A stretch of DNA of 64,000 nucleotides from Mesodorylaimus sp. YZB2_4 (lineage: Eukaryota; Nematoda; Enoplea; Dorylaimida; Dorylaimidae). A model generated the notes under the pieces. The model was not told the origin of the DNA and searched no databases. It saw only the letters and a list, made by a program, of their open reading frames with translations. Below, in pieces: positions 1-64,000 of the stretch; positions within the stretch are counted from its first letter, which is position 1; each line of letters opens with the position of its first letter. A program made the translations under genes and the position numbers. Where the stretch lies: assembly GCA_030248295.1 (NCBI GenBank), contig JASANH010001213.1, positions 868,001-932,000 of the forward strand, written 5' to 3'.

Positions 1-140
1 CCGCAGTCTGTTCCAGCTGAGGATGGCAGTAGTAAGCTCGTTCTCATCGTCAGAGTGGGAATCGGTCTTCGACGGCGGTTTAGTAAGTCCGTCGCTGGCC
101 TCGCACACCTGGCTCTGGTCGACTCACGCAGTACCGTCGA

Positions 141-430
141 GTGGTGAACGCTGAACGAAAAGAGAATCAGGAAACTGATCGTGAACACCAGTCGAGAAGA
201 TCCCTCCAATGTCGCCCGCTATTATCACGCTGGCGCAGGATGCCCTTTGAAAAGACGCCCCCAGGGAATGCGTCAGAGGGAACCTGCAGTACGATGGACG
301 CCTCAATGTCACCTTCATCAAACTGCTGGATGGCTACAGGCGAAACAGGAGAAAAAGTCCAACGAGGAAATTAGAACGGCACAGGGCCAAACCCACAAAA
401 TTCTATATAAAAAGCAAATCATTGCCTGCG
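141..430 (+). repeat. Dispersed repeat family R2, copy 1
   Basis: This stretch aligns by eye with 960-1235 and partly with 20160-20372. Shared landmarks are AAGAGAATCAGGAAACTG near the start, a TCCCTCC segment followed by a CAGGATGCC block, and a 3' end reading AACCCACAAAATT followed by A/T-rich sequence. The A/T-rich end would suit a retroposed element, but no coding domain was found. Extent is approximate. Confidence 0.55.
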
Positions 431-959
431 CGTTCACACACAGGTGAAATCCCCTCCCTGTCTTGCGCCAGATATGTCAAGACACATAAAGAGCTAAATA
501 GAAACCAATGTGATTACTGTTTAGTGTCATAGCCAACCAGCACAGTATCCCCTCTGGGCTCAAGATTTGATTGGTGCTCTTGACTGATAATTCCGAACTT
601 CTTTCTACAAACGTTACGGTACATAAAAAGTTTCTGAGTGATCATGTGATGTGGTATATTCCAACCATATAAAACAATGTTTTGGGATTGGTGTTGTGCA
701 TAGCCGGCCTGCAGTCAAACCTTATTATTGAGGCCGATGGGACCAGCCACTCGACAGCTTCCCTCTGTGTGTCTGCAATTGGAACACCTCTGCTCGAAAA
801 CATCCTGAAGTGGATGCCAACTTCTGGCTCTAAACCCTGTCAGTGTCCGACAGCTGAGAATGTCTGATCGTTTGGCTTCCGTCTCCACTTGGAGCTCGCT
901 ACCAAGCAATAGGGATGGACAAACTCAGGCCTGCTCTCATTGGCCGGCGCGTGGTATGG

Positions 960-1235
960 GTCTTGACCGTCAACCGTCAAGTGGCGGACGAGAAGAGAAT
1001 CAGGAAACTGGTCCTAACCACCACTCGGGAAGGTCCCTCCCTTCTGGCCCAGTATCATCATTGGACGCTGGTGCTGATACAGGATGCCGTCGTGTGGAGG
1101 TGCTCCTGGTGGCGACACACAGAGTGCTTTTCATGTCATGACTGCTGCCCGGCTATACGCAAAACGGGTTGGAAGTCCTGCGGGGATATTGAGGCGGCGC
1201 TAAGCCCAACCCACAAAATTTTTTTTTAAAACAAA
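960..1235 (+). repeat. Dispersed repeat family R2, copy 2
   Basis: Second copy of the family seen at 141-430 and in the ion-channel intron at 20160-20372. It carries CTGCCCGGCTATACGCAAAA, which matches CTGCCTGGCTATACAGTAGG in the third copy with small gaps, and ends in AACCCACAAAATT plus a T/A run. Boundaries were set only by where similarity fades. Confidence 0.55.
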
Positions 1236-1324
1236 GTCCTACTCTATTAGCTTCCTGGGAAAAAAGGATGACACTAAGCCCTGTCTTGTCGTGCCTGGTA
1301 TGCGAGGTCAGGGAGGGTTTATGG

Positions 1325-1445
1325 TTCACAAACCGACCTCCGTCACCAGGAATTGAACACGGGGCGAGCCAAGCAGCTCGCTGCCAAGCAATATGCGTAG
1401 ACAAACGCCGAACTGCTGCACCAACGGGTCGCTCCAGTTGTGATA
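1325..1445 (-). repeat. Possible tRNA-derived SINE head
   Basis: Read on the minus strand, 1423-1412 gives TGGTGCAGCAGT, a good match to the RNA polymerase III A box. 1360-1349 gives GTGTTCAATTCC, close to the B box. The roughly 50-base spacing suits a tRNA-derived SINE promoter. No clean acceptor stem or cloverleaf was found, so this is not called a tRNA gene. Confidence 0.4.
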
Positions 1446-1889
1446 TACACTCTTTGCACATGTGGGGTATCTAGCTTGGTGTCGGTACGACCACACTATC
1501 GGTGAATAGCAGCGTAGAGTTCACATATTATTCCGGTTTACGGGCACCTCTACGGGTCGAAAATGCTGAGGACGTGGCCGGTACCGACCAACTGCACCAG
1601 CCGATGTTCATCGACAGGCTAAGCAGATATTCTCCTGGTTCAGGTGGAGAGGGTCGTGGTGGTCACCTATAAAACCAGTAAGGGGACAATCACTTTTGGC
1701 GATCTGATCTGGGCGCCAGAGTGGACGAAGATACATGGAAGTACTCGTGCAGTCTCGTGCCATGGCGGCACGTCAGAGAGGGAAGCACCCGCTCGAAGAG
1801 GTGCGTGCTCACAGATGGCGATGGAAAGGTAAAAATACAGAATTCAGACGGCTTGTTGTGACTTTTGCTGGTTAAGGGCATCTGGAAGT

Positions 1890-2125
1890 CGTGGAGTGTG
1901 GCAGTTGCGTCAGTGGGGAGGAGTCATGGCAGTATAAGAACAGGCCCCTGGGTGAGAATAATGCTCTCCCTCACTTTACTTCGTTCAATTCGTTTCCATA
2001 TCTAATTGTTCTGAATTCGTTGGGAGCCGCCCTTCGTATTTGTCCAACCCATTTAGCTGACTGCGGTATGGACGAAGCGCCAGCCAGGGAAGGGACTTCG
2101 ATTAGTATCTTCCAGAGATTATAAA
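1890..2125 (+). repeat. Dispersed repeat family R1, copy 1 (truncated)
   Basis: This segment matches the left part of copies at 6700-7275 and 52925-53840. Shared marks are a GGCAGTATAAGAACAGGC-like block, a GGGTGAGA...GCTCTCCCT block and GCCAGGGA..GGGACTTCGATTAG. It stops before the right half seen in the other copies. The TATAAGA motif at the same place in all copies may be an internal promoter (inference). Confidence 0.6.
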
Positions 2126-2723
2126 TATCTGTAGAATTGCTAACGTGTTTATTTAGTGAAGTCAGTGAAGTTAATTAGTGAAAAGAAGTCAGTGTGTGAT
2201 CAGGTATGAGGTTCTGCGAGCTGATTAGTTCCATTTCTGGCTGAAATGGCTTTCCGGCACGTCATGTGGGCCGAGCCACCAAAGAAACTGGGAAAGATCC
2301 TGAGACCAGAATCGACACGACGACGAATATCGGGCCGGGGTCTTCGTCAGTTGCAGGGGGGGGGGGGGGCAAAGAAAGCGTATAGAGCGATTATTATATC
2401 TGCTCCATTATAAATCGGCTGAACGCCTATTCACAGCAGCCCAAATCACGACGCCGACTGATGGTAAGTTCTGGTTCTGGTTCTTGGATCCACTAGAAGA
2501 TGATCAAAAGTGTAAGCCTAAGCCTGTGTGGAGGGAACTGCAAACCTCGGCAGTTGGTGCCAATCACATTAAATGCCAACAGCAGCAAGAAACGTCACTC
2601 CGAGAATTTATTACGCACCCTGAAGAATATCGTACGTCACAACAGGCTCAATCATTTTTTACTGGCTGTTGTTCGACATGAATCATGGACACGCATCCAA
2701 TGCACGAGCATTGGTCCAGAAGA

Positions 2724-3932
2724 TTATTTCTGCTTCTGCCTTTTTTTCACTTCCTTGGCTCGCCCAATATTCTTTGCATTGCTTTGACCTTTTCGCCGTT
2801 TTGCGATGGATTTACGAGGTTTTATTTTCTTCTGCGGTGTAGGATCCTCACTAGCCAGCATAAGATTCGGGACAACCTTCTCGTATGGATCCGAATCCGA
2901 CTTGACACTTTTGGAGTAGGTCATAGAGTTTGGCCAGATTGTATGCTCGACGTCCTCATCCTCTTTCTTGCTTCGGCGTCGTTTCACATAGTACACAGCA
3001 TAGGCAGTGCCAATGATGATCGCGAGAGCCGTTAAAAACAAACCAATGCCCAGAACCGTCCACCACAGTTCCGGCTTGATTACGTCATCCGTCGGACTTT
3101 GATCGATCACCTGAGCTCGCGATGAGAATTTGAAAACTGGCATGGTGTCCATTAAGGCAGTCGATGAAACCCCTGATGAGCTGGTATCCGATGGTAGAAT
3201 AGTCGGGGACTCTGGGCCTGTTGACTGATTCAATAGTTGACTAGTAGTCGCGGACTCCGCGGCTATTGATTGGTCTATGTTCGGCCTGTCAGATGAGGCT
3301 GCCGCCTCAGAAGTTGACATCGAGTTCGCTGAGAGATAAGTGAGCGAAACTATAAGTGGAATGGTTTGGAAGGATTCGCATGCCAAATAACGCAGCTCGT
3401 CCTTAGATTCACATCGGTCGTAAAACCATTTTAGCCCCAGCGTTCGGTTTCCGACCAAGACGCAACGCTGTTCTCCTTGGCTTGTGTTATTCGGATTAAT
3501 TGAACCCCACGGAACTGAGTTTTTTGGGAACCTGGATTCTAACGTTGAATTGTCTGAAATCCACCGCCATTTTGTCGGATCATTCCAATTGCTGCCGTCA
3601 TTATGCTCGTCGCGCACCAAGCCGGTCCAAAACAAGAGCCAAGGAGTTTCGGCGGCCCATAAACTCTTGTTTTTTATGATCTCCGCTAGCCGCTCCGCTT
3701 TTTTCTGGTCCATCTCCAAAAGGCGCCAGTTGTACCCATCTTCGTTCAAATTCTCGCATGCTTCTTTCGTTTGCGTTAAAGTCGAGAGGGTTGCCACATC
3801 TGATTGCATGTAAATGCAGTTGCCATCCGTCCACGAGTGGATTTTTTGATCGACCATATCGAGGCACCGCAGACCCGCGGCTAGAGCGAGCGAGTTTAGA
3901 AGCAGCACTGCTGCAGCCAACTTCGCAGCCAT
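2724..3932 (-). CDS. Type I membrane protein with one extracellular C-type lectin-like domain
   Basis: The product is 402 residues. The start at 3932 was chosen because it places a clean signal peptide (MAAKLAAAVLLLNSLALAAG) at the N-terminus; the open frame runs 46 codons further upstream with no such feature. Residues about 23-187 form a CTLD with cysteines at 23, 39, 59, 157, 174 and 185 and a WIGL-like WTGL segment. EPN/QPD and WND sugar-binding motifs are absent. A Ser/Thr-rich stalk (about 195-285) leads to one membrane helix (about 290-316) that begins WWTVLGIGLFLTALAI. The tail is strongly basic, starting KRRRSKK and ending KKRQKQK. The gene is intronless, unlike the giant lectin gene at 30.9 kb, and its CTLD is divergent from those. 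A cell-surface recognition or adhesion role is inferred from architecture. Confidence 0.85.
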   Translation of the reverse strand: MAAKLAAAVLLLNSLALAAGLRCLDMVDQKIHSWTDGNCIYMQSDVATLSTLTQTKEACENLNEDGYNWRLLEMDQKKAERLAEIIKNKSLWAAETPWLLFWTGLVRDEHNDGSNWNDPTKWRWISDNSTLESRFPKNSVPWGSINPNNTSQGEQRCVLVGNRTLGLKWFYDRCESKDELRYLACESFQTIPLIVSLTYLSANSMSTSEAAASSDRPNIDQSIAAESATTSQLLNQSTGPESPTILPSDTSSSGVSSTALMDTMPVFKFSSRAQVIDQSPTDDVIKPELWWTVLGIGLFLTALAIIIGTAYAVYYVKRRRSKKEDEDVEHTIWPNSMTYSKSVKSDSDPYEKVVPNLMLASEDPTPQKKIKPRKSIAKRRKGQSNAKNIGRAKEVKKRQKQK

Positions 3933-4589
3933 CTTCCACCTCACGAACAGCAGAATAACGAGCTTGGTTGCTATCTCCCCCCTTGGTCCGCACTGTGCGC
4001 AGTAAACAATGTAAACTTCTGCGTAAGACCACTGTGCAACTGACTGACATTGCGACAAGCGAGTCGCCAACCGCGGGATGCTACATCATTTACTGGGATT
4101 GAGCCAGCATGTACAATTTCTGATCGGATTTAATTTCATCTAAATATGAGCTCACTTCATGCTCACTATTTGGCTTTTTAGCACATTGCATAGAGCACAA
4201 AACTAGGCAGCAGACACAATCATACGCAAAAGATTAGGATGCCCCCCTCTGCGCAGGCTGATCCTAAGTTTCCTAAGTTTCAAACATTTTTATTTCCAGA
4301 CTCGGCACAGCATAGACAAAGTTTTGAGAAGCACAGTATCGAATCTGTCCCATTTTTCGCAGGGATTCCATCTTGCATGGTCTGCCACACTTTCCATCAA
4401 ACGCAAGTCAGGCAATTGTGATTGATCGATTATCGATTAACGTGTTGGCAAATCAGCCTTGTGCTTAGATCCTTTCCTTTCTTTCCTCTCATACAGTAGA
4501 TACCGTATTTCCTCGAAATTCTCCCCGGGGGGGGAGAAATTTTTTCAAATGGGTCAAAGACGGTGGAGAATAACCAGACGGGGGTAGGT

Positions 4590-6120
4590 CACGCCCATTC
4601 CAAAGCCAGGTAATAAAAGCAGCCTCAAATCGTATCGCCTAATTTCCCTGTTATCGATACTATCAAAACTATTGGAGCGCCACGTTGATCAACTGATTCG
4701 CCCCTTCTTATCATTATCGCCGAATCAGCATGGATTTCGCAAACGTCGGGGAACGAACATTGCTCTGAGCAATGCCGTAATTCATACATGATTCCCTCAA
4801 TTCAAAAAATTTAAAAAAATTTGTTGTTGGGATTTTCTTGGATTTGAAAAAGGCGTTCGACCAGGTACCGCACTCATTATTATCAAAACCACTACATGGA
4901 AATCGCCGTTTTCCGACGAAACTCATTCGCTGGCCTTCGTCTTACCTCCAAGGGAGGTCTCAACGAGCGGTGATCGGAGAATGTTCGTCGCACACTACTC
5001 CTGTATGTTCGGGCGTGCCTCAGGGCAGTGTCTTGGGACCGACACTTTTCGTAGCCCACATCGACTCGCTATTGCAACGGTTTTCTTGTCGATTCCCAGC
5101 ATCTCTATTACAAGCCTTCGCTGATGACACCGCCCTGTTTTTTCCCAGTTGGACGTCTGGAAGACGCAAAGGAAGCAATCCAACCAACGATCGATTTTAT
5201 CGCGGCCTGGGTGGAAAGTGCCAGCTCGGATTTTAATGCGGATAAAACCCAAGGAATTATATTTCGTTACGGACATGGGAAAATTGCATCAGAACCATCT
5301 TTATTTTTGCGCGGTCATAGGATCAATTTTTTTAACGAGGTAAAATATCTTGGCGTTATTTTTAGTCCAGACTTAAGGTTCGCTGAGCATGTGGCTGAGA
5401 TCGTTAAGAAGTCCAATGTCATGATAGGTGCGCTTAGACGTAAACTTGGAAGGCACACGCATCCTTCAGTCTTAGGATCAGTTTATAATGCATGTATCCG
5501 TTCTGTTTTGGAATATGGCTCTGTATGCTGATCCGGTTTTAAAAGCTGATATTTCTGAATTGGAACGCTCGCAGTTTTATGCGCTTAGGCTGTATCTAAA
5601 TGATTTTACTTGCACTTATAAGGATGCTTTTAACAGAGCTAGCTGGTCGTCACTTTTTATTTGCGATAGGAGAAAGCGTCTACAGCTATGTCAATTTTAT
5701 AAGTATTATCATGGCTTGCATGATTTTTTACGAGTCGATTTGTTCATAGGTCTGTAAATCGTGCCAGTGCAAGGACATGTGAGGCTTATCATCTTATTGT
5801 GCCAAGGCCTTTTTTGAATCCTATCGACAGAGCTAGTGTTTTCTGGAACTACTCTTTGGAATAATTTGCCAAATGATATTGCTTTCTTAAATTTTGCACA
5901 GCATCGTTCCAGGATTTTGTTGACTAAATTTGCGTAATTCCTTTTAGACATTTTTTGCGTTTTGGTATCACGTTTTGTGTTCTATTTTGAGACTTGATGT
6001 CGTTTTTCTTTTTCGCACTTTCACATTTTAGTATCATGTGTGTTGTGTTTTATGTTTCTTGTGCTCCTAGTGCGCATATGCGTTTGCACAAGAATAAAAT
6101 ATGATGATGATGATGATGAA
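4590..6120 (+). pseudogene. Decayed non-LTR retrotransposon (LINE) reverse transcriptase and 3' end
   Basis: About 4590-4795 still reads as the start of a LINE reverse transcriptase, including YRLISLLSILSKLLE and a NQHGFRKRRGT motif. After a break, 4838-5236 carries the palm with DLKKAFDQVPH, SGVPQGSVLGP and the catalytic FADD. 5124-5531 in another frame holds the thumb (KYLGVIFSPDLRFAEHV), and 5488-5757 continues in a further frame. Several frameshifts and stops show it cannot be translated as one protein. The 3' end has AATAAA at 6093-6098 followed by six ATG repeats, a microsatellite tail typical of some LINE families. The clade cannot be fixed by eye. Confidence 0.8.
6101..6118 (+). repeat. 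(ATG)6 microsatellite tail of the LINE
   Basis: Six tandem ATG units follow directly after the AATAAA of the LINE fragment. A related GATGAT tail is seen at 33245-33253 after the same kind of AATAAAA motif. Confidence 0.8.
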
Positions 6121-6254
6121 TAAAGTTTAATCGGGGTCTAGACGGGGGAATAATCAGAGGGGGAGAATTTCGAGGGGGGGGGGGGGGGGAGAATTTCTCG
6201 GAACTACGGTAGCTTTTATGGATGATTGTTTAATAGTCCAGACTCTGTACACGT

Positions 6255-6686
6255 GTGGGAGTGCGCAATATCTTGAGCGTTAGACCATGGCGCAATAGAT
6301 TAAGTGTCAAAATGGAGGAGGATGTGTTTCATGTGTTTGTCGTTTGTTGTAGGTTAGACGGTTTCTGGCAAAAGATTGAGACATTTCTGAGGCAGCTTGA
6401 TTCGCGCATAACAGTGGAAAGTGGGAATAAAATTTTTGGTGTTCAGGGATATTTGAACAGTGACACTACAACGCTTGCAAATCTTGTGGTGCAATCTGCG
6501 CAACGAGTCATTTGGTTCGCACGCGTGAACTTTGAGAATGAGGACATAGAAAGGGACATATGGGCTCTGCTGCTGAGGCAGCTTCGATCCCTAGTAAGAC
6601 GAGCTAAATGTATTCTAAGACCGCATCAGTTTCAAGAAACTTTTGTAAAATCTGGCTTCCGAAACATTGTAGCAAATATGAGCTAA
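6255..6686 (+). pseudogene. Possible C-terminal fragment of another LINE ORF2
   Basis: A 143-codon open frame has the sequence EEDVFHVFVVCCRLDGFW followed by an alpha-helical region rich in Leu/Arg. This resembles the cysteine/histidine-containing segment after the reverse transcriptase in many LINE proteins, where a His and Cys pair precedes an FW. The upstream Cys pair is not evident, so it is probably a truncated or decayed piece. It lies just outside the inverted-repeat element. Assignment is by motif resemblance only. Confidence 0.4.
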
Positions 6687-6699
6687 TCGATGTTGTGAC

Positions 6700-7275
6700 C
6701 ATTGCCGCTTGGGGGCGCCTGGAATTCTTGGGGTTATGGCTTGGGCAGTTGGCTCGGTGAGGAGGAGCCAGGGCAGTATAGGAACAGGCTGCTGGGTGAG
6801 ATTAGTGCTCTCCCTTCTGGGGAAGCCACCCCTACTTGCGGTCCACCCCATTGGCAGAACCGTGGGGCGAGTCAGGCGCCAGCCAGGGACTTCGATTAAC
6901 GTTAGCATACTTTCAAAGGGCCTCTGCGGTCGTCGTTTCCTTTGGTTCATACTGAAAAAGTCCAGGAGTTGACTCCAGGGCAGGTACTTGGTTTATCTGC
7001 GGATTTGTTTGTGGGTAAGATCTAGGACTGGGAGACATCGTCGTGCATTGCTGTGCTTCTGAAAGGATCCTCTGGTGTTGACAGAAGTCCTTACTGCGCC
7101 ACCGACTGTGAAACTGTTCGTCAGCGTAGGCATTTTAGGGCCGGGTGCGTTCGACCAGCAGCCAGCCTAGTGTATCATTGCACAGAGCAGTTGCAGGCAC
7201 CCTTGACAGGCGCGGCAAACGCGTCTGAGGGGTTTGTTGAGGAATCGGGTTCTTAGTGATCGATACTCTGCAGGG
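6700..7275 (+). repeat. Dispersed repeat family R1, copy 2 (most complete, uninterrupted)
   Basis: This copy aligns with 52925-53840 across its length. Shared blocks include GCCAGGGCAGTATA, CGGTCGTCGTTT, GAGACATCGTCGTGCATTGC and TTAGTGATCGATACtc near the right end. The corresponding site of the other copy is interrupted by a 307-bp LTR-like insertion after position 53266. No transposition protein was recognised. Confidence 0.65.
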
Positions 7276-7749
7276 ATAAGCCTTTCTACCAGGCTTGGGC
7301 GATTAAAGACCTGAGGCAGCCATTTACGAATATTGTTTCTTGTTCGCAATTTTTGATATTTTTGTCGAGTCATTTTGAAAATGTGTGAATGTATGCAGGT
7401 TATTCAATCTTTGTGCTTGATGTATGTTTTGCGGATTTGACTGTTTGAACAACGAAAAAAAAACCACGCCTCTGACATAGCCTATTATTCGTTGGAGCAA
7501 GTAGGCCATTTATCACTAACGCTCGAACTTTGCATGCCGCAGCTTTCGAGAATGAATCGAGCCCCACAGTATTTATTCTATCGACAACTATGTAAACGGA
7601 AGTCTATGCTTTACTTTCGGGATTTTGCTAGTCTAAAAACTAACTAAGTCTAGAAACATTGGTGATTATTTGTATCCTGAAAAAGTTAATCAAAATAATT
7701 ATGTCTACGAATAGCGGATTGCTCAAGCGAAAAAACATTTCGACAGGGT

Positions 7750-9262
7750 GAGGATAAAACTCGACCTGAGTTTTCAAGGGCTTGGTACCAGTACGATCAA
7801 TGACATGGCCCAAATAACGCAAACTGTCCTTACCAATGTCGCACTTCAAGCGCTTAGCACGGACGTTGTGATCAGAAAATCGCTGCAGCAATGCACACAG
7901 ACGAGAATCATGTTCTGCAACAGTAGAGCCCACGAAAGTATCATCCAAGTAGCAAATCACACCTTCCAAGCCGGAAGTAATACGTTCCATCACGTTTTGA
8001 AAAAGACCCTTGGCCAAACTCACTCCAAAAGGGACTCTGGTGGACCGAAACAGTCCCTTGTGGGTGTTAATAACCAGACAGCTCTTAGCTTCATCGTCCA
8101 ACTCCACTTGCGGATAGGCGTCGGACAGATCAACCTTCGAAAACACTGTCGCACCAGCCAAGGAGGCAAGAATCTCCTCAATATTTGGTAATGGATGCCA
8201 GTCGGGACGGACGGCTGGATTAATGGTCAATCGAAAATCACTACAAATACGAGCCGTGCCATTCGGTTTCAGGACTGGAATGATAGGAGCAGCCCAGTCG
8301 GACCTCAGAAATCGACTCGATCACTCCTTGCTCTTGCAGGCGTTTCAGCTCAATTTCGATTTTACTTTTGAGAGCAAAGGGCACAGGACGTGGTTTGTAG
8401 AATTTAGGAGTAGCGTCGTATCTCATCTCAATATGGCCTTTGACATCCTTGATGCAGCCTAGATCATCCTTGAAAACATTTGGAAAAATGCGCTCTACAT
8501 CGGCCAACTTAATAGTACTCGGGCAATGCGAAGACACGTAATTGTAGTACAATGTCCACATTCGCCGTGATTTTCAACTGTTGGAAGATACCTTTTCAGT
8601 CGAGAGGAAATAAGGGCAGCAAGTCACGACCGAAAATGTTGTTGCCAAATTCATCCACGACAAACAATGCCACATTTTGTTCACGCCCATTTATACGTAG
8701 CGGGACTTGCACAGTACCCAAAACAGACAGCTTCGTACCACCATACTTTTTCAATTCCGTACGTGAAGGCTTCAAAGCAGGCGACCCAATCGAACTCCAG
8801 GTTGTAGCATTCAGGACATTCACCTTTGCACCAGTATCCAGTAGAAATTGAATGGGAGTAGTTCCGATACTCGCGGAAATGAATGCCTCATTGTTCGGAG
8901 CAGTACCAAATTCGTGCACAGTCGTGCTATTCAAAGTCAGCCATGGAAGCAGTAGCGCCCATGGAAGCAGTAATTTCCGAAACTGGACGCGCATTCAGAC
9001 CACTCGACTTACAAACTTTGTCTAAATGGCCAAGTTTAAAGCATTTCTTGCAAGTAGAATTTCGATGCAAGCACTTGTTAGCCCAATGTCGAGTGTCACC
9101 ACAGCGGTAGCACGAAGTACCCTTGGGAGCGTGTTTCGGAGAAGAAGCAGAAGCATTGGCAGAATGCACAGTAGCCGAATTCTTTCCTCGTTTCTCTAGC
9201 TTTATGGCCTTGCACTTGCTGGACGGAAGCTGAAGCAGAAACCGAGCAGAAGCAGACTCGCG
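7750..9262 (-). pseudogene. Gypsy-type LTR retrotransposon fragment (gag zinc knuckles, protease, reverse transcriptase)
   Basis: Reading right to left, about 9120-9000 encodes two CX2CX4HX4C zinc knuckles (CYRCGDTRHWANKC and CKKCFKLGHLDKVC). The protease lies within 8994-8596 in a shifted frame, with the active-site LLDTGAKVNVL. Reverse transcriptase follows within 8561-7750, with FSKVDLSDAYPQVEL and the catalytic YLDD, then LRYLGHVI. A one-base frameshift near 8305 separates the N-terminal RT part from the WAAPIIPVLKPNGT segment. RNase H, integrase and both LTRs are missing. The gag/protease frame change could be natural frameshifting; the one inside RT is decay. The 5' side abuts a broken Tc1 element. 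Confidence 0.85.
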
Positions 9263-10031
9263 TTGGTTCTGCGCGCTGTATGCTTTGGGGTCATTGTCCT
9301 GCTGGAAGATGAAATCGGCTGGCATGTGTAATTAATCAGCGGATTGGAACAAATGGTTGTTCAAATGCGACAATAGTGCTCGGCATTCATTCGATCATCG
9401 ATGAACTCCAATCGGCCATTGCCATTGTAGGCCATGCATCCCCGAACCATGACATTGCCACCACCGAATTTGACTGTCCCACGGGTACAGCTTACCTTGT
9501 ACGCTTCACCTGCCTTCCGCCACACTTTGGTTGAACCATCCGATGATACAAGATTGAATTTCGACTCGTCTGACCACAAGATCTTTCTCCAATACGCCAA
9601 GGGTTTGTTCCTGTGTTCCAGGGCGAAACGCAGACGAGCTTTCACGTGTCGGGCAGAAAGGAATGGTTTTTGAGGGCAGTGCGTGATCGGAAATCGGCCT
9701 CATGCAGACGTCGGCAAATAGTTTTGGGCGAAATCGTGATGTTCTTGGATTGTTCGAGTTCCCTGGCCACTTGGACCGCCGATATTCGCCGACTCGCCTT
9801 GACTTTGTTCACTATTTCGCGATCGATTCTGGGTGTCGTCTTGCGTTTTCGACCACGACCAGGCAAATCTTCGACTGTCTTGAAGATTTTCGACTTTTTG
9901 GTGATCGAAAAAATGGTGGAGCGCTTGAAGCCGGTAGCCTTGGCGATTTGTCCATACGATTGACCTTGGTTCTTGAGATCGACCACCAATGACCATTGTC
10001 CAATAGTCAAATGAGATTTTCGAGCCGCCAT
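9263..10031 (-). pseudogene. Tc1/mariner-family transposase, frameshifted and truncated
   Basis: The frame starting at 10031 (MAARKSHLTIGQWSLVVDLK) covers the two helix-turn-helix DNA-binding parts typical of Tc1 transposases, with a GRGRKRKT linker. Sequence then shifts frame to 9645-9361, which carries WSDESKFNLVSSDG with the first catalytic Asp. Another break precedes FQQDNDPK at about 9300, with the second catalytic Asp. The expected third acidic residue region (PDLNPIE-like) is absent because the sequence runs directly into Gypsy gag. The element is therefore dead, with at least two frame breaks and loss of the C-terminus. Confidence 0.88.
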
Positions 10032-10374
10032 TTCGATGGTAGAAAAAAAGAGACACTGATATCCTACGCCTGAGGCACCTCATTTTATACAGACCAGGAA
10101 CCAAACCTGATTAACATAACTGGCCTCAGACAACAAAGGAAAACCAGGAAATCTGTAGCTGTACGATTATTTTTGCCCACTCGTCTTTTCTCTTGTTTCA
10201 ATAATTCACGGTAAAAGATAACGATTCCGATTGATGGGTGTTGTTAACCAAACAATTCTCTATCCAGCCATATCCTACTTATTGCTCTCTGTTGCACAAA
10301 TGAGGAAAAAATTGACAGATAAGGCGCCGATACCCAACTTTTTGCAGGTGTCCGATTATTTTTGTCCCCCATTG
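10032..10374 (-). mobile_element. Terminal region of the Tc1 element with two direct-repeat transposase-site candidates
   Basis: The outer motif at 10344-10374 and the inner motif at 10153-10182 share CGATTATTTTTG followed by a C-rich stretch and lie about 190 bp apart in the same orientation. This is the layout of IR/DR-type Tc1 elements such as Sleeping Beauty relatives. TA at 10375 would be the target site. The opposite terminus is missing because the element is truncated into Gypsy sequence. Confidence 0.6.
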
Positions 10375-10526
10375 TATATATATCCGCGTGCATCAACCAG
10401 CATCTGCACCCAAGATCGGTACAGTCCCCACACGTATCTTTTGGACAGGGCCCGGACGCAAAACATACGGCCCCCTCCCCTCGCCTATGCTTTTGAGCTC
10501 TAGTCCTAATCGTAAGGTACCTTACA

Positions 10527-10575
10527 ATCTGTTTTCTTTGGGAATGTATGCGGCACGTGAAGGGCGCGTATATTT
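10527..10575 (+). repeat. Partial copy of a hairpin-forming repeat
   Basis: CTGTTTTCTTTGGGAATGTA here recurs in reverse complement at 32663-32682, where it is one arm of a long hairpin. A GCGCGTATATTTTC follow-on could be the second arm in degenerate form. Confidence 0.45.
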
Positions 10576-10944
10576 TCAAATAATGCTGATTTCGCATCGC
10601 GTTTTTAGGTATAGCCGAGTCGACTACAGCATGTCACATCGCTTAAATCTGTCTATCCCAAATCCTTTGCATTACTAGCAGAGATAATCGGATATTGGAA
10701 GCTGCACATGCTTTTGTCGTTAGCGTACGGCATGTGCTGCACATTGCGCGGGCATTGGATAATGTCATAGCAGAATAGATCAGCCAGCAAATTGCGCTGC
10801 CGTGGACCTGCTTTTATGAATGAATTTTATCTGCCAATGGGCACTTTGACTCTAGACTATGTTGAAAAAGTCATACAGGTCAGTCGTACGCGCTATATGC
10901 GAGCCAGAAGTGATAAAAGAAACAACTAAGCAGAATGCATTGTA

Positions 10945-10954
10945 AAATCAAAAA
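10945..10954 (-). terminator. RNA polymerase III T-run terminator of tRNA-Pro
   Basis: Five consecutive T on the minus strand (10954-10950) begin four bases after the tRNA 3' end. Confidence 0.75.
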
Positions 10955-10958
10955 CATG

Positions 10959-11047
10959 GGGCCACTCCGGGATTTGAACCCGGGACCTCTCGCAATTTAA
11001 GTAACGGAGCTCCCTAAGCGAGAATCATACCCCTAGACCAAGTGGCC
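10959..11047 (-). tRNA. tRNA-Pro (anticodon AGG) with a 17-nt intron
   Basis: Minus strand: the 5' acceptor strand GGCCACT (11047-11041) pairs with the 3' strand AGTGGCC (10966-10960), leaving C as discriminator. The T arm has GGTTCAAATCC. The anticodon stem CTCGC/GCGAG closes a loop reading TTAGGG, then 17 bases (AGCTCCGTTACTTAAAT), then T. Removing the 17 bases, which sit after position 37 as in canonical nuclear tRNA introns, gives a standard seven-base loop with AGG. TTTTT (10954-10950) follows within ten bases as polymerase III terminator. The canonical fold suggests a functional gene. Confidence 0.93.
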
Positions 11048-11059
11048 GCTCGCGCCCTG

Positions 11060-14000
11060 CTCACTTTTGTCTATACGAAGTCATATCAGGGACCTGAATG
11101 CTCAGAGGAAAACTAGAAGATCCTCTGCCTGCAGACTTTCCGTCTTTCGAATTCCGCCAGCAATATCGCTGAGCGTATCGTTTCCGTTAGATATTCCTGT
11201 TAAGCAGCAATAGCCCTAAAAATCCGAACAGAGGACCACCAATATTCTGGAAAGGTTCATGACGGTTGTATACGTATGCACTCGTAACAAGCACAACGTG
11301 TTAGCTATGCCCTCAACCTCGTTAGCACGGCTTACAAAGAATACCAATTTCATCAAAATATGTCACGAAGTTTGCACACACAGCACATACATACCCAGGT
11401 AATATTAGAACATAAACATGGTTAAGTAGAGGCAACTATGATGCTGCAGCTGTCATGTTTTTGTCATAATGGAGAAATGCATTTCTATAAAGGAGTAGCA
11501 TGCACTGTTGCAATATATTACTACTGTATGTGCAAAACAAGCGAGTGTTAAGCACTTTACTAAACGCCATCAAGCTGAACCCCAAGCTTGACTCCAAAGC
11601 GTCTTTTCGAATAAGCCTGGCACATAAGGGGTTTTCAATTAATAGCGATCTCACAGCAGGTTAGCCACATTAGGACTTTCCTCCAAGAAGTATGGGTCTC
11701 ACCACAATTTAGCACCCTGGAATTTTTTCCACCATGCTGTATTGGTGCTTATACACGAGTTGGGCCTCATAATGGGCAAAAAATTTTAATTCTTGGTCGC
11801 TCTGTTTAGTAGAGTGACTGAATGATTTGGTAATTTTTGTTTTAGTTTGCTCGTGTGTGCCATACCAGCCCCTTTAATTCCTTTTTAGAATGTCCCTCAT
11901 TTCTGTATACTCTCATCCATTGACCAATTGTGTACACAGGTCGTTTTTCCCCCCAAAAAAATGCGGATGCTGTTTGTATAGAAGAATGAACGAACCCGTG
12001 TGCCATTGAAAAGAGCAACGCCCTTGCACCGCCTGCGTTTTTTCGTGAGATGCCAAACTTTGGCGCGAAGGCGCATTTGGAAGTGTCAATAAAAAAATCA
12101 TTTTTTGTCACCGCGGGGTTCATTGGGACACGTTTGTTCAGCAGGTCGACCTGTGCTCATGGTTTCCTCCCAAGTCTGGAACACAATAGGGGTACCCAGT
12201 GCCAACATAAGTTCTTCCTTCCGCTTTCTTCAGGCGTGGTCGTGGTGGTGACGAGTGCTCGCAGCCGAGGCGACAGGCGGCCGGACGTGTGGTAATAAGT
12301 AGGCGCGACCCAAGCCACTTCCTCCGCCGTCCCAAGGCCAACCTTTCCCCCTCTTACAATTTGGCATTTACAAGATTTTGCAAATGCTCGTCAAACGGGG
12401 CGTGTAGGTGGGCTGATCCACTCGTGTCTCTATTTACCAAGCCAGTTTCCGGAGCTGTCAATCAATAATAAAAGTATACCGCCTTTGGTTTACGATCGAC
12501 TCGTGTCAGTCACCTCGCGTTCGACCACCCGCCGGATGCCGTAAAATCACACTCAGGGAAAGGCTTTTGACGGTTTTCGTTTTTTTGTAAAGCTACTGAT
12601 CGGCAGTCGATGTCGAGTTACGCTGAAATGTGGTTGCAGCAAAGACATGAATGGTCAAATTGACCAGCATGCAGGCAGCGTATTGTTGGAGAAATGTCAG
12701 GAAACGAGCTCACGATCAGACACTTCGTACCCTCAGACAGAGTTCTGTCCAGCCCTGTTCGAGTCTGTGCCAACGGGCCAAAAATGGCCGCACTGTGGAA
12801 GGGTCACTGATTTTTAAGCTTCGGCTTACTTTAGTGCAGTTACTTACAGAACAGTCCCGATGGTCTGTTATAATCCTGCTCTATTTAAAAATTTGGGCTG
12901 TGATGAGTTTTTCTACATGTTACAATAAGAAAATCCCGCCATGGCCGAATTTCGGCCTTTTTCAAAGTAAACACGACTCGCCCAGTTTAATGCGTGTGTA
13001 CAAGGTGTGCCACGTTTTCTTTTTAATACTCACGTCTTAGGGAATCTATTTTTCTCTCGCAGCGATCGCCAGCTGACGCAGTTTCAGTAAATGGCGGTCT
13101 CCTTTAATTTCTCTTCTCAACGGGGCATCTTTATACAGAGCCCGTACAAACAGTGGTCAGTGCGAGAAATGGGCGATGTCTTTATGTTTTGAAAAAGATA
13201 ATTTATGACCATTTTATTTTGGCAGTCGCCCGAGCGAGACTGTTTTCGTTCTAGAAAGAGTATGAACAGCCGTTTCAACACTGTCCATAAATTCGTCCTA
13301 CCATATTATTCGCCCAGCACACGCCAACACATTTATCATCGTGTGCCAGCTGGCCGCCTTCCGTCCAATCATGATTGCAGCCCTGTGAGCCGTTCACGCC
13401 TAGAACGACCATCTACGCGTGTCCTTACGCGCATTACAGGAACATAAGGACGGCCGTGATCGCTCATTTTTGACGCCTTGTTCTCGCCCCCGTTGCTAAT
13501 TCACCCCATCGACTCCTGTTTCCAGCTGTTTGACCGAGACTCCTAGTACATCTAATCCAAAATATACAGGCTTCTTGGCAGTGTCTCATCGTCAGTCACT
13601 TGGGGATTCATGTTGGGCAGCTGACGTGACTCGCTTGCCAACACAATCGGCGGATACACAAGTGATTTGGTTCTGCGTTGACGTGGTGCCAAAAAGTAAT
13701 CTATCGGGCTGTGCCGAGTTACACGCAAGGATTAGACTTTCTTCTCATTAGAACTCGATCATTAGAGCAATAGCTTGGCCGAGGATGGCGTGCCGAGGGG
13801 AAATCGGGGTAGAATTCTGACCATTATTGACGTAGGGCGCTGATTTACGAGTTTATATGCATCGATGCGTCCTTCTTTCCGCTCGAACGCCTTGCTAGCC
13901 AAAAAGGGAGACAAATTTTGACATAAGACGCTCCCTCGGTGCATTAGGCCAATTGTGGGCGCCGTAAGCTGAAGGTGGTAAGAAAGTGGGGGCGTAATAA

Positions 14001-16680
14001 GCAAACATGGGCCAGTCGAACATGAGACGCTGCCACTAGCTAGCTCCCAAAATCGAAGTGCAATCCCCGTCTCGCTGGCCTCCCCTGTCCGGCTTGCCGA
14101 GCTGTGTCAACTTGCACCGCGAAGGCTACTCGCATGGGTCGAACCAATACCTGCTTACATAGGCGGTGGCTCGGATAATACACCTATCGATAAATATTGG
14201 CCGTGCCACCACCACCAGCCAGAGACGGCCACTTATTATGTATAGTTTACTTTCGATTAGACCCGCACTTCCACGTGACTCAATTATGCAGCGGATACAA
14301 TTTCGTGTCCTGACCACTCTATTGAATTGATAATGACAAATTTACTGCTTTGGCTTGATCCATGTACTCGAGCCTGGAGTGCGATCAAGATTTATGTTGT
14401 TGTCATGAAGCCCTTGTTCGCAATTCCTCGTCAAAAACCTAACTTTACTCTGGTATAATACATAACGAACGGAAACCAAAGAATAGAAATCTGTTATTTC
14501 TAAAAATAAAAGTCTCTTTTTCACTCAAGAACGTACAGACATTGAAAAAAACCACAACAGAGGATCGTGAAATTTACAGAACATTGCACATTATAGGCCA
14601 TCGAACACGCCTTGATAAAAAACCGGGCTCTGTATTTTGCTCGATAAAAAATTGCTGAATTTAGTGTTCACAGTGCGTAAACGCAGCAACGCTCGTATTC
14701 CACCCTAATCACTATATGAATACATAAAACATAAATCGCAGCTTGGCAATGGCTAGGGATGTACATATAAAGTAGACACCCCCGCGGCCTGTGCAATTGG
14801 ACCGAGACTGGTCGGTCAGCTGTCAGGGCAGGTGTTTCATGTTCGCGCCTTGGTCTTGGTGTGACGCATCCAATATGTGCCTGTCTGTTTCATACTATAT
14901 ACGGGCGTAATGTGCGAAAAATAGGCCTACGATGAATTGTATATGAGCGAGTCATAATAGGATAGGCACCCTTTAACCGCCTATTCTGCCCCTCCCTATA
15001 TGGCTTACGACGTTTTCAAGTAGGCGAATAAACATATGCAAAGCAATAACATAGATTAGCTAATAGGGAAACGTGACTCGTGCACTAAAGACAAGCTATG
15101 AAAAGATTTCTGGTCGATATCTGGATTTGCTGCGCTGACTCGACTCGTTCGCTACCATTAATAGGCGGCCAAGTGCGTAAACACGAATCAGATACCAGTT
15201 TAAAATTTCAAACTAACCCTGGCTCATAAAAGCGAAAGCAAGCAGGACAACTTGGGCGGCCAAAGTAAATATGGAATCGAGCGAAGGTGAACACGGCAAC
15301 TCGGTTTTCTTATCAAGGAACAGGAAGGCGATGTGTGCGTGCAAGCTATGTGCGAATTGCCGGGCCTTATTACACTTCTCGTTGTTGGAGACAGGCAAGT
15401 AAGAGTAAAGAAAACAGGCCGATACCCGTCGGGACTGCTATGATTCAGCCCGTACACGTTACAATATGTACACGCCATGCAAGGCTGCCATAAAAAGGAA
15501 AGGAGGATGCGGATCAAGGAAAAACATGCTGACACATCCTGGGGGGGGGGGTAGGGGTGGGCCAAGTTCAGTGTCGGCTGTTCTTATTAGGCGTGTACAG
15601 TAAGCAAAGGGAGTGAATGACTGATGGATGCTCTAACAAAATACGCACTGCTGGAAAATTTTAGAAGCCTTGTTTTGGAATCAGGAAGGGTTGGCTATTT
15701 TGCGTGAGGACACGCAAGGGTGGTCTGGCAGAAAGAAATATGTTTTCGTGAAAACCCGTCGAAAGGATAGCCTTTATCGGATCTTTCCTTTTTGGGCACT
15801 GGTCTATCCTGCTTCTTAGTTTTTGCTCGCGGCCAACGATTTTTGCTTTGGCTCCTTTTCTACTTCTCTTCTGGGAGAGTAGAAACGGAAGCGTTGAAAA
15901 AAATCGCACAGCACACAATAAGTCTAAAGTGTTATGGGCCAGCCAGTTTCTTAGGAAAAAGCTTTTCCAATTGACGCAACCAAGGCTTCCTTGACAGCCT
16001 ACGAGCATGGAGAAGAGGGAATAGAAATTGAGGCACGCATGAACAGCCACACACGATTTATCTCATCATTAGCCCTAGCCGCCAAAAATCGATTCGTTAG
16101 AGGCGAAAACTCGGAAAAAACAGCAAAAGTCGTCAACGAAGAAGGGGTCAACATTTTTTTGAAATAGTGGAGGAAAAAAAATTACGCTTCGCTCCCAATT
16201 AGGTGCAAATGAAGTTACTAATGATCATGGACACACATAGATTTCATTCGGGACATGCTAAACCGGTTAACCTTTCAAAAAATTGCCTCACGCAATGTGA
16301 ATACTACTGTATCAAGGCGTGAAATATGAACTTTGGAACAGAGCAATGCTGCTGGGCGACTTATGATCAGGCCCACCGCAAAAAAAGGAAAAATGCGAGA
16401 AATCAGAAAAAATCGAATATTCGCAAAAAAAGTTTGGCAAAGGGTTGTAACTCACCGAAACTATAACGCAGACAAGCATTCCACAATTGCAATAAATAAA
16501 GGTCAAAGCCGGTTGCTGGGTTGTGCAGAACGAATGTCCATAATTATGTTTGAATAATGGCACGATTGCCATCTGCTATCCCTCCCGTTTTGATAAATTG
16601 AAAAAATAAACGATCGCTACGCGATGAATTGGAAAAAACCGTTTTCATTGGAGAATAGTTATCGAGTGAGGCCAGGGCCT
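11060..16680. other. 5.6 kb with no recognisable gene or transposon
   Basis: No open frame in this interval shows a known domain or a convincing chain of spliced exons. A run of G lies at 15541-15550. AT-rich stretches near 14450-14700 and 16080-16500 could be spacer or 3' flanks. Regulatory DNA for neighbours or a non-coding RNA gene cannot be excluded. Confidence 0.5.
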
Positions 16681-16686
16681 CATGAT

Positions 16687-17454
16687 CTATAATATAGTGC
16701 ATCTGCTATTACCTCCTCCGTTCCCGACCCCACAACATTGGCCGTTGCGTTTTTTCAAAGCTCCATCGGTCACATCGCCATTTGTCTGCAAATATCTTGC
16801 ATCTCCAGTTGAGTCGGGATTACGACCACGCTCGGCGTTTTGAAATCGTCGAATCTGCCTGACTAAATCGAAAAACACCTGATCCACGTTCAATCGAAAT
16901 TTAGCCGATGCTTCCAATAATCGCACATTGCCCAAGTGTCGGGCGAACTGTTCAGTCTCGGCTTGCGAGACGACTCGTTGTTGTTCTAAATCGACTTTAT
17001 TCGCTACGAGAACCATGGGATAGAAATCACGATCCTTGACACGCAATATCTGCTTATGTAATCTGTGTACTTCATCGAAAGAGGCTCGATCAGTGACGGA
17101 GAAGACCAAGACGAATCCATCACCCGTTCTCATATACTGTTCCCTCATGGCGCTAAACTCCTCCTGGCCTGCCGTGTCCAACACTTCCAATTTGCACACC
17201 TCCTTATCGATGATGCACTGCTTGGAATAGGAGTCCTCGATGGTCGGGTCATAATCGGTGACGAAGCAATGTTGTACAAATTGAATGGTCAATGCACTTT
17301 TGCCAACTCCCCCATTTCCCACCACCACCAATTTATAGTGGGGTGAACGGGGACCGGGCGAGGCTGACGACGTGCTTATTGTCACTTTTTTATGATGACC
17401 ATTCTTCGCGGCCGATCCATTACTGTCCTGACGATATGTGCCACCCTTACCCAT
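16687..17454 (-). CDS. MRAS: Ras-family small GTPase, M-Ras/R-Ras type
   Basis: The product is 255 residues in one exon. The start at 17454 is the first in-frame ATG; the frame upstream offers only non-ATG triplets. After a 40-residue extension comes a complete G domain: P-loop GNGGVGKS (46-53), switch [10 protein letters not shown] (68-76), DTAGQEE (93-99), NKVD (152-155) and ASAK (182-185). [14 protein letters not shown] and [11 protein letters not shown] are closer to M-Ras than to H/K-Ras or Rap. The end, CTIL, is a CaaX box whose final Leu favours geranylgeranylation, and the CC at 240-241 could be palmitoylated. The N-terminus MGKGGT also fits the N-myristoylation consensus, unusual for a Ras. 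Expected role: a plasma-membrane GTP switch in receptor signalling. The absence of introns could mean a retrocopy or simply a compact gene. Confidence 0.93.
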
Positions 17455-17459
17455 TTCTC

Positions 17460-18720
17460 TAATTCTGCCAATCAATCATAACACCTGTCCAGAAAAAGTG
17501 TTCTTTTACCCACCATACCAAAGTCGGAACATACCAATAACTAACATAGCTACCAGGTCTGCCATAGCACGCGTCCGAGTCACGTAGCAACCACGACTAA
17601 GATTCAGACAATGTAGTCTGGCCTTTTAAGGTAGGTACCCGCCTAATAACGTTATGTTAAAAAGGAACACAACATAAAGGCGTGTCTGGAACGATAAAAT
17701 CAAAAAAGAATAGGAAATTTGGTTTGGGACTCACCAACTTTTGACATTCTGACCTCGCGAGTTCTAGTTACAACGTGTCAATGGTAACAAATCAGGAAAC
17801 GCGCGCAAAAGAAAAATGAAAACCCAGGTACGGAAGAAGTAGACAGCCGGGGGTTTAGGATTGAACGAAGAGACGACACGCGAGCGCTCTTCAACTAGCT
17901 CTATAATAGCGCGTGACATCAAGCCGTCAGTCGAGCAAGCAAAGCAGCCACCCGCTCGGCTGCCAGCAAAGGCTGGTGCACGGTTGCCACAGGCAGCCGG
18001 TGTGGGCTTGAATAGAAGCTAAGCTTCCGACAGAATCTCCAACGAGCAAGCAGCTGACTCGAAAGAAAAACATTGCCATCTCTTCTCCCATCTTGTCTTC
18101 CTAAAAACCACAAACCCTACTCTTATCCCTGAAAGGGGAGACACCGCGACAGTGACAGTGGCGCAAGACTCGAATGAATCTGAGAAGCACGTCAAGCGCA
18201 TTACGTCCTTCACGCGCAACGTCTTCTTTTGGACAGAGCGCAAGAATGTTTGGCGGGAACGAGTCGCCACGGTCAATCGCGTATCGGACGACAGCCGCCG
18301 GGGGTGAACGGTTGCCAAATAAGGACAGGCAGGCGACGAGAATACGCCACCATTCGCGCTCATTGCCCATGGTTTATGACGCGTGCAATCTCGTTACATC
18401 GCCATGGGAATTGGCTCGCTCAAATCTCGGCGCGCTCTGGGTGGTGTCGACTGTAGCGACATCTGGCGGAAGATGTGTCCTCACTGCCATATCCACATCG
18501 ATTACTTGTAGGGTGATAAAAAGGAGGCCACTGGTGTTATTAATTGCTAGTTAGAAAAATTCATCCCAAAAACGGTGATTTCATGGTATTACAAGATACG
18601 AATGACTGATTTTCAGTTAATATCACTGCACATAAGAATCGATCGGGTGCCACAAACAATTACAGCATACTATGGACACACTTGATATCTTATAAAATAC
18701 TCCATAAGGGACCACCCAAC
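17460..18720. other. Intergenic region upstream of the Ras gene and downstream of the channel gene
   Basis: The minus-strand stretch just upstream of the Ras ATG contains a possible 3' splice site (TTTTTCTGGACAG near 17485), so a 5'UTR intron is possible. The 17.9-18.5 kb part is CpG-richer than its surroundings and may hold the promoter. No coding exon could be supported. Confidence 0.4.
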
Positions 18721-18727
18721 AGGGCAT

Positions 18728-20839
18728 TCAAACACTCATGCCAATCGAGCAAATGATAAGGGTTATCAGCAACGTTAGCACAATGTTTATCACCATACAA
18801 AAAAGTTCTGGATGCCCTTCCCAAAGTTCCAATTTCACATATTCATTCAACCCGTTCTTACAAATTGATCGCCCCTCAACTGTCCAACTGGCAGATACCC
18901 CTCGAGGTCCGGTTTTGGACGTTCCATTAGCTGCGGGTGCCTTCTGTCTCATAGCAGACGTATTGTTCGGGGACTTGGGAGAGAACGTTTTTGGTGATAA
19001 GAACTTAAAAGTGGATATAAAATGTTTTCGTCGATTCGGAAAGCTGAGATATACGGCCAGAATCAATTCTAACGCATTCTGAAGCATGATGATGATAAAG
19101 AATATTCCTGAGATGAGAAAAGTAGTCAATTGAGTCTAGGCAAAAGAAAAAAATTGCAATAACTGGAAGCCTTAGACCTTAGTGATAAATATTTGTGGGC
19201 TGATAAGAGAATACGTTTTTCCTACCCTTACTGATCAGATAAAAATCTTCCCGATATAACTTACCCAACAGCGGGACAGATATTGATCCTTTTGGAATTT
19301 GGTCAGAAACTGATAAGAGTAAGACGCAGTATGATAAAAGCGTGGTGATCCCAATTTGTAGTTTGTCATGTCTGTTATCGGCATTGCCTTCACTGACAAA
19401 GAATGCGAACGATGATAATGTACTGATAAGAAGAGTTGGTAGAACTAAATTAAAAACGTAATATAGCGATTTTCTTTTGATGACCAAATGTGCCTTCATG
19501 ACCGCGAATGGAGTGCCACCCGTTTCGTACACGATACTGTGCCTATAAATGTGGAAACTGACAATCGTCCAGATATCATTTTCTTGGAACGTGTCAGTCG
19601 ATGCGTGATCAGATGGCAGATAGTAATCGACGGCCGAGACGTCTTGACTCCACGAACCGAAGACGAAAGTGCAGTTTTGAGTGTCGAACGGGAAATATCT
19701 CATGTCGAAGCGGCAGCCGATTGTGTGGCGCGTGTCGTACAAGAAACTGATAAGCGATGTGTTCAAGTCTGGTTTGGTTATCACTATGGCCTTCTCCACG
19801 TCTTCTACACTCGGGCGATACATTTCGACACTGGAAACGGAAGCGTTAGAACTGTCAGATGTGCGTCGGCCATTCTCGAAACTGGGGAGGGGGGATCGTT
19901 TTGTGCCGAGCCTGCATGCATTGAAATAGGGCGAATTCTAATTGAATATGCACCCTTTGCTCCTTTTGCCGAGTTTTACTGTCAAATTGTCTTCGGGTCG
20001 CGACGCTAGTCATAAATGTCTGATTCTCTGGCTATAAAATTCATGGTCATCTGTTCTTGCTTGTCTGATACATGACGTACAGTACATTTATTTGTAGGAG
20101 AGCAAAACTGGAAGCGTTTGAGCTCATGGCTAAAAGGAAAACACTGACCCAGGAAAAGCATGTGCAAATCACAGAGGTACCCTCGTGTATACTGTAGAGC
20201 CGCTCCTAGTAGGGACAAATACAAGGACGCTTCCGTGAGACCTGGTCGCCTCACGACCGCGCTTATCATAACATGTCTGCTGCCTGGCTATACAGTAGGC
20301 AAAACGGATTGAAAGTTCCGTAAAAACTGGGACAGGACGGGCACCAACCCACAAATTAAGAAAAACATACTTATTGTAAAGTGTCGTATCTGGCCGCCAT
20401 AGCGTTTCGTAGTCGACAGCTATCGAAGTGATATTTTCATATTCCTGGGGATCCCAGTAAAGGCGATAGTCATACCAGGTCTCAAAGACGGAAGTCAACA
20501 CGCAAACGGTTTGTGTTCTTTCTGACTGAAATGAAGAAAGTTATTGTGCTCCGAGTATGGTTGGGGCAAGGACGAATCAATTTTACCACGTCGTATAACT
20601 GATCGAATTCATATTGGAAAGAAATATTGATTGGCTGGAGAGAATTGATGGCCGGTCGGGCACGCCTGTCGTACTGATTCTCCTCGAACAGTTTAGAGAA
20701 CAGTCTTTCTTCGGCATTGCGACCAGTGGCTAAAACCATAAACTGGATGCCAGATATTGAAAGCTTGAAAATTATTACAGACTTTACCTAAGCTTGAAAA
20801 GAAAGACACGAGTAGAAACGACAGGATTTTCATGGCCAT
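18728..20839 (-). CDS. Cys-loop ligand-gated ion channel subunit, nicotinic-receptor-like (non-alpha)
   Basis: Five exons join in frame: 20839-20788, 20729-20587, 20525-20371, 19881-19265 and 19107-18728 (1,347 bases, 448 residues). All junctions are GT-AG. The start gives a signal peptide (MAMKILSFLLVSFFSSL). Landmarks are loop-A WRPDTTLYN (about 108-116), Cys-loop cysteines 173 and 187 with exactly 13 residues between them, GSW in loop B, M1 about 256-280, M2 KLQIGITTLLSYCVLLLSVS (290-309), M3 from 324 and M4 about 423-445. No vicinal Cys pair precedes M1, so it is not an alpha-type subunit. The M1-M2 loop has HDK where cation-selective nicotinic subunits usually have GEK, and the PAR signature of anion channels is absent. 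It should work in a pentamer with other subunits. Exon 4's acceptor (19882) is the least certain junction. Confidence 0.88.
20160..20372 (-). repeat. Dispersed repeat family R2, copy 3, inside intron 3 of the channel gene
   Basis: Plus-strand sequence matches 1070-1235: CTGCCTGGCTATACAGTAGG versus CTGCCCGGCTATACGCAAAA with small gaps, and both end in CAACCCACAAA plus an A/T run. The copy ends next to the donor splice site at 20370, so the intron is largely repeat-derived. Confidence 0.5.
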
Positions 20840-20844
20840 CAAAA

Positions 20845-22160
20845 ACCTAGCTCTGATCTTTGATCGCGTCAAAGTCTCGGTGGAATCGCCCCCACACTGG
20901 CTGCGAGCATGGTTGAACGAGAGTCCAATTTGTCTTTGCTGCTCGGCCTTTATTTTTCTTCTGAAGTAACACGTGTTCCTTTTCGCAGAGCACCGAGACG
21001 TCGATAATCAATTGATAAAGCATTCATACGGAAATGTGAAGTTTCGTCGACAGTGTCTCCCTGTTTCTTGGTTCCTTTGACAAACTGACAACGCCGCAAG
21101 AAAGTGGTCGCTGCGCAACGCAGCTACAATATGTCCACTGTAATGGCGCTATCAATAATGGCCAGCAATTGATAATTGACCGAGAGAAAGTATGACAAAT
21201 TAGGAGAACCAACAATTTTATATGCCCCACTCGGCGCTGGAAACGACCCATTCCAAGCCACCCAAAGAGTCACATAGTGGCAACAACCAAGCCCACAAAG
21301 GGTAGACCACCGTAGACTGCAAGCTGACTCGAGTCAAGGTATCTTGAACGGCGAAGGGCTCACGATCACTGCTCAAGTGGGTCTTCAGCTGATTCAAAGT
21401 GACCATGACGGAGAGGAACTGTAGGTTTATACAGTATCTTACATTAATCAGTTTCTCAGCGCTGCACAAGAAAACTGGGCGACGCCTTTCCATGTGCTGG
21501 CCTGCGCATGACTCGGCGCTGCGTCCAAGATATAGATACATAGCATGGTACAACGCAACCCCTTGACTTTTACAGGCAGAGGTCATTCATTTCACAATCA
21601 CGAGCAACTGCAGTTTGCGGCATCACAGATCACATCTAATTTTTATTGTTTTATCACCAGGATATTTTTTCATTGCATTCAGTCTGAAATAGAAAAGCAC
21701 ACGTCAATATCAATATCCTATGAAAATTTTGTAGCGTCCCCAGATACTAAGAACCCTGACTTGTTTCCAGGATCTACAGGAAGAGTCCCGCACGGGATAG
21801 ATGTACATAAGTGAGGACATTCATGCGCATGATTAGTGCGTCGCTTATTGGCTTTGCCTTTTTGTGCAGTAAGGTATAGCATAGCATAGAATAGCATAGC
21901 TTTGTCGAATTTTAGAACCATGATTAGTGAGATTTTAAAATTTTCAGTTTATATGTTTTTCTGTGTTCCATCTGATCCAAATCGCCTTTCCTATTTTGTT
22001 TTCGAAAGCACAAGACATCCTGGTTTGTGACAAGTGCATGATGTCATGGTATTTGAGAAGAATTTGATGCATTTGCGACGGAGACCTGCCAAATCTCATA
22101 TTAGTAGAGTACCATGGCCTATATTCTCACTAAAAAATAAGAGAACAAGGCTTACCTTCA
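20845..22160. other. Intergenic region with no supported gene
   Basis: It contains short open frames only. A 62-codon minus-strand frame (21406-21218) has a hydrophobic segment, but no family resemblance or splice context was found. Confidence 0.4.
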
Positions 22161-22168
22161 ACAATGTA

Positions 22169-22420
22169 TTACTTCTTGCCAGTATCGACCACAGACCGAT
22201 GGTAGAAGGGTGCATCAACAGTGCCTACTCGAGCCCGAGGATTGTAAGCATTGACTCTAGCGCCATTCACGTAGGCTGGTCCACCTCCAGCTCCAACAGC
22301 GTCCACTTGTCCATTCTCTGTATCAGCTCTGGCAACGTACACATGGTCACCGCCCACATTCACAGGACCCGAGTGAGCAACGGCGACAAGTGCCAACAAA
22401 ATCAAAGCGACGACTTTCAT
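22169..22420 (-). CDS. Small secreted protein, 83 aa, twin of the gene at 23113
   Basis: The family is not recognised. The start at 22420 gives a textbook signal peptide (MKVVALILLALVAVAHSG). The mature part of about 65 residues has no cysteine, is rich in Gly, Val, Ala, Asp and Arg, and includes DAVGAGGGPAYVNGARVNAY and a VVDTGKK end. It differs from the twin at only about six positions (for example AHSG/AYSG, GGDHVYV/GGKHVYA, FYHR/YYQR). The two genes are transcribed divergently from a shared 690-bp spacer. A small extracellular, cuticular or antimicrobial role is possible, but nothing in the sequence decides this. Single exon; the stop codon is at 22171-22169. Confidence 0.8.
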   Translation of the reverse strand: MKVVALILLALVAVAHSGPVNVGGDHVYVARADTENGQVDAVGAGGGPAYVNGARVNAYNPRARVGTVDAPFYHRSVVDTGKK

Positions 22421-22503
22421 AGTGAGTTTAGTGCAGAACTTCAGAGGACGCAAAAGTTCGCTCGAAAATATTTTCAAGTGACTGTTGGTCTGCTGGCTCC
22501 ATA

Positions 22504-22513
22504 CAATTATAGT
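22504..22513 (-). promoter_or_regulatory. TATA box of the minus-strand 83-aa gene
   Basis: ACTATAATTG on the minus strand lies about 85 bases before the ATG. About 27 bases downstream is CAGTCACT, the same block that follows the TATA box of the twin gene, marking a likely initiator. The match between the two duplicates outside coding sequence supports function. Confidence 0.6.
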
Positions 22514-23010
22514 TTTCGTCAATAAGAGACCTGGGTGGGTATTTTGTTTGCAAGGGCAATGACTACATAACTAGTGCGTACTTGTTAGGCCCTCGTAAAA
22601 TTACGGGCACGTCTTTAGTAAAATTAAGTCTGGTTATAATTTTTCTTCAGCCCAAGACCCGGTTTCTGCACAACAGATGACGTAGGAGGACCCCTCTTAT
22701 GAGTTTTATGCGCATTCTTCCCTTTTAGGCGCACATATCTAGATTGTGAATCGCCTAAGGCGAAGAAATTTCTCGTATTCGGTCGGACTATCTGTTTGCC
22801 TCTTGCATCACGTGTCTTTCTTTAGGCCTGCACTTAAAGCCACAATAGACTTTCAGAATGCACTCTAACAATAAGACAGTGACTCTGCTCGAGGCCAAAC
22901 ACCTCCACAATTCCGGCTCCGTCGTCGTAATTGTCGACTTTGATAAATAAGTTTTCGACGCAGCCTACGCAAATCCTGGAAGCGTGTCCCTGCCATATGT
23001 CGACCGAAAC

Positions 23011-23018
23011 TATAAAAG
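23011..23018 (+). promoter_or_regulatory. TATA box of the plus-strand 83-aa gene
   Basis: TATAAAAG lies about 100 bases before the ATG at 23113. CAGTCACT (23037-23044) sits about 26 bases downstream at the expected initiator distance and is conserved in the twin promoter. Confidence 0.7.
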
Positions 23019-23112
23019 GACAGACCAGAAATTGAGCAGTCACTACTTCAGCATCTTCGAGCGAGTCGAACTTGCATTAACTGAATTGTTCTTAATTTCC
23101 ACTAAATTCATC

Positions 23113-23364
23113 ATGAAGGTCGTCGCCTTGATTTTGTTAGCACTTGTCGCCGTGGCTTACTCCGGTCCTGTAAATGTGGGCGGCAAGCATGTCTACGCGG
23201 CCAGAGCTGATACAGAAACTGGTCAAGTGGACGCTGTTGGCGCTGGAGGTGGACCAGCCTACGTGAATGGCGCTAGAGTCAATGCTTACAATCCTCGGGC
23301 TCGAGTAGGCACTGTTGATGCACCCTACTACCAACGGTCAGTGGTCGATACTGGCAAGAAATAG
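23113..23364 (+). CDS. Small secreted protein, 83 aa, twin of the gene at 22169
   Basis: Same length and near-identical sequence to the minus-strand neighbour, starting MKVVALILLALVAVAYSG. Upstream in-frame codons exist, but the TATA box and initiator place the transcript start inside them, so the ATG at 23113 is preferred. No introns, no cysteines, predicted fully extracellular. High conservation of both protein and core promoter means either a recent duplication or ongoing conversion. No known domain was recognised. Confidence 0.82.
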   Translation: MKVVALILLALVAVAYSGPVNVGGKHVYAARADTETGQVDAVGAGGGPAYVNGARVNAYNPRARVGTVDAPYYQRSVVDTGKK

Positions 23365-23629
23365 TGTGTTCAAGTGGTATGTCTTTTTGACGTCTTATTT
23401 TGACTTGAATCATGAGATTGTTGCATTAGCAAAGATGAGGAAATGCTAGCATATTGAAGGAGTGGTGCAAGAGGAGCTTACTGTATTTTTTATGCAATGC
23501 ACATTGCATCAATTTTTATAGGTTTGCGCCATTTTTAACGACAAACCAAGAGACAATGATCCATGTATGTAGTGCTTATACAAGATTCGGCCCGGTGCTG
23601 CGCCATGTCTTCTGTGTGACATGTAATCA

Positions 23630-23635
23630 AATAAA
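23630..23635 (+). terminator. Polyadenylation signal candidate for the plus-strand 83-aa gene
   Basis: AATAAA followed by AATCTTGTTCTT lies about 265 bases after the stop. It is the first such hexamer on this strand downstream. Confidence 0.4.
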
Positions 23636-23699
23636 AATCTTGTTCTTACGAGTGTCTTGTAGATTTCCTTATAAAAGATAACGCGTAACTACGAGTCAA

Positions 23700-24450
23700 C
23701 TACGACGTGCCCTTGATCAACTGTAGTGTAGCAGCACGTGAAAATGTTACGACAGTCAGGCGCAGGACTTATAAAAACAGCGAAAAACTTGTCTGTCTAT
23801 CCGTAGTTGTGTGTTCGGCCGAAATTAAGAAATCGCTCCTGCCAAGATCCCGTAAGTTAACAGCGATAAAACCTTTTCTGCTGGCTGGAATAAAATCGGG
23901 TTTTCTCTTAGAACATCTCTTAAATTGAGTTCGCGTGGTAAGAGACAACATGATTCTGTCTCCCCCTTCCAGCAGCCCTGACACATACAGCAAGTACAAT
24001 CTTTGTGGTCACACTGTGACTACAGTGAGCATGCAGCGATCGCGTCACTCTTTGCATCTTTTGTTGTTAGGCCCTGTCGCGACGGAGCGCGATGGATTTC
24101 AAGGCTCACATTACAGCCCAGGAGAAGCATGGTCGATTTGTGACACGATGTGATTCTTTCCTTTTTATGCTTAGCTCGCTTTCCTGTGGCTCAGTCTCTT
24201 CGTTCTGTCTCCGACCAGAGTGGTCGCCTGCTTATCTTTGTCCGTAAAAGACAGTGTAACGAAGCTGTGATATATTCAGTCTCTCTCCTCTAGCCGACCT
24301 GAGCAGTCGGTTCTCTCGTCGCTCTCTTCAACTATGCTTCCACAACGCCGCTCTCGCTACAGGCCCTGTTTGAACCCGGTAGCGTCTTACAATCTGTGCT
24401 GTGATAGACCGACGGCACAGTACAGAAATACCACAGAGGTACTTGTGTTC
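23700..24450. other. Spacer with no supported gene
   Basis: Short open frames only, none with a domain, signal peptide with context, or splice support. Confidence 0.4.
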
Positions 24451-24458
24451 CGAGACCA

Positions 24459-24605
24459 TTAAAGCTGGAAGTATAGTTCGATGCGATGCGGCAAACAAGC
24501 TTTCGATGCGACGTTTTAGGCACCTTTTTACATTGTCAGTTCACTCATAAGTGTCGCATCGCACGCTTATTTGACGCATCGCATGGAACTATACTTTGAG
24601 CTTAA
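24459..24605. mobile_element. Short MITE with TTAA flanks
   Basis: Inverted ends of about 31 bases face each other. The left end reads AAGCTGGAAGTATAGTTCGA and the right, reverse-complemented, reads AAGCTCAAAGTATAGTTCCA, both continuing into TGCGATGCG. TTAA lies at 24459-24462 and 24602-24605, the target site used by piggyBac-type elements. GATGCG motifs repeat internally in both directions. There is no coding capacity. Confidence 0.7.
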
Positions 24606-24734
24606 TACATACCATTCGTAACATCGTAATCGATCTGCATGACGATTCTTGGTGGCGCTTTGTTCCTGTCACTGTGCCAAGACTCGACAAAAGTCTGTTC
24701 CAGGATGGCTTGCCGAATGCTTTGATCTACAGTA

Positions 24735-25385
24735 GTGCGCATGTTGACCAGTACTTCAGCCCTTGATCTGCGTTTGAATGGCCAGCAGATTGAATTTGTC
24801 GATCGATGGATTAAATATTCAGGCGTTTTATTTTCTTTCGACATGGAATTTTCTGCTCATGTTAGCCAGGCTGTCCGTAGTGAATGCTCTATGATCGGTG
24901 CCCTTGAACGAAAATTCGGACGATATGTGAATTCTAGAATTCTTGGAGATGTTTATCAATCCTGTGTTAGCTTGAGTAAGGTGCCCTTTTTTGGGGCTCT
25001 ATTCTGTCCAAAGATATTCGGGAACTTAAAAGAGCTCAGAAGCTAGCCGCTCGATGCTGCCTCAATTACTGGACTATTCCTTACGAATCTGCTTTGAATA
25101 AACTTGGTTGGCAATCTCTTCAAACCCGTCGCAAGAAACTGAAGCTTATCCAGCTTTACAAATTTCTTCATGGAATTCAGGAATATCACCACAAATACAG
25201 GAAAAAAGTCGATTCTGGCCGTCGGCACAGCCAGAGATCAGTCCAGCCCCACCATCTTGTGGTCCTGCTCAACATACAGTCGCTTGCACGCATGCGTTTG
25301 ACTTTTCTGCAATCACCTTATGGAACAAGTTACGAGTAGGCATAGCCGAGAGCAAGCTTGGGATCTTTTTATCGTCAATAAAAAA
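24735..25385 (+). pseudogene. LINE reverse-transcriptase C-terminal fragment
   Basis: 24735-25046 reads RWIKYSGVLFSFDMEFSAHV...MIGALERKFGRY...ILGDVYQSC. This matches residue for residue in spacing the thumb segment of the LINE at 5124-5531 (KYLGVIFSPDLRFAEHV...MIGALRRKLGRH...VLGSVYNAC). Later frames continue the C-terminus (LGWQSLQTRRKKLKLIQLYK), and it ends at TCGTCAATAAAAAA (25372-25385). Frameshifts between pieces and loss of the 5' part show it is dead. Confidence 0.75.
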
Positions 25386-25717
25386 CATGATTGTGTAACT
25401 TTTCGATTGTTTTTTTTGCCTGGTTTGTCTCTTCCTTGACCAATACTCGTTCTGGTTGGTTTTTAGTTTTTAATGTTCTGCTCTCTTCCATGTCTCTCAG
25501 TGCCTGAGTGTAGTGTAACTGCTTCATTGAAAGTAAATTCATAAGAAATAAGTGATCAGGAAGTAAGATAAGCCATAAAGACACCCAGACGTGTTATAAT
25601 AACGGTCGGAAAATCAAACTCATGGCGAAGCCATAACTGGAGACTATACTGGTCACAGACGAAGCCACGTGTCACAGTCACAGTCACGAAGCCATGTGCT
25701 ATTGCTTCTGCTGCTAG

Positions 25718-26160
25718 CAAGGGAACACCGCCAACCGTTAAGTCGAATTTTGGAAAACCAAAAATTGTAACTTGTATCTGGGTGCAAAAAAAGCTCTGTG
25801 CAAAATATTAGAGGCGTCTGGCCAACTGGTCAGTTGTGGTCAGCGCGAAGAGAGCAGTGAAATTTTCAAATTCTGCCGGATTTTTTGGGTTTTTTTTGGA
25901 AAAAACCCCAAACTCGAGTGTTAAAAGCTTAAACTCGAAACTCCGAACCCCAAAAACCTAGTTTGGAAAGAACTATGCATGTTTTTCTCAACGCTGAGCT
26001 TCGTTAACACAGAAAAATACGGGACCTTAGACGCTGACCACTGCTGACCAATTAGCCAGACGCCTCTTATATTTTGCACATAGCTTTCTTTTGCACCTAG
26101 GAACATAGTACAATTTTTGGTTTCTCAAAGTTCGACTTCACGGTTGGTGATGTTCCCTTG
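25718..26160. mobile_element. 443-bp MITE with terminal inverted repeats of about 125-130 bp
   Basis: The left arm starts CAAGGGAACACCGCCAACCG. The reverse complement of the right end starts CAAGGGAACATCACCAACCG. Both arms continue through ACCAAAAATTGTA and GAGGCGTCTGGC to GTCAGC, giving long arms around a 170-bp centre with its own short palindromic tracts. No protein is encoded and no clear target duplication was found. It sits just downstream of the tyrosinase stop. Confidence 0.75.
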
Positions 26161-26279
26161 TAAGAAGTACTGTACTTTTGGCAATACTCAAGCCCTTCGC
26201 CATGTCGCATTACTCAATGAAAATAGGAAATTCTACAAAAAAATTATAAAAAAGTACTGAAATCAGGCACATCGACCCT

Positions 26280-28502
26280 TTAAGGGCATTCGAAGACGAT
26301 ATAATCACCCAAACGATATCTCTGATACCCACTTCCAATCCATCGTTTTGCCAGAGCTTCCTGCGACGTCCGAAAGTACGGTATAGGATCACCTTGTCCA
26401 TTTGTTGAAATTTGGAAACTGTTCCCATTTGGGCAGTCCCCGTAACTCTTAGTGTTGTCATTCCAGCACCGAACTTTACAGCTTCGTCCACTGGAATCAG
26501 TGACCAAAAAGGAAAATCGAACGGGCTGGTTGGTTTGATCAGGATCGTAGATCATAGCTACACAAGCGCCAGTGTAGCTGGGATACGTAGTATTAGGCCA
26601 CACGGAGGCCGGGGTGGTTGAAGTATACCCAAGGGGCGACCCCAGGCCCTGAACACTGACGATGGCATCGTGGACATGTTGGGCGTAATATCCACCAATG
26701 CCCTTCACCACGGTGATACTGATGTAAGCGATGGGCATCGACTGAGGTGTCTGGGTGGTAGTCCAGTAATAGTAGACGCCACCGAAGGGTCTGGGCGGTA
26801 CAGTGGGGACGGCAGGAACAGCTGGGATCGTCGGAGGCCGTGGTCGCGGAATGGTCGGTGGAACAGGTGGGCGATATGTTGGCACTGGTTGAGTTGGATA
26901 AGTTACAATTTGAGGCGTGGTCGGGTTGGTGCGAGTAACAATGGGTGGCTGGGTTGGCTGGAGAGTCGGTCGATTTGTGCCGCCGCTAATTTCGATCTCG
27001 GGCACATCGGACTTCATGCACACTCCACTCACGCAAGTTCCTTTGAAGCAGGCATTTTGGCCTTCAAATCCTGTGCAATTTCCGTTGAGTTGAATTTTGG
27101 ATAAGCACCGATTGTTGCGGATATCGCAAAATAAATACTGTGATTGCGGAGTACATTGTCCACTCTGGCCGCACACTGGTCTTTGCTCGTATCGATACAA
27201 TTCGTTGGTGTACCGTTCGCTCAGTCCGTCAAGGTTCCTAATATTGAATGGCTTCATAAGCGCGTTCTGGTGATGGAATTCGTTACAGCTGCGATCTGGT
27301 GTCGGATAGTCTTGTTGTCGTTGACGAGAGTTCTGGCGGGTTTGTCGAAATTGCTCCCACAAATAGTCGATGAAGCAGTGGTGATTATAGAAAGATGGGT
27401 CGTTCGGTGAAATTCCAATGTCCAACATGTAACCTCCCACGAATGAGTGCACGATACCATGGGTCAATTCGAAAGTGGGATCGACGCAAGAAGTCAAGTC
27501 CTCGAACCGCGATCGGCTGAGAACAAAGTCCACATCGGAAGGCTTGTATAGACCACCGTACGGTGAGACCCTGACCTAAAGGTTTAATGGCATATACTGT
27601 AAGTAGCTAGCAGTGATGAATGGTCTGTGACTCACTTGCCGCACCAGTCTCCTTTCGCCAGGTGCGTTGGATAATTCTTGCACAGCTGTCCAACCAGCGA
27701 ACGGCCCAGTTGTAACTGGTCCATCTGCAGTGCCAAGGAAATCTGATGTCCACAGCACGGAATCCTTAGGATTCGGCAGTCCTTCGTCCAAAGTAGAATC
27801 CCAGTAGGGCAGGCCAACGCTGGAATCCACTTGTCTCAAAGCCAGTTCGTATTGTTTCAAATACTCGCGATGGTAGGGTAGGAACGCCGGGCCCCAATGG
27901 GCTTCAGGCGCTTCTTGAGGGGTGTGATAAATGACCAGCAGGTCGTACTTGGAAAGTCCGTCGATCCTGTCAGACTTCAGTCTCCTGATAGCATCGTGGT
28001 ACTTTCCTCTTTCTTCCTCACTCATCGCCCGATACTCCTTTCTCAGTGCCCGTCTATCCACGCCAGATATCTGTCCCTGTCTCCCCACATCGACCACCTT
28101 AATTTCTCCTCCTCGATTCCTCGTTTGGAAATCGATCAGAATGTCGCTCACATTCAACCTTATGCTCTGCACAGGTACATTCGAAGAAGGACTGGAAAAA
28201 CCTAAAGTTCTCAGACAGTCCGACCCCTGGCAGTCTCTCAACTGGCCCAAATATTCCAATTGTTTGGGGGTCAAGAAATCGGCCACTGGCGAAGCGGGAC
28301 TGGCGGCAGCTTCCGCCCATTCGCGACTTCGTTTGCACATGAATCCAAGTTGTTCGCGACTGAATCGATTGATCAGATCCGGCTGTCTACGTAGCCAGGC
28401 TTGGACGCATCGCTCGCGATCCTGTTCCGAATCTGATCGTGAGCTGTGCCCCCAAACAGTGGCGAAAAACAGGATGAACAAGCTGATCGTGAGTGGAGAC
28501 AT
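26280..28502 (-). CDS. Secreted tyrosinase (type 3 copper oxidase) with Cys-rich module, Pro/Thr linker and a C-terminal domain
   Basis: Two exons, 28502-27636 and 27575-26280, flank a 60-bp phase-0 intron; the product is 720 residues. Signal peptide MSPLTISLFILFFATVWGHS. CuA ligands are H193, H202 and H211 (AHWGPAFLPYHREY). CuB ligands are H328 and H332 (HGIVH) and H354 or H355 (NHHCFIDYLW). The enzyme family oxidises phenols or catechols to quinones in melanisation, sclerotisation or cross-linking. After the catalytic domain comes an eight-cysteine module (C414 to C465), then a Pro/Thr-rich linker (about 478-543), then a 177-residue C-terminal domain with paired cysteines (CVAMIYDPDQTNQ, SCKVRCWND). 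I do not recognise that last domain. ShK modules common in nematode tyrosinases are absent. All copper ligands are intact, so activity is expected outside the cell. Confidence 0.92.
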
Positions 28503-28534
28503 CTTTCAGGGTTGGCATAAACTTGGAAATGAAA

Positions 28535-28543
28535 GATTTTATA
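28535..28543 (-). promoter_or_regulatory. TATA box of the tyrosinase gene
   Basis: TATAAAATC on the minus strand begins 41 bases before the ATG at 28502, implying a very short 5'UTR of about ten bases. Confidence 0.55.
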
Positions 28544-29754
28544 GAAAGTCAGAAGCACACATCACGTCATCCGGGCATAACTCATCATAAACGTCCGATG
28601 CGAGATGAGTAAGTAAGCAAACGGGAGGAACTAGTTGAGTAAAAGACCGACCCTCCAGTTTTATGCTCGGAAGGCTTTTCAACGACCAGTTACCATGTGA
28701 CCGTTGCAGTTTTGTTTACCTTTCTCCTAGAGTTGACTGAAAAGTAAAGAAAAATTTATAAAAAGCGGAGTGTCTGACAAAGAATCATTTTGACGTCCTA
28801 AAATGAAATGTGGGCGTTCGGAAATTTCTTTAAGCGTTTATGAATAAGGTGCTCTGAGTAGGTGGTCAGTTTACGAACTAAAGCCACGTAAGCTCTTCGA
28901 AGGAGCAAAAACCTAGTGAAAAAGATTGTGTTCAGATACAAAAAGCTTTTTGCAGGCCATCAGCTTTTCAAAAATTGGCAAAGTCGTTCTTGCGCTGACC
29001 CGTTTCGATTTTTGATCACAAAAAATTGCTGACGTTGTCCCTATGGCGTGAAAGCCACAAGATAATAGTATGACCCGAGAAATTCAAACTTTTACTACTT
29101 CATGCCCGAGTATCATTCTTCTGTTCCTCCAAAGTACACGCGGACAAAGGTGAGGTTTTAAAAAATTGATACCGTCAGTCGTCAGCGCCTCCCACACTCT
29201 TTTGCGACTAATCGCGTGAATTAGCAGCGCTTTGTCTTAAATACAAGCGCACGTGCGATTGGACAAAGTGAATAGAGTTCATTCAAAACAATAGTCATTC
29301 GACTTCGGCAAGGCAGACGAGAGCTGATGCAAAAGTCTTGGCTATGTTCTTTCTGCTACCTTGGTAGCCAAAGATCAATACAGCGATTGTAATGGTCGCT
29401 ACGGCTATACAACAACTGCCCATCGAAAGGTCACCGAAAATAGGCTGGTCGTACTGTAAGCTCGCACAATGCACTCGTATATTCGATCTAATCGTTCATG
29501 CAAAGTTGATGAATTTGATGACGAGCGCTCCTCATTAAAGCAAGAGAATAAACTCCAACGCTTGGACGTTTCGACTGCGTCAGAAATAAGGACTTATTTC
29601 TAGCTCACTACAAGACGCCTCCGACCCGAGGATCAGCGTAAGAACCTAAAGTGTAAAGCATGCTGCACAAAATCATTATTATGCAGACACGGAGAGGTGC
29701 CTAACGATAAGATTTGCACCTCTTTGTAAGCATTCTGAGGTGGTACCCATCGTA

Positions 29755-29900
29755 TCCAGCGCTCCTTGTGGTCGGGGCCTTGATATTTTTCCTAACTCCC
29801 CCTCCCCCCCCCCCCCCGTTGATGTTTGAGCTGCATATATAGTCGCAACGCTTGACTTGCTGCAGTCGGAATTTCTGTACCTCCGACTGCCCGCCGCCAA
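29755..29900 (+). repeat. Dispersed repeat family R3, copy 1
   Basis: GTTGATGTTTGAGC..ATATATAGTCGCAACGCTTGACTTGCTGCAGTCGG aligns (gaps allowed) with copies at 32780, 37315 and 38330. The shared core is GTTGAT-TTT---GC followed by TATAGTCGC-A-ACTTGCC. Confidence 0.5.
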
Positions 29901-30270
29901 GCATGCCAATTTTAGATACGGGCTGGTCATCCTGACGCACGCCATTCGGTTGGTGGCTCAGGCATACAGACCTTTCATTCTTCTGGTATTGCTCACCCCC
30001 ACTCAGATTTTTAAAAGCTAAGTCGAAATCTGCCTCATTGATTGTGGCTCAATGCTGTGGTCATCAGTGTGCTTGTCTCACATACCCCGGTACCCTTTTG
30101 CGTTCTGTTCAAAGTCGTACCAATACCAAGTCGTCAAATTACCTTTAAAAGGAGGATGCAGAAAGCACTAAAGCAAACAGAAGGAGGGAAAAGATAGTCG
30201 TCGAGTCGACAAGGAACAACATTGTGATATATATATTTGCCTCAAATCACATTATCGACCGTCTTTGACC

Positions 30271-30280
30271 CTATAAAATC
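30271..30280 (+). promoter_or_regulatory. Candidate TATA box upstream of the giant lectin gene
   Basis: CTATAAAATC is followed about 28 bases later by TCAGACAGTC, an initiator-like sequence. It is the closest such pair upstream of the first supported exon, but the intervening first exon is unproven. Confidence 0.3.
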
Positions 30281-30699
30281 ATTCTGCCCTTATCATGTTC
30301 AGACAGTCATGCTGTCCTGCTATTTACACTTCGAATAACCTATCGACTTTTTGAAGAGGTCTTGCGTAGCTACGAGTAACAATGTGGCCATAGAGCCAAA
30401 ATTTCAGTGTCAGTGCGCGTAAAACCGAATAGACGCCAAGGTCGACAGTTTCTAAATATTTACGCGTTTTACGGAACATCGAGCCAAAGTAGGACGAGCT
30501 CCCTCAAACAGAACCCTAACAATGAACACTGGGCACGCTGCTTGGAAACTGGCTTCGATAGAGCCTAGAAGAAATAGGAATAGAGTGGCCAACGTCGACT
30601 GCTATTATTTCTTACATTTTCTATGACCTTAGTTTAGGTTAGGGCTACAGTAATGCAACAGACCTCGTGAAAGTGGCTCTTCGCTGGACTTGGCCGCAG

Positions 30700-31141
30700 C
30701 TAATTTCCAACTGTGGTCTCGCTCTCATCCAGAGTATTTGCAATGCACAGAAAATTATTTTGAACCCCCCAGAAATGATGCATCTCGAAATTATGCTACT
30801 GGTTTGGTTTTCATCTTTTTCAAACGGACAAAACCAAGGTATATTATCTTTTTCGCCACTTGTGTTACCAACATTGAGTTTTATCTCAGATTTTTGGGTT
30901 GACATGGTTCGCAGCGGGAACGGAACGACCCACATGGATGGATCACCATTGAGTGCGGCCTCCATGCAGACGTTGACCACTCTGGGCGTGGACGTGACCA
31001 GCTTGACGGACACCTATTACAAGTGGAACGTAACTGTAAAGATAGTATTTATGGTTATTGAGTTTCAAGTCATCATAGTAGAAGTTCCACCGCCAACAAT
31101 CCTCGAATTCGCCTTGTGTGAGATGGCTTTGATCGCTGGCG
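30700..31141 (+). CDS. Giant lectin gene, first supported exons (degenerate CTLD)
   Basis: Exon 30890-31141 starts DFWVDMVRSGNGTTHMDGSP and ends with FALCEMALIAG at a GTAAGA donor, phase 1 on both sides. It resembles the second half of a worn CTLD. An upstream exon, tentatively 30700-30801 (NFQLWSRSHPEYLQCTENYF), joins it in the right phase but uses weak sites (donor GTTTGG, poor pyrimidine tract). No signal peptide lies here, so at least one 5' exon is missing. Whether the true start is within the window is unknown. Confidence 0.5.
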
Positions 31142-34100
31142 GTAAGAATTCGTTCAGTGTACTTTCTAGAATCGCCCTTCGTGGCCGAAGGGAATGTTTT
31201 GTTGTTTTCTTCCTGTAGAAGCGGAATGCCCATGCTCATGGTACAACTTCAGTTCCACTTGTTTCAAGCTTATCAATATCCCAGGCGGCACGATGGATGT
31301 CGCCATGAGCAGTTGCGTTGCTGCAGGTCAAGGGATGACCAGCCCCTCAATTTTGGCCCGCAGTCTGGATCTGGTCTACAGCAATAGAATTTATGTTAAG
31401 AAAATGTACCCCTATGGTAAGGCATGCGTCATGTCATGGGTTATTTATTGGACGCTCTCCTCTCGCAGCTTGCCCTGGGCCAGAGTGGGGCATTGTATTG
31501 GGTGGCAATGATGGCGGCTCCGGTACTTACTGTTTCAAAATGTTACCCAACAAACTGGATTGGCGCACGGCCGAGAAAGAATGTCAGAAAGTTGTGGTCA
31601 ATGACAAGGCTTCGCACCTCCCATCATTCCATAATCTGTACAGTATCAATATTTGGGAAGACTTTTTAGAAGCCCAGTTTATTCGAAATTTCTTATGCAT
31701 GAATAACATGACCAGCGAATCGCATTTTTGGATCGGTCTCAACGACTACGCGGATCCGAAACATGTCACCTTTGCCGACAGTTTCATGCCAGCGAGCCCC
31801 TTCGATAAACTAGTGACTGGAGCCATGCATGCTAATCCTGGAACATGCGTGTATTGGGACAAGAATGACAATAAATGGCATCAACGCGACTGCAACGACA
31901 AAGTGAACTTTTTTTGTCAAGCCGATGGTAGAAGTTCAGGACGTGAGTTTTTCACTTGAAAAAATCTGCCGTAACAATAATGACGAATCTTTTTCAGCGT
32001 GCAAAGCAGGCTGGGTTTTCATGAGCCCAATATGCTACAAGTTTCTGGATACTCGGATGAGTTTTGATAACGGCGATGCAGCATGTCGAGCCGAAGGTGG
32101 CTCCATGGTCTCTTTTCATGTGGATTACACTTGGCAACAGTTTCAAAACTATTCGTAAGTTGGCATGGGCATGAGCCTGTAGGCATCATAGATTCGTCAG
32201 CTGCGCACAACTGCAATAGTTATTATGCTACGACCGGGTCTATATTATTGACAGTTGGGACCAGTCAAGCTTTCGCACCAAGCCAAAAACGCAGACCAAC
32301 TAACCAGGTATTCCCACCTTTTCCGTAGCGCCAAGATTGGTGACGCTCCAGTTGCAGACCCTGCGCTTAGTATCGATCGCAAGCGAAGCCTCTAATTTCT
32401 CTAAATCCACTACGTATATGAGGCGTCGGTAGCTCTCTTTTCAAGAGCGCACTGTAGCCCGCTCTTCGTGGGTTTGTTCCACCATGTTTGTTGTGGACTT
32501 CGTCCACCTAAGCGACAATTTTTGACCTCTCTGGTCAGTCAAACCTTCCAAGCAATTCTGGGCGGGGTCTTGCTGCGCGCCTCCGCTGCATGAGCAAATA
32601 ATCTGTTTTCTTTGAGAATATACACGCTCTCCATGCTCAGCATAGTGCCGCGTGTATGTGCATACATTCCCAAAGAAAACAGGTAATATGTACACGATGC
32701 CATGCAGGACGAGACGCCAACTTTCTTAAACAATCCTCTGATCAATTGGCTGTGCCAGCGTATGATAGCCTAGACTTTACCAAGTTCCCCAGCCAGGGGA
32801 GAGTAATCGATACTCTCCTCTGGCTAGGAAACGTCAACCCCTCGGGTTGATCTTTCAGCCGTAGGTATAGTCGCAAGACTTGCCTGCTCCAGTCGGGGTT
32901 TCTTGTCCCGGGTCGGCCCTCAAGAGAGGGAAAGGTCTTCCTCCCGGGAAGAGCGACGGCGTCGTCGCTTCTTCTGTCGATGGGAGGAATGTAACGCCTC
33001 CCTCCTACGCCTGCCAGGCTTGCTTACATCTTCCGCAACGCACCTGGAGGAACGGTTCAGTCAATCTCAGCAACAGTATGACTCACAAGTCGACCAGTTG
33101 GGTGGCTGAACCCGCGACGAGCCTAGCCGCTTGATAGGTACCCTGCAATAAGCGTGCAGCTGCCACTGCACCTCCACAGCCGCTCCTGCGTGTTGATGCT
33201 GCTAGCACAAAGGATAGAATACATGTCGTCAATAAAAAAGCTCAGATGATGATAATTGCAGCACTGGCTTGATCAATTTGTTCGAAGTGGATGGTTCGAA
33301 GGTTTACGAAGACATGTTCATCGGCATGAGGTGCACCAGCGGCGTCGTTTCAGACCAAGCTTGTTATCAGTTTCTGGACGGCAGCGCACCGTGGGGATTT
33401 TGGGACAGCCCGGCTACCATGTTATCAGCTGCCACAGACCAATGCGTGGTAATAAGTCGAGCAGCGAATAACCACTTTTCCTGGAGGAATGGTGACTGCA
33501 ATACACCTCGTGCAATAGTCTGCCAAGAATGGCCTGCTCGGAGTGAGAGGCTGCTAATGAGGGTTCCCAGCGCTGTGCTAAAATTGCTTCTCTCTGAACT
33601 GTAGATTCCACCTGCTCGGATGGCTACGAATCGGTGGGCGCAGGTCCAGAACAAAAGTGTTACAAATATGTTAGCACCCCTGTCCCGCTAAGTTGGCCAG
33701 ATGCAGAAAAGTTGTGCCATCAACAAGGCGGTGTTTTGCCTGTGGTCGTGACAACGAGTTTTATCGGCGGTTCGAATTTGTACGCTAACTGGCCAAACTT
33801 TGTTGAATGGAGGTGAGCCTTGTTTGATGTCAGTCTTTCAGCGCCCGCCATCGTGTTTTTAGGGCGAGTCTCCCTTACCCGAATAATCGCATTTGGATGG
33901 GCTGGTCGAAATATGCGGATGGGACGTGGGTGGCGAACAATTTGTTAGTGCTTGCTGGATCGACCAGCACATTCTGGGGCCTGAACAGTTACCGGAAAGA
34001 AGATTATGCCATTTCGATCAAGGGCGTCGAGAACTATTTGATGGTGACTGATACTATCAATAGTACGGCCAATGTCATTTGCATGCAGAACCGCAACAGT

Positions 34101-37100
34101 AAGTCCAACGTGACTAGACGTCTTATGCATTGTCTACTTCAACATTCAACTCATAGCATAAGCCGCCCTATGACTTAACTAATGCATACAGTATGTCTGA
34201 CCTGCCTGCGTCAAAGGCAGTTCAAACAAGAATACACATGCTTACTTTACTTAAAATGCTTACTTTGTTCTTAGACAGATCAAAAGGTAAATCGCTCAAG
34301 CGAAATAATCGATTTGCCTGTGTTGATAAAAGGTTGTTCACGAGCCCTAGTGCAATTAAGCCTGAAAAGCGAGTCAAATCTCCGCCTGCTGCTGAAACAC
34401 CAGACTGTAAGGTTGATATTTTGGCCAGGGGTAGACATTCTCTTTCACTGTATAACCAAGAAGGTGTCTGCATTGCCCGCCGAGTAAGGTTTTTTAATAG
34501 CTCTGAGGCCGCGGTCGCTCTAGGGCAGAGAATACATAATTCTAAAGGTCTTTTAGTTTATTTCTTGTGGTCGCACAACTGGTAGAAAACAAATCTGATG
34601 ATGACTTCCTGGACGAGCTGCCCTTTATTTCGTAGGAATAGACCAAGAACAATTTGAGTTCCTATTTTGCCAGAGTTTCTATTTTGCCATTACTGCTGAG
34701 TTTCTATTTTGCCTTGTTTACTGAATAAAATATATTCGCCATTGCTCGAAAACAACTAGGAATTATTGCAAAATGGGGCAAGCTATAAAGGAAAAGGCAA
34801 ATCCGCTCTTTGAATTCCAAGGCAAAGAGCCTCTTACCTAAGGATCTGGCGCGTAATTTAAAGCAAGTACAGTTTTAGAACAATGCTAGTGGAATCTGTA
34901 CGAATAAACCGAATGATTTTCTTTTCCTTAGTGTGGCCCACTCCAGAGAACAGTTCTCCAGATTAGATCTGGAGCATAGGTTCGGAATTGCTCCCAGAAT
35001 AATTGCAATGCGACCGCGAGCGGAGGTGATTGTGACCTTTTTTCTTTTTCAGCTTGTTCTAACACAACACTATTCTATCAAACGCCAAGGGGGGCGTGTT
35101 ATTTTACTGACGAGTCTGTTCGCAACTACATTGACGCTGACAGGTTATGTCAAGAGAATAATGCACGTCTGGCTACATTCGATTATCAGTCGAACTGGGA
35201 CGATTTCGATATGCTGCGGTAGGTTTTCTTCTGTTTTTTAAATTTATCTTAATTTATTTTCTGTATACCCGCAGAAAGGTGATGATTAACATTCGATACC
35301 CGAAACTGGCATGGATCGGATATAATCGGGGTCCAATATATGGCCCCAACTTAACGCCTTACCTGAACATCCACTACGGTCGCGCGCATACGGACCTCGG
35401 AGCCAATGGATGGCAACCATGGGACACCAGCGAGCCTGGTAACTCGTTGGACGGGCAGTCCTATTGTGTGGCCCTGACTGGCACTAATGGTGGTGAGAAG
35501 ATCATGGACGATGTGTGTGTAAATCTGCTGGGCACACTGTGCAAACAGCCGAGTACATATGAGCTCTATCCTTCACCATATTTTTAATTTGACAATTGAT
35601 CTATTACAGATAATTACAACGCTGGCTACATATCATATGCGGGCAGTGGCTTCGACCCACTCGACTACCACGCCATCGCTAACGGGACCGCTATGACCTT
35701 CGCACAAGCTCAAACACAGTGCCAAGCCGACGGCGGCCAAGTACCTGCCTTCCACACGAAAAACGAGTGGAATGATTTCCTGCGCTATCGATGGGTCAAA
35801 CGCGACACAGGGTTCCCACACCAAATGGGAAAGGTATGGATATCTTTGCAACGCGCTTCGGCAGAAAGCATGAACTGGAGTTGGGCGAACACTGCCTCGA
35901 GCAATTACAACTGGACCAACTGGGCGACGGGGTACCCGACCGTTAACCCGACCCAGCTGTGTACGATGAGCGATGCTACCATGAATAACGACGATATGCC
36001 GTGGCAGAATGCACCATGCACCGACTCCTACAGTGTGATCTGCCAAGTTAGGAAGCTGGCTATCAAAAATAGTAAGTTTTGTAATACCTGCATTAGATGC
36101 TGTATGTATCCGTCCAGCTCTGGCAGCTAGTTGGAGAGTATGCACTGTATTGACTCACAAATCGCTTGATCCCTTTTCAGCCTGCCCACCCGGCTACGTA
36201 TATCTGAACATCTACAACCGCTGTTTCGTTCCATTGACCAATTATACCAGCGTGAATCGAGAAACAGCTGAAGTGATTTGCGACCATTTTGGCATGACCT
36301 TACCCAGTTTTGGTTCCGTTGCTGCTTGGAGCGCATTTGGTGAATGGGTGTAAGTTGCTCAGGTTGGCCTAAGGTAGGTCAGTGCCGGACTGGTTTTTTC
36401 ATAGGACCAACATCAATACAGCAGCCAGATACACGATCAATGATACCTTCTGGCCAATCTCAAGCTTCTGGCTTGGCGTGCAAAACCCGACTGGCACTGC
36501 GTGGAAGTACGATGACACGACCAGCTACAGCTCAACCACCTGGCGTCTTCCATCCCCTGCTGGAGCCAATTGTGTTATCAGTCAGAAATCGCTGAACTTT
36601 ACATGGAAAAATGTGGATTGTCAGCAAACTAATGCGACCAATCTTTTGTGCCAGCAAGTACCTCGCAAAAAGCAGTGTCCAAGATCATTCCGGCAAGCTA
36701 GTCCAATTAGTACAACCATTTGTTACCAATCGTCCAAACCGGCAGCTACTTCCTACCAACAGGCTTTGAGTCAGTGCGCTGCAATCGGGGCTTCTTTGCC
36801 CAGTTTTCATGACTACACTGAATGGAAAGACTTTTTGAAACAGAAGGGTTTTGAAGAAGCCATCCATCTAGCACCCATGACGGAACCGGGATTCTGGCTT
36901 GGACTCAAGGATAATGGGAATTCGACCTGGGTTTGGGCTGACAAGACTAGCTATAACTGGAACTATTGGACAGTCGATGTCGAACCGAAACAAGGAAACC
37001 AATGCGTCGTGGCAGATTTCAGCAATGCAGAATGGACTTGGAGAACGGAAAGTTGCAGCAGCGCGGTCAGCTATGCCGTGATGTGTCAACTAAGGGTGCC

Positions 37101-40100
37101 TCCTCCACCAAACAGTAAGTAGATGGTCGTCCACGTCTGTCTTGTGCTACTCTACTGTAAGCAGGCGCGGGGAAAGCTACTGAGGGTGAGCGAGTGGTCT
37201 CAAAAACACTCTAAAATGCCTCATAATCACGGGAGTAGGACCCGTCGGGATTCTACCTAGCATGCAGAGTGCATTGACGCACAGATCAGGTTTAAAAAAG
37301 TGTAACCAGCATTCCAGGCCGTCGGGAGATCGGTACCTCCCCTAGCTGGGAGACGTCAACCTCCCTGGTTGATGTTTCTAGGCCAGGTATAGTCGCGAGA
37401 CTTGCCTCCCTCCAGCTGAAGGTTGTATTGTTCCCGAGACTTCGATCCCTCACTTCTCCCGCCGCCTGGGTGCGCTGGTTATAAAAGCATCCAAGTACGC
37501 AGTGGGAACTAAGTCTCTTGCCGCTCATTGGGGCTCCTGATCCTAAAACCCCACCGCGACCGGGATGAGATGTCTGATGCAGTCTGGCGATTCGCAGTCG
37601 GTCAGTACACCAGACGCCACTGTTGTTGCAGCATGCCCCGACGGCTGGGCTCAGATTGGGCAGCGGTGCTATCGATTAATGAACTACGTGACCACGACCA
37701 CTGCCGATCAGGGCTCCATCGACTGCACCAGTGTTAGAGGCGCCTTGCCCACCTTCGACTCTCTGCAGCAATACCAAGCGTTTCTTGGCTGGAAGTAAGT
37801 GCATCGTGGCGTATTCTGATAAACTTTGATGTAACTGCCTGTGCTATAGGTTCAACCTGGACAGAATGAATGGCATGAAATCGCTAAGCTACTTCACTGG
37901 TTTGGTCATGACTGCTCTGAACGTATTCCAATGGCCGGACGCGAGTGCTCTAAACTTCACAGCTACTGTACCATGGGCGGCTGGGCAGCCTGGAACAACG
38001 GCGCCAGCGTGCGTTTGGGCTGGTCTGCAAGGGAACTATAGCTGGAGCACGGTACCGTGCAGTCAAATGACAGAAAATCTATTCTGCGAATATGTGGCTA
38101 CCATTGGTAAGTGCAAGTGTGATTTATGTACGGCGCAAGGGCCATGCATTACAGTAGCTATGCTTCTAATCTTCGTTTAAAACATGCCCTTGACTTTTTG
38201 ATGCAGCTAGTTCTAGAATTTGAAAACTGGCGCTGCTACAGAAATGCGATAAAACTGAGACCTGAAAAAATGGCTGGGGCCTCTCATTGTTCGACCTTTA
38301 GACCTTCATAGCCTTCGCCAGTCGTGCGGGCCATAGCAAGTGGGAGGGAGTTTCCTTTGACTGGGAGACGGCTGATGTTTCAGGCGAAAGTGTAATTGCA
38401 AGACTCGCCCTATCCCAGTCTGACTGCCTTATCAGGATTGCACCTTCCTAGCTGTACTGTAGCGATTGCTCTCGATCTGTAGAGTAGCGGATATGGGGTT
38501 TATTTTGTGATGAACACTTGCCGGTTGGCGCCTAGTGTATCAAAACCTCCCAGTTCACTATACGGTACGGTAGTCCGTTTCTCGAATCTGCTCCTATTTT
38601 CTACAGGCAGGAGAAGTTTATGCTCCAGCGCCTCGAATGTCGAGTTGGACTATGTATAATCTGTACACTTTCGAGCCAGGCGACAATTATTTTTTACATG
38701 CTGGTTGCACTGATTTGAGACTGACTCCCTTTCTTTAGGTTATTTCATTACAACGCTTCAGTGTACAATTTTTCCTTTTAATCCAATTTTCTTTATTTTT
38801 AGAAACCTGTCCCACAAATTGGAAGCAAATAGGCGGCATTTGTTACAAACAGGCTGACCCGTCATTGGCTTCGCTGTCAGGCACCGACTTCACATACCTT
38901 CAAGGCCAGCAGCTTTGTGCATTGGAAGGTGGCACTCTGCCAAGCTTCCATTCATTGAAAGAGTGGAAGGACTTTAACCTGATACGGTACCTATGTTCTG
39001 GCCGCACCCTCATCTCATCTCTAGTCACACAGGCCGAATTATGGCTTTTCTTGTAGGCACTATCAAGCATTCCTGAAGAACGTGTCGTTTTGCCCTGCCG
39101 TTTGGATTGGTTTGAAAGATACGAATCAAGACCTCGCGTGGAAATGGATTGATGGGTCCAACTACAATTTTACGGTTTGGATAGCTGGTGTGGAGCCCAG
39201 CAAAGGGGCCGGAGCGGATTGTGTAATGTCACCATCTTTCGAAAATAGCACGGGCGACGGCGTTTGGACAACGTCCTTATGCACTGGCCAGAATTCAGTG
39301 GTGTGCCAGAAACGAATGACACCTCTGACAAATCGTAAGATTGCTCGAATCAATGTGTATATTGATCTGAAAGAAGCTGCTTCCTTTGATTTCAGCTTGC
39401 AAACCCGGATTTTCGTATCTCAACGAAAGTACCCGCTGTTTTATTCCGCTTACCAACTACACTGGCTTGACTCGAGACCTCGCTGAAGCTGTATGCGATT
39501 CACTCAATCTGACTCTGCCGAGTTTCCAAACCGCAGCTGCTTGGGTACAGTTCGCAGCCTGGGTGTAAGTACACTTGGCTTTTATCTTTCGTGTTTCATC
39601 TAAAATTGAGCTTGGCCTGGAACTCTAGGAAGAACTTTAACACCGCCAAGGTCTGGTCCAACAGCGACACCAAATGGCCCATGTCCGACTATTGGATCGG
39701 TCTGAAATACGATACCGGCATCAGCGGCTGGCAGCCCGACGATACCATGACAACCTACGACCCAATTGAATTCCCACTTTCTTCGTCACCAGAGTGCATT
39801 CTGAGCAAAGCAGCAACAAATTTTACTTGGTCGAACATCGACTGCTCAACTGTAGCCCCCAGTCTGATATGTCAAGACGTTCCGAGAAGGAAAGTGTGCC
39901 CTAACGGATACCGCCAAGCCAGCCCCTCGATTTGCTACCTGCAAACTAGTCCCTTGGCCAGCACTGCTCACGATCAAGCACTGGCACGATGCAAGGACAT
40001 CAATGGAACGCTGCCCAGCTTCCACAACTTGTCCGAATGGAATGATTTCATGAAGCAAAGGGCGCTTATCGAGAAGATTCAAGGATTTGCGATGACGGAG

Positions 40101-43100
40101 GCGGGCGTTTGGCTTGGATTAAAGGACAACGTGGGAAACGGTACGTGGGCTTGGGATGATGGAACGAACTTTGACTGGAATTACTGGCGAATTGGAATCG
40201 AGCCGCGAAAAGCTGGAGAGTGTGTAGTGGCGGATTTCAGTCAGCCGGATTGGGCATGGAAAACTGAAAGTTGCACGACGCCAACACATTATGGTGTAAT
40301 ATGTCAATGGAGAACGATCATGGCACCGAACAGTAAGCGATGCTTTCTGCAGCGCAAAGTGGGCAAGAGCTTTACTATCCATCGTTTGCGAATAGCAGAA
40401 AGGGAGGAAAATACAGTTCAGACGATGCCAGCGGCATGTCAGGGTCCCACAACAGGGCTATGGGGGCACTCTTTTGATGCGTGTACGGGTACTCCTAAAA
40501 CCCGACTGCATTATTTTAGCTAAACTTTTGTATTTCTTTTGATCTACAGTTTCAATGTTACCTCAGGCTTCCGCAAAAAATGCAGCGCAAGTTTTTCATT
40601 TTCAACCTCATTCTGCGCACATCGCACGGGTGTGTGTACCATTCCAACGTACATTACGCACTTTTTCGCAAACTATGGATGAGTTATGTGCTCGCGCTTT
40701 GAAGACTGGAATCAAACAGTGCGGATATGGGCAAACTCGAATCTGCTTTTCAGATTGCCCAGATAGCTGGGCTCAAATTGGAGGGCACTGTTACCGATTA
40801 GTGAACTATGTGACCACAGTTAGTGCAGAACACGGAGCTGTGGACTGCACTAGTGTCAATGGTACTTTACCGACTTTTGATTCCCCTCAACACTATCAAA
40901 GCTTTCTTTCATGGAAGTAAGTGCGAGGTAAGTACCTGTGCCAGCGTCAGCTAGACACATTTTTTTAGAACAAATTTGGCACGAATGAATGGCATGAATT
41001 CTGGCGATTTTTTCACTGGTTTGACACTGACCTCTCCGAATGTATTCCAGTGGCCAAATGGCACCACATTGAACTGGACTCCAACACCTTGGGCTGTGGG
41101 TCAGCCTGGGAACATCGTGCCCTCGTGCGTAGTAGCTTCAACGACCAACTTTAGCTGGAGCACGGTATCTTGTTCACAAATGACGGCATCACTGTTTTGC
41201 GAATTCGTTCCTAAAAACGGTTTGCGTCCATCTTTCACTCCCGTCGAGGTCAAAGTGAAAGATTAGTATTTCAGAGACATGCCCACCAAACTGGAAGTCA
41301 ATGGGCGACAACTGCTACAAACCAGCCGACCCATCAGTAGGAGGCCTTAGCGGTAGCGTCTTTACATTTACCGAGGGTCAACAACTGTGCGCCCTTGAAG
41401 GAGGTAGTTTGCCAAGTTTTCACTCTTTGAAAGAATGGCTGGACTTCAATTTAATCAGGTAAGGGTGCACTCTGAATATGCCTGATGTCTATGATAGTTT
41501 TGTGATTTTCTCAGGCACTACTACACGGGATTTTTGAAAAATGTATCTACATGTCCATCGGTCTGGCTAGGCCTAAATGACACCAATCAGAACCTCGTTT
41601 GGCAATGGAGTGACGGCTCGAATTACAATTGGACGTACTGGATACCGAATGTGGAACCCACAAAAGGGGCCACCCTAGACTGCGTTTCTTCTCCTGCCTT
41701 GGTGAATAGCAGTGGCGATGGGGCTTGGAAGACTTCAGTCTGCTCAACTCAAAATGCAGTTATATGCCAGATGAGAAAAACTCCTTTGACAAATCGTAAG
41801 TGACCTGCTGATGGAAACAAAGGAGGATTTTGCGTGACAGCGATTTTTAATTTCAGCCTGCAAACCTGGCTTTGTGTACTTAAACGAAAGTGATCGATGC
41901 TACCTCCCACTCTCAAACTATACCAATCTTCCGCGTGATCAAGCTGACGCCGTTTGCGAGGCGTATGGATTCTCACTGCCTAGTTTTCAAACCGTGGTTG
42001 GTTGGACGCAGTTTGTGAACTGGGTGTAAGTGAGCTGTGTTTGTGCACCTCGGCTTACTCGTTGATCTTGCTGTAGATATGCAGTATATATGCCGAAAGA
42101 TGATCACGTGATCTGAACCTCTTTTCAGAAACAACGCTAACACTGCCGCTCATTGGTTGTCCACTGACACTGCTTGGCCTCTTTCGACTTACTGGATCGG
42201 AGCGAGGTACGATACGACGTGGCAGTACTTCGACATCGCGACCTCATACGACCCTGTCGCCTTTCCCTTGCCACCCTTCCCGTCGGGAGCAGAATGCGTG
42301 ATCAGCAAGTCAACTGTCGGTTTTAACTGGACCAACACCGACTGCCTGACCTCGGCGACAAACTTGATCTGCCAAGATGTTCCAAAACGGAAGGTGTGTC
42401 CGGGTTTATATCGACAAGCCTCCCCTCAAGTGTGCTACTTGGAGACGACACCAGTCTCAACTTCCTATGACCAAGCCTTGGCCCGATGCCAAGCCATAAA
42501 TGGCACTTTGCCCAGCTTCCATAATATGTCGGAGTGGAGCGACTTTTTGAAGCAAAAAGCCATCGTGGAAGCGATTCAAAGTTCTTCAATTCAATCTGGA
42601 ATCTGGCTTGGGCTCAAAGACAGTGTGGGCGGTGGCACCTGGGTTTGGGAAGATGGCACAAATTTTGATTGGAATTACTGGACAATGGGCGTGGAACCAG
42701 TCATTGGAAAACCTTGCGTTGTTGCCGACTCGACTCTGCCTGATATGGCGTGGAAAACCGAAACTTGCACAGCTTCAGTCAGCTATGCCATGATATGCCA
42801 GATGAGACTGATCATTCCCCCAAATAGTAAGTAGGCTCCTTCGCCGATTTTCCCTGCTCGTGCATTTGTCTCTTTCTGCCTTTTGTTCCAGACTGTCCAA
42901 ATGGCTGGGCACAAGTGGACGGGCATTGTTACAGACTGCTGACCCCGTTACATCTTCCAGTAGATAATTCTATAGCCTCTGTACAATGCAGCAGTATTCA
43001 AGGCAATTTGCCAAGCTTTGACTCCGTTACGAATTATGAAAATTTTCTCGCCTGGAAGTAAGATGAGCATATTTTTAGTTTTAATCCATCAACGACTTTT

Positions 43101-46100
43101 TCAGGGAAAATCTAGCCCGCGGAAAAGGCATGCAATCCAGAGACTTCTATACTGGTCTCTCTCAGCATCCACCTGGCACCTATCAATGGCCTAATCAGAC
43201 CGGCATGAACTGGGCGAGTACTGCCCCCTGGGTTGTGGGGCAACCTACAAGCGACGCGTGCGTGGCAGCTTTTCGTGTAGACAATTACAGTTGGACCGCG
43301 GTTCCTTGCACTCAAACTGTTCCATCGCTGTTGTGCGAACTTGGCAATATCCGTGAGGATTTTACAGCTTTTGGCGAGCACGCAGAGCGACTCCAACATT
43401 TTTTCAGAAAATAACTGCACTGTTGGTTGGAAACAAATCGGGGATAACTGCTACAAGCTGCCAAATACAACATTAGTTCTGACAAGAAGCGAATCCAATG
43501 CCGCTTGCCAGCTAGAAGGTGGTTATGTGCCCAGTTTTCACTCGCATCAAGAATGGATAGATTTTAATCTGATGAGGTGAGTATAGCCTACTGTAGTTGT
43601 GCACTATGTCAGTGCGAAGTGTATTCCTGCCTTGGATGGAATACAGTATATGCTTACCCACAAAACTCTGATTTCTGCTAGGAATTTCTTTTCACTGCAA
43701 AGCAACGGCTCAACTCTTCAAGCAGTTTGGATCGGCCTTAATGAAACCGACTTCATTTGGCAATGGGCAGATGGGTCAAACTACAATTGGTCGTTTTGGA
43801 ATCCAGGCATAGAGCCGAGCGCTGGTGCAGGGCTTGACTGTGTTAGTGCAGCACCATTACTTACTGCTGCTGATACCGGTCCTTGGAGAACCACACCATG
43901 CGATGCGAAATTTGCTGTCGTTTGCCAACAACGATTGACACCTCTTACAAATCGTAAGTGCAATTAAAGGCAAGGATCAAAATTTTTCAAAGTTTAATTT
44001 TGTAGCATGCAAACCCGGCTTCGTGTACTTGGAGCAATGTGCACGTTGTTTCATTCTGCTGGCCAATTATACGCTTTTACCCCGTGATTTCGCAGATGCC
44101 ATCTGCGACGCCTACGGGCTGTCGTTACCAAGCTTCCACAATAAGAGCGGATACGCGGTGTTTATTGACTGGGTGTAAGTCTAAAGAGGTAAAAAGCGAT
44201 TACCCTCTTCTTAATCTAGTGCTCTGCAGGAATAATGCAAACACCGCCGCGCGATGGTCAGCAAATGATTTAAGCTGGCCGATTTCAAGATTTTGGATTG
44301 GTCTACAGCATGACAGCACACTAAGCTCGTGGGAGTACTCGGATAGTGCCACAGTGTACGACTTCAACCAGTTCCCGTTGGGTGTACCAGGGAGTGGAAT
44401 TGACTGTGTCCTCAGCCAATCGGCATTGAACTTCACCTGGACCATTGAGCAATGCCAGCAGGTCAACTCATCAAATTTGATTTGCCAAGACGTGCCAAAA
44501 TCAAAAATGTGCCCTCACATTTTCCACGATGCTAGCTCGACTGTTTGCTATCTCGAGTCGATGCCCTCAGCTAACAGCTACGATTTGGCGCAGAGTCAGT
44601 GCGAGACCATTGGTGGGACACTACCCAGTTTCCACAATCACTCAGAATGGAAAGATTTTATGAAGCAGAGAGCGATTGTAGAAGCGATCCAGGCCCGAGC
44701 TATCACTGAACCTGGACTATGGATTGGACTTAAAGATATCGTGGGAGATGGGACATGGTCGTGGCAAGATGGATCAAATTTTGACTGGAATTATTGGACC
44801 GTCGGCATGGAACCCATTATTGGAAACCCTTGCGTAGTAGCAGATTTTTCGCAACCTGATTCAGCTTGGAAGACGGAAAGTTGCACTCCGAGTTTCAACT
44901 ATGCTATCATTTGCCAACTGCGCTTAGTCCCGCTTATCAACAGTAAGTTTGTTTAAAATCCGGTTTGGCCAAAATTTTCTCTGAAAAACACTTCTAGTAT
45001 GTCCCGCTGGATGGACGCAAATCAGCGACCGATGCTACCAGCTTCTGAATCGGATTCCATTTCCTGTGGACAGTACCCAGGGCACTCTGGACTGCAGCAG
45101 CGTGCAAGGCGAACTACCAAGTTTTGATTCCTTGGCGAACTATCAGGATTTCCTCCACTGGAAGTACGCCAACAAATAATACTTCACCCATAACAAATCC
45201 AACTTGTGCAACATTTCAGAGAGAACTTGGCTCGAGGAAAGGGAATGACCACGACTGACTTCTACATCGGCCTGTCGCAACCAACGACTGGTGCTTACGA
45301 GTGGCCCAATCAGACAAGCATGAATTGGTCCACAACAGCTCCTTGGGCGGCCGGTCAACCGCTGGCTAACCCCAGCACATGCGTAGCTGCCTTACAAACG
45401 AGCAACTACTTGTGGAGCGTGGTGCCCTGCACTCAAACTATGGCGAGCCTATTTTGCGAATTTAGCTACATAAGTAAGGAAATCAGACGTGCGAGTAGTA
45501 TGCTATAACAAAACTTTTCTTTAGAAGATAACTGCACGTTGGGCTGGACCCAAGTCGGAGACATTTGTTATAAGGTGGGAAATACTAGTGTGGCTACCAT
45601 GGATCAAGCTTCAGCAGCCTGCCTGGGAGAGGGTGGAAACTTGCCAAGTTTTCACTCTCTTAGGGAATGGAACGATTTCAACATGATCAGGTATCTATCA
45701 ATTTCCTGTGCGGGGCCTAAAAAAAGAAAACAGCTTGTTTGCTGCGCTAGCCAAGAGACGGAAGGGGTAGGTTGCATGACAGTCTACGACCACCAGTTCA
45801 CATAAAGCTCATCTCCAACTGACCATTTGATCCATCTAAAGCCTTTTTCAGTAAAAAGTCTCCTTAAGCTAGAAATAAGGGCTCTAAGAATCAGCAGGAA
45901 TATAAAGTGCATGTTCGTTATTCTGTGAGTGAGAGACACCATTCAAATTCTGCCAGCCATTTTGTGACCGTCTCACACAAATCCTTATGCACCCTCCTTT
46001 TATTTCAGGCGGCATTTCGCTTTAAAAAGAAGCAGTCTCACCCTCGGCCCCGTTTGGACCGGCCTGAAGGATACGAGTCAGGATTTCACTTGGTTGTGGC

Positions 46101-49100
46101 GAGATGGTTCCAGTTACAACTGGACGTTTTGGACGCTTCCACTAGAGCCAATCGGAGAACCTGGTCTGGACTGCGTTCAAGCGCAAGCATTGACCTCGAG
46201 CACAGATATCGGGTCATGGAGTACCAAGGCATGCAGCACCCCAAACGCTGTTCTATGCCAGCAGCGACTCACACCACTGAGCAATCGTAAGCCGCAAACT
46301 TCTCTTGGTAAAAAATGCGAACTCATTCCTGCTTTGTGTTTCAAGCATGCAAGCCAGGTTTCGCTTACTTGGACCAGTGCGCCCGCTGCTTCGTCCCCTT
46401 CACCAACTATACTAAATTGCCTCGTGACTTGGCCGATGCGATCTGCGACAGCCACGGCCTTTCGCTGCCCAGCTTTGATACAGAAAATGGATGGATGGCA
46501 TTCATCGATTGGGTGTATGGTTCAAGGGTGAATGATAAGCTGTCTTTCTAGTGATGGGGACATTGTTTCAGGATCAACATGAACACTGCTGCTCGATGGT
46601 CTGCTAACGACACAGTTTGGCCAATCAGCAACTTCTGGATAGGGCTCAAATACAGCACTGTGGACTCGACGTGGCAGAACGATGATGCCCTGACCAGCTA
46701 TACCCCAGGCCTGTTTCCTGTGCCCGCGTCACCTGGCGGACTGGAGTGCGCGCTGAGTCAGCAATCGGACAACTTCACCTGGTCAACCGTCGATTGCGCT
46801 GTCAGAAATGCCACCAATCTGATCTGCCAAGACGTCCCGAAGAAGAAGGTCTGCCCTGGCTCCTTCCGCCAAGCCACCGAAACAGTCTGCTATCTTCAAA
46901 CGGCACCTTCGGCAAACAGCTACGACCAAGCCCTGAGCCAATGCCAAGCAATTGGGGGAACATTGCCCAGTTTCCACAACCAGTCGGAATGGAACGATTT
47001 CCTGAGACAGAAGGCTATCGTGGAAGCAATTCAAGGGTATCCTTTTGCGGAGGCAGGGATATGGCTCGGCCTGAAAGATGCCATGGGAGATGGTACCTGG
47101 GTTTGGGAGGATGGCACAAACTTTGATTGGAATTATTGGACTTTTGGCGTGGAACCGATCATAGGACGCCCTTGCGTTGTGGCAGACTTGACCCAAGCAG
47201 ACATGGCTTGGAAAACGGATAGCTGCACACCTGCTTTCAGTTATGCCATTATTTGTCAGTATCGACTGATCCTGCCTACCAACGGTAATATTGACTCACA
47301 ATCAGTGCTGCCTACCTAGCCAACATGCAAATGCCAACCTTTTTAGTGTGCCCAGCGGGGTGGACGCAGGTCGATGGTCGTTGCTACAAACTGTTGAACC
47401 AGATTCCGTTTCCCGTTGACACCACACAAGGTGCGCTGGACTGCCGCGGAGTGCAGGGAGCTCTTCCAAGTTTTGATTCACTGGCGGCCTATCAACAGTT
47501 TTTGGCTTGGAAGTATAAAATGTAGAAAACAGTCTATGTGCACGTGTTACTTTAATCGTAATGCTGCAGAGATAACCTGGCTCGAGGAAAGGGAATGACC
47601 ACGACTGACTTCTACACCGGGCTGTCGCAACCGATGACTGGTGCGTACCAGTGGCCGAATCAGACCAGCATGAACTGGTCTGCGGCAGCACCTTGGGCGA
47701 GTGGTCAACCACTGGCCGACCCTGGCACGTGTGTGGCTGCCTTACAAGCTAGCAAGTATTCGTGGAACGTAGTGCCCTGCACTCAAACCATGGCGAGCCT
47801 GTTCTGTGAATTCAGCGGTGTCAGTAAGTTGCGCTGATTTCAATGGATTAAATAAACTTACGGTCAGGCGTAAACTATATTGGTTGCGTCTAAACTTAAG
47901 AGGAGATGGTGTTTATGGTGGCCTTAGCTGATTGCCGGCATACAGTACAGCTTAGGAGGGTTTTTGAGACTATTTCCTCCTGCAGTGTCTTCTCCAATGT
48001 AGGGCTGTCCAGCCTGCAGTGTCTTCTCCAATGTAGCTCTCCAATGTATGGCACTCCTGATCTCCTTTTTTCAGCTTCAAACTGCACTACTGGATGGACT
48101 CAAATCGGTGACACATGCTACAAGGTAGCCAACGTGTCCCTGTCACCAAATAACAGCACGTTCACGGCGGCCGAGGCAGCAGCTGCGTGTGAGCAAGAAG
48201 GCGGAAAATTGCCCAGTTTTCATTCTCGGAGCGAGTGGCATGACTTCAACATGATGAGGTGAGCTGGTTGTATGAGAATGCTTTGCAGAAAATTTGTTAC
48301 CTTTAATGGTATGGCAGCCTGTGAGGGTTCTAGGTCAAGTATTTTTCTACCCTGTTCTTGTTCTAGCACAGTTGCCTCGTTCTAATTAGCTGAAATTCTG
48401 TTAGCGAAGAGTCCCGCCATCCATGAAAAATGTAGACTTCACTTGAGTTATCATGAGACAATACTGGGCAGATCAGTAATACTCTTCACTTGCTGCAGTA
48501 GGTTACACGCGTACAATAAGACTCTTCTGGGATGAGATTTTTCTTCCTTTCAGGAAACATTTTGCCCCAGCAACCAACACTTTGACAGTAGGGCCCGTTT
48601 GGATTGGCCTGAATGATACGAACCAGAACTTTGTTTGGGCGTGGCGAGATGGCTCCAATTACAACTGGACATTTTGGGCGCCTCCACTGGAACCAAGCAG
48701 GGGACCTGGCCTCGACTGCGTTCAAGCGCGAGAATTGACCTCGAGCACAGATATCGGGTCATGGAGTACCAACTCATGCAACACCCCCAGCGCAGTTCTA
48801 TGCCAGCAACGATTCACACTACTGAGCAATCGTAAGCCTAAACCTTCTCTTATGAAAAAAATGTGACCTTATCCATGTTTTGGATGTTTAGCATGCAAGC
48901 CAGGTTTCGCATATTTGGATCAGTGCGCCCGCTGCTTCGTCCCCTTCACCAACTATACTAACTTGCCTCGTGACATGGCCGACGCGATCTGCGACAGTCA
49001 CGGTCTGTCGCTGCCTAGTTTCGACACAGACAGTGGATGGATGGCATTCACCAACTGGGTGTACGGTTCAAGAATATGTGATAAGCGATGTTTCTAGTGA

Positions 49101-52100
49101 TAGGGACATTGTTTCAGGATCAACATGAACATTGCTGCTCGATGGTCCGTTAAGGACACTACTTGGCCAATCAGCAACTTCTGGATCGGGCTCAAATACA
49201 GCACTGTGGACGTAGCGTGGCAGAATGATGATGCCCTGACTAACTATACCCCAGGCGTGTTTTCTGTGCCCGCGTCACCTAAGGGACTGGAGTGCGTGCT
49301 AAGTCAGAAATCGGACAACTTCACCTGGTCAACCGTCGATTGCGCTGTCAGAAATGCCACCAATCTGATCTGCCAAGACGTCCCAAAGAAGAAGGCCTGC
49401 CCTGGCTCCTTCCGCCAAGCCACCGAAACAGTCTGCTATCTCCAAACGGCACCTTCGGCAAACAGCTACGACCAAGCCCTGAGCCAATGCCAAGCAATTG
49501 GGGGAACATTGCCCAGTTTCCACAACCAGTCGGAATGGAACGATTTCCTGAGACAGAAGGCTATCGCGGAAGCAATCCAAGGGTATCCTTTTGCGGAGGC
49601 AGGGATATGGATTGGTCTGAAAGACATTGTTGGTGACGGCACGTGGATTTGGGAGGACGGATCCAATTTCGACTGGAATTATTGGACTTTTGGCATTGAG
49701 CCAAATGTTGGGCCATTATGCGTAGTAGCGGACCTTGCTAACCCCAATCTGTCGTGGAGAACTGAAATTTGTACTTCTGCTGTCAATTATGCCATGATAT
49801 GCCAACTTCGGCTTGTCCCCTCGGTCAATGGTATGTGTTTCCTCCTCATGACTCACTGTTGCATTGCTGTTTCCTTGTTTACAGTGTGCCCTGCTGGCTG
49901 GGCCCAAATCAGTGGCCATTGTTACAAACTTATAAACCAGATTCCGTTTCCTGTCGACAAATCTCAGGGCGCGTTCGACTGTAATGGCTTCCAAGGAATG
50001 CTGCCGACGTTCGACTCTTTAAGCAATTACCAGAGCTTCTTGCTTTGGAAGTAAGAGCTGATACTCGTGTTATGGTGGGGCGAGCAAGCTGTCATTTCGC
50101 TACCTTTGCAGGAAAAACCTAGCGCGCGGGAAAGACATGCTCACGACTGATTTCTACACGGGGTTATTCCAGTTATCATCTGGTGTCTACCAGTGGCCAA
50201 ATCAAAGCAGTATGGACTGGAGTGCAACTGCTCCATGGGCAGCTGGTCAACCAGGGAGCGCTCCAGAAATGTGCGTTGCCTCGTTGCAAGCTAGCAATTA
50301 CAGCTGGAGTACAGTTAAGTGCGCGGACACTGTACCCTCATTATTCTGTGAGCTGACTGTGACCAGTAAGTTGCAAAACATGCTGCATATTTGTAAAATG
50401 TGCATTTTTCATCTTTCTTTCCTTGCAGCCAACAACTGCACGAACGGCTGGACGCAGATTGGAGACAGTTGTTACAAGGTCGCAAATTTTACTCTCTCAC
50501 CAAACAACAGCACCTTCACAATGGAAGAGGCCGATGCCGCTTGTAAAGCAGAGGGAGGAAATCTACCAAGTTTTCATTCAGTTATTGAATGGGAGGATTT
50601 TAACATGATGAGGTACGAGTGAGGGCCACTACGCGTATAGAAGTCACTGAACACGAAAGCGGATGGATTTTATAATGTGCAAATGACAGGCTCTCCCATC
50701 TTCATTTAAAAATAAAAAGTTTTTAGGAACGATAACAGAAGAAATTGAAGCATCCAATCGACTAGGTCACTGTTTCACTGTTCTTTTTTTGCAGGAGGCA
50801 TTTCGCAATGCAGACCAAGAGTTCAACCGTCGGATCTGTCTGGATCGGTCTCAGCGACACTAGCCAAGACTTTGTTTGGCAGTGGCGCGATGGATCCAAT
50901 TATAATTGGACTCATTGGATGACAACTGAACCATCTAAGGGAGCTGGACTAGACTGCGTGTATGCGCAGCCCCTACTTTCAAGTGCGGACACGGGTCCTT
51001 GGGCAACTGCCACTTGTAGCACACGGAACGTTGTTTTGTGTCAACAGCGGTTCCTGCCATTGACAAACCGTAAGTAAAGTACAATAATATGGAGGGCGTG
51101 AGCTCCCAACGGCCGTAATTTCGACACTGACTCTTCTTCAGCATGCAGACCTGGTTTCGCCTATCTGGATCAATGTTCCCGCTGTTTTATTCCCTTTACA
51201 AATTACACCAGCCTGCCTCGAGACATGGCGGACGCGGTGTGCGATGCCTTCGGCCTCTCGCTGCCCAGTTTCCAAGACACCAATGGCTGGAGTGCATTCT
51301 CAGCTTGGCTGTAAGGTCAACCCACAAATTCAGCTGACACGGTACATGCAGCGTGTTTCATTTAGCACAAACGCAAACACTGCAGCTCGATGGTCTCATA
51401 ACGACACAGCCTGGCCAACGTCAAAGTTTTGGATCGGTCTGAAATACAACGACGTCAGGCAAACGTGGCTGAATGACGATGACCTCACCACTTACGCGCC
51501 AAATCAATTTCCAATGCCCGCAACACCAACAAGCGCTGAGTGTGTTGTCACGGATTCTACAACTTTCAACTGGGAAAATATCGATTGCACAGCCAGCGCC
51601 CAGAATCTTATTTGCCAAGACGTGCCAAAAAGAAAAGTTTGCCCAGGATCGTTCCGACAAGCCACGCCTCAGACGTGTTACCTGCAGGCAACACCCTCTA
51701 CGAGCATGTACGACCAGGCTCTGAGCCAATGCCAATCAATCGGTGCAACACTGCCTAGTTTTCATAACATGTCTGAGTGGAAAGATTTCTTAAAGCAAAT
51801 AGAGATTGTGGAAGCGATACAAGGACATGCTATCAGTGAGCCAGGCATATGGATCGGACTCAAAGACAATGTGGGCGATGGCACCTGGGTTTGGCAAGAT
51901 GGATCCAACTTCGACTGGAATCACTGGACCGTGGGTGTAGAACCAGCCTTTGGAAATGCTTGCGTTGTGGCACATTTCTCTCAACCTGATCTGGCTTGGA
52001 AAACTGAGAGTTGCAATGCAACTGTCAGTTACTCAATTATTTGCCAACTGCGCCTGGTGCCTCTGATCAACTGTAAGTCTCTTTTGCTGAGATGATAAGT

Positions 52101-55100
52101 TTAAGAATAATCTTTTTTAGTGTGTCCCGCTGGTTGGGCGCAAGTTAGTGGCCACTGCTATCGTCTACTAAATCAAATCCCATTCGCTGTGAACAAAGAA
52201 CAAGGCCAACTGGATTGCAGTAGCGTCCAAGGAGCCCTGCCAAGTTTTGACTCCCTGAGTAACTATCAAAATTTCTTGGTTTGGAAGTAAGTTGATGTGA
52301 AACCAGGTAACGTACATGAGCCCATTCATCCTTATAATTCCAGAAATAACCTTGCTCGAAGCAAAGGCATGAACGCTTCTGACTTCTACACCGGACTGAT
52401 TCAAATATCGTCTATGGTGTATGAATGGCCCAACAAAACAAACATGAACTGGAGCAGTACCGCGCCTTGGGCTGCTGGACAGCCTCTGACGGCCCCAGAC
52501 TTGTGTATCGGGGCTTTGCAGTCGACCAATTTCAGTTGGAATTCAATCCCTTGCACAGACACCATGCCCTCATTATTTTGCGAGATCGCCACAATCAGTA
52601 AGCGCAATTTGTCAATCACTTATTTTTTCTGGACGACTTTCTTTTTAGGCAATAACTGCTCTGCTGGATGGAAACAAATCGGCGACAACTGCTATAAAGT
52701 AGCCAACGCATCCCTTTCTCCAAATAACACCACGTTCACGATGGCTGAAGGCGACGCAGCGTGCAAGGAAGAGGGTGGAAACCTTCCTAGTTTTCATTCC
52801 CTGAAGGAGTGGTACGAATTCGACATGATAAGGTCAGTTGTCCCATTTTAATCTTCGTGGGTACTAGGTCGCTTGTTATGCTGACACGAGATTATTAAGC
52901 GAGGCGGATACGGTAGGATACCTACCATACCTCGTTTTGTTCGAAGTGTCGGTGGCTGGGGGAGTTGGCTCAACGTCAGTAGGGAGAAGCCAGGGCAGTA
53001 CAAGAACAGGCCGCTGGGTGAGAAGAGTGCTCTCCCTTGCTTTCGCTCGCTCGCTCGATTCGTTTTCAGTTAATTGTTCTAAATTCATAGGGAGCCTCCC
53101 TTCATATTTGCCCAGCCCTTTTGGCAAACCTGTTGTGTGGCCAGGGACTTCGATTAGCATACTCTCGAGGGCCCTATGCGGTCGTCGTTTTCTTTGGTTC
53201 ATACTGGAAGAGTTTAGAAGTTGACTTCTGGGCAGCTGGTTTGCCTGCGGATTTGTCTGTTGGTACTGTAATAGCCTAGCGAGTCAGGCTAGGCGGCGTG
53301 CGATAATATGTAGACGAAAGACTATTCAACGAGACTTTAATTCTGACGACCGCACGGGACACTCACGCAATACAGACTGATTCTGATTGACGAAAGCTCG
53401 ACAGACAACACGGCACCAATGGGCAGGGCACAGCAATCAATCAGCGGACCCGCAAGGCGCGGCGAACAAAGAACGGGCAGGAAGGAAGTGTCTGACTCAC
53501 CGGCAAGGCCGTCCAGGGGACCAGATCACAAAAGAAAGGGGGCTAACCAAATTCGAATAGCCACACCCTTACAGTACGACTGCTGAGACATCGTCGTGCA
53601 TTGCTGTGCTCGTAAGGATCCTCGTATTGATTTGTCTGTACTACGCCATCGACAGTGGAACTGTTCCCCCGCGTGGGCATCTTAGTAGGACCAGGTGTAT
53701 TCGACTAGTGACTAGTGACTAGACTAGCCTGGCTAGTGTATCGTGCTGGAACAGAGTAGTTGTGGGCAACCAGAGGCGCGGCATACACGCCTGAGAGGTT
53801 TTTACAGGAATCGGGGTCTTATTGATCGATACAGAAAAGAAAAGAAGACAGAAAACAGAAAACCTTCGACTGCTCGCTTTTAAGGGCAGCCCAAATCCTC
53901 CGTCACGCCAGCGTAGGATATCTATAGTCGTCGCAACAACAGTATAAGGCCAGTAGTTTTCTTTGACTTCACTAACTGATAATCTAATAAAGGCCTTTAC
54001 AAAACGCGCACAGAGTTTCTTGAGGGCATAGACAGCTTTAAAAATGTCATACGGATGCTGCAGCCAGAAAAAGAACACACACAAAGCACACAAAGAAAGG
54101 TACCAAACTATTAACCCACAGGACAATGTCACGATTTTAGTAATAAGCCTGGGTATCGCCGATGGCTTTTGCCCCCCATCAAAAGCTAGGGCAGAACCGA
54201 ACCTTTCAAATGTCACTGGAGAGCAATTTTTTCGATTGCTTCTCGTGGGATTGATTGAAGCAAACCTTACACCACACTCAATTCGCACAATAAACGGTAC
54301 TGCAAGGTTTAAGTGGCTTTTTCTAGGAGGCACTATGCGATGGTCACTAACCGCACCACGCTCGGCCCTGTTTGGATCGGTCTGAATGACACTAATCAAG
54401 ACTTCATCTGGCAGTGGCACGATGGCTCAAACTATAACTGGACGTATTGGGAGCCCGGGTTGGAGCCAAGGGCAGGACCCAGCCTGGACTGCGTGCAGGC
54501 TCAAGCATTATCCACCCCTTCAGACATGGGTTCTTGGAGCACGGCTTCGTGTGATTCGACGAACGTTGTTTTGTGTCAACAGCGATTCGTACCTTTGGCA
54601 AATCGTAAGACGTTTGCTAAACCATTCTTGGCTTATGCAGCCCATCCAACCGATATCTGCTTTTTTAGCGTGCAGACCAGGCTTCGCCTTCTTGGACAGT
54701 TGTTCTCGCTGCTTCATCCCCCTTACCAACTACACCAACCTGCCACGAGACATGGCTGATGCCGTATGTGATGCCCTTGGCCTGTCTTTGCCTAGCTTTA
54801 GCGACATTAATGGCTGGACAGTTTTCGCTGAGTGGATGTAAGCATCTCAATTGTTTTGTTTCGCGCAGTTTTATAGTATAGTTTTTCTCAAATTAGAAAC
54901 AACATAAACGGAGCTGCGAGATGGACGGTCAATGACACAACATGGCCAATCTCCAATTTCTGGATTGGAGTAAAATATGATAGTATTGCGGTGATGTGGC
55001 AGAATGATGACGCCTTGACAGCATACGCACCTATATTCCCAGTTCCGGCAACACCCAATGGAGCAGATTGCATTATCAGTGATAGGGAACCCAGTTTCAA

Positions 55101-58100
55101 TTGGTCCACAGTCGACTGCATCAGCATGACAGCAAGCAATCTGGTCTGCCAAGACGTACCGAAGAGGAAGATCTGCCCTGGATCATTCAGACAGGCTACA
55201 GAGACTGTCTGCTATCTCCAATTGTCACCTTCCGCAAACAATTACGATCATGCCCTGAGCCAATGCCAAGCAATCGGGGGAACACTGCCCAGTTTCCACA
55301 ACCAGTCGGAATGGAACGATTTCCTGAGACAGAAGGCTATCGTGGAAGCAATTCAAGGGTATCCTTTTGCGGAGGCAGGGATATGGCTCGGCCTGAAAGA
55401 TGCCATGGGAGATGGTACCTGGGTTTGGGAGGATGGCACAAACTTTGATTGGAATTATTGGACTTTTGGCGTGGAACCGATCATAGGACGCCCTTGCGTT
55501 GTGGCAGACTTGACCCAAGCAGACATGGCTTGGAAAACGGATAGCTGCACACCTGCTTTCAGTTATGCCATTATTTGTCAGTATCGACTGATCCTGCCTA
55601 CCAACGGTAATATTGACTCACAATCAGTGCTGCCTACCTAGCCAACATGCAAATGCCAACCTTTTTAGTGTGCCCAGCGGGGTGGACGCAGGTCGATGGT
55701 CGTTGCTACAAACTGTTGAACCAGATTCCGTTTCCCGTTGACACCGCGCAAGGCGAACTGGACTGCAGCGGAGTGCAGGGAGCCCTTCCCAGTTTTGATT
55801 CAGTGGCGTCTTATCAACAATTTCTAGCTTGGAAGTATGAAATGTAGAAAACAGGCTGTGTGCACGTGTTACTTTAACCGTAATGCTGCAGAGATAACCT
55901 GGCTCGAGGAAAGGGAATGACCACGACTGACTTCTACACCGGGCTGTCGCAACCGATGACTGGTGCGTACCAGTGGCCGAATCAGACCAGCATGAACTGG
56001 TCTGCGGCAGCACCTTGGGCGAGTGGTCAACCACTGGCCGACCCTGGCACGTGTGTGGCTGCCTTACAAGCTAGCAAGTATTCGTGGAGCGTTGTGCCCT
56101 GCACTCAAACCATGGCCAGCCTGTTCTGTGAATTCAGCGTTGTCAGTAAGTTTGGGAGATTTCAGTGGTTTTGAGGTTCTCACAGGCCGATGTACACTGA
56201 AGTCGGTGCGTCTAAAATCTAGAGAATATAGTGCTTCTGACTGTCTTGGCTGGTCACCGCATACAAATTTTCAGGTGCTCTTGCTAGCCTCTTAATATGC
56301 ATCTTGAGGCGAGGCAGAAGTCCGTTGGGGTGATTTCTCTAGCTCCTGCAACTAGACTTCTGCCTGGAGGGATTTTTAAACTATCTCCTCTAGCTGTGTC
56401 TTCTCCATTGTGAGACGGTCCAGCTTATTGTAGCACTGTTATGGCGTACATGAACGTTCCCTTCAGCTTCAAACTGCACTATTGGATGGACTCAAATCGG
56501 TGACACATGCTACAAGGTAGCCAACGTGTCCCTGTCACCAAATAACAGCACGTTCACAGCGGCCGAGGCAGCAGCTGCGTGTGAGCAAGAAGGCGGAAAA
56601 TTGCCCAGTTTTCATTCTCGGAGCGAGTGGAATGACTTCAACATGATGAGGTAGGCACGTGACGTTGTAAGTTTTTACCTGGCTAATATGATACCAGTAC
56701 ATGGAGTTATAGGCTTGTTGTAGTGTTAACGCAATCCTGCTTAGGGCACTGTAATTGGCTTACTGGGAAAATGTTCTGTCAGCCAAGTCAAAGATCTACA
56801 TGGCTGACGAAAAAACTGAAATTTCTTGGTTAATCAAGAGTAAACCTTTCAATAGTAATTTAGTTAGCTCTTGCGCTTAGATTATGACACGGGTGCGACA
56901 GGGCTATTGGCTAGTAGATGAAGTGGCATAGGCGTCAGGCCCTTGCAACAGCTTTCTAAGTAGAAAAAGGGACCAGATAAAACAGATAATATCTACATTC
57001 TGGCGCCCGCGGATAATGCCTGACCTTTTGCAGAAAACATTTCGCAGCACAAGCTAGTTCTACTACGATACCAACCGTCTGGATCGGCCTAAACGATACA
57101 GACCAGGACTTCCTTTGGATATGGCGAGATGGGTCCAATTACAACTGGACGTTTTGGACGCTTCCACTAGAACCAATCAGAGGACCTGGTCTGGACTGCG
57201 TTCAAGCGCAAGCATTGACCTCGAGCACAGATATCGGGTCATGGAGTACCAGGGCATGCAGCACCCCCAACGCTGTTCTATGCCAGCAGCGATTCACACC
57301 GCTGGGCAATCGTAAGCCGCAAACTTCTCTTGGTGAAAAATGCGAACTCATTCCCGTTTTGGCTGTTTAGCGTGCAAGCCAGGTTTCGCTTACTTGGACC
57401 GGTGCGCCCGCTGCTTCGTCCCCTTCACCAACTATACTAACTTGCCTCGTGACATGGCCGATGCGATCTGCGACAGCCACGGCCTGTCGCTGCCCAGCTT
57501 TGATACAGAAAATGGATGGATGGCATTCATCGATTGGGTGTATGGTTCAAGGGTGAAGATTAAGCTGTGTTTCTAGTGATGGGGACATTGTTTCAGGATC
57601 AACATGAACACTGCTGCTCGATGGTCTGCTAGCGACACAGTTTGGCCAATCAGCAACTTCTGGATAGGGCTCAAATACAGCACTGTGGACTCGACGTGGC
57701 AGAACGATGATGCCCTGACTAGCTATACCCCAGGCGTGTTTCCTGTGCCCGCGTCACCTGGCGGACTGGAGTGCGCGCTGAGTCAGCAATCGGACAACTT
57801 CACCTGGTCAACCGTCGATTGCGCTGTCAGAAATGCCACCAATCTGATCTGCCAAGACGTCCCGAAGAAGAAGGTCTGCCCTGGCTCCTTCCGCCAAGCC
57901 ACCGAAACAGTCTGCTATCTCCAAACGGCACCTTCGGCAAACAGCTACGACCAAGCCCTGAGCCAATGCCAAGCAATTGGGGGAACATTGCCCAGTTTCC
58001 ACAACCAGTCGGAATGGAACGATTTCCTGAGACAGAAGGCTATCGTGGAAGCAATTCAAGGGTATCCTTTTGTGGAGGCAGGGATTTGGATTGGTCTGAA

Positions 58101-61100
58101 AGACATTGTTGGTGACGGCACGTGGGTTTGGGAGGACGGATCCAATTTCGATTGGAATTATTGGACTGTTGGCGTGGAACCCACTGCAGGGCGTCTTTGT
58201 ACTGTTGCTGACCTTACAATAAAAGATTTAGCTTGGAAGACGGAAAGTTGCACTTCAACAAGCAGTTTTGCCACGATATGTCAGTATCGCCTCTTTTTGC
58301 CTCCAAATAGTAAGTCTTGGCTGTTGTAGCTGGTAGGTGTGAGATCCACAGGAAATTTTTCAGACTGTCCTTATGGTTGGGCCCAAATCGATGGTCACTG
58401 CTACAAGTTGTTAAACCAAATTCCGTTCCCAGTCAGTCAAGAGCAGGGTGAACTAGACTGTAGCGGGGTGCAAGGTGCCCTGCCGTCTTTCAGCTCGCTG
58501 GAGAATTATCACCATTTTCTCGCGTGGAAGTAAGATCTACTTGGAAACTAGGATCCCCGACATATATATTGTGTTTTCTACTGTTTTTTCTACAGGGAGA
58601 ACCTCGGCCGAGGAAAGGAAATGGCGACAACGGATTTCTATACTGGTCTTTCACAGCCCGCATCTAGCAGTTATCAATGGCCAAATGAAACGAGTATGAA
58701 CTGGACAAGCACAGCGCCATGGGCAGCAGGCCAACCGCTACCTGACCCTGGCACTTGTGTAGCTGCTTTGAAAACCCACAATTACTTATGGAGTGTGGTA
58801 TCCTGTAGTCAAGCTATAGCAAACCTCTTTTGTGAACTGAGCGTCGTCAGTAAGTCCCATCATGCCCCTGATTCACAGTTTGTAGTATCTGCGGTATTTT
58901 GTAGCAAACAATTGTACAACGGGTTGGACCCAAGTTGGTGACATTTGCTACAAGGTGGCTAACTCCACTCTCTTACCGAACAACAGTTCGTTCACTATGA
59001 TCGAGGCGGATGCTGCATGCAGAGCGGAAGGAGGAAACTTGCCGAGTTTTCATTCGATGAGTGAATACGAAGATTTCACGATGATGAGGTTGGTCTGACT
59101 GGGGTTTCTTCCCTCCCGATATTACTATCGCTTATCGCTTGAGCTCTCTTACTGTGTTCAGATTTAACTAGTGATTATTTTCAAGGAGGCGCACCGCCGT
59201 CGAAACCAAGGGCGCAACGCTGGGGTCGATCTGGATTGGTCTCAACGGCACGAGTCAGGACTTTGTATGGCAATGGCATGACGGCTCCAACTACAACTGG
59301 ACATATTGGATGTCATCTGTGGAGCCAAGGGTCGGAGAGGACTGTGTGCAGGCGCGGGCTCTGTCCTCAGTTTCTGACACAGGACCCTGGGCTACGATCA
59401 ATTGCGATACCAGAAGTATGGTTTTATGCCAGCAACGCTTCACAAAATTGTCAAATCGTAAGTGACACATACCGGACTTTTAAGCATTTGGTGAGTTCCG
59501 CATTTTGTATTTAGCATGCAAGCCTGGTTTTGCATATTTGGAAAAATGTTCTCGATGCTTTGTTCCGTTCACAAACTTCACTGATCTTGCCAGGGATATG
59601 GCCGACGCTGTGTGCGATGCTCATGGATTATCTTTGCCGAGCTTCCAGACCGCCGATGCTTGGATCGCCTTTGTGGACTGGGTGTAAGTTTCTTATGCAG
59701 AGATCCGTTGGCTCATTCTGTCTACTAAGACAATAGTTCTGTATTACTGTGGCCAGCGACCCTGACTGGTGCTGGCTCTGGGCTATTCCCCCAAGGGAAG
59801 TGAAGTACTCGTACTGCCTGCATACACGTCAGAGGAAGATGAGTTGGTCCTCACTTTTCCCTTATCTTGAAAGTAACGTGGCCATGTAGAGAAACTGGTG
59901 TGGCATGGGTCTCGCCAACAGAATTTAAAGCATTATTTAAAAAAAAACGGAATGTCTGATAGCAAACATTTTAGAACCAACATTAACATCGCCGGACGCT
60001 GGACGTCCAATGACACAATGTGGCCAATTTCTGACTTGTGGCTTGGTCTTCAATATGACACTGACTCCTCCCTGTGGCAATACAGTGACGATGCTACCGT
60101 GTATGCTGCTGATCAGTTCCCGCTGCCATCAAGATCAAACGGAGCCGATTGTGTGAAGACTGATCTAAGCACTAATTCCTCGTGGTCGAATGTCGATTGT
60201 CTGCAAAATAAAGTGTCGAGCCTGATTTGCCAGGACATACCAAAACGAAAAGTTTGTCCCAACGCTTTCCGCGAGGCAAATCAGCAGGTCTGCTATCTTC
60301 AAACCACACCAGCTGCAAGCTCGTACGATCAAGCTCTCGCTCAGTGCCAGTCCATTCAAGGCACACTGCCAAGTTTCCACAACCAATCGGAATGGAATGA
60401 CTTCCTGAAGCAGAAGACGATTGTTGAACTATTGCAGGGTCGTCCTCTCAGCGAAAGAGGAATATGGATTGGACTGAAGGATGCTGTCGGCGACGGAACC
60501 TGGGTTTGGGAAGATGGGACTAATTTTGATTGGAATTACTGGACTGTCGGCACCGAACCTATTCTGGGACGTCCTTGTGTCGTTGCTGACATGGCACAGC
60601 CTGATCTTGCATGGAAAACGGAGAGTTGCACTCCTGCAATCAATTACACAATGATCTGCCAGTATCGCATAGTAACTCCACCAAATGGTAGGTCCCTACT
60701 GTCTTGCACATGGAACTATTGCGCATTGATTCTCTGTTTCAGTTTGTCCTGTGGGCTGGGCTCAAGTTGATGGCCGTTGTTACAAACTTCTTAACCGGAT
60801 TCCGTTCCCAGTCAACAGTGCACAAGGCGCGTTGGACTGCGGCAGCGTGCAGGGTGCATTGCCCAGTTATGACTCACCGGCGAACTATCAGAATTTCCTT
60901 GCCTGGAAGTAAGCTGTAATCAAAAATGTATCACATATTGATCTTATACTCACTGCTTACACTTTCAGAGACAATTTGGCTCGCGGAAGGGGAATGGCGA
61001 CCACTGATTTCTACACTGGTCTAGCACAATCGTCAACTGGTGGCTTTCAATGGCCGAATCAAACTAGCATGAATTGGACTGCCTTTGCTCCTTGGACTAC

Positions 61101-63810
61101 AGGCCAACCTTTGAGTGATCCTAACACTTGTGCAGTCGCGCGACAGGCTGCTAACTACAGCTGGAGTATGGTGCCGTGCACCCAAACAATGGCTAGCCTT
61201 TTCTGCGAACTGAGCTCAATAAGTAAGTGCCCTTCTGTTTTTTTTCTTTGCAGCTTCTAAAGTGTGGCCTTTCAGCGAGCAACTGCACCACGGGTTGGGT
61301 TCAGGTTGGTGATAGCTGCTTCAAGGTGGCAAATGCGTCCCTGTCACCCCACGATGGCACATTCACAATGGATCAGGCTGCTGCTGCGTGTGCGCAAGAG
61401 GGTGGGAACTTGCCGAGTTTTCATTCACTGAACGAGTGGAACGACTTTAACAAAATGAGGTAAGTCATTCTAATTACCGAAGCTACTACAGTCTGCAATA
61501 TCAGGCAGGTTGCAGATCACACAGTATGTGCCCTTGGATAATTAGCCTGCACGTAATACGCGTGATTTCTCACCTGTATCTGCACAACAGTAGCTGTGGC
61601 TCGAGGAACTAAACCACCTATAGCCGAGGGTAGGCATGAGACCGAAATTTAGTGGCTGCTTTTTTTGTTGAGGTCTTCATTTCATGGTCAGAGTTGCAGT
61701 TTGTGCGATTCTACCATGGGACCATCAGAGCCCCTGTCTGGCCGACATGTAAGCCTACTCCCGCATTGATTGTGAGTCTCTAAGCGGTGTGGTGTGGAAA
61801 ACGCGGCGCGGTGCGAGAAACTAAGCACACGATGGCCGTGGACTCGCGTGGGATCAATCCTGCGGCTTGAGCCGTCCACCAGTCAGCCTTGATACTCCAC
61901 AAGGCGGACAAAGTGTTTTACACTCGAATAGTCAAGAATCGCATCCAACTTCTGACATGTAGTCAATCCTAGCGATGAAGAAATTTCCTTTTGCAGACGT
62001 CACTTTGCCTTGCACACGAACAGCTCAACTATTGGACCAGTCTGGATCGGCCTGAATGACACGAACCAGGACTTCCTTTGGCTCTGGCGAGATGGTTCTA
62101 ATTACAACTGGACTTCGTGGACACCGTCAGTGGAACCGAGGAAGGGATCAGGAACAGATTGTGTTCAAGCCCGACCACTGGTTTCTAGCGCTGATCTGGG
62201 GTCGTGGAGTGCAACTACGTGCGGCACGTCTAATGTAGTTCTGTGTCAGCAGCGATTCACACCACGTCGGAATCGTAAGACCACATTATTGCACTTGGTT
62301 TACTTGTCTGTAGGTGGACTCTGAACTTTTAGCTTGCAAACCTGGTTTTTCATATTTGGATCAATGTACTCGATGTTTCATCCCACTTACGAACTATACC
62401 AAGTTACCTCGAGATATGGCTGACGCAGTTTGCGATGCCTTTGGCCTCTCGCTTCCTAGCTTTGACAGCCTAAATGGCTGGATTGCATTCGTTGATTGGG
62501 TGTAAGTAGTGCATAGAAACAAGCCTGTTTCTGTGTTTAGTTTCTGACTGCTCCTTCTCAGGGTTAACATTAACACAGCAGCCCATTGGAGAGACAATGA
62601 CATCACTTGGCCAATCACTAGCTTTTGGACTGGTCTCAAATACGACGATATTACTATGACATGGCAGAACGACGACGGGCTGACATCATATTCCCCTGGC
62701 GTAATTTCAGTTCCAGCTACATCCACTGCAGCTGGTTGCATCGTCAGTGATAAGGCACTGGGTTTCAATTGGTCCACTGTCGACTGTATGAGTCTGAGTG
62801 CCAAAAATCTAATTTGCCAAGATGTGTCGAAGAGAAAGGTGTGCCCAGGGTCATTTCGACAAGCTACGCAGACTGTGTGTTATCTGCAGACGACTGCACC
62901 AGCGAACACATACGACCAGGCTCTAAGCCAGTGCCAGGCCATTGGTGGTACGCTCCCTAGCTTCCATAACGAATCTGAGTGGGCCGACTTCCTAAAACAA
63001 AGGGAAATTGTTGAAGGGGTACAAGGCTATGCTATTGGAGAATCTGGAATCTGGCTTGGGCTCAAAGACCGTGTGGGCGATGGCACATGGATTTGGGAAG
63101 ACGGGACTAACTTTGATTGGAATTACTGGACCGTGGGTGTGGAACCAATGGGCGGAAATCCATGTGTTATAGCTGATCTCATGCAGGCAGATCTGGCGTG
63201 GAAGACAGAAAGTTGCACGCCAAATGTAAATTATGCGATGATTTGCCAGATGAGGTTGGTTATGCCACCAAATGGTAAACAACCTTAGTTAAGGACAGGG
63301 TCGCTCAAGATGACTTAAACTGCGCTTTCAGCTTGTCCTGATGGTTGGGCACAAATCTATGGACGCTGCTACAAGTTACTCACTCATATCCCGTTTGCAG
63401 TCGACAGCTTCCAAGGCGCCCTCGATTGCAGCGGGGTCGGAGGCATTTTGCCAAGCTATGATTCCATAGAAAATTACGACAGTTTCTTGCTTTGGAAGTA
63501 ATCTCATGCTAATCCGGTTTTTGGACGTCTTTTTCTTATGGTTACATTTTTAGAAAGAACCTAGCCCGAGGAAAAGGCATGAACACCACTGATTTCTTCA
63601 CTGGACTTACACAAATCTCAGTGAGCCCTCACGTGTACACGTGGCCTAATCAAATCCTCATGGGATGGAGTCCTGGACCGTGGGCTGCTGGCCAACCTGG
63701 AGCCGAAGCACAAACCTGTGTTGTCGCCTCAGCCTCGAGCAATTATTCATGGAGTACAGTGCCATGTACTCAGACTGTACCATTCCTGTTCTGTGAACTG
63801 GGCCAGACAA
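30890..63810 (+). CDS. Giant multi-C-type-lectin-domain protein gene (partial: start unresolved, 3' end beyond window)
   Basis: About 73 exons join in one uninterrupted frame: 21,564 coding bases, 7,188 residues so far. GT-AG sites and reading phase agree at every junction I worked out. The protein is a string of CTLDs: about five complete and two partial ones (30890-36071), then ten complete four-domain units A-B-C-D of 574-588 residues and an eleventh cut by the window edge after C. Phase-1 introns lie between domains and a phase-2 intron splits A, C and D; B is intronless and fused to A's second exon. The LPSF motif marks the end of each first half. EPN/QPD and WND calcium ligands are replaced almost throughout, although the proline stays. 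N-glycosylation sequons are frequent. No EGF, Ig or membrane segment was seen. A secreted matrix, coat or recognition protein is inferred. No signal peptide exon was found. Confidence 0.9.
31219..31942 (+). CDS. Giant lectin gene, N-terminal half-CTLD and intronless CTLD
   Basis: Exon 31219-31416 holds only a first-half CTLD (CPCSWYNFSSTCFKLIN) and has no second half, so this domain is truncated. Exon 31469-31942 holds a complete CTLD in one exon, starting ACPGPEWGIVLGG, with WIGLNDYADP and ending NDKVNFFCQADG. Both exons are phase 1 at each end and can be gained or lost without a frame change. Confidence 0.8.
31998..33542 (+). CDS. Giant lectin gene, N-terminal CTLD split by a repeat-filled intron
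   Basis: Exon 31998-32154 (PCKAGWVFMSPICYKFLDTR) and exon 33262-33542 (from STGLINLFEVDG through CNTPRAIVCQE) together make one CTLD. The phase-2 intron of 1,107 bp contains a hairpin repeat and an R3 copy whose GAT tail ends right before the acceptor at 33261. Confidence 0.8.
32601..32690. repeat. Hairpin-forming inverted repeat in an intron
   Basis: The left arm at 32602-32625 (CTGTTTTCTTTGAGAATATA) faces the right arm at 32651-32683, whose reverse complement is CTGTTTTCTTTGGGAATGTA... A central CATGCTCAGCAT loop separates them. The right arm's outer 22 bases occur unchanged at 10529-10550. Confidence 0.6.
32780..33253 (+). repeat. Dispersed repeat family R3, copy 2, with LINE-like 3' tail
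   Basis: The left part (ACGTCAACCCCTCGGGTTGAT... TATAGTCGCAAGACTTGCC) matches the copy at 37315. The right end TCGTCAATAAAAAA (33226-33239) is identical to the end of the LINE fragment at 25372-25385 and is followed by a GATGATGAT tail. The acceptor of the next exon begins within eight bases of the tail. Confidence 0.55.
33605..34098 (+). CDS. Giant lectin gene, N-terminal CTLD (33.6 kb)
   Basis: Exons 33605-33812 (NSTCSDGYESVGAGPEQKCY) and 33863-34098 (RIWMGWSKYADGTW...VICMQNRNS) form one CTLD, phase 1-2-1. The C-terminal half lacks a recognisable Ca-binding loop. A 954-bp intron follows. Confidence 0.78.
34099..35052 (+). other. 954-bp intron of the giant lectin gene
   Basis: Bounded by GTAAGT and TTTTTCAG and spliced in phase 1. 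It contains a 130-codon plus-strand frame (34193-34585) without domain resemblance, and AT-rich sequence near 34660-34760. No exon was found inside that fits the phase. Confidence 0.6.
35053..36071 (+). CDS. Giant lectin gene, last two irregular N-terminal CTLDs
   Basis: Exons 35053-35218 (TCSNTTLFYQTPRGACYFTD) and 35275-35552 (LAWIGYNRGPIYGP...CVNLLGTLCKQPS) make one CTLD. Exon 35610-36071 is a whole intronless CTLD (QAQTQCQADGGQVPAFHTKN, VWISLQRA, YNWTNWATGYP, SVICQVRKL). The latter lacks the usual N-terminal Cys pair. It leads by a phase-1 intron into the first regular unit. Confidence 0.82.
36181..39334 (+). CDS. Giant lectin gene, unit 1 (CTLDs A1-B1-C1-D1)
   Basis: Exons: A 36181-36349; A+B 36405-37114; C 37632-37794 and 37850-38106; D 38803-38986 and 39057-39334 (587 codons). 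It is the most divergent unit together with unit 2. A reads TCPPGYVYLNIYNRCFVPLT, where later units have CKPGF, and B has an extra residue pair (SPISTTICY). D has the long insertion ASLSGTDFTYLQG that only unit 2 shares in similar form. Its B-C and C-D introns (517 and 696 bp) hold R3 repeat copies. Confidence 0.92.
37315..37480 (+). repeat. Dispersed repeat family R3, copy 3 (intron of unit 1)
   Basis: GACGTCAACCTCCCTGGTTG followed by ATGTTTCTAGGCCAGGTATA and GTCGCGAGACTTGCC parallels the copy at 32820-32890 with few differences. Confidence 0.6.
38330..38470 (+). repeat. Dispersed repeat family R3, copy 4 (intron of unit 1)
   Basis: GCTGATGTTTCAGGCGAAAG followed by TGTAATTGCAAGACTCGCCC matches the R3 core at the same spacing, more diverged than copies 2 and 3. 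Confidence 0.45.
39396..41795 (+). CDS. Giant lectin gene, unit 2 (CTLDs A2-B2-C2-D2)
   Basis: Exons: A 39396-39564; A+B 39629-40332; C 40754-40916 and 40969-41219; D 41275-41458 and 41515-41795 (584 codons). A is already PCKPGFSYLNESTRCF. C2 (CPDSWAQIGGHCYRLVNYVT) is a close sister of C1 with the same RMNGM segment, while units 3-11 have RGKGM; so C1/C2 are an older pair. The donor after C2 is the unusual GTTTGC, supported by phase. Confidence 0.92.
41857..43953 (+). CDS. Giant lectin gene, unit 3 (CTLDs A3-B3-C3-D3)
   Basis: Exons: A 41857-42025; A+B 42129-42826; C 42892-43057 and 43105-43352; D 43408-43576 and 43682-43953 (574 codons, the shortest unit). From here C carries RGKGM and D starts NNCTVGWKQIGDNCYK. 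D3's first exon is 15 bases shorter than in most units, missing the NNSTFT-type loop. The donor after C3 is CC|GTGAGG. Confidence 0.93.
44006..46286 (+). CDS. Giant lectin gene, unit 4 (CTLDs A4-B4-C4-D4)
   Basis: Exons: A 44006-44174; A+B 44230-44942; C 44998-45163 and 45220-45473; D 45525-45690 and 46009-46286 (582 codons). A4 introduces the QCARCF start shared with units 5, 6 and 9. B4 is divergent at its beginning (MCPHIFHDASSTVCYLESMP). D4's first exon is short, like D3's. In D4's second half the usual WIGL has become WTGLKDTSQDFTW. Confidence 0.93.
46346..48831 (+). CDS. Giant lectin gene, unit 5 (CTLDs A5-B5-C5-D5)
   Basis: Exons: A 46346-46514; A+B 46572-47284; C 47347-47512 and 47570-47823; D 48075-48258 and 48554-48831 (588 codons). 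The segment 46964-47421 is base-for-base like 55286-55743 in unit 8, including the 62-bp intron. Its A/B first part is nearly the same as in units 6 and 9. The A5 acceptor ends CAAG instead of the usual YAG. A typical domain is C5: FYTGLSQPMTGAYQWPNQTS with VPCTQTMASLFCEF. Confidence 0.94.
48892..51069 (+). CDS. Giant lectin gene, unit 6 (CTLDs A6-B6-C6-D6)
   Basis: Exons: A 48892-49060; A+B 49118-49830; C 49885-50050 and 50112-50365; D 50429-50612 and 50795-51069 (587 codons). A6/B6 up to about 49590 closely follow units 5 and 9; the rest of B6 diverges (NVGPLCVVADLANPNLSWRT). C6 has lost the P-L-x-D-P pattern and reads GQPGSAPEMC. D6's second exon is one codon short. Confidence 0.94.
51142..54604 (+). 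CDS. Giant lectin gene, unit 7 (CTLDs A7-B7-C7-D7), enlarged D intron
   Basis: Exons: A 51142-51310; A+B 51366-52072; C 52121-52286 and 52344-52597; D 52649-52832 and 54327-54604 (586 codons). Junction A7 changes Val to Leu (CT|C). The intron inside D7 is 1,494 bp because of an R1 repeat that itself carries an LTR-like insertion, yet the flanking halves still splice in phase. B7 shows FDWNHW where other units have FDWNYW. Confidence 0.93.
52925..53840 (+). repeat. Dispersed repeat family R1, copy 3, interrupted by an LTR-like insertion
   Basis: The left part (52937-53262) aligns with 6731-7015 and the right part (53578-53830) with 7030-7265, both in the same order and orientation. The gap between the halves is exactly the 53267-53573 insertion. 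A short GACTAGT tandem at 53704-53722 is private to this copy. Confidence 0.7.
53267..53573. mobile_element. Probable solo LTR (307 bp) with GTAC target duplication
   Basis: The insertion begins TGTAATAGCC and ends CCCTTACA, so the ends are the TG...CA of LTRs with a short inverted TGTAA/TTACA. GTAC flanks it on both sides (53263-53266 and 53574-53577), a four-base target duplication. Comparison with the uninterrupted R1 copy at 7015-7030 shows an empty site. There is no internal coding sequence, consistent with LTR-LTR recombination of a Gypsy-type element (inference). A short DNA transposon is the alternative. Confidence 0.7.
54669..57311 (+). CDS. Giant lectin gene, unit 8 (CTLDs A8-B8-C8-D8)
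   Basis: Exons: A 54669-54837; A+B 54897-55606; C 55669-55834 and 55892-56145; D 56467-56650 and 57034-57311 (587 codons). This unit is a mosaic. A8 (CRPGFAFLDSCSRCF, WINNINGAARW) groups with unit 7, while B8's second half, C8 and the first D8 exon are almost identical to unit 5. The breakpoint lies near 55285. The C-D intron differs in length from unit 5 (321 versus 251 bp) although both ends match. Confidence 0.94.
57371..59457 (+). CDS. Giant lectin gene, unit 9 (CTLDs A9-B9-C9-D9)
   Basis: Exons: A 57371-57539; A+B 57597-58309; C 58364-58529 and 58596-58849; D 58905-59088 and 59186-59457 (586 codons). A9/B9 track unit 5 and then unit 6 (shared KDIVGDGTWVWEDGSNFDWN) before becoming unique. 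D9's second half is two codons short and starts RRRTAVETKGATLGSIWIGL; its donor GTTGGT and acceptor CAAG are both weak but fit phase. Confidence 0.93.
59515..62274 (+). CDS. Giant lectin gene, unit 10 (CTLDs A10-B10-C10-D10)
   Basis: Exons: A 59515-59683; A+B 59975-60687; C 60743-60908 and 60969-61222; D 61276-61459 and 61997-62274 (588 codons). The A-internal intron (291 bp) is five times longer than in sister units and has no repeat I recognise. B10 carries the variant start CPNAFREANQQVCYLQTTPA. D10's second half reads LHTNSSTIGPVWIGLNDTNQ; the 537-bp intron before it may hold another worn repeat. Confidence 0.93.
62333..63810 (+). CDS. Giant lectin gene, unit 11 (CTLDs A11-B11-C11; D beyond the window)
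   Basis: Exons: A 62333-62501; A+B 62562-63274; C 63332-63497 and 63554-63810 (435 codons so far). The last exon ends at a clean GTAAGT donor in phase 1, so the gene continues. C11 is one codon longer and reads FFTGLTQISVSPHVYTWPNQ, with the IPFAVDS segment of the C family. B11 (GYAIGESGIWLGLKDRVGDG) is intermediate between units 5 and 7. Confidence 0.93.
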
Positions 63811-64000
63811 GTAAGTGAGTTTGATCTTTGGTATAAGCCCAAACATTAAAAGATTAGGAATAGCCGCCTGGGCCAGGTTTCACCAAGTTACAAGCAAAAC
63901 AAGTCAAACTTCACACGTTACAAGCTCACAAGTTACGAGTCCACAAGCGACTTGCGTTTCACCAAAATAAGTAATCCATTGACAGCTCCTAGAGTTACAA
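63811..64000 (+). other. Start of the intron after C11, with short internal repeats
   Basis: After the donor, the sequence contains spaced AAGTTACAAG / CGTTACAAGC / AAGTTACGAG repeats and two GTTTCACCAA copies (63878 and 63956). These could be the beginning of a repeat element. No exon is visible before the edge. Confidence 0.4.

Follow-up and report, generated by a model that had tools for sequence, protein, structure and literature searches.

Members of the mannose receptor family (DEC-205, PLA2R, MRC1/2) carry 8-10 C-type lectin-like domains (CTLDs) together with ricin-type and FNII heads, and canonical C-type lectins bind sugars in a Ca2+-dependent manner through the motifs EPN or QPD plus WND. 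Channel subunits of the DEG/ENaC family are recognized by the HG and FPxVTxC motifs that go with the first transmembrane helix (TM1) and by a G/SxS selectivity filter. For the EGAS proteins, one study reports currents that are not significantly different from those of water-injected controls. In a survey of seven nematode genomes, a class was added for genes with four CTLDs, and a single sequence belongs to it (PMC5297725). MST3, from the mastigoneme of Chlamydomonas, is an extracellular filament protein of 8,572 residues in which five CTLDs are combined with a PKD2-like channel domain that is incomplete. According to the authors' proposal, the N-terminus came to face outward once the first helix was lost, and could then acquire extracellular domains, with the missing helix provided by a second protein, SIP; whether such a helix loss occurs in other species is left open (PMC11015965).

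Here we describe a nematode gene (hereafter, the giant) that probably encodes a signal peptide, 73 CTLDs, one TSP1 repeat, a DEG/ENaC ectodomain starting at profile position 138, a second transmembrane helix (TM2) and a short tail, and hence a membrane-anchored, single-pass glycoprotein. A literature search, with subscription papers and general protein databases outside it, found no fusion of CTLDs with a DEG/ENaC part; as far as that search reaches, the giant is undescribed. To our knowledge, 73 domains would place it among the largest CTLD proteins.

The window is a stretch of 64,000 nucleotides (C21:868001-932000), which was joined with the next 40 kb to its right; the genome searched comprises 145 Mb in 1067 contigs. 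A splice-aware gene finder written here was run on the window and the 40 kb beyond it, and CTLDs were located with a profile built here from 20 near-full-length single-exon matches. The final model has 119 exons, 33,993 coding bases and 11,330 residues, and lies on the plus strand between window coordinates 30793 and 87092 (right end C21:955,092). The computed mass of the chain is about 1.2 MDa before glycosylation, and 236 N-glycosylation sequons are present. The gene is laid out as follows, in window coordinates continued past the right edge.

30793..31141, plus strand: exon 1, a signal-peptide-like start, then a degenerate N-terminal region without Pfam match; may contain one or two short introns
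31219..36071, plus strand: exons 2-10, with the first five CTLDs (31549-36052), collinear with paralogues
36181..39334, plus strand: unit 1, a tetrad of alpha, beta, gamma and delta domains in 6 exons
39396..41795, plus strand: unit 2, tetrad
41857..43953, plus strand: unit 3, tetrad
44006..46286, plus strand: unit 4, tetrad
46346..48831, plus strand: unit 5, tetrad, with patches that match units 8 and 9 at 95-96% identity
48892..51069, plus strand: unit 6, tetrad, containing a stop-free 54-nt GT-AG intron (49831-49884)
51142..54604, plus strand: unit 7, tetrad, with a 1.5-kb intron within its last domain
54669..57311, plus strand: unit 8, tetrad
57371..59457, plus strand: unit 9, tetrad
59515..62274, plus strand: unit 10, tetrad
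62333..63810, plus strand: unit 11, alpha, beta and gamma in the window; delta at 64685-65231, past the window edge
Beyond the window, between unit 11 and the last CTLD, plus strand: units 12-18
83584-84168, plus strand: last CTLD and, within the same exon, TSP1
84310-87092, plus strand: DEG/ENaC exons (Pfam ASC)

The initial annotation, which covered 30890..63810, had counted about 73 exons and 21,564 coding bases in one frame and had predicted that the gene continues past the window. Our model agrees closely, with 74 exons ending inside the window and 21,504 coding bases in that interval after a falsely retained 54-nt intron was split, and it carries the gene 23 kb further to the right. The earlier figure of more than 7,000 residues was correct in describing a very large protein, of which it caught only a part.

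All 118 introns are GT-AG, with a median length of 60 bp and 3' splice sites that resemble TTTTCAG. The sole in-frame stop among 11,218 whole codons is the terminal one, whereas the two other frames have stops at 459 of 11,212 and 489 of 11,153 codons. The median donor lies in the top 0.7% of background GT and the median acceptor in the top 0.8% of background AG, figures that are circular for the CTLD exons, on which the score matrices were trained, and independent for the DEG/ENaC introns. Taken together, the contrast in stops, the GT-AG introns and the splice-site scores indicate that the open array is not a product of chance. Exons start in phase 1 (59), phase 2 (54) or phase 0 (6), and every CTLD unit starts in intron phase 1, so that units can be gained, lost or skipped by splicing without breaking the frame. 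The stop-free intron of unit 6 has a counterpart beyond the window (70843-70896); both are 54 nt, a multiple of three, and if retained they would add short linkers and leave the frame intact.

Three exons at 88.5-91.8 kb were excluded from the model, as they resemble another gene. A Rfam scan of the window and the 40 kb beyond it returned nothing at the gathering threshold; the nematode SL1 leader had no match with up to one mismatch, and the Rfam SL1 model likewise found none, here or in control genomes. Beside the start of the giant, on the other strand, two adjacent open frames match tyrosinase (26283-28505, minus strand), and further left there are fragments of a reverse transcriptase, a Ras-family GTPase and a Cys-loop receptor (7643-8320, 16690-17475 and 19182-19937, all on the minus strand).

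A profile search of the joined translation, which the initial annotation had suggested, gave 73 CTLDs. Inside the window end 48 of these, two of them partial (nos. 3 and 4), in line with the roughly 48 complete domains plus partial ones estimated before. Membership of the array in the CTLD superfamily is indicated by the profile matches and by a WIGL-like core, present in loose form in 65 of the 73 domains. Pfam Lectin_C matches cover the array through the window and on to C21:951,506, and one alpha-beta exon scores 53.1 bits in 2 stretches against a cut-off of 22.6. From residue 210 to residue 10,932, no gap between CTLD matches exceeds 91 residues. The protein is made almost wholly of CTLDs over most of its length, as had been stated; its C-terminus is different, being composed of TSP1, a DEG/ENaC ectodomain and a membrane helix that lie outside the window, and the notion of a pure array has to be dropped for the whole protein.

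From the N-terminus the order is five leading CTLDs, 13 units of four, five units of three and one last domain. BLAST clustering leaves four of the leading domains and the final one without partners, and relates the fifth to later domains. Beta and delta domains fall into one cluster of 37 and were separated by exon structure. Clustering and exon structure alike recover the ten full four-domain units and the eleventh cut by the window edge that had been described. The tetrad, which takes 6 exons, is the rule for the 13 units only; the last five lack gamma and take 4 exons each.

The motifs of sugar-binding C-type lectins are scarce. EPN stands at the position before the Cys in two of the 73 domains, EPN or QPD occurs anywhere in the C-terminal half in eight, and the WND triplet is found in none of the 73, the W...C stretch being readable in 71; the combination of EPN or QPD with WND is therefore not found in the giant. 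Because WND is missing throughout and EPN is in position only twice, binding by the array, if any, would probably not be of the classic Ca2+/sugar type.

The TSP1 repeat that follows the last CTLD scores 23.0 bits (TSP_1, cut-off 21.6). After it the giant matches Pfam ASC with E 1.1e-47 over profile positions 138-453 of 455, that is, over the ectodomain and TM2, and its best relatives of solved structure in the PDB are ENaC-alpha (E 5.7e-25), ENaC-gamma and then ASIC1 (about 1e-23). Where ENaC-alpha has the filter residues GSS the giant has NID, a degenerate filter that does not fit G/SxS. This C-terminus changes the nature of the protein, which is predicted to be membrane-anchored and derived from a channel.

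What the channel part does is the point on which the main alternative turns. The same architecture can be read as a CTLD arm with an adhesive, cuticle-building or immune task, for which the DEG/ENaC remnant is a mere stalk in the membrane and has no part in any channel. We give this reading a little under an even chance: the filter residues are lost, TM1 was not found, and adhesion suits CTLD arrays, here without a single WND. Against it, an ectodomain that is kept from profile position 138 through TM2 exceeds the needs of a stalk, and at the filter two paralogues on C441 have SIS (C441-c) and SIC (C441-a). The confidence that we place in the architecture is divided about in half, one part going to a role in a channel and the other to the stalk, so that a pure anchor and a channel-regulating function appear about equally likely. 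The giant is most likely a membrane-anchored tether, and perhaps a regulatory DEG/ENaC subunit as well.

The DEG/ENaC end is likely to be devoid of TM1. A TM1 profile had a best E of 0.64 over the 41.4 kb upstream of this end, and a motif scan of the upstream sequence found nothing like FPxVTxC and four isolated HG-like matches, followed neither by a helix nor by FPxC. The profile derives from 4 sequences; it found the held-out L028 (E 7e-9) and nothing in L029, a locus where the ASC gene is matched from profile position 65 onward only and TM1 may lie elsewhere. With a sensitivity limited in this way, the absence of TM1 is likely and not proven. If TM1 were present after all, as an N-terminal hydrophobic segment or in an unseen exon, the giant would be a DEG/ENaC subunit with both helices and with the array as an insertion in its ectodomain. 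Room for this is left by the few training sequences and by the N-terminus, the least certain part of the model, where the signal peptide was judged by eye and further in-frame ATGs occur at 30775 and 30778. Judged by eye, however, the start has a hydrophobic core of just some 10 residues; N-terminal pieces of the giant and of C441-c lack an ASC match, and over five copies of the truncated ASC subtype at three further loci (three copies on C441, the others on C17 and C1) the TM1 profile does no better than E 0.28. A two-helix subunit is for these reasons unlikely, and we retain the single-pass reading. The hydropathy peaks of the uncorrected model were an N-terminal stretch with charged residues, the stop-free intron later removed, and TM2. 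By eye, an N-terminal region resembling that of the giant is also present in the C441 and C206 models.

The array and the DEG/ENaC part are closely linked. From the last CTLD exon to the first DEG/ENaC exon there are 141 bp, which hold an exon of 35 nt flanked by introns of 51 and 55 bp, intron sizes typical of this gene. Of the four splice sites of the link, three rank within the top 0.7% of background sites and one within the top 7%. Weaker sites occur within the DEG/ENaC part, where two acceptors reach only the top 16.5% and the top 31% of background AGs, and a donor the top 10.6%. Two genes, a secreted pure CTLD array and then a separate DEG/ENaC gene, are very improbable, since the second would have to begin without TM1 at so short a distance and since a paralogue, C441-c, has both ends in one modelled frame.

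This paralogue (25.4-39.9 kb on C441), whose model is the best among the relatives there, opens with a signal-peptide-like start, followed by CTLDs, by about 1,300 residues of Ser/Thr-rich mucin and by a DEG/ENaC end, the TM2 exon (39,966-40,082) having been read by eye. It aligns in one run with residues 209-1059 of the giant (34% identity, E 8.6e-139) and, through its channel end, with residues 10964-11181 (E 1.6e-30); in the hand-joined sequence its ASC match also begins at position 138 (138-453, E 1.9e-38). As C441-c aligns with both ends of the giant, these ends belong to one gene with an expanded middle, and the giant looks like a gene of the C441-c type whose CTLD units before the channel end have multiplied.

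C441 has four groups of CTLDs (0.3-0.7, 11.7-17.6, 27.0-34.0 and 44.5-49.9 kb), and in the intervals between them lie DEG/ENaC pieces (4.0-9.0, 20.3-22.8 and 38.4-40.1 kb). The fourth group aligns with residues 426-1345 of the giant and runs into a mucin, after which no DEG/ENaC piece was found up to 60 kb. C206 aligns with residues 34-708 and 772-1345; it was rejected as one fused gene, its CTLDs (11-18 kb) and DEG/ENaC pieces (66-68 kb) being too far apart. The relative on C17, read from open frames by eye, begins with a signal-like segment and a single weak CTLD, which at 17.2 bits does not reach the cut-off of 22.6; an unknown domain, a mucin and a truncated ASC follow; that on C1 (2274-2280 kb) has a mucin and then a truncated ASC, with no CTLD within the 6 kb examined. 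The domain between the weak CTLD and the mucin of C17 (L033, C17:84501-92500, minus strand) comprises about 165 residues, contains Cys and has no Pfam match, and the same locus has a second, similar copy about 3 kb upstream.

The Lectin_C search of the genome, in which 150 of 233 candidates were scored, revealed further CTLD clusters on C57, C264, C112 and more. In the CTLD stretches examined from C10 and C332 no ASC match was convincing (best E 1.8), so that not every CTLD cluster in this genome has a channel end. ASC matches number at least 114 (93 of 1,085 candidates scored), many of them in single long open frames, and other ASC genes could thus serve as partners of the giant. At L029 (C1) and L030 (C24), open frames with CTLD or EGF modules lead into a seven-helix-like region near separate DEG/ENaC genes; in L029 this region matches 7tm_2 with E 0.005, below the cut-off, and lectin-headed receptors are possible at both loci. 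The only COX1 copies found lie in contigs that look nuclear (C73:251-255 kb, C273, C741, C47 and others); the best copy can be read with an invertebrate mitochondrial code, and the copies are probable nuclear mitochondrial inserts.

Judged by its sequence, the giant descends from this smaller family of the same genome, with few CTLDs, a Ser/Thr mucin and the same truncated DEG/ENaC end, and its unit count appears to have risen to 18 through in-frame duplication. Codon identity between the 18 units has a median of 61% (153 pairs) and dS is finite in only eight of the 153, which marks the units as old; in those eight pairs, the ones with unsaturated dS, dN/dS is 0.07-0.25, and the units are on this basis considered to be under purifying selection. 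Recent duplication or gene conversion is suggested by patches that units 5, 6, 8 and 9 have in common at 86-96% identity, the longest exact repeat found in the array being 460 bp. In the unit tree, starred support is given to 1-2, 14-18, 5+8 and 6+9, and 11 of the 15 inner branches are unstarred. That the tandem units are a mis-assembled or decaying repeat, which such patches and exact repeats might bring to mind, is scarcely credible given the divergence of the units, dN/dS well below 1 where measurable and the lack of internal stops, and an assembly artefact, named earlier as what would undo the gene, is unlikely.

For the single-pass, channel-derived tether that we favor, the following mechanism can be proposed. 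Loss of TM1 and gain of a signal peptide would have put the N-terminus outside the cell, where a long arm could be attached; with TM2 kept and the signal peptide in place of TM1, the array would be extracellular and the chain would cross the membrane once. At approximately 4 nm per CTLD, an arm of 73 domains could reach up to about 0.3 micrometres. It may contact the matrix, the cuticle or another cell, with partners bound without canonical Ca2+/sugar chemistry. The DEG/ENaC part would anchor this arm, and it may also enter trimers of ordinary subunits in a non-conducting, regulatory or force-transmitting role. A bolder and improbable version makes the giant an animal counterpart of MST3: the first helix lost, the N-terminus outward, and the arm, possibly variable in length, serving a mixed DEG/ENaC trimer as its gating spring or ligand antenna. 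In this version another chain might supply TM1 in trans, and units would be gained, lost or skipped to tune the length of the arm.

Compared with the systems described so far, the giant shares tandem CTLDs with the mannose receptor family, and the best solved relative of its beta-type domain is DEC-205 (whole-sequence E 4.2e-27); it differs in having 73 CTLDs and a DEG/ENaC tail, and no ricin-type or FNII head was found, its first 181 residues being without Pfam match. With ENaC and ASIC it has in common a homologous ectodomain from profile position 138 and TM2, whereas the TM1, HG and FPxVTxC regions were not detected, the filter is NID and a CTLD array is attached. EGAS proteins are similar in that extracellular modules are fused to an ASC domain; these modules are EGF in EGAS and CTLDs in the giant, whose N-terminal and tail pieces gave no Pfam match to EGF, and the likeness covers modules and ASC, topology and ancestry aside.

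MST3 offers a close parallel: both proteins have a huge ectodomain with CTLDs and a channel domain without the first helix, although MST3 has a PKD2-type channel, five CTLDs and a polyproline axis. A PDB search with the beta-type domain also returned MST3 (9b4h, E 5e-5). The giant looks as if an animal had followed the route of MST3 with a different channel family, and it would bear on the question raised in that work, whether channels acquire giant extracellular arms in general by losing the first helix and so turning the N-terminus outward (PMC11015965). Since a series of paralogues is present in one genome, from C17 with one weak CTLD and a mucin, through C441 with about 7-9 CTLDs (by eye) and a mucin, to the giant with 73, this route becomes testable.
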